Of a DNA stretch of 64,000 bases, positions 1-64,000 are shown piece by piece. The notes beneath the pieces are model-generated. The model did no database searches and had not been told where the DNA came from. It saw only the letters and a program-made list of their open reading frames with translations. The stretch comes from Liolophura sinensis (lineage: Eukaryota; Mollusca; Polyplacophora; Chitonida; Chitonidae): NCBI RefSeq assembly GCF_032854445.1, contig NC_088300.1:23107608-23171607 (forward strand), in the 5' to 3' direction. Position numbers and translations under genes: made by a program. How positions within the stretch are numbered: the stretch's first letter is position 1; the number at the start of each line of letters is the position of its first letter.

Positions 1-173
1 AATTTATAGCTATGTAGCACTTTAAAATGTGTTTTAGCACTGATCCTACTTATAAAGACAAATATGAATTCACACTGTTTTCAGAAATGTCCGATGTCCC
101 TGGATGGTTGATGTATGCCATATCTATCTGGGCACGTTGATGTGGATAAAATGACGGCCCGCTGATGGCGAGG

Positions 174-1475
174 TTATAGGGAAAAGGCATGGTTCGTGTA
201 TGTGGTGATATCACTCGGTGCGATGACGTCATCAAACGTGAGTCTCAGTGGTGGAATTTCCGGAAGATCAGGAATATTGTACATACACTCCGGAGACAAT
301 TCCGGTAGGTCGCTTAAATTCTCATTGGTTTCTAAATAGGAGAACCTAGTCTGCTGAATAGGGGGCGTAACTCTACACGACAATTGACTATGCACATAAA
401 AATCAGGACTTAATAATTCTCCTAAAGTGTCGTAACCGCTGCTGTCAGACGCACACGCTGAGGTGTCACTTGTGGTGTCACTATACGGACTTGATGAATC
501 TACTGTCATCGCACACCGAGTTACAGGACTAACTCTGGCTGGGCTAATGTGTCCGTAATCCTTAATCCCAGAATCAGTGTTGGAATAAATTGAGGTGTCC
601 TCTAGATTGCACATCTGAAGCTGGAACAGTTTAGCAGGAGACGGACTAGTGTCGAGGATGTTCTGGAAAGCCTCCATTCTGTGAGTCAAGGATAACACAC
701 AGCCTTCCCATAATCCATTGGCGTTGACTTGTTGGAATCCTGACCGTAATGCGTTGGATCCGGAGAACTTGTTAGTCGGTCGGTAATCTCCTCGGGCAAA
801 GGTTAGCAAGCTCTTTGGGGTAATGCCCCACAGAAAAGCAGATCTGCAATAAGTCAAGCAATAATCATTAATAAGATGAAAAAAAAACACTAGCACGTAT
901 TAAACTGAAATTTTTAAAATCAATGTATTATTGTCTACAACTCTAAGACAAATTTGGATTAAATGTTAAAGTTATAGTTAGCTATTTTTTGTTCTCTTTC
1001 AATGAGCCCCACTTGAACCTTCTGGAAAAAAGCACATAGCTTACCTGTTAAGGACACCGTTGCGTGGTTTTTGGTTCTTTCGTCCTATCTTGGTGAAGCA
1101 CTTGGTTTTGGACAAACTATGGCGAATGGCATTTTTCCAGTGTTGTTTACTTGTCGCTTTAAAATAGCAGAAACGAGTCTCGATGTAGCGGTAGATTTCA
1201 GTGATGGGCAGACAGAAGTTGGGAGATCTCATTATCGCCAGGAAGATGAGTTCCGTGTAGGTAAAGTTTGGTTTTCGACTGACATCCTGAGTGTCGAGTC
1301 CTTCGTAGGTTCTGACAAAGTTATCTAGCACACTGCGCAGGTCATCTTGGCTGAGGGGCGGAACGGACGTTTTCTTAATAGAGGCTGGTCTAGAGACCTT
1401 CCGGTATTTCAGTAAATTCTCCACCATGTGGGTATCTGTGTGGAAACTTTGACTGAACTTTCTCTTGTAAGCCAT
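174..1475 (-). CDS. Forkhead gene A1, two exons, C terminus shortened by a frameshift
   Basis: Exon 1 is 1045-1475 and exon 2 is 174-843. The donor reads AACAG/GTAAG and the acceptor TTGCAG/A, and the split codon gives Arg144 (phase 2). The forkhead domain spans about residues 68-170: it starts at RKPNFTYTEL, has recognition helix HWKNAIRHSLS (112-122), and ends in wing 2 at GDYRPTNKF. The Asn, Arg and His of the helix are kept; the usual Ser of NSIRH is Ala. The N terminus is basic (KRK at 4-6, a likely nuclear signal). The tail is Ser/Thr- and acid-rich and holds SDSSGYDTL and the motif PDLPEIPPLRLTFDDV. Near 174-184 one extra base compared with A2 changes the frame, so the protein ends at HAFSL (366 aa). 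The lost frame continues to 50. The product is probably a nuclear DNA-binding regulator; its Fox subfamily cannot be named. Confidence 0.85.
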
Positions 1476-1573
1476 TATAGCAAGTTTAGTAGTGGAGAGA
1501 GAACCGATGCTTTGGGATGGATCTTTTTTCCAGCCAGAGATCTGAAATGTACTGAGGTATAAACTGGGCCTCG

Positions 1574-1620
1574 TATATATAGTGCTAACTGTAATCTGAG
1601 TGATCCTTTTCTAACATGAC
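1574..1620 (-). promoter_or_regulatory. Fox A1 promoter: TATA-like box and shared upstream element
   Basis: TATATATA lies at 1574-1581, 99 bp before the ATG. On the plus strand 1598-1620 reads GAGTGATCC, then TTTTCTAACATGAC. The same 23-bp block stands just upstream of every Fox gene in the window that still has its 5' flank. Function is inferred from position and conservation. Confidence 0.55.
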
Positions 1621-4520
1621 ATGACAGAGACAGTTGTAAGAACATCTCGTCCACTGTGACTCAATGTCACATATTATCAAGCCTCCAGTGAAAGTAGGAT
1701 TACATTCTTACCCTATGAACCCTGACCTCTAATCCCTCCCCACTCCCCACTGGATATTTAATCAGTTAGTTTACCGAAACTGACAGCCGTATGATTTCGC
1801 ATAACAAAAGTACGAATGTATTCCATATGATCAGGGGCGTTTAACTCACCTGATGTTTAACAAAAAGCCTCATTGATTTCACATCGGACAATACTTCTTT
1901 GCTTAATGAAACAAGGACATTAAAAACATTTATGCTGGGGTGGAGATAATTATTAAAATGTCTCGCTTCTTTTCGACATCCGAACGTAAGGTGAATGATG
2001 TTTGATGAAATTAATAAAAATAAACAGCGCATATATATGCAAAATACAGTAAAGTTTTGTCAGAGCTGTGTATTATTCATTTGTTTCTTGTGTAACAGAC
2101 TAAGCATACACCCACAATCTGATATCTGAGTATCGACTAATAAAACGAAATAGTCTAGCTGAGTATCAACACAATCTCTGAGAAGCATTAGAATGGTCTC
2201 CACTTAAGCTGTACCAGCCAAACAATCTTCTATGATTTTGAGCAAGGTTTGTCGACATTTAGATCATCTTTACCAGTGGGGAGAACGGGGTTTAGTAGCC
2301 TATAATTATTGGTGAGGTGTTGAGCAAAACGGAGAAGATTATAGAGGATTATCACAAAACACCTCATGTAGATGAGCAACAGAAGAATCGTAGAGAAGTT
2401 CCGTTTCTAATAACTCATCGGATCATTGTTTTGTTTTGCTCTTCATAAAACGATGTCTAAGCCAGAGTGAGACATGAGTGACAGGCTTACTCTGTTGTTG
2501 AATATCAGCTACTAAAGCACGTTTATGCTGTGGAATGTGAATTTTACAAAGTAACTTGTTTTTCGACATCCGTAATGGAAGTTTGATGGTGTGTCTTTAA
2601 AATCAGTGAACACAAACAATGCATACAACCCATCGTACATATTCAGTAAAATAATACATTCCATTTTCCATTGGATGACAGTGTTTTGAATAATGAAAAT
2701 ACGTTACCAATATTTCGATGTGAAATAGATTATCTTTATAAAAGTGTCTCAGTCTTTTTCCACATCTGCAAAGGAAAGAGGATTGTGTTTTTCTAAAACT
2801 GAGGAACATAAAGGACGCATTGACGACTGCACACACAAAGCAGTCAGAAAAGGTATAGCCTGAGTACTTTTTAGTATTATTGATCAATTGATAATCTGCT
2901 TACTGGTGTATAACATGTCCAACCGTTTACATGTTGATGTCTAACTCTTACCAGAGAAGAAATACTCTGATAGATGTGGGATCACGTGTCTATCTGATCA
3001 TTTTTAGGAAATTTCACGTTGAAGGATGGAATTTCGCATTACATGAATTGTATACCGCCATCTTTAACTTGAATGATCATTGCTTAAGACGTAAACCAAA
3101 TGAACGGGACTATTTGACGTTGGCAAACTTTGCCATTTAAGTGATGAGAAAAGGTTAAATGGCTCATCATTGCTAGTAAGGAAAGAGCATGATAGGGAAT
3201 TATCTCTTACTTATAGAGGGATAACGCCTGACGGCTAAAAGTAACAGAAGGATGGCAGTGAATCATCGTTGGAGATAATTGATCTCATTATTGTACCTTT
3301 GTGAATACGCACAGTTGGATTAATCTGTTTTTCTGTTAAATGAAAACCAGATGTGAACATGTACGACAAATGAGGTATCGTTTGTTTCAGTTTGACTATG
3401 TTGAGGTTCTTGAAGATGGTGAACTTGCTAGTGATCAGACAGACAAAAGTCCAATGAAATCTCGTCATTGATACTTAAATGACTGTTTTATTATTATATG
3501 ATCATTTATTATACAGATGCTGTCATAAATTGTCTCATGATCATTGATTTCAAAATGTAAAAATGCACTACGATTTGTTCTCAACAGCTGTTAAAGAGAA
3601 GTGTAATTGAGGATGTAGTGGCTGGGTTTGGGAAGTTTTAAAAAACAAACAAAAATTATACGTGTTGGCGACTTGAGGGTGGCACCAGCAGTTCCTATCA
3701 AGTAAAAGTTTACTTCTAGCTATGGTGTTATAAAATAGCGTCTTGCTTCATTATTGTAAGATGATATTAATGTTAATTATGTGGATTATTCTGGACAAAG
3801 TAAAAATGACATTTTTATAGAAAATGTCGTCAATTTAGTCCTTTGTGCACGGATGAAAAGTTTCAAAGCTTTAACATCTTAACTCGACACAATATTGTAA
3901 AGGTATCTGAGTATTACTCTAAAATTTTGGTTATAGCTGGGAAACAATATGTGCTATACTATCTCGGGTTTAAGGCAATAAAGTGGAATTTCCGTATTTT
4001 TGGAATAATGGCCAACTTATAAACTTTCAGAAAATGTCATTCTCAGTATTTTGCACATTTCTGTTTTGACACAATAAGTTTTAATTCAATCCGATTTCCG
4101 AGAGTTAATATATGCTCGAAAATAAATGAGCACTGGCAAATATGCACGATGAAGGCCGCTCAGCAAAGTTCGTCTAATGTGAACGTTACTTTTCATTCCT
4201 TGGGTAAAGAGTCATGATGATACAGGAAAGCTGAATATGTGTAACAAGTGTATGACATCCAGTTGACCTGTTTAAGAACTACACTGATTATAATTGGTCA
4301 TATACGTGTCCTTCAGTGACAGTTCGGAACACGCTCCACCCTAAAGTTTATGAAAGAAACGCCGCTTTTCTCTCCTAAGAATTCAGTATGCTATCATGGG
4401 TCAAAGGGCCATCCATTTCTTTCTCAAGAAATAAGTATCACGGAAATCAATCCTCTAAACGTGATAAGGTTGAGCGGTCGGAGTAATCATATGCAGAAAA
4501 AAGAATCTCGATCAACTATC
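1621..4520. other. A-type spacer between Fox A1 and A2
   Basis: About 2.9 kb of AT-rich sequence, repeated with small changes after each A-type gene. Short open frames here (for example 1841-2032 minus and 3235-3468 minus) recur only because the DNA is duplicated; they look unlike any protein I know and lack splice context. I see no gene. Confidence 0.6.
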
Positions 4521-4885
4521 GTAATGACGTCATAATATTGTGACGTTGCCACTAATATAAAGAAAAGAAGTCTCGTCGTAGTAAAACAAGTTCTCTACCC
4601 AGTTGTTTGTTTATCGCGTGCGTAATAACGTTTGTGTTGATAGTATTGTACACGCCATATGAAAACAAAGAATGAGATTTCTAACTGCTTATAATTTTAT
4701 CAGGACGAAAGAGCGAATGTTTCCGTTAGATTGGTAGGGCAAGTTGTTTTTGTTTTTTTTAGTTTTTACATTAATTTAAAAATGGCGGTCATGGCAATTC
4801 TGCATTATGCCAGAAATACCTTTACAGACTATTTAATGGTTATTGGATGTTTGGTTATTCCGTTCTGCGACTGTTAGCTTTCAAT
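4521..4885 (+). pseudogene. Tetraspanin (peripherin-like) 5' relic between A1 and A2
   Basis: Starts at a palindromic TGACGTCA (4525-4532). The stretch to about 4730 resembles the flank just before the intact tetraspanin ATG (39640-39870). The stretch 4761-4876 resembles tetraspanin exon 1 from the end of TM1 through TM2: a reading FTDYLMVIGCLV matches FTDYVIATGVLV (residues 59-70). About 180 bp covering the start codon and TM1 is missing, and TAG/TAA stops follow, so it is dead as a gene. Confidence 0.6.
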
Positions 4886-5213
4886 GGACATCATGCCATT
4901 TTAAAGGAAAAAGCTTCCACAAAAACGCATTGGTCTTAAAGTAAGGACAGAAAACAGAAAATAAAATGGGTTATGACCTACTAGTTGCTTTAAAGAGCCA
5001 CAGAATTACAGGGATATAGAAAACAGTAAAAAAGAAATACAACAGTATAGCTAGAAATACAGTAGTGCAGGCAGAGCCACAAAACTCAAACATTTATTAT
5101 TTAGAGGAAAAAAATCACAAACTGTCCTGTTGATCATCGTCACCATGGAAGTTCATCTAAAAATAATTTATAGCTATGTAGCACTTTAAAATGTGTTTTA
5201 GCACTGATCCTAC

Positions 5214-6635
5214 TTATAAAGACAAATATGAATTCACACTGTTTTCAGAAATGTCCGATGTCCCTGGATGGTTGATGGATGCCATGTCTATCTGGGCACG
5301 TTGATGTGGATAAAATGACGGCTCGCTGATGGCGAGGTTATCAGAAAAGGCATGGTTCGTGCATGTGGTGATGTCACTCGGTGCGATGACGTCATCAAAC
5401 GTGAGTCTCAGTGGTGGAATTTCCGGAAGATCAGGAATATTGTACATACACTCCGGAGACAATTCCGGTAGGTCGCTTGAATTCTCATTGGTTTCTATAT
5501 AGAACCTAGTCTGGTGAATAGGGGTCGTAACTCTACACGACAATTGACTATGCATATGAAAATCGGGACTTAATAATTCTTCTAAAGTGTCGTAGCCGCT
5601 GCTGTCAGACCCACACACTGAGGTGTCACTTGTGGTGTCACTATACGGACTTGATGAATCTGCTGTCATCGCACACCGAGTTACAGGACTACCTCTGGCT
5701 GAGCTACTGTGCCCGTAGTCCTTCAGCCCAGAATCAGTGTTGAAATGAACTGAGGTGTCCTCTAGATTGCACATCTGAAGCTGGAACAGTTTAGCCGGAG
5801 ACGGACTGGTGTCGAGGATGTTCTGGAAAGCCTCCATTCTGTGAGTCAAGGATAACACACAACGTTCCCATAATCCATTGGCGTTGACTTGTTGGAATCC
5901 TGACCGTAATGTGTTGGATCCGGAGAACTTGTTAGTCGGTCGGTAATCTCCTCGGGCAAAGGTTAGCAAGCTCTTTGGGGTAATGCCCCACAGAAAAGCA
6001 GATCTGCAATAAGTCAAGCAATAATCATTAATAAGATGAAAAACAAACACTAGCACGTATTAAAACTGAAATTTTTAAAATCAATGTATTATTGTCTACA
6101 ACTCTAAGACAAATTTGGATTAAATGTTAAAGTTATAGTTAGCTATTTTTGTTCTCTTTCAATGAGCCCCACTTGAACCTTCTGGAAAAAAGCACATATC
6201 TTACCTGTTAAGGACACCGTTGCGTGGTTTTTGGTTCTTTCGTCCTATCTTGGTGAAGCACTTGGTTTTGGACAAACTATGGCGAATGGCATTTTTCCAG
6301 TGTTGTTTACTTGTCGCTTTAAAATAGCAGAAACGAGTCTCGATGTAGCGGTAGATTTCAGTGATGGGCAGACAGAAGTTGGGAGATCTCATTATCGCCA
6401 GGAAGATGAGTTCCGTGTAGGTAAAGTTTGGTTTTCGACTGACATCCTGAGTGTCGAGTCCTTCGTAGGTTCTGACAAAGTTATCTAGCACACTGCGCAG
6501 GTCATCTTGGCTGAGGGGCGGAACGGACGTTTTCTTAATAGAGGCTGGTCTAGAGACCTTCCGGTATTTCAGTAAATTCTCCACCATGTGGTTATCTGTG
6601 TGGAAACTTTGACTGAACTTTCTCTTGTAAGCCAT
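5214..6635 (-). CDS. Forkhead gene A2, intact, 406 aa
   Basis: Exon 1 is 6205-6635 (431 bp) and exon 2 is 5214-6003 (790 bp), with a 201-bp intron. The sum is 407 codons with no break. Exon 1 differs from A1 only at residue 15 (Asn for Thr). Between CFTKI and the LW that aligns with the Tyr-Trp of GSYW in ordinary Fox proteins there are about six extra residues, placed where the intron falls, so wing 1 is long. Tail landmarks: HRMEAFQNILD about 198-208, SDSSGYDTL 276-284, LPEIPPLRLTFDDV 336-349, then about 57 residues ending SYLSL. An AATAAA signal (minus strand) sits at 5093-5098, 116 bp past the stop. This is the best reference copy for the A group. Confidence 0.9.
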
Positions 6636-6733
6636 TATAGCAAGTTTAGTAGTGGAGAGAGAACCGATGCTTTGGGATGGATCTTTTTTCCAGCCAGAGA
6701 TCTGAAATGTACTGAGGTATATACTGGGCCTCG

Positions 6734-6780
6734 TATATATAGTGCTAACTGTAATCTGAGTGATCCTTTTCTAACATGAC
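6734..6780 (-). promoter_or_regulatory. Fox A2 promoter: TATA-like box and upstream element
   Basis: TATATATA at 6734-6741, 99 bp before the ATG. The shared GAGTGATCC block is at 6758-6780, with spacing identical to A1. Confidence 0.55.
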
Positions 6781-9681
6781 ATGACAGAGACAGTTGTAAG
6801 AACATCTCGTCCACTGTGACTCAATGTCACATATTATCAAGCCTCCAGTGAAAGTAGGATTACATTCTTACCCTATGAACCCTGACCTCTAATCCCTCCC
6901 CACTCCCCACTGGATATTTAATCAGTTAGTTTACCGAAACTGACAGCCGTATGATTTCGCATAACAAAAGTACGAATGTATTCCATATGATCAGGGGCGT
7001 TTAACTCACCTGATGTTTAACAAAAAGCCTCATTGATTTCACATCGGACAATACTTCTTTGCTTAATGAAACAAGGACATTAAAAACATTTATGCTGGGG
7101 TGGAGATAATTATTAAAATGTCTCGCTTCTTTTCGACATCCGAACGTAAGGTGAATGATGTTTGATGAAATTAATAAAAATAAACAGCGCATATATATGC
7201 AAAATACAGTAAAGTTTTGTCAGAGCTGTGTATTATTCATTTGTTTCTTGTGTAACAGACTAAGCATACACCCACAATCTGATATCTGAGTATCGACTAA
7301 TAAAACGAAATAGTCTAGCTGAGTATCAACACAATCTCTGAGAAGCATTAGAATGGTCTCCACTTAAGCTGTACCAGCCAAACAATCTTCTATGATTTTG
7401 AGCAAGGTTTGTCGACATTTAGATCATCTTTACCAGTGGGGAGAACGGGGTTTAGTAGCCTATAATTATTGGTGAGGTGTTGAGCAAAACGGAGAAGATT
7501 ATAGAGGATTATCACAAAACACCTCATGTAGATGAGCAACAGAAGAATCGTAGAGAAGTTCCGTTTCTAATAACTCATCGGATCATTGTTTTGTTTTGCT
7601 CTTCATAAAACGATTTCTAAGCCAGAGTGAGACATAAGTGACATGCTTACTCTGTTGTTGAATATCAGCTACTAAAGCACGTTTATGCTGTGGAATGTGA
7701 ATTTTACAAAGTAACTTGTTTTTCGACATCCGTAATGGAAGTTTGATGGTGTGTCTTTAAAATCAGTGAACACAAACAATGCATACAACCCATCGTACAT
7801 ATTCAGTAAAATAATACATTCCATTTTCCATTGGATGACAGTGTTTTGCATAATGAAAATACGTTACCAATGTTTTGATGTGAAATATATTATTTTTTAT
7901 AAAAGCGTGTCAGTCTTTTTCTACATCTGCAAAGGAAAGAGGATTGTGTTTTTCTAAAACTGAGGAACATAAAGGACGCAATGACGACTGCACACACAAA
8001 GCAGTCAGTAAAGGTATAGCCTTAGAACATTTTTGTATTATTTATCAATTTATAATATACTTACTCGTGGTTAACATGTCCAACCGTTTACATGTTGATG
8101 TCTAACTCTTACCTGAGAGGAAATATTCTGATAGATGTGAGATCACGTGTCTATCTGATCATTTTTAGGAAAATTCACGTTAAAGGATGGAATTTCGCAT
8201 GACATGAATTGTATACCGCCATCTTTAACTTGAATGATCATTGGTTAAGACGTAAACCAAATGAACGGGACTATTTGACCTCGGCAAACTTTGCCATTTA
8301 AGTGATGAGAAAAGGTTAAATGGCTCATCATTGCTAGTAAGGAAAGAGCATGATAGGGAATTATCTCTTACTTATAGAGGGATAACGCCTGACGGCTAAA
8401 AGTAACAGAAGGATGGCAGTGAATCATCGTTGGAGATAATTGATCTCATTATTGTACCTTTGTGAATACGCACAGTTGGATTAATCTGTTTTTCTGTTAA
8501 ATGAAAACCAGATGTGAAACATGTACGACAAATGAGGTATCGTTTGTTTCAGTTTGACTATGTTGAGGTTCTTGAAGATGGTGAACTTGCTAGTGATCAG
8601 ACAGACAAAAGTCCAATGAAATCTCGTCATTGATACTTAAATGACTGTTTTATTATTATATGATCATTTATTATACAGATGCTGTCATAAATTGTCTCAT
8701 GATCATTGATTTCAAAATGTAAAATGCACTACGATTTGTTCTCAACAGCTGTTAAAGATGAAGTGTAATTGAGGATGTAGTGGCTGGGTTTGGGAAGTTT
8801 TAAAAACAAACAAAATTATACGTGTTGGCGACTTGAGGGTGGCACCAGCAGTTCCTATCAAGTAAAAGTTTACTTCTAGCTATGGTGTTATAAAATAGCG
8901 TCTTGCTTCATTATTGTAAGATGATATTAATGTTAATTATGTGGATTATTCTGGACAAAGTAAAAATGACATTTTTATAGAAAATGTCTTCAATTTAGTC
9001 CTTTGTGCACGGATGAAAAGTTTCAAAGCTTTAACATCTTAACTCGGACACAATATTGTAAAGGTATCTGAGTATTACTCTAAAATTTTGGTTATAGCTG
9101 GGAAACAATATGTGCTATACTATCTCGGGTTTAAGGCAATAAAGTGGAATTTCCGTATTTTTGGAATAATGGCCAACTTATAAACTTTCAGAAAATGTCA
9201 TTCTCAGTATTTTGCACATTTCTGTTTTGACACAATAAGTTTTAATTCAATCCGATTTCCGAGAGTTAATATATGCTCGAAAATAAATGAGCACTGGCAA
9301 ATATGCACGATGAAGGCCGCTCAGCAAAGTTCGTCTAATGTGAACGTTACTTTTCATTCCTTGGGTAAAGAGTCATGATGATACAGGAAAGCTGAATATG
9401 TGTAACAAGTGTATGACATCCAGTTGACCTGTTTAAGAACTACACTGATTATAATTGGTCATATACGTGTCCTTCAGTGACAGTTCGGAACACGCTCCAC
9501 CCTAAAGTTTATGAAAGAAACGCCGCTTTTCTCTCCTAAGAATTCAGTATGCTATCATGGGTCAAAGGGCCATCCATTTCTTTCTCAAGAAATAAGTATC
9601 ACGGAAATCAATCCTCTAAACGTGATAAGGTTGAGCGGTCGGAGTAATCATATGCAGAAAAAAGAATCTCGATCAACTATC
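6781..9681. other. A-type spacer between Fox A2 and A3
   Basis: Nearly identical to the A1-A2 spacer, with scattered single-base changes and one-base indels (for example near 8516 and 8720). It holds no recognisable gene or mobile element. Confidence 0.6.
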
Positions 9682-10046
9682 GTAATGACGTCATAATATT
9701 GTGACGTTGCCACTAATATAAAGAAAAGAAGTCTCGTCGTAGTAAAACAAGTTCTCTACCCAGTTGTTTGTTTATCGCGTGCGTAATAACGTTTGTGTTG
9801 ATAGTATTGTACACGCCATATGAAAACAAAGAATGAGATTTCTAACTGCTTATAATTTTATCAGGACGAAAGAGCGAATGTTTCCGTTAGATTGGTAGGG
9901 CAAGTTGTTTTTGTTTTTTTTAGTTTTTACATTAATTTAAAAATGGCGGTCATGGCAATTCTGCATTATGCCAGAAATACCTTTACAGACTATTTAATGG
10001 TTATTGGATGTTTGGTTATTCCGTTCTGCGACTGTTAGCTTTCAAT
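9682..10046 (+). pseudogene. Tetraspanin 5' relic between A2 and A3
   Basis: Same structure as the relic at 4521: TGACGTCA at its left end, flank-like sequence, then the exon-1-like block at 9922-10037 with the FTDY-like reading and an in-frame stop. Essentially identical to the first relic, as expected from the recent duplication. Confidence 0.6.
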
Positions 10047-10374
10047 GGACATCATGCCATTTTAAAGGAAAAAGCTTCCACAAAAACGCATTGGTCTTAA
10101 AGTAAGGACAGAAAACAGAAAATAAAATGGGTTATGACCTACTAGTTGCTTTAAAGAGCCACAGAATTACAGGGATATAGAAAACAGTAAAAAAGAAATA
10201 CAACAGTATAGCTAGAAATACAGTAGTGCAGGCAGAGCCACAAAACTCAAACATTTATTATTTAGAGGAAAAAAATCACAAACTGTCCTGTTGATCATCG
10301 TCACCATGGAAGTTCATCTAAAAATAATTTATAGCTATGTAGCACTTTAAAATGTGTTTTAGCACTGATCCTAC

Positions 10375-11796
10375 TTATAAAGACAAATATGAATTCACAC
10401 TGTTTTCAGAAATGTCCGATGTCCCTGGATGGTTGATGGATGCCATGTCTATCTGGGCACGTTGATGTGGATAAAATGACGGCTCGCTGATGGCGAGGTT
10501 ATCAGAAAAGGCATGGTTCGTGCATGTGGTGATGTCACTCGGTGCGATGACGTCATCAAACGTGAGTCTCAGTGGTGGAATTTCCGGAAGATCAGGAATA
10601 TTGTACATACACTCCGGAGACAATTCCGGTAGGTCGCTTGAATTCTCATTGGTTTCTATATAGAACCTAGTCTGGTGAATAGGGGTCGTAACTCTACACG
10701 ACAATTGACTATGCATATGAAAATCGGGACTTAATAATTCTTCTAAAGTGTCGTAGCCGCTGCTGTCAGACCCACACACTGAGGTGTCACTTGTGGTGTC
10801 ACTATACGGACTTGATGAATCTGCTGTCATCGCACACCGAGTTACAGGACTACCTCTGGCTGAGCTACTGTGCCCGTAGTCCTTCAGCCCAGAATCAGTG
10901 TTGAAATGAACTGAGGTGTCCTCTAGATTGCACATCTGAAGCTGGAACAGTTTAGCCGGAGACGGACTGGTGTCGAGGATGTTCTGGAAAGCCTCCATTC
11001 TGTGAGTCAAGGATAACACACAACGTTCCCATAATCCATTGGCGTTGACTTGTTGGAATCCTGACCGTAATGTGTTGGATCCGGAGAACTTGTTAGTCGG
11101 TCGGTAATCTCCTCGGGCAAAGGTTAGCAAGCTCTTTGGGGTAATGCCCCACAGAAAAGCAGATCTGCAATAAGTCAAGCAATAATCATTAATAAGATGA
11201 AAAACAAACACTAGCACGTATTAAAACTGAAATTTTTAAAATCAATGTATTATTGTCTACAACTCTAAGACAAATTTGGATTAAATGTTAAAGTTATAGT
11301 TAGCTATTTTTGTTCTCTTTCAATGAGCCCCACTTGAACCTTCTGGAAAAAAGCACATATCTTACCTGTTAAGGACACCGTTGCGTGGTTTTTGGTTCTT
11401 TCGTCCTATCTTGGTGAAGCACTTGGTTTTGGACAAACTATGGCGAATGGCATTTTTCCAGTGTTGTTTACTTGTCGCTTTAAAATAGCAGAAACGAGTC
11501 TCGATGTAGCGGTAGATTTCAGTGATGGGCAGACAGAAGTTGGGAGATCTCATTATCGCCAGGAAGATGAGTTCCGTGTAGGTAAAGTTTGGTTTTCGAC
11601 TGACATCCTGAGTGTCGAGTCCTTCGTAGGTTCTGACAAAGTTATCTAGCACACTGCGCAGGTCATCTTGGCTGAGGGGCGGAACGGACGTTTTCTTAAT
11701 AGAGGCTGGTCTAGAGACCTTCCGGTATTTCAGTAAATTCTCCACCATGTGGTTATCTGTGTGGAAACTTTGACTGAACTTTCTCTTGTAAGCCAT
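10375..11796 (-). CDS. Forkhead gene A3, intact, 406 aa, same protein as A2
   Basis: Exon 1 is 11366-11796 and exon 2 is 10375-11164; intron 201 bp. The predicted protein is identical to A2 over all 406 residues, and the 5161-bp unit around it is almost identical too. A2 and A3 are therefore the youngest pair of single-gene A units, or have been homogenised by conversion. An AATAAA signal lies at 10254-10259. Splice sites, domain layout and tail are those of A2, so the two genes probably differ only in dose. Confidence 0.9.
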
Positions 11797-11894
11797 TATA
11801 GCAAGTTTAGTAGTGGAGAGAGAACCGATGCTTTGGGATGGATCTTTTTTCCAGCCAGAGATCTGAAATGTACTGAGGTATATACTGGGCCTCG

Positions 11895-11941
11895 TATATA
11901 TAGTGCTAACTGTAATCTGAGTGATCCTTTTCTAACATGAC
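11895..11941 (-). promoter_or_regulatory. Fox A3 promoter: TATA-like box and upstream element
   Basis: TATATATA at 11895-11902 and the shared upstream block at 11919-11941, at the same spacing as A1 and A2. Confidence 0.55.
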
Positions 11942-14842
11942 ATGACAGAGACAGTTGTAAGAACATCTCGTCCACTGTGACTCAATGTCACATATTATCA
12001 AGCCTCCAGTGAAAGTAGGATTACATTCTTACCCTATGAACCCTGACCTCTAATCCCTCCCCACTCCCCACTGGATATTTAATCAGTTAGTTTACCGAAA
12101 CTGACAGCCGTATGATTTCGCATAACAAAAGTACGAATGTATTCCATATGATCAGGGGCGTTTAACTCACCTGATGTTTAACAAAAAGCCTCATTGATTT
12201 CACATCGGACAATACTTCTTTGCTTAATGAAACAAGGACATTAAAAACATTTATGCTGGGGTGGAGATAATTATTAAAATGTCTCGCTTCTTTTCGACAT
12301 CCGAACGTAAGGTGAATGATGTTTGATGAAATTAATAAAAATAAACAGCGCATATATATGCAAAATACAGTAAAGTTTTGTCAGAGCTGTGTATTATTCA
12401 TTTGTTTCTTGTGTAACAGACTAAGCATACACCCACAATCTGATATCTGAGTATCGACTAATAAAACGAAATAGTCTAGCTGAGTATCAACACAATCTCT
12501 GAGAAGCATTAGAATGGTCTCCACTTAAGCTGTACCAGCCAAACAATCTTCTATGATTTTGAGCAAGGTTTGTCGACATTTAGATCATCTTTACCAGTGG
12601 GGAGAACGGGGTTTAGTAGCCTATAATTATTGGTGAGGTGTTGAGCAAAACGGAGAAGATTATAGAGGATTATCACAAAACACCTCATGTAGATGAGCAA
12701 CAGAAGAATCGTAGAGAAGTTCCGTTTCTAATAACTCATCGGATCATTGTTTTGTTTTGCTCTTCATAAAACGATTTCTAAGCCAGAGTGAGACATAAGT
12801 GACATGCTTACTCTGTTGTTGAATATCAGCTACTAAAGCACGTTTATGCTGTGGAATGTGAATTTTACAAAGTAACTTGTTTTTCGACATCCGTAATGGA
12901 AGTTTGATGGTGTGTCTTTAAAATCAGTGAACACAAACAATGCATACAACCCATCGTACATATTCAGTAAAATAATACATTCCATTTTCCATTGGATGAC
13001 AGTGTTTTGCATAATGAAAATACGTTACCAATGTTTTGATGTGAAATATATTATTTTTTATAAAAGCGTGTCAGTCTTTTTCTACATCTGCAAAGGAAAG
13101 AGGATTGTGTTTTTCTAAAACTGAGGAACATAAAGGACGCAATGACGACTGCACACACAAAGCAGTCAGTAAAGGTATAGCCTTAGAACATTTTTGTATT
13201 ATTTATCAATTTATAATATACTTACTCGTGGTTAACATATCCAACCGTTTACATGTTGATGTCTAACTCTTACCTGAGAGGAAATATTCTGATAGATGTG
13301 AGATCACGTGTCTATCTGATCATTTTTAGGAAAATTCACGTTAAAGGATGGAATTTCGCATGACATGAATTGTATACCGCCATCTTTAACTTGAATGATC
13401 ATTGGTTAAGACGTAAACCAAATGAACGGGACTATTTGACCTCGGCAAACTTTGCCATTTAAGTGATGAGAAAAGGTTAAATGGCTCATCATTGCTAGTA
13501 AGGAAAGAGCATGATAGGGAATTATCTCTTACTTATAGAGGGATAACGCCTGACGGCTAAAAGTAACAGAAGGATGGCAGTGAATCATCGTTGGAGATAA
13601 TTGATCTCATTATTGTACCTTTGTGAATACGCACAGTTGGATTAATCTGTTTTTCTGTTAAATGAAAACCAGATGTGAACATGTACGACAAATGAGGCAT
13701 CGTTTGTTTCAGTTTGACTATGTTGAGGTTCTTGAAGATGGTGATCTTGCTAGTGATCAGACAGACAAAAGTCCAATGAAATCTCGTCATTGATACTTAA
13801 ATGACTGTTTTATTATTATATGATCATTTATTATACAGATACTGTCATAAATTGTCTCATGATCATTGATTTCAAAATGTAAAAATGCACTACGATTTGC
13901 TCTCAACAGCTGTTAAAGAGAAGTTTAATTGAGGATGTAGTGGCTAGGTTTGGGAAGTTTTAAAAAACAAACAAAAATTATACGTGTTGGCGACTTGAGG
14001 GTGGCACCAGCAGTTCCTATCAAGTAAAAGTTTACTTCTAGCTATGGTGTTATAAAATAGCGTCTTGCTTCATTATTGTAAGATGATATTAATGTTAATT
14101 ATGTGGATTATTCTGGACAAAGTAAAAATGACATTTTTATAGAAAATGTCTTCAATTTAGTCCTTTGTGCACGGATGAAAAGTTTCAAAGCTTTAACATC
14201 TTAACTCGACACAATATTGTAAAGGTATCTGAGTATTACTCTAAAATTTTGGTTATAGCTGGGAAACAATATGTGCTATACTATCTCGGGTTTAAGGCAA
14301 TAAAGTGGAATTTCCGTATTTTTGGAATAATGGCCAACTTATAAACTTTCAGAAAATGTCATTCTCAGTATTTTGCACATTTCTGTTTTGACACAATAAG
14401 TTTTAATTCAATCCGATTTTCGAGAGTTAATATATGCTCGAAAATAAATGAGCACTGGCAAATATGCACGATGAAGGCCGCTCAGCAAAGTTCGTCTAAT
14501 GTGAACGTTACTTTTCAATCCTTGGGTAAAGAGTCATGATGATACAGGAAAGCTGAATATGTGTAACAAATGTATGACATCCAGTTGACCTGTTTAAGAA
14601 CTACACTGATTATAATTGGTCATATACGTGTCCTTCAGTGACAGTTCGGAACACGCTCCACCCTAAAGTTTATGAAAGAAACGCCGCTTTTCGCTCCTAA
14701 GAATTCAGTATGCTATCATGGGTCAAAGGGCCATCCATTTCTTTCTCAAGAAATAAGTATCACGGAAATCAATCCTCTAAACGTGATAAGGTTGAGTGGT
14801 CGGAGTAATCATATGCAGAAAAAAGAATCTCGATCAACTATC
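11942..14842. other. A-type spacer between Fox A3 and A4
   Basis: Follows the A2-A3 spacer closely up to about 13.5 kb, then accumulates its own substitutions. No gene is recognised. Confidence 0.6.
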
Positions 14843-15206
14843 GTAATGACGTCATAATATTGTGACGTTGCCACTAATATAAAGAAAAGAAGTCTCGTCG
14901 TAGTAAAACAAGTTCTCTACCCAGTTGTTTGTTTATCGCGTGCGTAATAACGTTTGTGTTGATAGTATTGTACACGCCTTATGAAAACAAAGAATGAGAT
15001 TTCTAACTGCTTATAATTTTATCAGGACGAAAGAGCGAATGTTTCCGTTAGATTAGTAGGGCAAGTTTTTTTAAAATTTTTTAGTTTTTACATAAATTTA
15101 AAAATGGCGGTGATGGTAATTCTGCATTATGCCAGAAATACCTTTACAGACTATTTAATGGTTATTGGATGTTTGGTTATTCCGTTCTGCGACTGTTAGC
15201 TTTCAA
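14843..15206 (+). pseudogene. Tetraspanin 5' relic between A3 and A4
   Basis: TGACGTCA marks the left end. The exon-1-like block is at about 15081-15197, again with FTDY-like coding similarity followed by a stop. The T-rich run before it differs from the first two relics (TTTTTTTAAAATTTTTTAG). Confidence 0.55.
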
Positions 15207-15535
15207 TGGACATCATGCCATTTTAAAGGAAAAAGCTTCCACAAAAACGCATTGGTCTTAAAGTAAGGACAGAAAATAGAAAATAAAATGGGTTATGACC
15301 TACTAGTTGCTTTAAAGAGCCACAGATATACAGGGATATAGAAAACAGTAAAAAAGAAATACAACAGTATAGCTAGAAATACAGTAGTGCAGGCAGAGCC
15401 ACAAAACGCAAACATTTATTATTTAGAGGAAAAAAATCACAAACTGTCCTGTTGATCATCGTCACCATGGAAGTTCAGCTAAAAATAATTTATAGCTATG
15501 TAGCACTTTAAAATGTGTTTTAGCACTGATCCTAC

Positions 15536-16956
15536 TTATAAAGACAAATATGAATTCACACTGTTTTCAGAAATGTCCGATGTCCCTGGATGGTTGATGT
15601 ATGCCATGTCTATCTGGGCACGTTGATGTGGATAAAATGACGGCTCGCTGATGGCGAGGTTATCAGAAAAGGCATGGTTCGTGCATGTGGTGATGTCACT
15701 CGGTGCGATGACGTCATCAAACGTGAGTCTCAGTGGTGGAATTTCCGGAAGATCAGGAATATTGTACATACACTCCGGAGACAATTCCGGTAGGTCGCTT
15801 GAATTCTCATTGGTTTCTATATAGAACCTAGTCTGGTGAATAGGGGTCGTAACTCTACACGACAATTGACTATGCATATGAAAATCGGGACTTAATAATT
15901 CTTCTAAAGTGTCGTAGCCGCTGCTGTCAGACCCACACACTGAGGTGTCACTTGTGGTGTCACTATACGGACTTGATGAATCTGCTGTCATCGCACACCG
16001 AGTTACAGGACTACCTCTGGCTGAGCTACTGTGCCCGTAGTCCTTCAGCCCAGAATCAGTGTTGAAATGAACTGAGGTGTCCTCTAGATTGCACATCTGA
16101 AGCTGGAACAGTTTAGCCGGAGACGGACTGGTGTCGAGGATGTTCTGGAAAGCCTCCATTCTGTGAGTCAAGGATAACACACAACGTTCCCATAATCCAT
16201 TGGCGTTGACTTGTTGGAATCCTGACCGTAATGCGTTGGATCCGGAGAACTTGTTAGTCGGTCGGTAATCTCCTCGGGCAAAGGTTAGCAAGCTCTTTGG
16301 GGTAATGCCCCACAGAAAAGCAGATCTGAAATAAGTCAAGCAATAATCATTAATAAGATGGAAAAAAAACACTAGCACGTATTAAACTGAAATTTTTAAA
16401 ATCAATGTATTATTGTCTACAACTCTAAGACAAATTTGGATTAAATGTTAAAGTTATAGTTAGCTATTTTTGTTCTCTTTCAATGAGCCCCACTTGAACC
16501 TTCTGGAAAAAAGCACATATCTTACCTGTTAAGGACACCGTTGCGTGGTTTTTGGTTCTTTCGTCCTATCTTGGTAAAGCACTTGGTTTTGGACAAACTA
16601 TGGCGGATGGCATTTTTCCAGTGTTGTTTACTTGTCGCTTTAAAATAGCAGAAGCCAGTCTCGATGTAGCGGTAGATTTCAGTGATGGGCAGACAGAAGT
16701 TGGGAGATCTCATTATCGCCAGGAAGATGAGTTCCGTGTAGGTAAAGTTTGGTTTCTGGCTGACATCCTGAGTGTCGAGTCCTTCGTAGATTCTGACAAA
16801 GTTATCTAGCACACTGCGCAGGTCATCTTGGGTGACAGACGGAACGGGCGTTTTCTTAATAGAGGCTGGTCTAGAGACCTTCCGGTATTTCAGTAAATTC
16901 TCCACCATGTCGGTATCTGTGTGGATACTTTGACTGAACTTTCTCTTGTAAGCCAT
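15536..16956 (-). CDS. Forkhead gene A4, intact, 406 aa
   Basis: Exon 1 is 16526-16956 and exon 2 is 15536-16325; intron 200 bp, acceptor TTTCAG/A rather than TTGCAG/A. Exon 1 differs from A2 at several sites: Ile11, Asp16, Pro37, Ser40, Val41, Thr42, Ile56, Gln67 at the domain edge, and Gly101 for Arg in helix 2. Exon 2 is nearly that of A2/A3. Exon 1 is thus clearly more diverged than exon 2, which hints at patchy conversion. AATAAA at 15415-15420. Confidence 0.9.
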
Positions 16957-17054
16957 TATAGCAAGTTTAGTAGTGGAGAGAGAACCGATGCTTTGGGATG
17001 GATCTTATTTCCAGCCAGAGATCTGAAATGTACTGAGGTATAAACTGGGCCTCG

Positions 17055-17104
17055 TATATATATAGTGCATCACTGTAATCTGAGTGATCCCTTTCTAACA
17101 TGAC
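17055..17104 (-). promoter_or_regulatory. Fox A4 promoter: TATA-like box and upstream element
   Basis: A five-repeat TA run occupies 17055-17064, one TA longer than A1-A3. The upstream block is at 17082-17104, with CCC where A1-A3 have CCT. Confidence 0.5.
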
Positions 17105-20082
17105 AAATGACAGAGACAGTTGTAAGAACATCTCGTCCACTGTGACTCAATGTCACATATTATCAAGCCTCCAGTGAAAGTAGGATTACATTCTTACCCT
17201 ATGAACCCTGACTTCTAATCCCTCCCCAGTCCCCACTGGATATTTAATCTATCAGTTTACCGGAACTGACAGCCGTATGATTTCGCATAACAAAAGTACG
17301 AATGTATTCCATATGATCAGGGACGTTTAACTCACCTGATGTTTAACAAAAAGCCTCATTGATTTCACATTGGACAATACTATTTTCCTTAACGTAACAA
17401 GGACATTAAAAGCATTTGTGCTGGGGTGGAGATAATTATTAAAATGTCTCGCTTCTTTTCGACATTCGTAACGTAAGGTGAATGATGTTTGATGAAATTA
17501 ATAAAAAGAAAAAGCGCATAAATATGTAAAATACAGTAAAGTTTTGTCAGAGCTGTGTATTATTCATTTCTTTCTTGTGTAACAGACTAAGCAAATACCC
17601 ACAATCTGATATCTGAGTATCGACTAATAAAACGAAATAGTCTAGCTGAGTAAGAACACAGTCTCTGAGAAGAATTAGAATGGTCTCCGCTTAAGCTGTT
17701 CCAGCCAAACAATTTTCTATGATTTTGAGCAAGGTTTGTCGACATTTAGATCATCTTTACCAGTGGGGAGAACGGTGTTAAGTAGTCTATAATTATTGGT
17801 GAGGTGTTGAGCAAAACGGAGAAGATTATAGAGTATTATCACAAAACACCTCATGTAGATGAGCAACAGAAGAATCGTAGAGAAGTTCCGTTTCTAATAA
17901 CTCATCGGATCATTGTTTTGTTTTGCTCTTCACAAAACAATGTCTAAGCCAGAGTGAGACATGAGTGACATGCTTACTCTGTTGTTGAATATCAGCTACT
18001 AAAGCACGTTTATGCTGTGGAATGTAAATTTTACAAACTAACTCGTTTTTCGACATTTGTAATGGAAGTTTGATGGTGTGTCTTTAAAATCAGTGAACAC
18101 AAACAATGCATACAACCCATCGTACACATTCAGTAAAATAATACATTCAATTTTCCATTGGATGACAGTGTTTTGCATAATGAAAATACGTTACCAATGT
18201 TTTGATGTGAAATATATTATTTTTTATAAAAGCGTGTCAGTCTTTTTGTACATCTGCAAAGGAAAAAGGATTGTGTTTTTCTAAAACTGAGGAACATAAA
18301 GGACGCAATGACGACTGCACACACAAAGCAGTCAGTAAAGGTATAGCCTTAGTACTTTTTTGTATTATTTATCAATTTATAATCTACTTACTCGTGTATA
18401 ACATGTCCAACCGTTTACATGTTGATGTCTAACTCTTACCTGAGAGGAAATATTCTGATAGATGTGTTATCACGTGTCTATCTGATTATTTTTAGGAAAA
18501 TTCACGTTGAAGGATGGAATTTTGCATTACATGAATTGTATACCGCCATCTTTAACTTGAATGATCATTGCTTTAGACGTAAACCAAATGAACGGGACCA
18601 TTTGACCTAGGCAATCTTTGTTATTTAAGTGATGAGAAAAGGTTAAATGGTTCATCATTGCTAGTAAGGAAAGGGCATGATAGGGAATTATGTCTTACTT
18701 ATAGAGGGATAACGCCTGACGGCTAAATGTAACAGAAGGATGGCAGTGAATCATCGTTGGAGATAATTGATCTCATTTTTGTACCCTTGTGAACACGCAC
18801 AGTTTTTCTGATTTTCTGTTAAATGAAAACCAGGTGTGAACAAGTATGACAAATGAGGTATCGTTTGTTTGAGTTTGACAATGTTGAAGTTCTTGAAGAT
18901 GGTGATCTTGCTAGTGATCAGACAGACAAAAGTCCAATGAAATCTCGTCATAGATACTTAAATGACTGATTTATTATCTATATGATCATTTATTATACAG
19001 ATACTGTCATAAATTGTCTCATGATCATTGATTTCAAAATGTAAAAATGCACTACGATTTGCTCTCAACAGCTGCTAAAGAGAAGTGTAATGTTGGATGT
19101 AGTGGCTAGGTTTGGGAAGTTTTAAAAAACAAACAAAAATTATACGTGTTGGCGACTTGAGGGTGGCACCAGCAGTTCCTGTCAAGGGGTTTTTTTTTGC
19201 AGAAAAGTTTTACGTCTAGTTACAGTGCTGTAAAATAGCGTCTTGCTTCATTATTGTAAGATGATATTAATGTTAATTATGTGGGTTATTCTGGACAAAG
19301 TAAAAATGACATTTTTATAGAAAATGTCTTCAATTTAATCCTTTGTGCACGGATGAAAAGTGACAAAGCTTTAACATCTTAACTCGACACAATATTGTAA
19401 AGGTATCTGAGTATTACTGTAAAATTTCTGTTATAGCTTGGATACAATATGTGCTATACTATCTCGGGTTTAAGGCAACAAAGCGGAATTTCCGTATTTT
19501 TGGAATAATGGCCAACTTATAAAATTTCAGAAAATGCCATTCTCAGTATTTTGCAAATTTCTGTTTTGACGCAATAATTCATTGAATTTAATTCGACCCG
19601 AATTACGAAAGTTAATATATACTCGAAAATAAATGAGCACTGGTAAATATGCACGTTGAAGGCCGTTCAGCAATGTTCGTGTAATGTGAACGCTTACTTC
19701 TTATTCCTTGGCTAAAGCACGTGTGGCGTCATCATGGTGCACAGAAGCTGAATATGTGTAACAAATGTGTGACATCCAGCTGACATGTTTAACAACCTCA
19801 CTGATTATGATTGGTCAGATACGTGTCCTTAAGTGACAGTTCAGAACACAGTCCATCCTAAATTTTACGGTTCATCTGATGACATCACATTATCATAGTG
19901 CATATCGCATAAAAGTTCAGGGAAACGCCGCTTTTCACTCATGATATCACCATGATATCATGGGTCAAAGGGCCACCCATTTCTTTCTCAAGAAATAAGT
20001 ATCACGGAAATCAATCCTTTAAACGTGACAAGGTTGAGCGATCGGAGTAATCATATGCAGAAAAACAATCTCGAGCAACTAT
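17105..20082. other. A-type spacer between Fox A4 and A5, variant with extra blocks
   Basis: Homologous to the other A spacers, but it has an insert around 19185-19200 (a T run followed by GCAGAAAAG) and an extra block at about 19860-19920 containing GATGACATCACATTATCATAG. Both recur only in the A7-A8 spacer. No gene is seen. Confidence 0.55.
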
Positions 20083-20466
20083 CGTAATGACGTCATAACA
20101 TTGTGACGTAAACTGTGACGTTACCACTAATATGGAAAGAATTCACATCGTGGTAAAACAAGGTTCTCTACCCAGCTGTTTGTTTATCGCGTGTCTAGTA
20201 ACGTTTGTGTTGATAGTATTGTACACGCCATATGAAAACAAAGAATGAGATTTCTAACTGCTTATAATTTTATCAGGACGAATGAGCGAATGTTTCCGTT
20301 AGAATAGTTAGGATAAGTTGTGGTTTTTTTGTTTTTTTTTTAGTTTTTACATTAATGTGAAAATGGCCAACAGGGTAATTCTGCATTATACCAGAAATAC
20401 CTTTACAAACTGTGTGATGATTACCGGATGTTTAGTTATTCCGTTCTGCGACTGTGACCTTTTAAT
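20083..20466 (+). pseudogene. Tetraspanin 5' relic between A4 and A5
   Basis: One of the least decayed relics. The flank match at about 20179-20204 aligns with about 39740-39765 before the tetraspanin ATG with only two mismatches by eye. The exon-1-like block is 20341-20456 and reads KMANRVILHY where the gene has KIDDRIILLG (43-52). The start codon region is deleted. Confidence 0.65.
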
Positions 20467-20754
20467 GGACATCAAGCCATTTTAAAGGAAAAAACTTCCA
20501 CATAAACGCATTGGTCTAAAAGTCTTTAAAGAGCAACAAAATTGACAGGGATATAGAAAACAGTAAAAAAGAAATACAACAATATAGCTAGAAATACAGT
20601 AGTGCAGGCAGAGCCACAAAACTCAAACAAATCTTATTTAGAAGAAAAAAAAACACACAAAACTGTCCTGTTGATCAGCATCACCATGGAAGCTCATCTA
20701 AAAATAATTTATAGCTATGTAGCACTTTAAAATGTGTTTTAGCACTGATCCTAC

Positions 20755-22176
20755 TTATAAAGACAAATATGAATTCACACTGTTTTCAGAAATGTCCGAT
20801 GTCCCTGGATGGTTGATGTATGCCATGTCTATCTGGGCACGTTGATGTGGATAAAATGACGGCTCGCTGATGGCGAGGTTATCAGAAAAGGCATGGTTCG
20901 TGCATGTGGTGATGTCACTCGGTGCGATGACATCATCAAACGTGAGTCTCAGTGGTGGAATTTCCGGAAGATCAGGAATATTGTACATACACTCCGGAGA
21001 CAATTCCGGTAGGTCGCTTGAATTCTCATTGGTTCTAAATAGGAGAACCTGGTCTGGTGAATAGGGGGCGTAACTCTACACGACAATTGACTATGCATAT
21101 GAAAATCGGGACTTAATAATTCTTCTAAAGTGTTGTAACCGCTGCTGTCAGACCCACACACTGAGGTGTCACTTGTGGTGTCACTATACAGACTTGATGA
21201 ATCTGCAGTCATCGCACATCGAGTTAGAGGACTAACTCTGGCTGAGCTACTGTGCCCGTAGTCCTTCAGCCCAGAATCAGTATTGAAATGAACTGAGGTG
21301 TCCTCTAGATTGCACATCTGAAGCTGGAACAGTTTAGCCGGAGACGGACTGGTGTCGGGGATGTTCTGGAAAGCCTCCATTCTGTGAGTCAAGGATAACA
21401 CACAGCCTTCCCATAATCCATTGGCGTTGACTTGTTGGAATCCTGACCGTAATGCGTTGGATCCGGAGAACTTGTTAGTCGGTCGGTAATCTCCTCGGGC
21501 AAAGGTCAGCAAGCTCTTTGGGGTAATGCCCCACAGAAAAGCAGATCTGAAATAAGTCAAGCAATAATCATTAATAAGATGAAAAAAAACACTAGCACGT
21601 ATTAAACTGAAATTTTTAAAATCAATGTATTATTGTCTACAACTCTAAGACAAATTTGGATTAAATGTTAAAATTACAGTTATTTATTTTTGTTGTCTTT
21701 CAATGATCCCCACTTGAACCTTCTGGAAAAAAGCACATATCTTACCTGTTAAGGACACCGTTGCGTGGTTTTTGGTTCTTTCGTCCTATCTTGGTGAAGC
21801 ACTTGGTTTTGGACAAACTATGGCGGATGGCATTTTTCCAATGTTGTTTACTTGTCGCTTTAAAATAGCAGAAGCCAGTCTCGATGTAGCGGTAGATTTC
21901 AGTGATGGGCAGACAGAAGTTGGGAGATCTCATTATCGCCAGGAAGATGAGTTCCGTGTAGGTAAAGTTTGGTTTCCGGCTGCCATCCTGAGTGTCGAGT
22001 CCTTCGTAGATTCTGACAAAGTTATCCAGCACACTGCGCAGGTCATCTTGGCTGACAGACGGAACGGGCGTTTTCTGAATAGAGGCTAGTCTAGAGACCT
22101 TCCGGTATTTCAGTAAATTCTCCACCATGTCGGTATCTGTGTGGAAACTTTCACTGAACTTTCTCTTGTAAGCCAT
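20755..22176 (-). pseudogene. Forkhead gene A5, exon 2 frameshifted before the conserved C-terminal motif
   Basis: Exon 1 (21746-22176) is intact, with Gly101 in helix 2 and Gly65. Exon 2 starts at 21546, after a TTTCAG/A acceptor. Around 21033 one T of the run in GGTTTCTAAATAGG is missing compared with A6. The frame then runs into unrelated residues and stops at 20949, giving a 342-aa product without PDLPEIPPLRLTFDD. The lost frame continues intact from about 21003 to 20755. The forkhead domain would still be made, so a truncated DNA-binding protein, possibly a competitor of full-length copies, cannot be excluded. The usual AATAAA is also absent: the site reads CTTATTT on the plus strand. 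Confidence 0.7.
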
Positions 22177-22274
22177 TATAGCAAGTTTAGTAGTGGAGAG
22201 AGAACCGATGCTTTGGGATGGATCTTATTTCCAGCCAGAGATCTGAAATGTACTGAGGTATAAACTGGACCTCG

Positions 22275-22322
22275 TATATATAGTGCATAACTGTAATCTG
22301 AGTGATCCCTTTCTAACATGAC
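22275..22322 (-). promoter_or_regulatory. Fox A5 promoter: TATA-like box and upstream element
   Basis: TATATATA at 22275-22282 and the upstream block at 22300-22322. The promoter is preserved although exon 2 is broken. Confidence 0.5.
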
Positions 22323-25213
22323 AAATGACAGAGACAGTTGTAAGAACATTTCGTCCACTGTCACTCAATGTCACATATTATCAAGCCTCCAGTGAAAGTA
22401 GGATTACATTCTTACCCTATGAACCCTGACCTCTAATCCCTCCCTAGTCCCGACTGGATATTTAATCAATCAGTTTACCGGAACTGACAGCCGTATGATT
22501 TCGCATAACAAAAGTACGAAGGTATTCCATATAATCATTGCGTTTAAATCACCTGATGTTCAACAAAAAGCCTCATTGATTTCACACTGGACAGTACTAC
22601 TTTGCTTAATGAAACAAGGACATTAAAAGCATTTATGCTGGGGTGGAGATAATTATTAAAATGTCTCGCTTCTTTTTGACATCCCTTACGTAAGGTGAAT
22701 GATGTTGGATGAAATTAATAAAACGAAAAAGCGCATATATATGCAAAATACAGAAAAGTGTGTATTATTCATTTCTTTCTTGTGTAACAGAGTAAGCAAA
22801 CACCCACAATCTGATATCTGAGTATCGACTAATAAAACGAAATAGTCTAGCTGAGTATTAACACAGTCTCTGAGAAGAATTAGAATGGTCTCGGCTTAAG
22901 CTGTACCAGCCAAACAATCTTCTATGATTTTGAGCAAGGTTTGTCGACATTTAGATCATCTTTGCAAGTGGGGAGAACGGTGTTAAGTAGTCTATAATTA
23001 TTGGTGAGGTGTTGAGCAAAAACGGAGGAGATTATAGAGGATTATCACAAAATACCTCATGTGGATGAGCAACAGAAGAATCGTAGAGAAGTTCCGTTTC
23101 TAATAACTCATCGGATCATTGTTTTGTTTTGCTCTTCACAAAACAATGTCTAAGCCAGAGTGAGACATGACTGACATGCTTACTCTGTTGTTGAATATCA
23201 GCTACTAAAACACGTTTATGCTGTGGAATGTAAATTTTACAAAGTAACTCGTTTTTCTACATCCGTAATGGAAGATTGATGGTGTGTCTTTAAAATCAGT
23301 GAACACAAACAACGCATACAACCCATCGTACATATTCAGTAAAATAATACATTCCATTTTCCATTGGATGACAATGTTTTGCATAATGAAAATACGTTAC
23401 CAATGCCTTGATGTGAAATAGATTATTTTTATAAAAGCGTGTCAGTCTTTTTTTACATCTGCAAAGGAAGAAGGATTGTGTTTTTCTAAAACTGAGGAAC
23501 ATAAATGACGCAATGACGACTGCACACACAAAGCAGTCAGTAAAGGTATAGCCTTAGTACTTTTTTGTATTATTTATCAATTTATAATCTACTTGCTCGT
23601 GTATAACATGTCCAACCGTTTACATGTTGATGTCTAACTCCTACCTGAGAGGAAATATTCTGATAGATGTGTGACCACGTGTCTATCTGATCATTTTTAG
23701 GAAAATTGACGTTGAAGGATGGAATTTCGCATTACATGAATTGTATACCGCCATCTTTAACTTAAATGATCATTGCTTAAGACGTAAACCAAATGAATGG
23801 GACTATTTGACCTCGGCAAACTTTGCCATTTAAGTGATGAGAAAGGGTTAAATGGCCCATCATTGCTAGTAAGGAAAGAGCATGATAGGGGACTATCTCT
23901 TACTTATAGAGGGATAACGCCTGACGGCTAAAAGTAACAGAAGGATGGCAGTGAATCATCGTTGGAGATAATTGATCTAATTATTGTACCCTTGTGAACA
24001 CGCACAGTTGGATTATTCTGTTTTTCTGTTAAATGAAAACCAGGTGTGAACATGTTTGACAAATGAGGTATCGTTTGTTTGAGTTTGACAATGTTGAAGT
24101 TCTTGAAGATGGTGATCTTGCTAGTGTCCAGACAGACAAAAGTCCAATGAAATCTCGTCATATATACTTAAATGACTGTTTTATTATCTATATGATCATT
24201 TATTATACAGATACTGTCATAAATTGTCTCATGATCATTGATTTTAAAATGTAAAAATGCACTACGATTTGCTCTCAACAGCTGCTAAAGAGAAGTGTAA
24301 TGTTGGATGTAGTGGCTAGGTTTGGGAAGTTTTAAAAAACAAACAAAAATTATACGTGTTGGCGACTTGAGGGTGGCCCGAGCAATTCCTATCAAGTAAA
24401 GTTTTACGTCTAGCTATGGTGCTGTAAAATAGTGTCTTGCTTCATTATTGTAGGATGATATTAATTTTAACTTTCTGGGTTATTCTGGACAAAGTAAAAA
24501 TGACATTTTTATAGAAAATGTCTTCAATTTAGTCCTTTGTGCACGGATGAAAAGTGACAAAGCCTTAACATCTTAACTGGATACAATATTGTAAAGGTAT
24601 CTGAGTATTACTGTAAAATTTCGGTTCTAGCTGGGATACAATATGTGCTATACTATCTCGGGTTTAAGCAAATAAAGGGGAATCTCTTTATTTCTGAAAT
24701 AATGGCCAACTTATAAACTTTCAAAAAATGTCATTCTCAGTATTTTGCAAATTTTTATTTTGACGCAATAAGTTTTAGTTCGATTGGAATTACGAAAGTT
24801 AATATATACTCGAAAATAAATGAGCATTGGCAAGTATGCACGTTGAAGGCCGCTCAGCAAAGTTCGTGTAATGTGAACGCTACTTTTCATTCCTTGGTTA
24901 AAGAGTCATGAGGATACAGGAAAGCTGAATATGTGTAACAAATGTATGACATCCAGTTGACCTGTTGAATAACTACACTGATTATAATTGTTCATATACG
25001 TGTCCTTCAGTGACAGTTCGGAACACGCTCCACCCTAAAATTTATGAAAGAAACGCCGCTTTTCGCTGCTAAGAATTCAGTATGCTATTATGGGTCAAAG
25101 GGCCATCCATTTCTTTCTGAAGAAATAAGTATCACGGAAATCAATCCTCTAAACGTGATAAGGTTGAGTGGTCGGAGTAATCATATGCAGAAAAAAGAAT
25201 CTCGAGCAACAGT
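22323..25213. other. A-type spacer between Fox A5 and A6
   Basis: Homologous to other A spacers but lacks the extra blocks of the A4-A5 spacer. Small deletions near 22755 set it apart. No gene is recognised. Confidence 0.55.
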
Positions 25214-25583
25214 GGTAATGACGTCATAATATTGTGACGTTGCCACTAATATAAAAAAAGAACTCTCATCGTGGTAAAACAAGTTCTCTACTCAGTTGTT
25301 TGTTTATCGCGTGCGTAATAACGTTTGTGTTGATAGTATTGTACACACCGTATGAAAACAAAGAATGAGAATTCTAACTGCTTATAATTTTATCAGGACG
25401 AAAGAGCGAATGTTTCCGTTAGATTAGTAGGGCAAGTTGTTTTTGTTTTTGTTTCTTTTCAGTTTTTACATAATTTAAAAATGGCGGTCATGGTAATTCT
25501 GCATTATGCCAGAAATACCTTTACAGACTATTTGATGGTTATTGGATGTGTGGTTATTCCGTTCTGCGACTGTTAGCTTTCAA
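25214..25583 (+). pseudogene. Tetraspanin 5' relic between A5 and A6
   Basis: TGACGTCA near its left end, flank-like sequence, and the exon-1-like block at about 25461-25575 with the FTDYLMVIG reading and a downstream stop. Confidence 0.55.
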
Positions 25584-25913
25584 TGGACATCATGCCATTT
25601 TAAAGGAAATAGCTTCCATAAAAACGCATTGGCCTTAAAGTCAGGACAGAAAATAGAAAATAAAATGGGTTATGACCTACTAGTTGCTTTAAAGAGCCAC
25701 AGAATTACAGGGATATAGAAAACAGTAAAAAAGAAATACAACAGTATAGCTAGAAATACAGTAGTGCAGGCAGAGCCACAAAACTCAAACATTTATTATT
25801 TAGAAGAAAAAAATCACAAAACTGTCCTGTTGATCAGCATCACCATGGAAGTTCATCTAAAAATAATTTATAGCTATGTAGCACTTTAAAATTTGTTTCA
25901 GCACTGATCCTAC

Positions 25914-27315
25914 TTATAAAGACAAATATGAATTCACACTGTCTTCAGAAATGTCCGATGTCCCTGGATGGTTGATGTATGCCATGTCTATCTGGGCACG
26001 TTGATGTGGATAAAATGACGGCTCGCTGATGGCGAGCATGCATGTGGTGATGTCACTCGGTGCGATGACATCATCAAACGTGAGTCTCAGTGGTGGAATT
26101 TCCGGAAGATCAGGAATATTGTACATACACTCCGGAGACAATTCCGGTAGGTCGCTTGAATTCTCATTGGTTTCTAAATAGGAGAACCTGGTCTGGTGAA
26201 TAGGGGGCGTAACTCTACACGACAATTGACTATGCATATGAAAATCGGGACTTAATAATTCTCCTAAAGTGTCGTAACCGCTGCTGTCAGACGCACACAC
26301 CGAGGTGTCACTTGTGGTGTCACTATACGGGCTTGATGAATCTGCAGTCATCGCACACCGAGTTAAAGGACTAACTCTGGCTAAGCTACTGTGCGCGTAG
26401 TCCTTCAGCCCAGATTCAGTGTTGAAATGAACTGAGGTGTCCTCTAGATTGCACATCTGAAGCTGGAACAGTTTAGCCGGAGACGGACTGGTGTCGAGGA
26501 TGTTCTGGAAAGCCTCCATTCTGTGAGTCAAGGATAACACACAGCCTTCCCATAATCCATTGGCGTTGACTTGTTGGAATCCTGACCGTAATGTGTTGGA
26601 TCCGGAGAACTTGTTAGCCGGTCGGTAATCTCCTCGGGCAAAGGTCAGCAAGCTCTTTGGGGTAATGCCCCACAGAAAAGCAGATCTGAAATAAGTCAAG
26701 CAATAATCATTAATAAGATGAAAAAAAACACTAGCACGTATTGAACTGCAATTTTTAAAATCAATGTATTATTGTCTACAACTCTAAGACAAATTTGGAT
26801 TAAATGTTAAGGTTATAGTTATCTATTTTTGTTCTCTTTCAATGAGCCCCACTTGAACCTTCTGGAAAAAAGCACATATCTTACCTGTTAAGGACACCGT
26901 TGCGTGGTTTTTGGTCCTGTAATCCGATCTTGGTGAAGCACTTGGTTTTGGACAAACTATGGCGGATGGCATTTTTCCAATGTTGTTTACCGGTCTCTTT
27001 AAAATAGCAGAAGCGAGTCTCGATGTAGCGGTAGATTTCAGTGATGGGCAGACAGAAGTTGGGAGATCTCATTATCGCCAGGAAGATGAGTTCCGTGTAG
27101 GTAAAGTTTGGTTTTCGGCTGACATCCTGAAGGTCGAGTCCTTCGTAGGTTCTGACAAAGTTATCTAGCACACTGCGCAGGTCATCTTGGCTGACAGACG
27201 GAACGGGCGTTTTCTGAATAGAGGCTAGTCTAGAGACCTTCCGGTATTTCAGTAAATTCTCCACCATGTCGGTATCTGTGTGGAAACTTTGACTGAACTT
27301 TCTCTTGTAAGCCAT
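25914..27315 (-). CDS. Forkhead gene A6, open, 400 aa, with an in-frame 21-bp deletion
   Basis: Exon 1 is 26885-27315 and exon 2 is 25914-26685; intron 199 bp. Forkhead residues at the helix 2-3 loop and wing 1 differ from A1-A5: FKETGKQHW for FKATSKQHW, and GLQDQKP for GRKNQKP. They agree better with the B gene (ETGK, GL). In the tail, 21 bp are missing near 26035 relative to A7, so ITTC joins LAISEPS directly; the frame is kept. AATAAA at 25792-25797. This is probably a working gene with altered DNA contacts in wing 1. Confidence 0.88.
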
Positions 27316-27414
27316 TATAGCAAGTTTAGTAGTGGAGAGAGAACCGATGCTTTGGGATGGATCTTATTTCCAGCCAGAGATCTGAAATGTATTGAGGTAT
27401 AAACTGGGCCTCAG

Positions 27415-27462
27415 TATATATACTGCATCACTGTAATCTGAGTGATCCCTTTCTAACATGAC
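27415..27462 (-). promoter_or_regulatory. Fox A6 promoter: TATA-like box and upstream element
   Basis: CAGTATATATACTG at about 27412-27425 forms a near-perfect palindrome around the TATA box. The upstream block is at 27440-27462. Confidence 0.5.
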
Positions 27463-30365
27463 AAATGACAGAGACAGTTGTAAGAACATCTCGTCCACTG
27501 TGACTCAATGTCACATATTATCAAGCCTCCAGTGAAAGTAGGATTACATTCTTGCCCTATGAACCCTGACCTCTAATCCCTCCCCAGTCCCCACTGGATA
27601 TTTAATCTATCAGTTTACCGGAACTGACAGCCGTATGATTTCGCATAACAAAAGTACGAAGGTATTCGATATGATCAGGGACGTTTAACTCACCTGATGT
27701 TCAACAAAAAGCCTCATTGATTTCACACTGGACAATACTATTTTCCTTAATAAAACAAGGATATTAAAAGCATTTACGCTGTGATGGAGATAATTATTAA
27801 AATGTCTCGCTTCTTTTCGTCATCCGTAACGTAAGGTGAATGATGTTGGATGAAATTAATAAAACGAAAAAGCGCATATATATGCAAAATACAGTAAAGT
27901 TTTGTCAGAGCTGTGTATTATTCATTTGTTTCTTGTGTAACAGACTAAGCAAACACCCACAATCTGATATCTGAGTATCGACTAATAAAACGAAATAGTC
28001 TGGCTGAGTATTAACACAGTCTCTGAGAAGAATTAGAATGGTCTCCGCTTAAGCTGTACCAGCCAAACAATCTTCTATGATTTTGAGCAAGGTTTGTCGA
28101 CATTTAGATCATCTTTGTAAGTGGGAAGAACGGGGTTAAGTAGCCTATAATTATTGGTGAGGTGTTGAGCAAAAACGGTGGAGATTATAGAGGATTATCA
28201 CAAAATACCTCATGTGGATGAGCAACAGAAGAATCGTAGAGAAGTTCCGTTTCTAATAACTCATCGGATCATTGTTTTGTTTTGCTCTTCACAAAACAAT
28301 GTCTGAACCAGAGTGAGACATGAGTGACATGCTTACTCTGTTGTTGAATATCAGCTACTAAAGCACGTTTATGCTGTGGAATGTGAATTTTACAAACTAA
28401 CTCGTTTTTCGACATCCGTAATGGAAGACTAATGGCGTGTCTTTGAAATCAGTGAACACAAACAACGCATACAACCCATCGTACATATTCAGTAAAATAA
28501 TACATTCCATTTTCCATTGGATGACAGTGTTTTGCGTAATGAAAATACGTTACCAATATTTCGATGTGAAATAGATTATTTTTTATAAAAGCGTGTCAGT
28601 CTTTTTCTACATCTGCAAAGGAAAGAGGATTGTGTTTTTCTAAAACTGAGGAACATAAATGACGCAATGACGACTGCACACACAAAGAAGTCAGTAAAGG
28701 TATAGCCTTAGTACTTTCTTGTATTATTTATCACTTTATAATCCACTTACTCGTGTATAACGTGTTCAACCGTTTACATGTTGATGTCTAACTCTTACCT
28801 GAGAGGAAATATTCTGATAGATGTGGGATCACGTGTCTATCTGATCATTTTTAGGAAAATTGACGTTAAAGGATGGAATTTCGCATTACATGAATTGTAT
28901 ACCGCCATCTTTAACTTGAATGATCATTGCTTAAGACGTAAACCAAATGAACGGAACTATTTGACCTCGGCAAACTTTGTCACTTAAGTGATGAGAAAGG
29001 GTTAAATGGCTCATCATTGCTAGGAAGGAAAGAGCATGATAGGGGATTATCTCTTACTTATAGAGGGATATCGCCTGAATGTTAAAAGTAACAGAAGGAT
29101 GGCAGTGAATCATCGTTGGAGATAATTGATTTAATTATTGTACCTTTGTCAATACGCACAGTTGGATTATTCTGTTTTTCTGTTAAATGAAAACTAGGTG
29201 TGAACATGTATGACAAATGAGGTATCGTTTGTTTGAGTTTGACTATGTTGAAGTTTTGAAGATGGTGATCTTGCCAGTGACCAGACAGACAAAAGTCCAA
29301 TGAAATCTCGTCAGAGATACTTAAATGACTGTTTTATTATTATATGATCATTTATTATAGAGATACAGTCATAAATTGTCTCATGATCATTGATTTTAAA
29401 ATGTAAAAATGCACTACGGTTTGCTCTCAATAGCTGTTAAAGAGAAGTGTAATGTTGGATGTAGTGGCTAGGATTGGGAAGTTTTAAAAAACAAACAAAA
29501 ATTATACGTGTTGGCGACTTGAGGGTGGCCCGAGCAATTCCTATCAAGTAAAATTTTACTTCTAGCTATAGTGTTGTAAAATAGTGTCTTGCTTCATTAT
29601 TGTAGGATGATATTAATGTTAACTTTCTGGGCTATTCTGGACAAAGTAAAAATGACATTTTTATAGAAAATGTCTTCAATTTAGTCCTTTGTGCACGGAT
29701 GAAAAGTGACAAAGCTTTAACATCTTAACTCGACACAATATTGTAAAGGTATCTGAGTATTACTGTGAAATTTCGGTTCTAGCTGGGATACAATATGTGC
29801 TATACTATCTCGGGTTTAAGCCAATAAAGGGGAATCTCTTTATTTCTGAAATAATGGCCAACTTATAAACTTTCAAAAAATGTCATTCTCAGTATTTTGC
29901 AAATTTTTATTTTGATGAAATCAGTTTTAATTCGATTGGAATTACGAAAGTTAATATATACTCGAAAATAAATGAGCACTGGTAAATATGCACGTTGAAG
30001 GCCGCTCAGCAATGTTCGTGTAATGTAAACGCTACTTTTCATTCCTTGGGTAAAGAGTCATGATGATACAGGAAAGCTGAATATGTGTAACAAATGTATG
30101 ACATCCAGTTGACCTGTTTAAAAACTACACTGATTATAATTGGTCATATACGTGTCCTTCAGTGACAGTTCGGAACACGCTCCACCCTAAAGTTTATAAA
30201 AGAAACGCCTCTTTTCGCTGCTAAGAATTCAGTATGCTATCATGGGTCAAACGGCCATCCATTTCTTTCTGAAGAAATAAGTATCACGGAAATCAATCCT
30301 CTAAACGTGACAAGGTTGAGCGGTCGGAGTAATCATATGCAGAAAAAAGAATCTCGAGCAACTAT
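27463..30365. other. A-type spacer between Fox A6 and A7
   Basis: Same layout as the A5-A6 spacer with independent point changes. I see no gene or mobile insertion. Confidence 0.55.
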
Positions 30366-30730
30366 AGTAATGACGTCATAATATTGTGACGTTGCCACTA
30401 ATATAAAAAAAGAATTCTCATCGTGGTAAAACAAGTTCTCTACCCAGTTGTTTGTTTATCGCGTGCGTAATAACGTTTGTGTTGATAGTATTGTACACGC
30501 CATATGAAAACAAAGAATGAGATTTCTAACTGCTTATAATTTTATCAGGACGAAAGAGCGAATGTTTCCGTTAGATTAGTAGGGCAAGTTGTTTTTGTTT
30601 TTTTTAGTTTTTACATTAATTTAAAAATGGCGGTCATGGTAATTCTGCATTATGCCAGAAATACCTTTACAGACTATTTGATGGTTATTGGATGTTTGGT
30701 TATTCCGTTCTGCGACTGTTAGCTTTCAAT
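30366..30730 (+). pseudogene. Tetraspanin 5' relic between A6 and A7
   Basis: TGACGTCA at the left end and the exon-1-like block at about 30606-30720, again FTDYLMVIGCLV-like and then a stop. Confidence 0.55.
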
Positions 30731-31059
30731 GGACATCATGCCATTTTAAAGGAAAAAGCCTCCACAAAAACGCATCGGTCTTAAAGTAAGGACAGAAAAT
30801 AGAAAATAAAATGGGTTATGACCTACTAGTTGCTTTAAAGAGCCACAGAATTACAGGTATATAGAAAACAGTAAAAAAGAAATACAACGGTATAGCTAGA
30901 AATACAGTAGTGCAGGCAGAGCCACAAAACTCAAACATTTATTATTTAGAAGAAAAAAGACACAAAACTGTCCTGTTGATCAGCATCACCATGGAAGTTC
31001 ATCGAAAAAAAATTTATAGCTATGTAGCACTTTAAAATGTGTTTTAGCACTGATCCTAC

Positions 31060-32484
31060 TTATAAAGACAAATATGAATTCACACTGTCTTCAGAAATGT
31101 CCGATGTCCCTGGATGGTTGATGTATGCCATGTCTATCTGGGCACGTTGATGTGGATAAAATGACGGCTCGCCGATGGCGAGGTTATCAGAAAAGGCATG
31201 GTTCGTGCATGTGGTGATGTCACTCCTTGCGATGACGTCATCAAACGTGAGTCTCAGTGGTGGAATTTCCGGAAGATCAGGAATATTGTACATACACTCC
31301 GGAGACAATTCCGGTAGGTCGCTTGAATTCTCATTGGTTTCTAAATAGGAGAACCTGGTCTGGTGAATAGGGGGCGTAACTCTACACGACAATTGACTAT
31401 GCATATGAAAATCGGGACTTAATAATTCTCCTAAAGTGTCGTAACCGCTGCTGTCAGACGCACACACCGAGGTGTCACTTGTGGTGTCACTATACGGGCT
31501 TGATGAATCTGCAGTCATCGCACATCGAGTTAGAGGACTAACTCTGGCTGAGCTACTGTGCCCGTAGTCCTTCAGCCCAGGATCAGTGTTGAAATGAACT
31601 GAGGTGTCCTCTAGATTGCACATCTGAAGCTGGAACAGTTTAGCCGGAGACGGACTGGTGTCAAGAATGTTCTGGAAAGCCTCCATTCTGTGAGTCAAGG
31701 ATAACACACAGCCTTCCCATAATCCATTGGCGTTGACTTGTTGGAATCCTGACCGTAATGCTTTGGATCCGGAGAACTTGTTAGTCGGTCGGTAATCTCC
31801 TCGGGCAAAGGTTAGCAAGCTCTTTGGGGTAATGCCCCACAGAAAAGCAGATCTGAAATAAGTCAAGCAATAATCATTAATAAGATGGAAAAAAAAACAC
31901 TAGCACGTATTAAACTGAAATTTTTGAACCCAATGTTTTATTGTCTACAACTCTAAGACAAATTTGGATTAAATGTTAAAGTTATAGTTATCTATTTTTG
32001 TTCTCTTTCAATGAGCCCCACTTGAACCTTCTGGAAAAAAGCACATATCTTACCTGTTAAGGACACCGTTGCGTGGTTTTTGGTCCTGTAATCCGATCTT
32101 GGTGAAGCACTTGGTTTTGGACAAACTATGGCGGATGGCATTTTTCCAATGTTGTTTACCGGTCTCTTTAAAATAGCAGAAGCGAGTCTCGATGTAGCGG
32201 TAGATTTCAGTGATGGGCAGACAGAAGTTGGGAGATCTCATTATCGCCAGGAAGATGAGTTCCGTGTAGGTAAAGTTTGGTTTTCGGCTGACATCCTGAA
32301 GGTCGAGTCCTTCGTAGGTTCTGACAAAGTTATCTAGCACACTGCGCAGGTCATCTTGGCTGACAGACGGAACGGGCGTTTTCTTAATAGAGGCTGGTCT
32401 AGAGACCTTCCGGTATTTCAGTAAATTCTCCACCATGTCGGTATCTGTGTGGAAACTTTGACTGAACTTTCTCTTGTAAGCCAT
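31060..32484 (-). CDS. Forkhead gene A7, intact, 407 aa
   Basis: Exon 1 is 32054-32484 and exon 2 is 31060-31852; intron 201 bp. The sum is 408 codons. It shares the ETGK loop and GLQDQKP wing with A6 but keeps SRPASIKK like A1-A4, where A6 has SRLASIQK. The C-terminal segment deleted in A6 is present. One residue longer than A2 (FSYLE for FYIE, about residue 311). AATAAA at 30938-30943. Confidence 0.9.
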
Positions 32485-32583
32485 TATAGCAAGTTTAGTA
32501 GTGGAGAGAGAACCGATGCTTTGGGATGGATCTTATTTCCAGCCAGAGATCTGAAATGTATTGAGGTATAAACTGGGCCTCAG

Positions 32584-32631
32584 TATATATACTGCATCAC
32601 TGTAATCTGAGTGATCCCTTTCTAACATGAC
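32584..32631 (-). promoter_or_regulatory. Fox A7 promoter: TATA-like box and upstream element
   Basis: The same palindromic TATA context as A6 (TATATATA at 32584-32591). Upstream block at 32609-32631. Confidence 0.5.
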
Positions 32632-35611
32632 AAATGACAGAGACAGTTGTAAGAACATCTCGTCCACTGTGACTCAATGTCACATATTATCAAGCCTCCA
32701 GTGAAAGTAGGATTACATTCTTGCCCTATGAACCCTGACCTCTAATCCCTCTCCAGTCCCCACTGGATATTTAATCTATCAGTTTACCGGAACTGAGAGC
32801 CGTATGATTTCGAATAACAAAAGTACGAAGGTATTCGATATGATCAGGGACGTTTAACTCACCTGATGTTCAACAAAAACCCTCATTGATTTCACATTGG
32901 ACAGTACTACTTTGCTTAATGAAACAAGGACATTAAAAGCATTTACGCTGTGATGGAGATAATTATTAAAATATCTCGCTTCTTTTCGACATCCGTAACG
33001 TAAGGTGAATGATGTTTGATGAAATTAATAAAAATAAACAGCGCATACATATATGTAAAATACAACAAAGTTTTGTCAGAGCTGTGTATTATTCATTTGT
33101 TTCTTGTGTAACAGACTAAGCAAACACCCACAATCTGATATCTGAGTATCGACTAATAAAACGAAATAGTCTGGCTGAGTATGAACACAGTCTCTGAGAA
33201 GCATTAGAGTGGTCTCCGCTTATGCTGTACCAGCCAAACAATTTTCTATGATTTTGAGCAAGGTTTGTCGACATTTGGGTCGTCTTTGCCAGTGGGGAGA
33301 ACGAGGTTAAGTAGCGTATAATTATTGGTGAGGTGTTGAGCAAAAACGGAGGAGATTATAGAGGATTATCACAAAATACCTCATGTGGATGAGCAACAGA
33401 AGAATCGTAGAGAAGTTCCGTTTCTAATAACTCATCGGATCATTGTTTTGTTTTGCTCTTCACAAAACAATGTTTAAGCCAGAGTGAGATATGAGTGACA
33501 TGCTTACTCTGTTGTTGAATATCAGCTACTAAAACACTTTTATGCTGTGGAATGTGAATTTTACAAACTAACTCGTTTTTCGACATCCGTAATGGAAGAT
33601 TGATGGTGTGTCTTTAAAATCAGTGAACACAAACAACGCATACAACCCATCGTACACATTCAGTAAAATAATACATTCCATTTTCCATTGGATGACAGTG
33701 TTTTGCGTAATGAAAATACGTTACCAAAGCTTTGATGTGAAATAGATTATTTTTATAAAAGCGTGTCAGTCTTTTTCTACATCTGCAAAGGAAGAAGGGT
33801 GGTGTTTTTCTAAAACTGAGGAACATAAATGACGCATTGACGACTGCACACACAAAGCAGTCAGTAAAGGTATTGCCTTAGAACATTTTTGTATTATTTA
33901 TCAATTTATAATCTACTTACTCGTGTATAACATGTCCAACCGTTTACATGTTGATGTCTAACTCTTACCTGAGAAGAAATATTCTGATAGATGTGTGACC
34001 ACGTGTCTATCTAATCATTTTTAGGAAAATTGACGTTGAAAGATGGAATTTTGCATTACATGAAGTGTATACCGCCATCTTTAACTTGAATGATCGATGC
34101 TTAAGACGTAAACCAAATGAACGGGACTATTTGACCTCGGCAAACTTTGCCATTTAAGTGATGAGAAAGGGTTAAATGGCCCATCATTGCTAGTAAAGAA
34201 AGGGCATGATAGGGGATTATCTCTTATTTATAGAGGGATAACGCCTGACGGCTAAAAGTAACAGAAGGATGGCAGTGAATCATCGTTGGAGATAATTGAT
34301 CTAAATATTGTACCCTTGTGAACACGCACAGTTGGATTATTCTGTTTTTCTGTTAAATGAAAATCAGGTGTGAACATGTTTGACAAATGAGGCATCGTTT
34401 TTTTCAGTTTGACTATACTGAAGTTCTTGAAGATGGTGATCTTGCTAGTGATCAGACAGACAAAAGTCCAATGAAATTTCGTCAAAGATACTTAAATGAC
34501 TGTTTTATTATCTATATGATCATTTATTATACAGATACTGTCATAAATTGTCTCATGATCATTGATTTTAAAATGTAAAAATGCACTACGATTTGCTCTC
34601 AACAGCTGCTAAAGAGAAGTGTAATGTTGGATGTAGTGGCTAGGTTTGGGAAGTTTTAAAAAACAAACAAAAATTATACGTGTTGGCGACTTGAGGGTGG
34701 CATCAGCAGTTCCTGTCTAGGGTTTTTTTTGCAGAAAAGTTTTACTTCTAGTTATGGTGCTGTAAAATAGCGTCTTGCTTCATTATTGTAAGATGATATT
34801 AATTTTAACTTTCTGGGTTATTCTGGACAAAGTAAAAATGACATTTTTATAGAAAATGTCTTCAATTTAGTCCTTTTTGCACGGAAGAAAAGTGACAAAG
34901 CTTTTTAACATCTTAACTCGACACAATATTGTAAAGGTATCTGAGTATTATTGTAAATTTTCGGTTTTAGCTGGGATGTGCTATACTATCTCGGGTTTAA
35001 GTTAATAAAGCGGAATTTCCGTGTTTTTGGAATAATGGCCAACTTATAAACTTTCAGAGAATGCCATTCTCAGCATTTTGCAAATTTCTGTTTTGACGCA
35101 ATAATACATTGATTTTAATTCGATCCGAATTACGAGAGTTAATATATGCTCGAAAACAAATGAGCACTGGTAAATATGCACGTTGAAGGCCGCTCAGCAA
35201 AGTTCGTGTAATGTGAACGCTTACTTCTTATTCCTTGGTTAAAGCAAGTGTGGAGTCATGATGATACAGGAAAGTTGAATATGTGTAAAAAATGTGTGAC
35301 ATCCAGTTGTCAGTCAGAGTCAGTCACAGTCCATTCTAAATGGACATTCTAAAGTGACAATTCAGAGTCAGACACAGTCCATTCTAAAGTTTACGGCTCA
35401 TCTGATGACATCACATTATCATAGTGCATATCGCACAAAAGTTCAGAGAAAGGCCGCTCTTCACTCATGAGGTTTCGGTATGATATTACGGGTCAAAGGG
35501 CCACCCATTTCTTTCTCAAGAAATAAGTATCACGGAAATCAATCCTCTAAACGTGACAAGGTTGAGCGATCGGAGTAATCATATGCAGAAAAACAATCTC
35601 GAGCAACTATG
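32632..35611. other. A-type spacer between Fox A7 and A8, variant with extra blocks
   Basis: Carries the T-run/GCAGAAAAG insert (about 34718-34742) and the GATGACATCACATTATCATAG block (about 35404) found otherwise only between A4 and A5. At about 35305-35390 a short CAGTCCATTCTAAA-containing segment is repeated in tandem. No gene is seen. Confidence 0.55.
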
Positions 35612-35910
35612 GTAATGACGTCATAACATTGTGACGTAAACTGTGACGTTACCACTAACATGGAAAGAATTCACATCGTGGTAAAACAAGGTTCTTTAAG
35701 GTTCTAACTGCTTATAATTTTATCAGGACAAAAGAGCAAATGTTTCCGTTAGATTAGTTAGGATAAGTTGTGTTTTTTTTAGTTTTTACATTAATGTGAA
35801 AATGGCCAACAGGGTAATTCTGCATTATGCCAGAAATACCTTTACAAACTGTGTGATGATTATCGGATGTTTGGTTAATCCGTTCTGCGACTGTGACCTT
35901 TTAATGGACA
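35612..35910 (+). pseudogene. Tetraspanin 5' relic between A7 and A8
   Basis: Keeps TGACGTCA and the exon-1-like block (about 35781-35900), but about 90 bp of the flank-like part is deleted near 35695. The reading MKMANRVILHYARNTFT is open here and aligns with VKIDDRIILLGSYTGSAFT of the intact tetraspanin (residues 42-60). An open frame continues to 36017 without resembling the rest of the family. Confidence 0.65.
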
Positions 35911-36189
35911 TCAAGCCATTTCAAAGGAAAAAACTTTCACATAAACGCATTGGTCTTAAATCTTTAAAGAGCAACAAAATTGACAGGGATATAGAAAACA
36001 GTAAAAAAGAAATATAAAAATATAGCTAGAAATACAGTAGTGCAGGCAGAGCCACAAAACTCAAACATTTATTATTTAGAAGAAAAAAAACACAAAACTG
36101 TCCTGTTGATCAGCATCATCATGGAAGTTCATCTAAAAATAATTTATAGCTATGTAGCACTTTAAAATGTGCTTTAGCACTGATCCTAC

Positions 36190-37362
36190 TTATAAAGACA
36201 AATATGAATTCACACTGTTTTTAGAGATGTCCGATGTCCCTGGATGGTTGTTGTATATCATGTCTATTTGGGCACGTTGATGTGGATAAAATGACGGCTC
36301 GCTGATGGCGAGGTTATCAGAAAAGGCATGGTTCGTGCATGTGGTGATGTCACTCGGTGCGATGACGTCATCAAACGTGAGTCTCAGTGGTGGAATTTCC
36401 GGAAGATCCGGAACATACATTCTGGAGACAATTCCGTTAGGTCGGTTGAATTCTCATTGGTCTCTAAATAGAGGACCTAGTCTGGTGAATAGGGGGCGTA
36501 ACTCTACACGACAATTGACTATGCATATGAAAATCGGGACTTAATAATTCTTCTAAAGTGTCGTAACCGCTGCTGTCAGACGCACACACTGAGGTGTCAC
36601 TTGTGGTGTCACTATACAGACTTGATGAATCTACTGTCATCGCACACCGAGTTACAGGACTAACACTGGCTGGGCTAATGTGTCCGTAATCCTTTAGCCC
36701 AGAATCAGTGTTGGGATAAATTGATGTGTCCTCTAGATTGCACATCTGAAGCTGGAACAGTTTAGCCGGAGACGGACTAGTGTCGAGGATGTTTTGGAAA
36801 GCCTCCATTCTGTGAGTCAAGGATAGCACACAGTCTTCGCATCATCCATTGGCGTTGACTTGTTGGAATCCTGACCGTAATGCTTTGGATCCGGAGAACT
36901 TGTTAGTCGGTCGGTAATCTCCTCGGGCAAAGGTCAGCAAGCTCTTTGGGATAATGGTCCACCACAGAAAAGCAGACCTGAAATGCATCAAGCAAGCATC
37001 ATTAATAAGATGAAATCAAAAGGTTGAACATGTGTAAAATTGCAATTTTTTTTAATACATGCATTATTATCTATAATTCTAATATAAATTTGAATGGGAT
37101 ATTAAAGTTATAGTTAAACATTTTTGTTGTCTTTCAATGAGTCCTACTTGAACACTCTGGAAGAAAGCACATGTCTTACCTGTTAAGGACACCGTTGCGT
37201 GGTTTTTGGTTCTTTCGTTCTATCTTGGTGAAGCACTTGGTTTTGGCCAAACTCCGGCGGATTGCATTTTTCCAGTGTTGTTTACGTGTCGCTTAAAATA
37301 ACTGTAAGGCGTCTCAATGTAACGGTAGATTTTACTGATGAGCAGACAGAAGTTGAGAGACA
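36190..37362 (-). pseudogene. Forkhead pseudogene A8
   Basis: The exon 2 remnant is 36190-36977. It has an in-frame TGA at 36842-36844 (NGLWEG has become NG-stop-CED), an extra TGG after FLW, and frame changes between 36405 and 36475 that separate the SDSSGYDTL part from the PDLPEIPPLRLTFDD part. The exon 1 remnant starts at a good donor (37180), has a one-base loss in the TCGCTTTAAAATA region, and loses similarity near 37362. The N-terminal half of the forkhead exon and the start codon are therefore gone. It marks the degraded edge of the A array. Confidence 0.85.
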
Positions 37363-38844
37363 GATTATATAGATTAGGTTTAGCAATGGTCACAACAGGC
37401 TAAATGATCCGTAGGGATAGAAGTAAGGGATTAACGGAGGATTATCTGTTAAATATAGAAGACTAATATCTCATGTGAATAAACAATCGAGGAATCTGAG
37501 GGAAACAATGATTGGGAAATATTAATGTTATCAGTGTGCCTTTGTATACAATTTCATGCGCGCGGTCGGATTGTTATGTTTTCCTTTTAACTAAACAACA
37601 GTTAAACAGTGATGAGAAATGAGTGTCCTGGCATGTCTCTTGTTATGAAATCTCACCAGAGAGACTGAAATCACTGGGCGATGAAGAGACTTATACTCGT
37701 AATTATCTTATATATAGATATAAAGATACTGACATCTTTCTAGGTCATGAGCTATAATCACCCATCAATTTCAACACGGAAGAAAGGCCCATGATCGGCT
37801 GCCAAATGCTAAAGAAGAGGCACGAGGATCAATGTCGTAGGACGATTAAAGTTTTAATTATAGTTTTGACGGCTGGGTAAAAGTAAACGTATATTTTCAG
37901 ATGTAGGCCAATATGGACTGACAATTACATGTTCAACGATAGATGTACAGATGCTGGTAATTACTACACATAACAATAGTGATGCTGTAAAATTGTGTCA
38001 TGTTTCAAAGTATGGAGCAACATTATTACACTAAATGTTTTCAATTTGAGTTTTTGTAGACTGAACAAACATGCCCCAGCTTGAACATCGTTTCGTGACA
38101 CAGTCCATGACCGGATTGAATTGATTAATGACATTGAGTAGGTTTTTAATGTCCAGTCACTTCTCAAATAACAAGACATGGCGCATGGATAAAAACGCCG
38201 TTATTGGTTATAAAGTTATCCACACCTAAACTTCTCATCGTCAATTCAGTAGATCTGTTCCTAAATGCGCCTGAAGAAAGCCATAGCTACCTCTGTCATT
38301 TGAAAATACATTATAAAACAACGACGTCTTAGGGAAGGCCATTTCCTTGGAATAAGACCATCTCCAAAACACGAGCAATCAGAATGTCTCATCAGCAGAA
38401 ACAACGAGGACTGATTTCACTTTGATCCTTTGTGCACTGAAAATAAGTAACAGAGCCTTTACGTGACAAAATGACAAAATTTGTAAATCGCATTTAAGTG
38501 GGTTTTAAATGTGGCCTTACGTTACTTTGGAAGGAACAAGGCATAAAGAACTGTTCTTTTTAAAGTACATATTAATACAAAATGATGGAACAAGACAAAT
38601 GTGTAGAATGAACTTCACTGTTTATTGTTAAATTATCAACATATAAATTTCTGGTCTTTCACACAATAGCTTCCTTCATATATGCTCCTGAAGGAAGCGA
38701 GAGTTCCCTCTGTCAACAACCTCCATCACTTTGTGAAAAAACTATCTAATGGAATCACCTGTGGAATCAAACAAGGAGCGGGGATTGTCAGCGTGCAGAT
38801 CATTTCTGCTGGGTGTAAGTGTGGACGGATTACATGGAGACACA

Positions 38845-39175
38845 AGGTGACACAAGGTGACACTAGGTGATAATATGATACTCATGTCGGAGAGATTATA
38901 AAAGGATTATTTACAAAAGGATTGATTCTTTTTGAGAGTTTATAAGTGGATTATACAATATTCACGGTGACAGATTATAAGGGGAGTATGGGATACCCAT
39001 GATGGAGGGATGGTATGAGGACTGTATAATACGTACGGTAGGGTTATTGTGCAATGCTCATGGTGGGGTGATTATAAGGGGTTTGTTTAATACTCACGGT
39101 GGGAAGAGGGGGTGTATAAGAGGAGTGCGGGACACTCATGATGGGGAGTGTAAGAGAACTGTGTGATACTCAGGA
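38845..39175 (+). repeat. Degenerate tandem repeat with ATACTCATGGTGG-like units
   Basis: Six or more imperfect units combine GATTATAAG-like and GATACTCATG-like words with G-rich linkers, spaced about 40-50 bp. It starts after a short CACAAGGTGA triplication (38843-38868). Boundaries are approximate. Confidence 0.5.
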
Positions 39176-39358
39176 TCAAAAAATCTCACACTGAAAAGCC
39201 TCAGAAGATTCAGTGCTTGACTTATATAAATTACTGATTTTATCTTTATTTACATTCTGTTCTAGAAACTCTGTTCCAAGCCTTTTGACTTGTGTACCTG
39301 CAGGAATAAACAATAGTTTGGTAGATCTAAAAGTACAAGGAAAGTCTTACATACTTAA

Positions 39359-39482
39359 TTTATTTGTGCATTTGAATGGTGTTTTACGCCGTGCTCAAGA
39401 ATATTTCACTTTATATACAACGGCGGTCAGCATTATAGTGGGAAGAAACCGGACAGAGCCCGAGGGAAACCCACGACCATAT
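39359..39482 (-). mobile_element. 5'-truncated tRNA-type SINE fragment
   Basis: Contains the SINE tail and central part in inverted orientation (GGTGTTTTACGCCG, then AATATTTCACTT) and stops where the tRNA-related head should begin. ATACTTAA flanks both sides (39351-39358 and 39483-39490), a probable target-site duplication showing that it inserted already truncated. Confidence 0.75.
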
Positions 39483-39524
39483 ATACTTAAAAGTTACATG
39501 TACTTCATTCCTCAATCGGTCTCA

Positions 39525-39951
39525 GGTACCTACTTCTCAAGAAATATGACTCCAAACTAAGAAACAGAAGCCAAACTTCTAACGTGACACGAAGAGGGTG
39601 AAAGGCTACCAAAGATGGACGGACGTTACACAACAATAGCAATTACGTGTCACTATTGTGACGTGAAATGTGACGTAAACTGTGATGTTAAAATAATTCG
39701 CTCCCTGACGCGACGGGCCATTTGTGACGTCCCCACTTTGTTTGTTTATAGCGTGCCTAGTAACGTGTTGATAACAGTGTCCATGCCACATGGAAACACA
39801 CAATAGGTGACAAACAAGATGACGACTTCTGACCGCTCATGAGTATACCAGGAGGAAAGAGCAAATGATCCTTTTACATCTCACGACAGGTTCCGCTCGG
39901 TCGGTTGTTTCTACTCTTAACATGACGAACGTTTGAAGGTGCAAGCAGACG
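39525..39951 (+). promoter_or_regulatory. 5' flank of the tetraspanin gene with repeated TGACGT half-sites
   Basis: TGACGT or TGACG words occur at about 39659, 39671, 39707 and 39724, the half-site of CREB/ATF-type elements. From about 39640 to 39870 the stretch is conserved in all seven A-spacer relics, where the first site is a full TGACGTCA. No clear TATA box. Regulatory function is inferred only. Confidence 0.45.
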
Positions 39952-42592
39952 ATGACGCCTTCGTGTTTAATACGGGAAGACGGGCGGGAAAAACTGGGGT
40001 TGACACTGGCTGGCATTAGCAGCATTCTGAGCGTTTTAGGTGTTGTGACGATCTGCGCCTCTGTTTACATGAAAGTGAAAATCGACGACAGGATCATTCT
40101 GTTGGGCTCCTATACCGGAAGCGCTTTTACAGACTACGTAATAGCAACTGGTGTTCTAGTTTTCCTTATCAACGGCTTTATCACCAAGGTGGCCCTAGAC
40201 TGTTCAGATCAAGACACCCGTGACACTTTTCAAGGCATCCTCGCTTTCATGGTTGTGGTTCTTTTCCTGCTATCCATCTTAGTGCTTGTGGCAGCCATAT
40301 TGTGCTACAGACATCACAATGACATTGACGAAGCTTTAGAAAGCGGATTCTTGACGGCCATGATGAAATACAAAAGTGAAGCAGCCCTGAAAACAGAGCT
40401 CGATATGTTACAGATGGAGTTCCGGTGCTGTGGAGCAGACTCGTACGTTGATTGGTTTCACGTGAGCTGGATACACAGAAACTACATTAACACGAGCGAT
40501 TCCAGAATTAAACTGTAAGGAATGCTATTTCAGAAAGATGGCCATCAGAAGCATTCTGACTGTATATGTATTTCAGATTTAATCACGTGATACAGATATA
40601 TATATAAGTATGAAGTTTAGCCTTTGACAGGGAAATTGGAAATCTTACACAGACCTAAATCTGCGCTTGTTACGTCCATTCTGCAATGCAGGAAATGTGA
40701 ATGATGTGCGAAAAGCAAAAGGTTTTTGTCTGTGACTTACATAAAAAAGATAATCCTAAACGTGAGACTCGCTGAAACTTTTGTGTAACATACCTCGGAC
40801 ATTTTGATTCATGATTGGGCAGTTATCAAGTATTTTACTCTATTTCGTAGATAGTAAAAATTTATTACATCAGTATTTTGTCGCCATTTCCTAGGTGAAG
40901 GAATTGAGAAATCATTGACTAATTTTTGCTACCAGTACATCAACTTTTTAAATCACTGCACATATTTCATATTGAATGTTTGTAGTAAGCTGAAGGAGAA
41001 TGGCTACCTGACAGACGACGTGCCGTTCAGCTGCTGTGACATCGGAGCATTACGACCTTGTATACATCACTCCATGACACATGCCAGCAAGCACCCCAGC
41101 TTTGATCGAGAGACAATCCACACCATAGGTTGTAATGCGGCACTCAGGACGTACTATCAGGAAAGCGTTTTCTTACCGGCTGGTTGCGTGGCTATAGCGG
41201 CATTTTCACTGCAGGTGAGAGCTCGTTTATTCAGCTGGAAAATGAACCTGTTGTGCATACATGACTAACCCCAGCACGCAACATCTTTAACGTCGTGCAC
41301 AAAACATTCATGACGTCGAAGATTTTGTTTTCAAGTTATCCAAAGTTATAATGCCTAACTGTACAGGCGTAAGGCACTACGCGTTGATTAGAGGTGAATA
41401 TCATTAGTTATCTTCACTTAAATACACAAAACTGCCTGGGGGCCTCCGTGGCTCAGTCGGTTTAAGCGCTAGCGCAGCGTAATGACCCAGGAGTGTCTCA
41501 CCAATGCGGTCGCTGTGAGCTCAAGTCCAGCTCATGCTGGCGGCCGTACGTGAGAAGGTCTGCCAGCAACCTGCGGATGGTCGTGGGTTTCCCCCGGGCT
41601 CTGCCCTGTTTCCACCCACCATAATGCTGGCCGCCGTCGTATAAGTGAAATATTCTTGAGTAAGGCGTAAAACACCAATCAAAAAAAAAAAAAAAAAAAA
41701 AAATCAAAACTGCCTGCGAAGATTCTCACGTTCGAAATTCAGAAACATTTTGGATATCGCGAGACTCGGAGGTTTTTGCAACATCGAAGCGTTGATCATA
41801 TCCACCATATAGTGCTTTTTTTTAAAATGTGTGTTCATTGTGCGTTGTGTTTCGTCCGGTAAAAGCAACATGATCAAACAAAGGAACTGAATACAAACAA
41901 TAGATATTGTTTTATTTGGACAAATCGCGCACTCATTCACTGGTAAGGTTGGAAATTCTTTTCTGGCGTAATGGCAAGCTCAGTTCACCATGGTTTTCTT
42001 GTAATACGAGAGGAGTACCAGTTTGCTCACAAAACGTCACTGGAAAAGGCAGAAATGAACCCCAGACAACTTAAGACCGAATACTTCAGGTGGTAAATTT
42101 GACTGATTTGGTGTAAGTATAATATACTCGGAATATACAACTACCGACAAATAGTTTTTCAGGCGAGCATTTAATTGCATTTACACAAGTTACCCAATAT
42201 TACTGGAGAAGTGCTCAACAACTGAGGCAAAATCCATGTTTTCGGCCCCGGCAGACGATGACTTGTTTTTATGGTTTCAGCTCCTCGCCACTATTCTGCT
42301 AAGGTTACTTCAGACATCGATAAAGTCCGCTTTAGAGTACGGAGATCCGGAAGGCCCGGGGGATGCTTACATCATTAAATCCCTACCGTGTAGGAGTGAT
42401 GGCTCATGGAGTTTCGGCGAGTACGGAGAGGGAGGAGGTGGGGGAGGGGGAGGAGGTGGGGGTGGGAAAGAGAAGAAAGACAAAGGCAAAAAGAAGGAAA
42501 AGAATAAAAATCAGAAAAAGAAAGATTCAAAAAAGAAGAGTTCGGGCAAAAGTAAACCCTCTAGTAAGGCACCAAAAAGGGGCAAAAAGTAG
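39952..42592 (+). CDS. Peripherin/ROM1-like tetraspanin, three exons, 367 aa
   Basis: Exons are 39952-40514, 40986-41214 and 42281-42592, with donors CT/GTAAGG and GCAG/GTGAGA and acceptors TTTGTAG/T and TTTCAG/C. The joined frame is open for 367 codons plus TAG. Hydrophobic segments lie at about 17-38, 61-82, 95-118 and 248-275. The large loop has CCG (159-161), VPFSCC (200-205), RPC (211-213) and GC (236-237), the pattern of the peripherin-2/ROM1 branch. DMLQMEFRCCG matches the vertebrate family almost word for word. The loop Cys that forms the intermolecular disulfide in vertebrate peripherin-2 (Cys150) is Ala here. The C terminus is unusual: 12 Gly (315-326), then a Lys-rich tail. Likely a membrane-shaping tetraspanin of curved or stacked membranes; its tissue is unknown. 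AATAAA at 42774-42779. Confidence 0.9.
41439..41705 (+). mobile_element. Full-length tRNA-headed SINE in intron 2 of the tetraspanin gene
   Basis: Starts GGGGCCTCCGTGGCTCAG with a pol III A box (TGGCTCAGTCGG) and a B-box-like GAGCTCAAGTC. The central part contains the AATATTTCACTT block in reverse sense, and it ends in a long A run. AAAACTGCCTG is duplicated at 41428-41438 and 41706-41716. The pure A tail and exact duplication point to a young insertion. Head and tail agree with SINEs I know from molluscs. Confidence 0.9.
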
Positions 42593-43133
42593 ATTTCTGA
42601 GAGCTACACTTTGGTCTTCTCGCTTCAAACACTTTTCGTACAGTAAGCGGCGTATTACAGTAATACATGTATTTACTGACGGATACTACATTACCTAAAT
42701 TTACCTAAATATTATATTAATATATGCTTTGATAATGGTATTGTTCTAGTCATTCGACATTGTTACAAATGAAAATAAATTCGTAATTGCTCTCTGACGA
42801 TTTAGAATTGTTTAAATGCCATTATTCATTTCATCTTACTTTTGGGTTTATTTAAGTCATTTACAAACAGTTGCCATCCCGTTACAATAAGGCAAATGTA
42901 TTTTTGAGTGGTGCTTTAGTTGTCATTTAAGCACATATATGCTACAACATTGAAGACAGCCCTGAATTCAGCTCAGTTCCATTTTTTAAAAAAATTATAT
43001 ATACGTTTTTATCTTGGAACTATACAAAAGATCAAGAAACGTAACAAGCGCCACAATGATTAATTGAAGATGAACGACATATGCGGAAGTGTGCCTGACT
43101 GCCACTGGTTACAAGGCTAACATGGATTTGATA
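42593..43133. other. Tetraspanin 3' region
   Basis: AT-rich sequence after the tetraspanin stop, with the AATAAA at 42774-42779. Nothing else is recognised. Confidence 0.5.
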
Positions 43134-43358
43134 TATTTATTTGATTGTTTTTTTACGCCGTACTCAAGAATATTTCACTTATACGACGGCGACGAGCATT
43201 ATAGTGGCTGGAAACCGGGCAGAGCCCGGGGGAAACCCACGACCATCCGCAGGTTGCTGCAAGACCTTCCCACTTACGACCGAAGAGGAAGTCAGCATGA
43301 GCTGGACTTGAACTCACAGCTACCGCATTGGTGAGAGACTCCTGGGTCATTACGGCAT
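43134..43358 (-). mobile_element. SINE lacking its tRNA-like 5' end
   Basis: Tail TTTATTTGATTG and central part ACGCCGTACTCAAGAATATT in inverse orientation. Sequence continues to CTCCTGGGTCATTACG and then leaves the consensus before the A box. No clear target-site duplication was found. Its duplicate is at 51723-51947. Confidence 0.85.
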
Positions 43359-43725
43359 TATTTTTACTTTGTGGAAGACTCTAGGACGGGCAACACAGAC
43401 GGTCCAAATGACAGTAGAACGCAACGTTTTCCTCTGTGGCGTTTGAGCGTGTGTGCACTTCATATATGTTTTATGAGCACACATACACCGATAACTGTGA
43501 CGTAATAAAGGAAAAAAAAACAAATGAGTTCACAGTTTTGGATCGTCTTGAAACAGGCGGAAGAAGTTTTACTAGGGTCCTGTAAACTGCTAATATTTGT
43601 GCATTTAAATGAACGGTGAGAATAAAACCCAGACTGAGGTAAACTGGCAAGGGACGGCACTTCATCAGTTACATGTGGCCATTTGCCAGCTATCACAACC
43701 TTTACGCTAAACGTCTTTGATTATA

Positions 43726-44034
43726 TTCACTAGACCAGTCCGCATTGACACACTGCCACTTTTTGTACCTTAACTAGACCAGTCTGTAATGACACATCGT
43801 CAGTGTTCGTGCCTTCAATAAACCAGTCCGTATTGACACACTGACACTTTTTTGTGCCTTGACTAGATCAGTCAGTATTGACACACCGTCACTGTTTGTA
43901 CCTTCACTCAACCACTCTGTATTAAGACACCGTCACTATTTGTACCTTCACTCAACCAGTCAGTATTGATACACGGTCTCTGTTTGTTCCTTCAATAAAC
44001 CAATCCGTGTTTACACGCTGTGACTGTAAATACC
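43726..44034 (+). repeat. 44-bp minisatellite, seven units
   Basis: Units start at 43726, 43770, 43814, 43859, 43903, 43947 and 43991. Each has TTCACTAGACCAGTC-like, then ATTGACACAC, then TTTGTACC words. Unit length is 44 bp except one of 45. Non-coding; lies in the tail-to-tail gap between tetraspanin and Fox B. Confidence 0.9.
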
Positions 44035-44350
44035 TTCACACTCTCGTCAATGACCGGTGCCTGTCACCAAGGCTCCACAAATTGTGGATAAGTTACTTTC
44101 TTTTCCAAGATCCACTTTGAAACCATTCCTCGTGTGTTATAAAAACAGGAAACAAAATCTTAAACACTTGGCAGCACTTCATGAACTTTATCTAAACAAC
44201 AAGCGATGTGAATCATCTTACGGTGATCTTGATAATGTTTATGCCATTTTCAACACTTTCTGGTTCCAAAAACCTTCAATACTGAGAATCTAGACATATC
44301 AGTTTCCAACTAAGCAGTAATAGCACTAAAAATGTGCAGAGCACTATGGT

Positions 44351-45760
44351 TTATATATAAAAATATGACGGTGCATTACTATTTTCAGTCAATCTGCACA
44401 AAACATTTTCCACGGAGGAAATACTTGGGTACAACATATTGTTCAGAGTTGGATCAATAATCGTCCCAGACGTCGTGACGTAACTAAATCCGTCATTACA
44501 CCCAGAGTCATGTTCTTCAAAGACATCATCAAACGTCAGTCTCAGCGGAGGGATATCAGGAAGGGCGGGAACATTATAAATACACTCAGGTGTCACTTCC
44601 GGCAAACTGTCTGAGCTACCACTGCCTCCCTCCTGATATGTTAATGACCACGCAATGTCTTGACAATCGGGCGTTACTCTTGACAGCGCTTCGTTGCGCA
44701 CAGCAAATTCCGGACTTGAGAACTCTACCAAAGAGTCGTAACCGCTGCTGTCAGACACACAAACTGAGGTGTCACTTCTGGTGTCACTGCCAGAACTCAC
44801 AGACTGCCTTGTCCGCATACAGGGATTATCACATAGTGATATTGGACTAAAACTTTGACTCAATGGACTCCTATGTACAACCTCCGATACCCTGGGGTCG
44901 TAATTAGACTGGACTTCGTGATGATCCTCCAAATTACACATCTGAAGCTGGAACAGTTTAGCCGGAGATGGACTGGTGTCAAGGATGTTCTGGAAAGCCT
45001 CCATCCTGTGAGTCAAGGATAACACACAACCTTCCCATAATCCATTGGCGTTGACTTGTTGGAATCCAGACCGTAATGCGTTGGATCCAGAGAACTTGTT
45101 AGTCGGTCGGTAATCTCCTCGGGCAAAGGTCAGCAGGTTCTTTGGGATAATGGTCCACAGAAAAGCAGATCTGAAATATATCCAATAAGAATTGTCAGTA
45201 TAAGACGTAAATAAAATATTGTATAAATTTGCCAAATATCTTCATAATAAAATAATAATAATTATATTTGGCCCTCTTTAATGACGTCAAAAGGTATTGC
45301 AATGATGCAGAAATATGAATTTATCTTACCTGTTAAAGACGCCGTTACGTGGTTTTTGGTTCTTTAGCCCAACCTTGGTAAAGCATTTGGTTTTGGACAA
45401 ACTGTGGCGGATGGCGTTTTTCCAGTGATGTTTACCTGTCTCTTTAAAATAGCAGAAGCGAGTCTCGATGTAACGGTAGATTTCAGTGATGGGTAGACAG
45501 AAATTCGGAGATCTCATTATTGACAGGAAGATGAGTTCCGTGTAGGTAAAGTTTGGTTTCCGGCTGCCATCCTGAGTGTCGAGTCGTTCGTAGATTCTGA
45601 CAAAGTTATTCAGCACGCTGTGCAGGTCATCTTGGCTGACGGGCTGAACGGGTGTTTTCTTAATAGAAGCTGGTCTAGAGACCTTCCGGTATTTCAGTAA
45701 ATTCTCCACCATGTCGGTATCTGTGTGGAAACTTTCACTGAACTTTCTCTTGTAAGCCAT
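44351..45760 (-). CDS. Forkhead gene B, intact, 416 aa
   Basis: Exon 1 is 45330-45760 and exon 2 is 44351-45170; intron only 159 bp, donor CAG/GTAAG, acceptor TTTCAG/A. The DNA-binding exon is close to the A group (HHWKNAIRHSLS helix; GLKNQKPRNG wing). Codons 144 to about 226 of exon 2 are almost base-for-base those of A genes. After that the tail diverges strongly and keeps only islands: DTSVCVSDSSGYDSL, LPEVTPECIYNVPALPDIPPLRLTFDDV, and a different C-terminal end. TGACGTCA sits in the intron (45282-45289). It lies tail-to-tail with the tetraspanin gene, as each A gene does with its relic. Confidence 0.9.
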
Positions 45761-45847
45761 TATAGCAAGTTTAGTAGTGGAGAGAGAACCGAAGTTATGA
45801 CGAGTATTTCCTGAGCCACGTTATAGTTAATTGTATAACGGACAGAA

Positions 45848-45895
45848 TATATAAAGGAATTGGACATGATGTGAGTGATGCCTTTCTAACATGAC
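45848..45895 (-). promoter_or_regulatory. Fox B promoter: TATA-like box and upstream element
   Basis: Plus-strand TATATAAA at 45848-45855 reads TTTATATA on the gene strand, 88 bp before the ATG. The block GAGTGATGCCTTTCTAACATGAC (45873-45895) is the B version of the element before the A genes, although the surrounding sequence is otherwise diverged. Confidence 0.6.
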
Positions 45896-47235
45896 AACTT
45901 GGCATAAGTAAAAAAATCATCTCAACTGCAAATGAGTTATAAGGTTTATGTCCCTTTGTAATCCCGATTTAAGATCAAGTGTGATATACCATAAGTAAAA
46001 GATTTCATCTTCACTCTGTTTCTGATCTCAAAGCCGCGGGGTGCTCCCCTGGGGAGAAATCCTTTGCTAGAAATGATTGATCTATTTTCACTTATTTTCA
46101 TAGAGTTACGGATAACTGATCTCTCCGTTTTATCAAAGGTGTATGGAGTCCGGGCGGTTATGGGGTTGGTAGTTCTTTTCTAAATGTGAGATATTTCTCA
46201 AAAGTTTTTTAGAGTAAATATCTAATCTATCTTTGGCCCACGTTTTGGTGGCGAAATGTGAGACTGTTGGGAGTGTAAGTAATGCAAAATGATAGTGGTA
46301 TTGTGATTTGGGAAAATCATCGTATGAACCGTAGCCATGTGTAAAACAAACGGTTCACCATGTTTCTCCATGTTTATAAGAATAATGAAAACAATATTTC
46401 CGGGCACTCTTCTTTCCATAACCCATAACATACAGCCCGACATAGGACAGGCGAACATTTCTTGAAATAGGTGTTAATCAGCAAAATGAATGTAAACCAA
46501 GGGTTGATTACTGTTTTTTATGATTGCTTCCTTCTTGGCCATAAAATATCATCTGACAGCAAAAAAAGGTCTTGTCTTGAGAATTATTGTCATGTGAGTG
46601 ATCCCTTTCTAATGTGACAACTTGGCCTAAGTACAAATCATCTCGACCGCAAATGTGCCATAAGGTATTTCCCTTAGTAATCTGGATTTAAGATTAAGTC
46701 TAATATATCATAAGTAACAGGTATCGTCTTCACTCTGTTATTTTGGACTCTGTGCTGCCCTGAGGAGAAATCCTTTTTCTACAAATGATCGATTATTACG
46801 ACTTTTTAATAGCGCTGAAGTAAACACTAGTCTCTGTTTTGGTAAAGGATTTGGGGGTCGGGGCGGCGATGAGATTCTTTTCTTACGTTAAAGTTCATTA
46901 TTGTAAACATTTCATCAATACATAGCCGAACAATTTATGGTGCAACTGGAGAGTATTTGGAAAGTAAATGATGCATAAATATTGGTATACCTATTTGCCA
47001 GTTAAACTATATTTTCGACCAGAACTCACCACAAGCTTATTTTGTCGATTTTATGTTCTCTCTAGACTTTTCTGTTTTCATCGCCCATAATATACTGTCG
47101 CAATAGTACAAGTGAACACTTCTTTCTGAATACAGAAATACCGAAGTAATTCAAATTTCTGTTCGTTTTTATAATGAGTACTCTTAGGTCATAACATTTT
47201 ATCCTATAACAAAAAGGTCTCGTCTTGAGAATTTT
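45868..47235. repeat. Two diverged tandem copies of the Fox B upstream region
   Basis: 45868-46590 and 46591-47235 share, in order, the GAGTGAT block, a GAGGAGAAATCCTTT-like segment, TCCGGGCGG-like, CATAACATACAGCC-like and AAAAAGGTCTTGTCTTGAGAATT segments. The copies are clearly diverged, so this is older than the 8.6-kb duplication. The second upstream block is at 46596-46618. Confidence 0.65.
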
Positions 47236-48952
47236 TTACGTGTTAGCAGAATAAATGTATCTATCAGAACCTTTTTTACTGACTCGTTGAAATAATTTGT
47301 TCATCTTACAAATAAAATGAATATTTTGTGTCCAGTTTAAATGAACATTTAAATGTGAAAAGCTGACGTTTTGATTAAAATATCATTGTGGATATGTCGC
47401 GTGTCTATGTTGTTTGGAACGTATTCATAGCATAAAACCTAAAACTGTTCTCAGAAAGGGCTGAAATGTCATCTCCTGTAAGTTCAAGGATGTCAGTTGC
47501 CGGCAGAGAGATTATGTATTACAAAGATCATGGACGTTTGGGTGGACTTAGTAATCTCATAGCTATTAGCCACATGCTGAGATGAGCTGTCATCTATATC
47601 ATGGGACAACTTCACGTACTTGCTTATTGAAAGGCAATGTAAATGTATTGCGTTCACAGAACATTCTCTTGTAAGCTATACGTAATATCACATTTAGTAC
47701 AACAAAAAGAAAAAAAAAAACAAAACCGACATGTTTTGGATATCCCAATTTAAATTCAGATATGATGTAGCATGCTTTGGCCAGGAGTGATCAATTTTTA
47801 TGAGGTGATGTGATAGACACACATAAGTAAAAGCTCAACTCGTATCAACTGTATCAGATATCATATCCTATGCACATCTGGCTATCAAATTTTATTCAAT
47901 GCATTATATGTAAAAAATTTAAGTTGCACTCAGTGACCACGGGGAACACACCTAGGGGAATAATCAGGTACTGACGACCTCCTATTCAATACCTATATGA
48001 TAACTAATAAGCCTTTCTTATTGGGTGGTAACATATGTTGACATCATTTAAAAAAGGACAACATGTATGTGTTCTGAAAGGTCAAAGATAACGTTTTCCA
48101 ACAGATCTGTAAAGCTACCAAACATACATATAATATCTGCACACAGTATTTCATTTATTGGCCGCGTTCCGAAAAAAAAACGTGGAATGCGGTAGCGTCG
48201 ATTTACAAAGTATGTTTTGAATCAGTTTCTAAATTGAGCAATTTCACTACACGTGGTTTTAGCTTTGGAGTAAAAATTTCGAACACGTAACGTTTGTACT
48301 GAGAGGAATCAATCAGAATTCCATCTAATGTGATATTAAACAAACCATTTTAGTTAAGGTATATGGAAATTTCAGATGTGAATATTTCATTTCCGTGTAT
48401 ACATTTAGCTAAATTCTCAGTCCTGATCTATTTAAAATCAAAGTAGAATATCTCATACTCTTTCTCAGTTATCGGATGGGATTTTCATTTGTGTTTTGCG
48501 TGTACATAACTTTAAACAAAATTCACTCACAACTGTTACATGAATGCTTGATCAACTGAATTATAAAATAACTGAATATATGCGGAATAAATATTATAAA
48601 ACATTTAAGTATTAAATCATTGACATAAATGAATGAAATTGCCTCATTCAGAAGATGATGAGTTATCCTCCGGGTAGGGTGGGGGGGGGGGGTATCTCTG
48701 GTGCAATCAGGTCAAAATACTGAGATAAGTAATCGCCAACCTCAATATTCAGTTTGCTGAATTAAAAGTGTAAACGGTTTTGATCTGTAAACATCAGGCT
48801 GATAAATTAAGTGTATCCCCATTTTCCTCTAGTTCATTATTCTGGAGAATTGCTTCACAAAACCTCGGTCTGTCAGCCACGTCTTTTTGACGAAATAAAC
48901 AACAAATTTGACTAGACAACAAATGAGAAATAAAACGTCCTTTTGTGATGTA
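47236..48952. other. Spacer between Fox B and Fox C
   Basis: AT-rich, with a G run of 12 at about 48681-48692. The same spacer type, more diverged, precedes Fox D. No gene or tetraspanin relic could be recognised here. Confidence 0.5.
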
Positions 48953-49218
48953 TTTATTTATTTATTTGATTGGTGTTTTACGCCGTATTCAAGAATATTT
49001 CACTTATACGACGGCGGCCAGCATTATGGTGGGAGGAAACTGGGCAGCGCCCGGGGGAAACCCACGACCATCCGCAGGTTACTGCCAGACATTACCACCT
49101 ACGGCCGGAGAGGAAACCAGCATGAACTGGACTTGAACTCCCAGCGACCGCATTGGTGAGAGACTCCTGGGTCATTACTCTACGGTAGCGCGCTAACCAA
49201 CTGAGCCGCGGAGGTCCC
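48953..49218 (-). mobile_element. Full-length tRNA-headed SINE downstream of Fox C
   Basis: Inverse orientation: (TTTA)n tail, central ACGCCGTATTCAAG part, and a tRNA-like head ending GAGCCGCGGAGG. Flanked by TTTGTGATGTA (48942-48952) and TTCGTGATGTA (49219-49229), a target-site duplication with one mismatch. Confidence 0.9.
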
Positions 49219-49527
49219 TTCGTGATGTAACTTGACTGGCTAATAAACCTTTCACAAATGTGTCCCCTTGTTAGAATTTCACGAAGTTAAACTTCATTCC
49301 GTTTAGAACTGGGCTCTTCAGTCTCCATTTGTCTCTAAGATATGGTCTTACACTAAAAAAAAAAACAAAATAGGAGTCAAGATAATGTAATATCAGGTGC
49401 GTTTATTGTTTTTCACACTACACTGCGGCAAAGCAGTGCGATAGTGAAACTTTTCTTAATGACAGGACGTACCCATAGCACTATGAGAAAGCCTTCAGCA
49501 CTATGTACATATATGACGATAAAACGA

Positions 49528-50932
49528 TTAACGGCTCATGGCATTCAAACATAATCCGTCCGTTGAGCTATAACTTTGGCAGTACAAAGTCTCAAACATC
49601 CGATCAGACAACATGTAAGGCATATAGACATTATTGAAGACACCATAAGGCTCGGAATCATGTTCTACATCTACGTCATCATCAAAGGTCAGTTTTAGTG
49701 GAGGGATATCAGGAAGGGCAGGTAAATTAAAAATACACTCAGGAGTCACTTCCGGTAAACTGTCTGAACTACCAGTGGCTCCGTTATATGCTGATGACCA
49801 TGTTTCGAGGTAACACTGGGACGTAACTCTACATGCAACTTCGTCACCCATATTAAATTCGGGACTTGAGAACTCTTCCAAAGAGCCGTAACCGCTGCTG
49901 TCAGACACACACACTGAGGTGTCACTTCTGGTGTCACTGTCAGAGGTCACTGACTCTTCCGACCACATACAGGGGATATCACACGGCGGTATAGGACTGA
50001 AATTTTGACTCAGTGGGCTCCCATGCACAATGTCCGACACTTTGTGGTGAAAGTTAGATTGGACTTCGTTATGATCCTCCAAATTACACATCTGGAGCTG
50101 GAACAGTTTAGTCGGAGACGGACTGGTGTCGAGGATGTTCTGGAAAGCCTCCATTCTGTGAGTCAAGGATAACACACAACCTTCCCATAATCCATTGGCG
50201 TTGACTTGTTGGAATCCTGACCGTAATGCGTTGGATACAGAGAACTTATTAGTCGGTCGGTAATCTCCTCGGGCAAAGGTCAGCAGGCTCTTTGGGATAA
50301 TGCTCCACAGAAAAGCCGACCTGAAACACATCAAATAAGAATTGTCAGTGTGAGACGGAAATAAAACATTGTATGAATTTGCAAAATATCTTCAGTCAAT
50401 ATATAACTTTAAGTAATTCAAACGTAAATAATTATATGTGTCCCTCTTTAATGACGTCAATGACGGTATTTTAATGATGCAGAAATATGAATTTATCTTA
50501 CCTATTAAGGACACCGTTGCGTGGTTTTTGGTTCTTTAGTCCGATCTTGGTAAAGCATTTGGTTTTGGACAAACTATGGCGGATGGCGTTTTTCCAGAGT
50601 TGTTTACCGCTGTCTTTAAAATAACGGTAACGCGTCTCAATGTAACGGTAGATTTCAGTGATGGGCAGGCAGAAATTGGGAGACCTCATTATCGCCAGGA
50701 AGATGAGTTCCGTGTAGGTAAAGTTTGGTTTCCGGCTGCCATCCTGAGCGTCGAGTCGTTCGTAGATTCTCACAAAGTTATCCAGCACACTGCACAGGTC
50801 ATCTTGGCTGACGGGCGGAACGTGCGTTCTCTTGATGGAGACCGGTCTACAGACCTTCCGGTATTTCAGTAAATTTTCCACCATGTTGGTATCTGTGTGG
50901 AAACTTTCACTGAACTTTCTCTTGTAAGCCAT
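49528..50932 (-). CDS. Forkhead gene C (first copy), open frame, promoter replaced, 407 aa
   Basis: Exon 1 is 50502-50932 and exon 2 is 49528-50320; intron 181 bp, acceptor TTTCAG/G giving AGG for Arg144. Helix 2 and its loop differ from A and B: ETRYRYFKDSGKQLWKN. The tail shares SDSSGYGSL and the PALPDIPPLKLTFDDD motif with B, followed by a distinct Tyr-rich end. AATAAA at 49402-49407; TGACGTCA in the intron (50452-50459). The duplication junction lies 80 bp upstream of the ATG, so the TATA box and upstream element present before C' are gone. The coding sequence equals C', but expression is doubtful. Confidence 0.88.
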
Positions 50933-51006
50933 TATAGCAAGTTTAGTAGTGGACAGAGAACCGAAGTTATGACGAGTATGTGCTGAGCCACGTTATAGTG
51001 AATATT

Positions 51007-51020
51007 GTATAACGGAGAGG
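51007..51020. other. Tandem duplication junction with 5-bp microhomology
   Basis: Left parent: TATAACGGA followed by CAGAATAT (seen at 59596). Right parent: GAGTACGGAGAGGG (42419). The junction reads TATAACGGAGAGGG. ACGGA (51012-51016) is common to all three, so the exact crossover lies within it. Confidence 0.9.
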
Positions 51021-51181
51021 GAGGAGGTGGGGGAGGGGGAGGAGGTGGGGGTGGGAAAGAGAAGAAAGACAAAGGCAAAAAGAAGGAAAAGAATAAAAAT
51101 CAGAAAAAGAAAGATTCAAAAAAGAAGAGTTCGGGCAAAAGTAAACCCTCTAGTAAGGCACCAAAAAGGGGCAAAAAGTAG
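51013..51181 (+). pseudogene. Duplicated 3' fragment of tetraspanin exon 3
   Basis: Identical to 42424-42592: the Gly tract, the Lys-rich tail and the TAG stop. It has no transmembrane part, no splice acceptor and no start of its own. It lies in front of the Fox C start codon on the opposite strand. Confidence 0.95.
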
Positions 51182-51722
51182 ATTTCTGAGAGCTACACTT
51201 TGGTCTTCTCGCTTCAAACACTTTTCGTACAGTAAGCGGCGTATTACAGTAATACATGTATTTACTGACGGATACTACATTACCTAAATTTACCTAAATA
51301 TTATATTAATATATGCTTTGATAATGGTATTGTTCTAGTCATTCGACATTGTTACAAATGAAAATAAATTCGTAATTGCTCTCTGACGATTTAGAATTGT
51401 TTAAATGCCATTATTCATTTCATCTTACTTTTGGGTTTATTTAAGTCATTTACAAACAGTTGCCATCCCGTTACAATAAGGCAAATGTATTTTTGAGTGG
51501 TGCTTTAGTTGTCATTTAAGCACATATATGCTACAACATTGAAGACAGCCCTGAATTCAGCTCAGTTCCATTTTTTAAAAAAATTATATATACGTTTTTA
51601 TCTTGGAACTATACAAAAGATCAAGAAACGTAACAAGCGCCACAATGATTAATTGAAGATGAACGACATATGCGGAAGTGTGCCTGACTGCCACTGGTTA
51701 CAAGGCTAACATGGATTTGATA
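51182..51722. other. Duplicated tetraspanin 3' region
   Basis: Copy of 42593-43133, including the AATAAA. Nothing further. Confidence 0.5.
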
Positions 51723-51947
51723 TATTTATTTGATTGTTTTTTTACGCCGTACTCAAGAATATTTCACTTATACGACGGCGACGAGCATTATAGTGGCTGG
51801 AAACCGGGCAGAGCCCGGGGGAAACCCACGACCATCCGCAGGTTGCTGCAAGACCTTCCCACTTACGACCGAAGAGGAAGTCAGCATGAGCTGGACTTGA
51901 ACTCACAGCTACCGCATTGGTGAGAGACTCCTGGGTCATTACGGCAT
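51723..51947 (-). mobile_element. SINE lacking its 5' end (duplicate)
   Basis: Copy of 43134-43358 carried along by the segmental duplication, not an independent insertion. Confidence 0.85.
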
Positions 51948-52314
51948 TATTTTTACTTTGTGGAAGACTCTAGGACGGGCAACACAGACGGTCCAAATGA
52001 CAGTAGAACGCAACGTTTTCCTCTGTGGCGTTTGAGCGTGTGTGCACTTCATATATGTTTTATGAGCACACATACACCGATAACTGTGACGTAATAAAGG
52101 AAAAAAAAACAAATGAGTTCACAGTTTTGGATCGTCTTGAAACAGGCGGAAGAAGTTTTACTAGGGTCCTGTAAACTGCTAATATTTGTGCATTTAAATG
52201 AACGGTGAGAATAAAACCCAGACTGAGGTAAACTGGCAAGGGACGGCACTTCATCAGTTACATGTGGCCATTTGCCAGCTATCACAACCTTTACGCTAAA
52301 CGTCTTTGATTATA

Positions 52315-52623
52315 TTCACTAGACCAGTCCGCATTGACACACTGCCACTTTTTGTACCTTAACTAGACCAGTCTGTAATGACACATCGTCAGTGTTCGTG
52401 CCTTCAATAAACCAGTCCGTATTGACACACTGACACTTTTTTGTGCCTTGACTAGATCAGTCAGTATTGACACACCGTCACTGTTTGTACCTTCACTCAA
52501 CCACTCTGTATTAAGACACCGTCACTATTTGTACCTTCACTCAACCAGTCAGTATTGATACACGGTCTCTGTTTGTTCCTTCAATAAACCAATCCGTGTT
52601 TACACGCTGTGACTGTAAATACC
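52315..52623 (+). repeat. 44-bp minisatellite, seven units (duplicate)
   Basis: Copy of 43726-44034 with the same unit number. Unit number in such arrays changes readily, so its identity supports a very recent duplication. Confidence 0.9.
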
Positions 52624-52939
52624 TTCACACTCTCGTCAATGACCGGTGCCTGTCACCAAGGCTCCACAAATTGTGGATAAGTTACTTTCTTTTCCAAGAT
52701 CCACTTTGAAACCATTCCTCGTGTGTTATAAAAACAGGAAACAAAATCTTAAACACTTGGCAGCACTTCATGAACTTTATCTAAACAACAAGCGATGTGA
52801 ATCATCTTACGGTGATCTTGATAATGTTTATGCCATTTTCAACACTTTCTGGTTCCAAAAACCTTCAATACTGAGAATCTAGACATATCAGTTTCCAACT
52901 AAGCAGTAATAGCACTAAAAATGTGCAGAGCACTATGGT

Positions 52940-54349
52940 TTATATATAAAAATATGACGGTGCATTACTATTTTCAGTCAATCTGCACAAAACATTTTCC
53001 ACGGAGGAAATACTTGGGTACAACATATTGTTCAGAGTTGGATCAATAATCGTCCCAGACGTCGTGACGTAACTAAATCCGTCATTACACCCAGAGTCAT
53101 GTTCTTCAAAGACATCATCAAACGTCAGTCTCAGCGGAGGGATATCAGGAAGGGCGGGAACATTATAAATACACTCAGGTGTCACTTCCGGCAAACTGTC
53201 TGAGCTACCACTGCCTCCCTCCTGATATGTTAATGACCACGCAATGTCTTGACAATCGGGCGTTACTCTTGACAGCGCTTCGTTGCGCACAGCAAATTCC
53301 GGACTTGAGAACTCTACCAAAGAGTCGTAACCGCTGCTGTCAGACACACAAACTGAGGTGTCACTTCTGGTGTCACTGCCAGAACTCACAGACTGCCTTG
53401 TCCGCATACAGGGATTATCACATAGTGATATTGGACTAAAACTTTGACTCAATGGACTCCTATGTACAACCTCCGATACCCTGGGGTCGTAATTAGACTG
53501 GACTTCGTGATGATCCTCCAAATTACACATCTGAAGCTGGAACAGTTTAGCCGGAGATGGACTGGTGTCAAGGATGTTCTGGAAAGCCTCCATCCTGTGA
53601 GTCAAGGATAACACACAACCTTCCCATAATCCATTGGCGTTGACTTGTTGGAATCCAGACCGTAATGCGTTGGATCCAGAGAACTTGTTAGTCGGTCGGT
53701 AATCTCCTCGGGCAAAGGTCAGCAGGTTCTTTGGGATAATGGTCCACAGAAAAGCAGATCTGAAATATATCCAATAAGAATTGTCAGTATAAGACGTAAA
53801 TAAAATATTGTATAAATTTGCCAAATATCTTCATAATAAAATAATAATAATTATATTTGGCCCTCTTTAATGACGTCAAAAGGTATTGCAATGATGCAGA
53901 AATATGAATTTATCTTACCTGTTAAAGACGCCGTTACGTGGTTTTTGGTTCTTTAGCCCAACCTTGGTAAAGCATTTGGTTTTGGACAAACTGTGGCGGA
54001 TGGCGTTTTTCCAGTGATGTTTACCTGTCTCTTTAAAATAGCAGAAGCGAGTCTCGATGTAACGGTAGATTTCAGTGATGGGTAGACAGAAATTCGGAGA
54101 TCTCATTATTGACAGGAAGATGAGTTCCGTGTAGGTAAAGTTTGGTTTCCGGCTGCCATCCTGAGTGTCGAGTCGTTCGTAGATTCTGACAAAGTTATTC
54201 AGCACGCTGTGCAGGTCATCTTGGCTGACGGGCTGAACGGGTGTTTTCTTAATAGAAGCTGGTCTAGAGACCTTCCGGTATTTCAGTAAATTCTCCACCA
54301 TGTCGGTATCTGTGTGGAAACTTTCACTGAACTTTCTCTTGTAAGCCAT
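52940..54349 (-). CDS. Forkhead gene B' (second copy), intact, 416 aa
   Basis: Exon 1 is 53919-54349 and exon 2 is 52940-53759. The protein is identical to B. Unlike Fox C, both copies of B keep their whole upstream region, because that region lies inside the duplicated block. Both B genes should therefore be expressible. Its downstream neighbour here is only the tetraspanin exon-3 fragment instead of a complete tetraspanin gene. Confidence 0.9.
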
Positions 54350-54436
54350 TATAGCAAGTTTAGTAGTGGAGAGAGAACCGAAGTTATGACGAGTATTTCC
54401 TGAGCCACGTTATAGTTAATTGTATAACGGACAGAA

Positions 54437-54484
54437 TATATAAAGGAATTGGACATGATGTGAGTGATGCCTTTCTAACATGAC
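54437..54484 (-). promoter_or_regulatory. Fox B' promoter: TATA-like box and upstream element
   Basis: Copy of 45848-45895. Confidence 0.6.
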
Positions 54485-57400
54485 AACTTGGCATAAGTAA
54501 AAAAATCATCTCAACTGCAAATGAGTTATAAGGTTTATGTCCCTTTGTAATCCCGATTTAAGATCAAGTGTGATATACCATAAGTAAAAGATTTCATCTT
54601 CACTCTGTTTCTGATCTCAAAGCCGCGGGGTGCTCCCCTGGGGAGAAATCCTTTGCTAGAAATGATTGATCTATTTTCACTTATTTTCATAGAGTTACGG
54701 ATAACTGATCTCTCCGTTTTATCAAAGGTGTATGGAGTCCGGGCGGTTATGGGGTTGGTAGTTCTTTTCTAAATGTGAGATATTTCTCAAAAGTTTTTTA
54801 GAGTAAATATCTAATCTATCTTTGGCCCACGTTTTGGTGGCGAAATGTGAGACTGTTGGGAGTGTAAGTAATGCAAAATGATAGTGGTATTGTGATTTGG
54901 GAAAATCATCGTATGAACCGTAGCCATGTGTAAAACAAACGGTTCACCATGTTTCTCCATGTTTATAAGAATAATGAAAACAATATTTCCGGGCACTCTT
55001 CTTTCCATAACCCATAACATACAGCCCGACATAGGACAGGCGAACATTTCTTGAAATAGGTGTTAATCAGCAAAATGAATGTAAACCAAGGGTTGATTAC
55101 TGTTTTTTATGATTGCTTCCTTCTTGGCCATAAAATATCATCTGACAGCAAAAAAAGGTCTTGTCTTGAGAATTATTGTCATGTGAGTGATCCCTTTCTA
55201 ATGTGACAACTTGGCCTAAGTACAAATCATCTCGACCGCAAATGTGCCATAAGGTATTTCCCTTAGTAATCTGGATTTAAGATTAAGTCTAATATATCAT
55301 AAGTAACAGGTATCGTCTTCACTCTGTTATTTTGGACTCTGTGCTGCCCTGAGGAGAAATCCTTTTTCTACAAATGATCGATTATTACGACTTTTTAATA
55401 GCGCTGAAGTAAACACTAGTCTCTGTTTTGGTAAAGGATTTGGGGGTCGGGGCGGCGATGAGATTCTTTTCTTACGTTAAAGTTCATTATTGTAAACATT
55501 TCATCAATACATAGCCGAACAATTTATGGTGCAACTGGAGAGTATTTGGAAAGTAAATGATGCATAAATATTGGTATACCTATTTGCCAGTTAAACTATA
55601 TTTTCGACCAGAACTCACCACAAGCTTATTTTGTCGATTTTATGTTCTCTCTAGACTTTTCTGTTTTCATCGCCCATAATATACTGTCGCAATAGTACAA
55701 GTGAACACTTCTTTCTGAATACAGAAATACCGAAGTAATTCAAATTTCTGTTCGTTTTTATAATGAGTACTCTTAGGTCATAACATTTTATCCTATAACA
55801 AAAAGGTCTCGTCTTGAGAATTTTTTACGTGTTAGCAGAATAAATGTATCTATCAGAACCTTTTTTACTGACTCGTTGAAATAATTTGTTCATCTTACAA
55901 ATAAAATGAATATTTTGTGTCCAGTTTAAATGAACATTTAAATGTGAAAAGCTGACGTTTTGATTAAAATATCATTGTGGATATGTCGCGTGTCTATGTT
56001 GTTTGGAACGTATTCATAGCATAAAACCTAAAACTGTTCTCAGAAAGGGCTGAAATGTCATCTCCTGTAAGTTCAAGGATGTCAGTTGCCGGCAGAGAGA
56101 TTATGTATTACAAAGATCATGGACGTTTGGGTGGACTTAGTAATCTCATAGCTATTAGCCACATGCTGAGATGAGCTGTCATCTATATCATGGGACAACT
56201 TCACGTACTTGCTTATTGAAAGGCAATGTAAATGTATTGCGTTCACAGAACATTCTCTTGTAAGCTATACGTAATATCACATTTAGTACAACAAAAAGAA
56301 AAAAAAAAACAAAACCGACATGTTTTGGATATCCCAATTTAAATTCAGATATGATGTAGCATGCTTTGGCCAGGAGTGATCAATTTTTATGAGGTGATGT
56401 GATAGACACACATAAGTAAAAGCTCAACTCGTATCAACTGTATCAGATATCATATCCTATGCACATCTGGCTATCAAATTTTATTCAATGCATTATATGT
56501 AAAAAATTTAAGTTGCACTCAGTGACCACGGGGAACACACCTAGGGGAATAATCAGGTACTGACGACCTCCTATTCAATACCTATATGATAACTAATAAG
56601 CCTTTCTTATTGGGTGGTAACATATGTTGACATCATTTAAAAAAGGACAACATGTATGTGTTCTGAAAGGTCAAAGATAACGTTTTCCAACAGATCTGTA
56701 AAGCTACCAAACATACATATAATATCTGCACACAGTATTTCATTTATTGGCCGCGTTCCGAAAAAAAAACGTGGAATGCGGTAGCGTCGATTTACAAAGT
56801 ATGTTTTGAATCAGTTTCTAAATTGAGCAATTTCACTACACGTGGTTTTAGCTTTGGAGTAAAAATTTCGAACACGTAACGTTTGTACTGAGAGGAATCA
56901 ATCAGAATTCCATCTAATGTGATATTAAACAAACCATTTTAGTTAAGGTATATGGAAATTTCAGATGTGAATATTTCATTTCCGTGTATACATTTAGCTA
57001 AATTCTCAGTCCTGATCTATTTAAAATCAAAGTAGAATATCTCATACTCTTTCTCAGTTATCGGATGGGATTTTCATTTGTGTTTTGCGTGTACATAACT
57101 TTAAACAAAATTCACTCACAACTGTTACATGAATGCTTGATCAACTGAATTATAAAATAACTGAATATATGCGGAATAAATATTATAAAACATTTAAGTA
57201 TTAAATCATTGACATAAATGAATGAAATTGCCTCATTCAGAAGATGATGAGTTATCCTCCGGGTAGGGTGGGGGGGGGGGTATCTCTGGTGCAATCAGGT
57301 CAAAATACTGAGATAAGTAATCGCCAACCTCAATATTCAGTTTGCTGAATTAAAAGTGTAAACGGTTTTGATCTGTAAACATCAGGCTGATAAATTAAGT

Positions 57401-57540
57401 GTATCCCCATTTTCCTCTAGTTCATTATTCTGGAGAATTGCTTCACAAAACCTCGGTCTGTCAGCCACGTCTTTTTGACGAAATAAACAACAAATTTGAC
57501 TAGACAACAAATGAGAAATAAAACGTCCTTTTGTGATGTA
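54485..57540. other. Spacer between Fox B' and Fox C'
   Basis: Copy of the B-C spacer, including the diverged tandem upstream repeats (54457-55824) and a G run of 11 at about 57270. No gene is recognised. Confidence 0.55.
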
Positions 57541-57806
57541 TTTATTTATTTATTTGATTGGTGTTTTACGCCGTATTCAAGAATATTTCACTTATACGAC
57601 GGCGGCCAGCATTATGGTGGGAGGAAACTGGGCAGCGCCCGGGGGAAACCCACGACCATCCGCAGGTTACTGCCAGACATTACCACCTACGGCCGGAGAG
57701 GAAACCAGCATGAACTGGACTTGAACTCCCAGCGACCGCATTGGTGAGAGACTCCTGGGTCATTACTCTACGGTAGCGCGCTAACCAACTGAGCCGCGGA
57801 GGTCCC
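57541..57806 (-). mobile_element. Full-length tRNA-headed SINE downstream of Fox C' (duplicate)
   Basis: Copy of 48953-49218 with the same flanking duplication. Confidence 0.9.
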
Positions 57807-58115
57807 TTCGTGATGTAACTTGACTGGCTAATAAACCTTTCACAAATGTGTCCCCTTGTTAGAATTTCACGAAGTTAAACTTCATTCCGTTTAGAACTGG
57901 GCTCTTCAGTCTCCATTTGTCTCTAAGATATGGTCTTACACTAAAAAAAAAAACAAAATAGGAGTCAAGATAATGTAATATCAGGTGCGTTTATTGTTTT
58001 TCACACTACACTGCGGCAAAGCAGTGCGATAGTGAAACTTTTCTTAATGACAGGACGTACCCATAGCACTATGAGAAAGCCTTCAGCACTATGTACATAT
58101 ATGACGATAAAACGA

Positions 58116-59520
58116 TTAACGGCTCATGGCATTCAAACATAATCCGTCCGTTGAGCTATAACTTTGGCAGTACAAAGTCTCAAACATCCGATCAGACAAC
58201 ATGTAAGGCATATAGACATTATTGAAGACACCATAAGGCTCGGAATCATGTTCTACATCTACGTCATCATCAAAGGTCAGTTTTAGTGGAGGGATATCAG
58301 GAAGGGCAGGTAAATTAAAAATACACTCAGGAGTCACTTCCGGTAAACTGTCTGAACTACCAGTGGCTCCGTTATATGCTGATGACCATGTTTCGAGGTA
58401 ACACTGGGACGTAACTCTACATGCAACTTCGTCACCCATATTAAATTCGGGACTTGAGAACTCTTCCAAAGAGCCGTAACCGCTGCTGTCAGACACACAC
58501 ACTGAGGTGTCACTTCTGGTGTCACTGTCAGAGGTCACTGACTCTTCCGACCACATACAGGGGATATCACACGGCGGTATAGGACTGAAATTTTGACTCA
58601 GTGGGCTCCCATGCACAATGTCCGACACTTTGTGGTGAAAGTTAGATTGGACTTCGTTATGATCCTCCAAATTACACATCTGGAGCTGGAACAGTTTAGT
58701 CGGAGACGGACTGGTGTCGAGGATGTTCTGGAAAGCCTCCATTCTGTGAGTCAAGGATAACACACAACCTTCCCATAATCCATTGGCGTTGACTTGTTGG
58801 AATCCTGACCGTAATGCGTTGGATACAGAGAACTTATTAGTCGGTCGGTAATCTCCTCGGGCAAAGGTCAGCAGGCTCTTTGGGATAATGCTCCACAGAA
58901 AAGCCGACCTGAAACACATCAAATAAGAATTGTCAGTGTGAGACGGAAATAAAACATTGTATGAATTTGCAAAATATCTTCAGTCAATATATAACTTTAA
59001 GTAATTCAAACGTAAATAATTATATGTGTCCCTCTTTAATGACGTCAATGACGGTATTTTAATGATGCAGAAATATGAATTTATCTTACCTATTAAGGAC
59101 ACCGTTGCGTGGTTTTTGGTTCTTTAGTCCGATCTTGGTAAAGCATTTGGTTTTGGACAAACTATGGCGGATGGCGTTTTTCCAGAGTTGTTTACCGCTG
59201 TCTTTAAAATAACGGTAACGCGTCTCAATGTAACGGTAGATTTCAGTGATGGGCAGGCAGAAATTGGGAGACCTCATTATCGCCAGGAAGATGAGTTCCG
59301 TGTAGGTAAAGTTTGGTTTCCGGCTGCCATCCTGAGCGTCGAGTCGTTCGTAGATTCTCACAAAGTTATCCAGCACACTGCACAGGTCATCTTGGCTGAC
59401 GGGCGGAACGTGCGTTCTCTTGATGGAGACCGGTCTACAGACCTTCCGGTATTTCAGTAAATTTTCCACCATGTTGGTATCTGTGTGGAAACTTTCACTG
59501 AACTTTCTCTTGTAAGCCAT
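58116..59520 (-). CDS. Forkhead gene C' (second copy), intact with native promoter, 407 aa
   Basis: Exon 1 is 59090-59520 and exon 2 is 58116-58908. The protein is identical to Fox C. Its upstream region is the original one: TTTATATA on the gene strand about 89 bp before the ATG, and the shared upstream element beyond. It is therefore the copy expected to keep the ancestral expression pattern. AATAAA at 57990-57995. Confidence 0.9.
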
Positions 59521-59608
59521 TATAGCAAGTTTAGTAGTGGACAGAGAACCGAAGTTATGACGAGTATGTGCTGAGCCACGTTATAGTGAATATTGTATAA
59601 CGGACAGA

Positions 59609-59657
59609 ATATATAAAGGAATTGGACATGATATGAGTGATGCCTTTCTAACATGAC
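59609..59657 (-). promoter_or_regulatory. Fox C' promoter: TATA-like box and upstream element
   Basis: Plus-strand ATATATAAA around 59609-59617 and GAGTGATGCCTTTCTAACATGAC at 59635-59657. The block is identical to that of B. Confidence 0.6.
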
Positions 59658-62329
59658 AACTTGGCATAAGTAAAAAATATCATCTCAACTGCAAATGAGT
59701 CATAAGGTTTATGCCCTTTTTTAATCCCGATTTAAGATCAAGTGTGATATACCATAAGTAAAAGATTTCATCTTCACCCTGTTTTTTGATCTCAAAACCT
59801 CGGGCTGCTCCCCTGGGGAGAAATCCTTTGCTAAAAATTAATCTATTTTTCACTTATTTTCATAGAGTTACGGATAAATGATCTCTCCGTTGTATCAAAG
59901 GTGTATGGGGTCCGGGTGGTGATGGGGTTGATATTTTTTTTCTAAATGTGAAATATTTCTCAAAAGTTTTTTAGAGTAAATATCTAATCTGTCCGTGGCC
60001 CACGTTTTGGTATCGAAATGTGAGACTGTTGGGAGTGTAAATAATGCAAAATGATGGTGCCCCTATTTGCTACTTACACGATACGTTTTGGGAAATGATC
60101 CGATGAAGTTTTTTGTCTGGACTCTTAGCATATTTTAATGTGACAACACTCACGGGTGTAAAACAGGCGGATCACTTCTCCAATGTTTCTACGAATTATT
60201 AAAACTCTTCTTTCCATGACCCATAATATACAGCCCGGCATAGCACAGGTGAGCATTTATTTAGATAAATGTGAATCAGCAAAATGAAAGTAAATCAAAG
60301 GCAGATTGCGGTTTTTTATGACCATAAAATCTCATCTGGCAGCAAAAGGTCTCCCCTTGAGAATTATTGTGATATAAGCGATCCCTTTATAACGTGACAA
60401 CTTGGACTTCGTCAAAATCATGATAAAATTTCATCTTATACTAAAAAGGGTCTCGTCCTGAGAATTTTCGAGTGTTAGCAGAAAATTGTATGTATCAAGA
60501 AGCTTCTTTACCTAATTGTTCTAATAATTTGTTCATTTTATAAATAAAATGAATATTTTGTGTCCAGTGTAACTGAACATCTAAATGTGAACAGCTAACG
60601 TTCGGATTAAAATATCAGTTTGGATATATATCGTGTCTATGTTGTTTGGAACATATTCATAGTATAATACCTAAAAATGTAGTCTAAAAGGGCTTAAATG
60701 TCATCTTCTTTAAGTTTAAGTATGTCATTTGTCGGCAGAGAGATTACGTATTACAGAGATCATGGACGTTTGGGACGACTTAGTAATCTCTGGCAATTAG
60801 CCACATGCCGAGATGAGTCGCCATGTATATCATGGGACAGCTTTACGTACTTGCTTATGAAAAGGAAACGTGAAAGTATGGCGTTCACAGAATATTTTCC
60901 TGTACGCTATACGTAATATCACATTTAGTACTACAAAAAAAAACAAAACAAAACACAAAAGAACAAAAAAACAACCGAGATACTTTGGATATCCCAAGTT
61001 AAGTTCAGCTGTGTTGTATTTTCGGCCATGCATATAATATATGTCTTGGTTAGGAGTGATAAATTTTTATGGGGTTTTGTGGTAGAGAAACCTGGTAAAA
61101 ACTGAGCTCGTGTCAACTGTATGAGATATTATGTCATATACATATCTGCCTTTCAAATTTTATTCAATATATTAAATATAAAAGATTCAATTTGCACCCA
61201 GTGACCCCGGAGAGCACGCCTATGGGCTTTTATGAATTGTGTGCTCTGATTTTGAAAGACATCTCTACGTGCACCAGTTGTACAGTGTTTATTACCGATG
61301 TATCCATGAGTGGACGATATTGATTTACAATATGTATATGTTTGCCAACAATGGCTTAGCCTTTCTCTTGGGGAGGTAAACATATGTTGACATCATTTAA
61401 AGAAGGACAGCATGATGTGTTCTGAAAAGTCAAGAAAAAGTTGACAGATCTGTAAAGCTACCAAATATACATATGATATCTGCACACAGTATTTCATTTA
61501 TTGGTCGCGTTTATTTTTTAACAAGCAATATGTATGGAAGTCGTTCAGTTGAAGAAGGCGTGTGTCTGCAAATATATCGTAGACTGCAGCAATGTCGAAT
61601 TACAAAGTATGTTTTGAATTAATTTTTAAATTGAGCAATTTCACTACACGTGATTTTAGCTTTGGAATAAACATTTCGAACACGTAACGTTTGTACTGAG
61701 AGGAATCAATCAGAATTCCATCTACTGTGATATTAGGCAAACCATTCTAGTTAAAGTAGATGAAAATTTCAGATGTGAATATTTCATTTCCGTGTATACA
61801 TTTAGCTATTTTCTGGGTCCTGATCTATTTAAAATCAAAGTAGAATATCTCATACTCTTTCTCAGTTATCGGATGGGATTTTCATTTGAGTTTTGTGTGT
61901 ACATAACTTCGCTCACAACAGTGAATGCTTGATCAACTGAATTATAAAATAACTAAATATATGCGGAATAAATATTATAAAACATTTCAGTATTAAATCA
62001 TTGACATAAATGAATTCAATTGCCTCATTCAGAAGATGATGAGTTATCCTCCGGGTTGGGGGGGGGGGGTATCTCTGGTGCAACCAGGTCAAAATACTGA
62101 GATAAGTAATCGCCAACCTCAATATTCAGTTTGCTGAATTAAAAGTGTAAACGGTTTTGATCTGTAAACATCGGGCTGATAAATCAAGTGTGTCCTCATT
62201 TTCCTCTAGTTCATTATTCTAGAGAATTGGTTCACAAAACCTCGGCCTGTCAGCCACGTCTGTTTGACGAAATAAACAACAAATTTGACAACCAAAGAAA
62301 TGAGAAATAAAACGTCCTTTCGTGATGTA
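59658..62329. other. Spacer between Fox C' and Fox D
   Basis: Diverged homologue of the B-C spacer. A second, weaker copy of the upstream element is at about 60376-60398. A G run is at about 62057. No gene is recognised. Confidence 0.5.
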
Positions 62330-62595
62330 TTTATTTACTTATTTGATTGGTGTTTTACGCCGTACTCAAGAATATTTCACTTATACGACGGCGGCCAGCA
62401 TTATGGTGGGAGGAAACCGGGCAGAGCCCGGGGGAAACCCACGACCATCCGCAGGTTAGTGCCAGACCTTCCCACCTACGGTCTTAGAGGAAACCAGCAT
62501 GAGCTGGACTTGAACTCCCAGCGACCGCATTGGTGAGAGACTCCTGGGTCATTACGCTGCGGTAGCGCGCTAACCAACTGAGCCACGGAAGCCCC
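62330..62595 (-). mobile_element. Full-length tRNA-headed SINE downstream of Fox D
   Basis: Orthologous in position to the SINEs behind C and C', with flanks TTCGTGATGTA at 62319-62329 and 62596-62606 (perfect match). It therefore inserted before the C and D lineages separated. Confidence 0.9.
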
Positions 62596-62607
62596 TTCGT
62601 GATGTAA

Positions 62608-62866
62608 GTGAGTGAGTGAGTGCTTGGGGTTTAACGTCGTACTCAACAATTTTTCAGTCATGTGACGACGAAGGAATCATTAGGGTGCATGTACGTGTAA
62701 TGTGCCTCCTTGTTGCAGGACGGACTTCCACCACTCTTTTATTTAGTGCTGCTTCACTGAGACGACTTACCGAAGGCAAGTAAGCCGCCCCGCCCGAGCC
62801 ATTATACTGATACGGGTCAACCAGTCGTTGCACTATCCCCTTCATGCTGAACGCCAAGCGAGGAAG
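62608..62866. mobile_element. Short interspersed element inserted in the SINE's target duplication
   Basis: Begins with four GTGA-type repeats and CTTGGGGTTTAACGTCGT, and ends AACGCCAAGCGAGGAAG. CCTTCGTGATGTAA occurs at 62594-62607 and 62867-62880. The matching place behind C (49214-49240) and C' lacks the element, so empty sites are available. I recall similar sequence from many molluscan genomes but cannot name the family. No open frame; probably non-autonomous. Confidence 0.85.
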
Positions 62867-63177
62867 CCTTCGTGATGTAACTTGACTGGCTAATAAACCT
62901 TTCACAAATGTGTCCCCTTGTTAGAATTTCACGAAGTTAAACTTCATTCCGTTTTGAACTGGGCTCTTCAGTCTCCAGTTGTCTCTAAGATATAGTCTTA
63001 CACTAAATAAAAAGACACAACAGGAGTCAAGATAAAGTAATATCAGGTGCGTTTATTGTATTTCACACTACCCTGCGGCAAAGCAGTGCGATAGTGAAAC
63101 TTTTCTTAATGACAGGACGTACCCATAGCACTATGAGAAAGCCTTCAGCACTATGTACATATATGACGATAACGCGA

Positions 63178-63970
63178 TTAACCGCTCAGGGCATTCGAAC
63201 ATAATCCGTCCGTTGAGCTATAACTTTGGCAGTACAAAGTCTTTAACATCGGATCAGACAACATGTAAGGCATATAGACATTATTGAAGACACCATAAGG
63301 CTCGGAATCATGTTCTACATCTACGTCATCATCAAAGGTCAGTTTTAGTGGAGGGATATCAGGAAGGGCAGGTAAATTAAAAATACACTCAGGAGTCACT
63401 TCCGGTAAACTGTCTGAACTACCAGTGACTCCGTTATATGCTGATGACCATGTTTCGAGGTAACACTGGGACGTAACTCTACATGCAACTTCGTTACCCA
63501 TATTAAATTCGGGACTTGAGAACTCTTCCAAAGAGCCGTAACCGCTGCTGTCAGACACACACACTGAGGTGTCACTTCTGGTGTCAGTATCAAGGGTCAC
63601 TGACTCTTCCGACCACATACATGGGTTATCACACGGCGGTATAGGACTGAAATTTTGACTCAGTGGGCTCCCATGCACAATGTCCGACACTTTGTGTTGA
63701 GAGTTAGATTGGACTTCGTTATGATCCTCCAAATTACACATCTGGAGCTGGAACAGTTTAGCCGGAGATGGACTGGTGTCGAGGATGTTCTGGAAAGCCT
63801 CCATTCTGTGAGTCAAGGATAACACACAACCTTCCCATAATCCATTGGCGTTGACTTGTTGGAATCCTGACCGTAATGCGTTGGATCCAGAGAACTTATT
63901 AGTCGGTCGGTAATCTCCTCGGGCAAAGGTCAGCAGGCTCTTTGGGATAATGCTCCACAGAAAAGCAGAC
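63178..63970 (-). CDS. Forkhead gene D, exon 2 only (gene continues past the window)
   Basis: Begins after a TTTCAG/G acceptor (exon start at 63970) and is open to a stop at 63178. It encodes wing 2 (SAFLWSIIPKSLLTFARGDY), SDSSGYGSL, PALPDIPPLKLTFDDD and the Tyr-rich end of Fox C. It differs from C at scattered residues (for example FSGSN where C has FSVSN). AATAAA at 63052-63057. Exon 1 should start about 180 bp beyond 63970, outside the window. Confidence 0.88.
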
Positions 63971-64000
63971 CTGAAACACATCAAATAAGAATTGTCAGTG

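Follow-up and report, generated by a model that had tools for sequence, protein, structure and literature searches.

The locus described here raises the question of how pieces of a tetraspanin gene came to lie in the spacers of a forkhead gene array, that is, whether they are the remains of partner genes that were once whole or copies that were incomplete from the beginning. The window (the whole stretch of 64,000 nucleotides that was analysed) corresponds to C6:23107608-23171607 in a 609-Mb genome, and its source is taken to be an animal, judged from the forkhead and tetraspanin genes. All positions are given in window coordinates, negative numbers being to the left of its first letter.

The forkhead array and the tetraspanin gene

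The array consists of two-exon forkhead genes on the minus strand, with A units on the left and B units on the right of the window, and a single plus-strand tetraspanin gene sits between them. The A units have a period of around 5.2 kb (about 5,170 bp) and, when each unit is cut near the forkhead 3' end, they start near -9676 (A-1), -5175, 50, 5214, 10375, 15536, 20755, 25914, 31060 and 36190 (A8). Two of these units, together with two tetraspanin relics, were found in the flanking sequence left of the window. The first nine units are each followed by a relic and the tenth (A8) is followed by the intact tetraspanin, so the A array counts ten forkhead units and as many tetraspanin 5' ends, of which nine are truncated and one is intact.

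Forkhead A2 (5214-6770, minus strand; open-frame limits, not exon limits) is an example of the A genes, with the open frame of exon 2 at 5214-6059 and that of exon 1 at 6201-6770. Its exon 1 matches the forkhead domain (PF00250) with 80.4 bits over positions 1-75 of 88. The domain is also matched in A0-A7 and in the B copies, such as B1 (44351-45820, minus strand, again open-frame limits), and weakly in A8, A-1 not being listed. The A and B forkheads are homologous (paralogues). Among solved structures, hepatocyte nuclear factor 3-beta (FOXA2, 58 bits) and FOXN1 (57.9 bits) are matched alike, and a named Fox class is not separable by these scores. Exon 1 is under purifying selection between A and B copies, with dN/dS values of 0.16-0.23 (six pairs); among A copies the values are 0.35-0.61 (five pairs, few changes) and purifying selection is less clear. 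For exon 2, comparisons of A with B copies give 0.36-0.55, and the B2-B5 pair gives 1.09 on four synonymous changes. Judging from these ratios and from the divergence of 1.4-5.7% among units A0-A7 in forkhead exon windows, many forkhead copies appear to have been kept.

Both terminal A forkheads are damaged: A-1 is without exon 1, and the degenerate last copy A8 (36190-37360, minus strand) is missing the 5' portion of exon 1 and contains an in-frame stop. No other copies stand so far from unit A2 (80% and 90% in the exon 2 region). Divergent terminal copies are a known pattern at the ends of tandem arrays. Besides, the first two units (A-1 and A0) share an exact run of 5,278 bp at a shift of 5,225.

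The tetraspanin gene has three exons on the plus strand: exon 1 at 39952-40514 (open frame, GT donor), exon 2 at 40986-41214 (AG/GT sites, frame maintained) and exon 3, up to the stop, at 42281-42592 (GT/AG sites, open frame). The conceptual protein of 367 amino acids is open throughout and matches PF00335 with 79.2 bits, against a cut-off of 32.1, over residues 19-270. Its closest solved relative is peripherin-2 (E 9e-40, residues 19-326), which is also the best PDB match of exon 1 (7zw1), followed by ROM1; the scores are 140 bits for 7zw1_A and 97.9 for 7zw1_B, and the next one is that of tetraspanin-15 (34.4). By sequence, the intact gene is a peripherin-2-like tetraspanin, nearer to peripherin-2/ROM1 than to other solved tetraspanins.

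Relics of the tetraspanin 5' end

The part of the gene that recurs in the A spacers comprises its 5' flank (39513-39924, plus strand), beyond which the start codon at 39952 lies, and a piece of exon 1. The relics, all of them on the plus strand, are located at 4399-4869 (r1), 9560-10031 (r2), 14720-15178 (r3), 19966-20455 (r4, the best preserved), 25111-25555 (r5), 30243-30701 (r6) and 35506-35876 (r7, whose best-conserved flank has been removed by a further, internal deletion). These positions were set by nhmmer and alignment, to which tblastn adds for r3, r4, r5 and r6 and BLASTN for r4. In the original prediction seven relics had been described, and all seven are real; their total, however, is nine, since two more (r-1 and r0) are found left of the window at about -5963 and -738.

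When the region 39000-42700 was compared with the window by BLASTN, collinear plus-strand patches were obtained in the A spacers. The best one pairs 39739-39804 with 20177-20246 (78.6% of 70 columns, E 4e-10), in agreement with the place where the best flank match had been described (20179-20204 against about 39740-39765), and other patches pair 39669-39690 with 20102-20123 (95% of 22) and 40064-40101 with 20346-20383 (82% of 38). The shuffled-sequence control that had been named as the check for these alignments is significant in the nine relics: after local alignment of 39600-40300 with each of them, none of 200 dinucleotide shuffles reached the observed score, so that the seven blocks already proposed exceed 200 of 200 shuffles each. 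The shuffle z ranges from 4.8 in r7, where the best flank is lost, to 12.6 in r4, and every relic scores above one reversed and one reverse-complement control. Searches with nhmmer using the single sequence 39500-42700 matched the flank in all nine relics (E 1e-19 to 1e-4) but, at E<=1, the piece of exon 1 in only four of them (r4, 2.6e-4; r7, 0.012; r1 and r2, about 0.8), while a profile built from the relics matches the tetraspanin flank at E 1e-22. Exon 2, exon 3 and the remainder of exon 1 gave no match at E<=1 by nhmmer in any of the nine. Searching the entire genome at DNA level with r4 as query, by a method that can miss weak matches, returned ten match rows at nine places, all within this array, r7 being split in two. 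At the sequence level, the relics are confirmed as homologues of the tetraspanin 5' flank and of part of exon 1.

At the protein level, about 35 codons of exon 1 are retained. Weak and short tblastn matches in the right frame were found in the nine relics (best E 1.9e-4 in r4, worst 0.10 in r5); in the controls, reversed relics produced a single match (E 1.7), and in r4 a minus frame was matched at E 2.3. The peptide KMANRVIL is present in r-1, r0, r4 and r7, and FTDYLMVIGCLV in r1, r2, r3 and r6, r5 carrying FTDYLMVIGCVV in its place. The protein-level similarity proposed earlier is therefore upheld as a weak match in every relic, but the peptide pairs quoted for it were a composite of different relics.

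As had been foreseen, the start region is deleted in all of them. Two fixed words around this region are 86-98 bp apart in the nine relics against 240 bp in the gene, the relics being short by 142-154 bp around the start codon. By profile, the missing stretch corresponds to 39925-40062 and includes the start codon, its ends being approximate because tblastn matches in r1, r2, r5, r6 and r7 extend at low identity into residues 9-36. The common shortfall suggests one ancestral relic, and the earlier statement that the loss came before the A expansion is likely for the same reason; it is nevertheless unproven, because the homogenisation of the array, as seen in the exact 5,278-bp run, could have spread the deletion. 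The relics are without visible constraint: mean divergence among units A0-A7 is 4.7-10.3% in relic windows, and falls within the span shown by the remaining non-exon windows (2.4-12.6%, and one at 15.9%). Promoter and exon parts can still be aligned with the tetraspanin while most of the spacer cannot, as would be expected if the tetraspanin side alone had been constrained.

Orientation of the unit and origin of the truncated copies

Two arrangements of the repeated unit can be considered, according to whether each relic belongs with the forkhead at its left or with the forkhead at its right. A profile of units A0-A7, searched on the plus strand only, was compared with the intervals around the tetraspanin. 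Between A8 and the tetraspanin it gave four matches in order, at 37387-38103 (E 6e-18), 38412-38487 (E 7e-5), 39531-39924 (E 9e-24) and 40063-40163 (E 6e-6). The spacer between both genes (37387-39530, plus strand) is thus collinear with the A-unit spacer in the first two patches, the rest being unmatched. Towards forkhead B1 (40519-44350), the same profile gave no match at E<=10, nor did it in 20 shuffled targets. Three weak matches in the B1 spacer (E 0.0009, 0.005 and 0.1) coincide with the forkhead start or lie a little upstream of it.

The edges of the array point in the same direction. The left edge is a forkhead: unit homology reaches left to -9858, which is equivalent to position 20568 in r4, and no relic was detected on either strand from there to -19600. 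On the right, the array is closed by the intact tetraspanin. Within r4, tetraspanin homology ends at 20438 (profile) or 20455 (single sequence), which leaves only 113-130 bp between the two outer homology ends, the whole unit spanning about 5,170 bp; were the left edge placed at random, such proximity would be expected in about 5% of cases (around 1 in 20, by our arithmetic of 260 of 5,170 bp). The junction zone between them (20440-20567, plus strand) has a clear match to neither side, and the breakpoint may be placed within this piece of roughly 110-130 bp, though not to the nucleotide. Inside the array, a deletion would be indistinguishable from a duplication junction; the edges alone decide, and both edge forkheads are damaged.

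The A unit can be read most simply as a divergent pair, with the forkhead and the 5' part of the tetraspanin pointing away from each other. As the array begins with a forkhead and ends with a tetraspanin, the segment copied in tandem would start past the 3' end of the forkhead and stop within exon 1 of the tetraspanin. We consider, with a probability of about 0.7, that the relics were truncated from birth, as copies of the peripherin-like tetraspanin 5' end generated by tandem duplication of this forkhead-tetraspanin unit. In the ancestral state, the forkhead (minus strand) and the tetraspanin (plus strand) would have stood head to head with roughly 3 kb between them. A tandem duplication from just past the forkhead 3' end to a point within tetraspanin exon 1 would leave the outer flanks whole, and with them the original tetraspanin at the right end, every new unit being made up of a forkhead gene and a cut tetraspanin. 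The truncated copy would also have lost around 140-150 bp about the start codon and then decayed neutrally, and unequal exchange would have enlarged and homogenised the array up to ten forkhead units. That the cut is a duplication junction and not a later deletion, and that the array grew through unequal exchange, are the inferred steps of this scheme. It is in agreement with it that non-coding flank has been copied along (the 5' flank, with homologous patches in the spacer upstream), and that the truncated copies lie on the array side with the intact original at its edge. The original prediction that tetraspanin and forkhead DNA were amplified together is borne out. The asymmetric retention that it also proposed, with one partner lost and the other kept, is unneeded, since copies from a duplication that breaks inside exon 1 were never whole.

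The most serious alternative, although an unlikely one, is that whole forkhead-tetraspanin pairs were duplicated first, that deletions subsequently removed the 3' end and the start region of one tetraspanin copy, and that the resulting unit was amplified. With the pair read in either orientation, this explanation comes close to asymmetric retention. It would give an identical local junction, and the common start shortfall indicates that the relics did undergo a deletion before or during their spread. However, more events are needed, the near-coincidence of both homology ends is left unexplained, and exon 2, exon 3 and the rest of exon 1 are unmatched in the nine relics at E<=1 by nhmmer.

The unit had been described earlier as a convergent one, tetraspanin and then forkhead, equal to the tetraspanin and Fox B. 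An A forkhead does come after each relic, as B1 comes after the tetraspanin, and A and B forkheads are homologous; the absence of any relic left of the first forkhead (to -19600) and the lack of A-profile matches in 40519-44350, homology being found instead in the spacer between A8 and the tetraspanin, point rather to the divergent unit. Related to this, in nine junction tests against the B1 flank, base shuffles gave nominal P values of 0.022 (r4), 0.016 (r-1) and 0.084 (r1), and the corresponding counts with dinucleotide shuffles were 116/200, 41/200 and 110/200. When the r4 piece was lengthened to take in the forkhead 3' flank, the count against B1 was 6/200 dinucleotide shuffles, in favour of the convergent unit; this similarity could be that of the common forkhead 3' flank, given that A and B forkheads are paralogues. 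By the array edges and the spacer homology, the convergent arrangement is rejected as highly improbable.

Selection might also have retained the tetraspanin promoter copies as putative regulatory DNA of the forkhead genes. The best-kept segment has TGTTTGTTTA, which we take to resemble a forkhead-binding word, in the tetraspanin and in eight of the nine relics (r7 has lost it). Nevertheless, relic windows are no less divergent among units than other spacer, and constraint on the tetraspanin side alone accounts for the alignability of the gene to a neutral relic, which makes this proposal slightly less credible still. A processed pseudogene (retrocopy), which would have joined exons and no promoter or upstream flank, is rejected, as the relics contain upstream flank and show no match to exon 2 or 3 at E<=1. 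Finally, chance or low-complexity similarity, which the protein-level matches, weak when taken alone, might have suggested, is discarded by the shuffle controls (0/200 in each of the nine relics) and by the profile match to the tetraspanin flank at E 1e-22.

The other side of the gene and comparison with known systems

The same process is observed from the other side of the tetraspanin, where a tandem duplication of 8,589 bp has left the gene whole and a 3' fragment behind. The first copy (42423-51011) has its left break inside exon 3; the second (51012-59599) is 8,588 bp long, with one 1-bp gap in 8,589 columns, and the copies overlap by 5 bp (ACGGA) at the junction. The product is a fragment of the end of exon 3 at 51012-51181 on the plus strand, apart from which no tetraspanin remains were found in the B spacers at E<=1. 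This near-exact repeat and the exact 5,278-bp run may be either real or assembly duplicates. Matches in the B region to 41424-41778 and 39342-39480 were rejected as gene sequence and correspond to a dispersed repeat, presumably a tRNA-derived SINE.

Right of the window, the relic profile gave two marginal minus-strand matches (76004-75957, E 0.56; 65220-65171, E 0.77), which are taken as chance. Related forkheads split at the same protein position are found twice on C3 and once, inverted, right of the window, and a second tetraspanin relative (29% identity) is located at C6:10.01 Mb. No partner of the other kind was detected at E<=0.01 in 19 kb around the C3 forkheads, in 18 kb right of the window that include the inverted forkhead, or in 18 kb around the C6 tetraspanin relative; among the stretches examined, the forkhead-tetraspanin pairing is seen here only. 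As regards partial duplications, fragments at array flanks and forkhead-tetraspanin microsynteny, no described case came up in an open-licence library, judging from titles and abstract openings.

The mechanism is ordinary; its traces are cleanly preserved on either side of a single gene. Tandem repeats usually conceal the phase and the limits of an array; here the relics establish the phase and the two edges, and each unit holds a piece of DNA of known origin without visible constraint. They also show how a gene present once beside growing arrays can be eroded on each flank and yet remain whole, so arrays of gene fragments need not imply gene loss. It is conceivable, though improbable, that the tetraspanin is a recurrent breakpoint bordering two independently growing forkhead sub-arrays and that its copied promoter fragments are still regulatory (for example, forkhead-responsive). 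If this regulatory reading were true, array growth would have multiplied the promoter of a neighbour.

In partial (incomplete) tandem duplications, a break inside a neighbouring gene leaves a truncated copy and the original whole. Both are found here too, but in this case the truncated copy has been amplified to nine, and one gene has been cut at both ends, in separate events, by two flanking arrays. Expansions of foxQ2 and of orphan Fox genes are described for spiralian genomes in passages of PMC9539403, and the multi-copy, divergent and hard-to-classify forkhead genes of this locus are similar to those lineage-specific expansions. Those passages deal with foxQ2 and orphan copies and mention no tetraspanin fragments within an array. 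In relation to peripherin-2/ROM1 (PDB 7zw1), the relics differ in retaining only around 35 codons of exon 1, without the start region, while the intact gene appears as a full-length relative (E 9e-40 over residues 19-326).

Spacer types along the A array

The spacers of the A units, a minus-strand tandem array of two-exon forkhead genes, carry truncated 5' fragments of the tetraspanin gene (relics r-1 to r7) and fall into two types: r-1, r0, r4 and r7 on the one hand, and r1, r2, r3, r5 and r6 on the other. The likeness of r4 is 93-98% to the other members of the first type and 81-83% to those of the second, and a stretch of about 45 bp found in one type is missing from the other. Members of both types alternate irregularly from unit to unit, and this distribution suggests that A units have exchanged sequence.

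The first two A units, left of the window (-8523 to -3246), share an exact run of 5,278 bp at a shift of 5,225.

Forkheads of the A and B arrays and their relatives

Between the A forkheads (5214-32532) and the B forkheads, located to the right of the tetraspanin gene (44351-63999), dS is 0.2-0.3 in exon 1 and likewise over the initial 82 codons of exon 2, and about 1.0-1.8 in the remaining exon 2. The intron between both exons, compared in A4 and B1, aligned no better than shuffled controls (its score was reached by 30 of 200 shuffles). Exon-limited gene conversion could be the source of this pattern; alternatively, it could arise from unusual constraint on synonymous sites.

Two B forkheads are contained in a tandem duplication of 8,589 bp (copies 42423-51011 and 51012-59599), with a single difference between copies and a 5-bp microhomology at the junction, which is either a recent event or an assembly duplicate. 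On the right, beyond the window (about 68737-70059), the cluster ends with a single inverted forkhead of the same family, which is more divergent (67% in exon 1). Two additional relatives are found on another contig of the genome, and these genes are split at the same protein position.

Repeats around the tetraspanin gene and B1

Left of forkhead B1 there is a tandem repeat (43726-44039) with about 7 copies of a 44-bp unit. Besides, a dispersed repeat is present on both strands at 41439-41695, 43136-43354, 48953-49218, 62330-62595 and further sites, intron 2 of the tetraspanin gene included; it resembles a tRNA-derived SINE.
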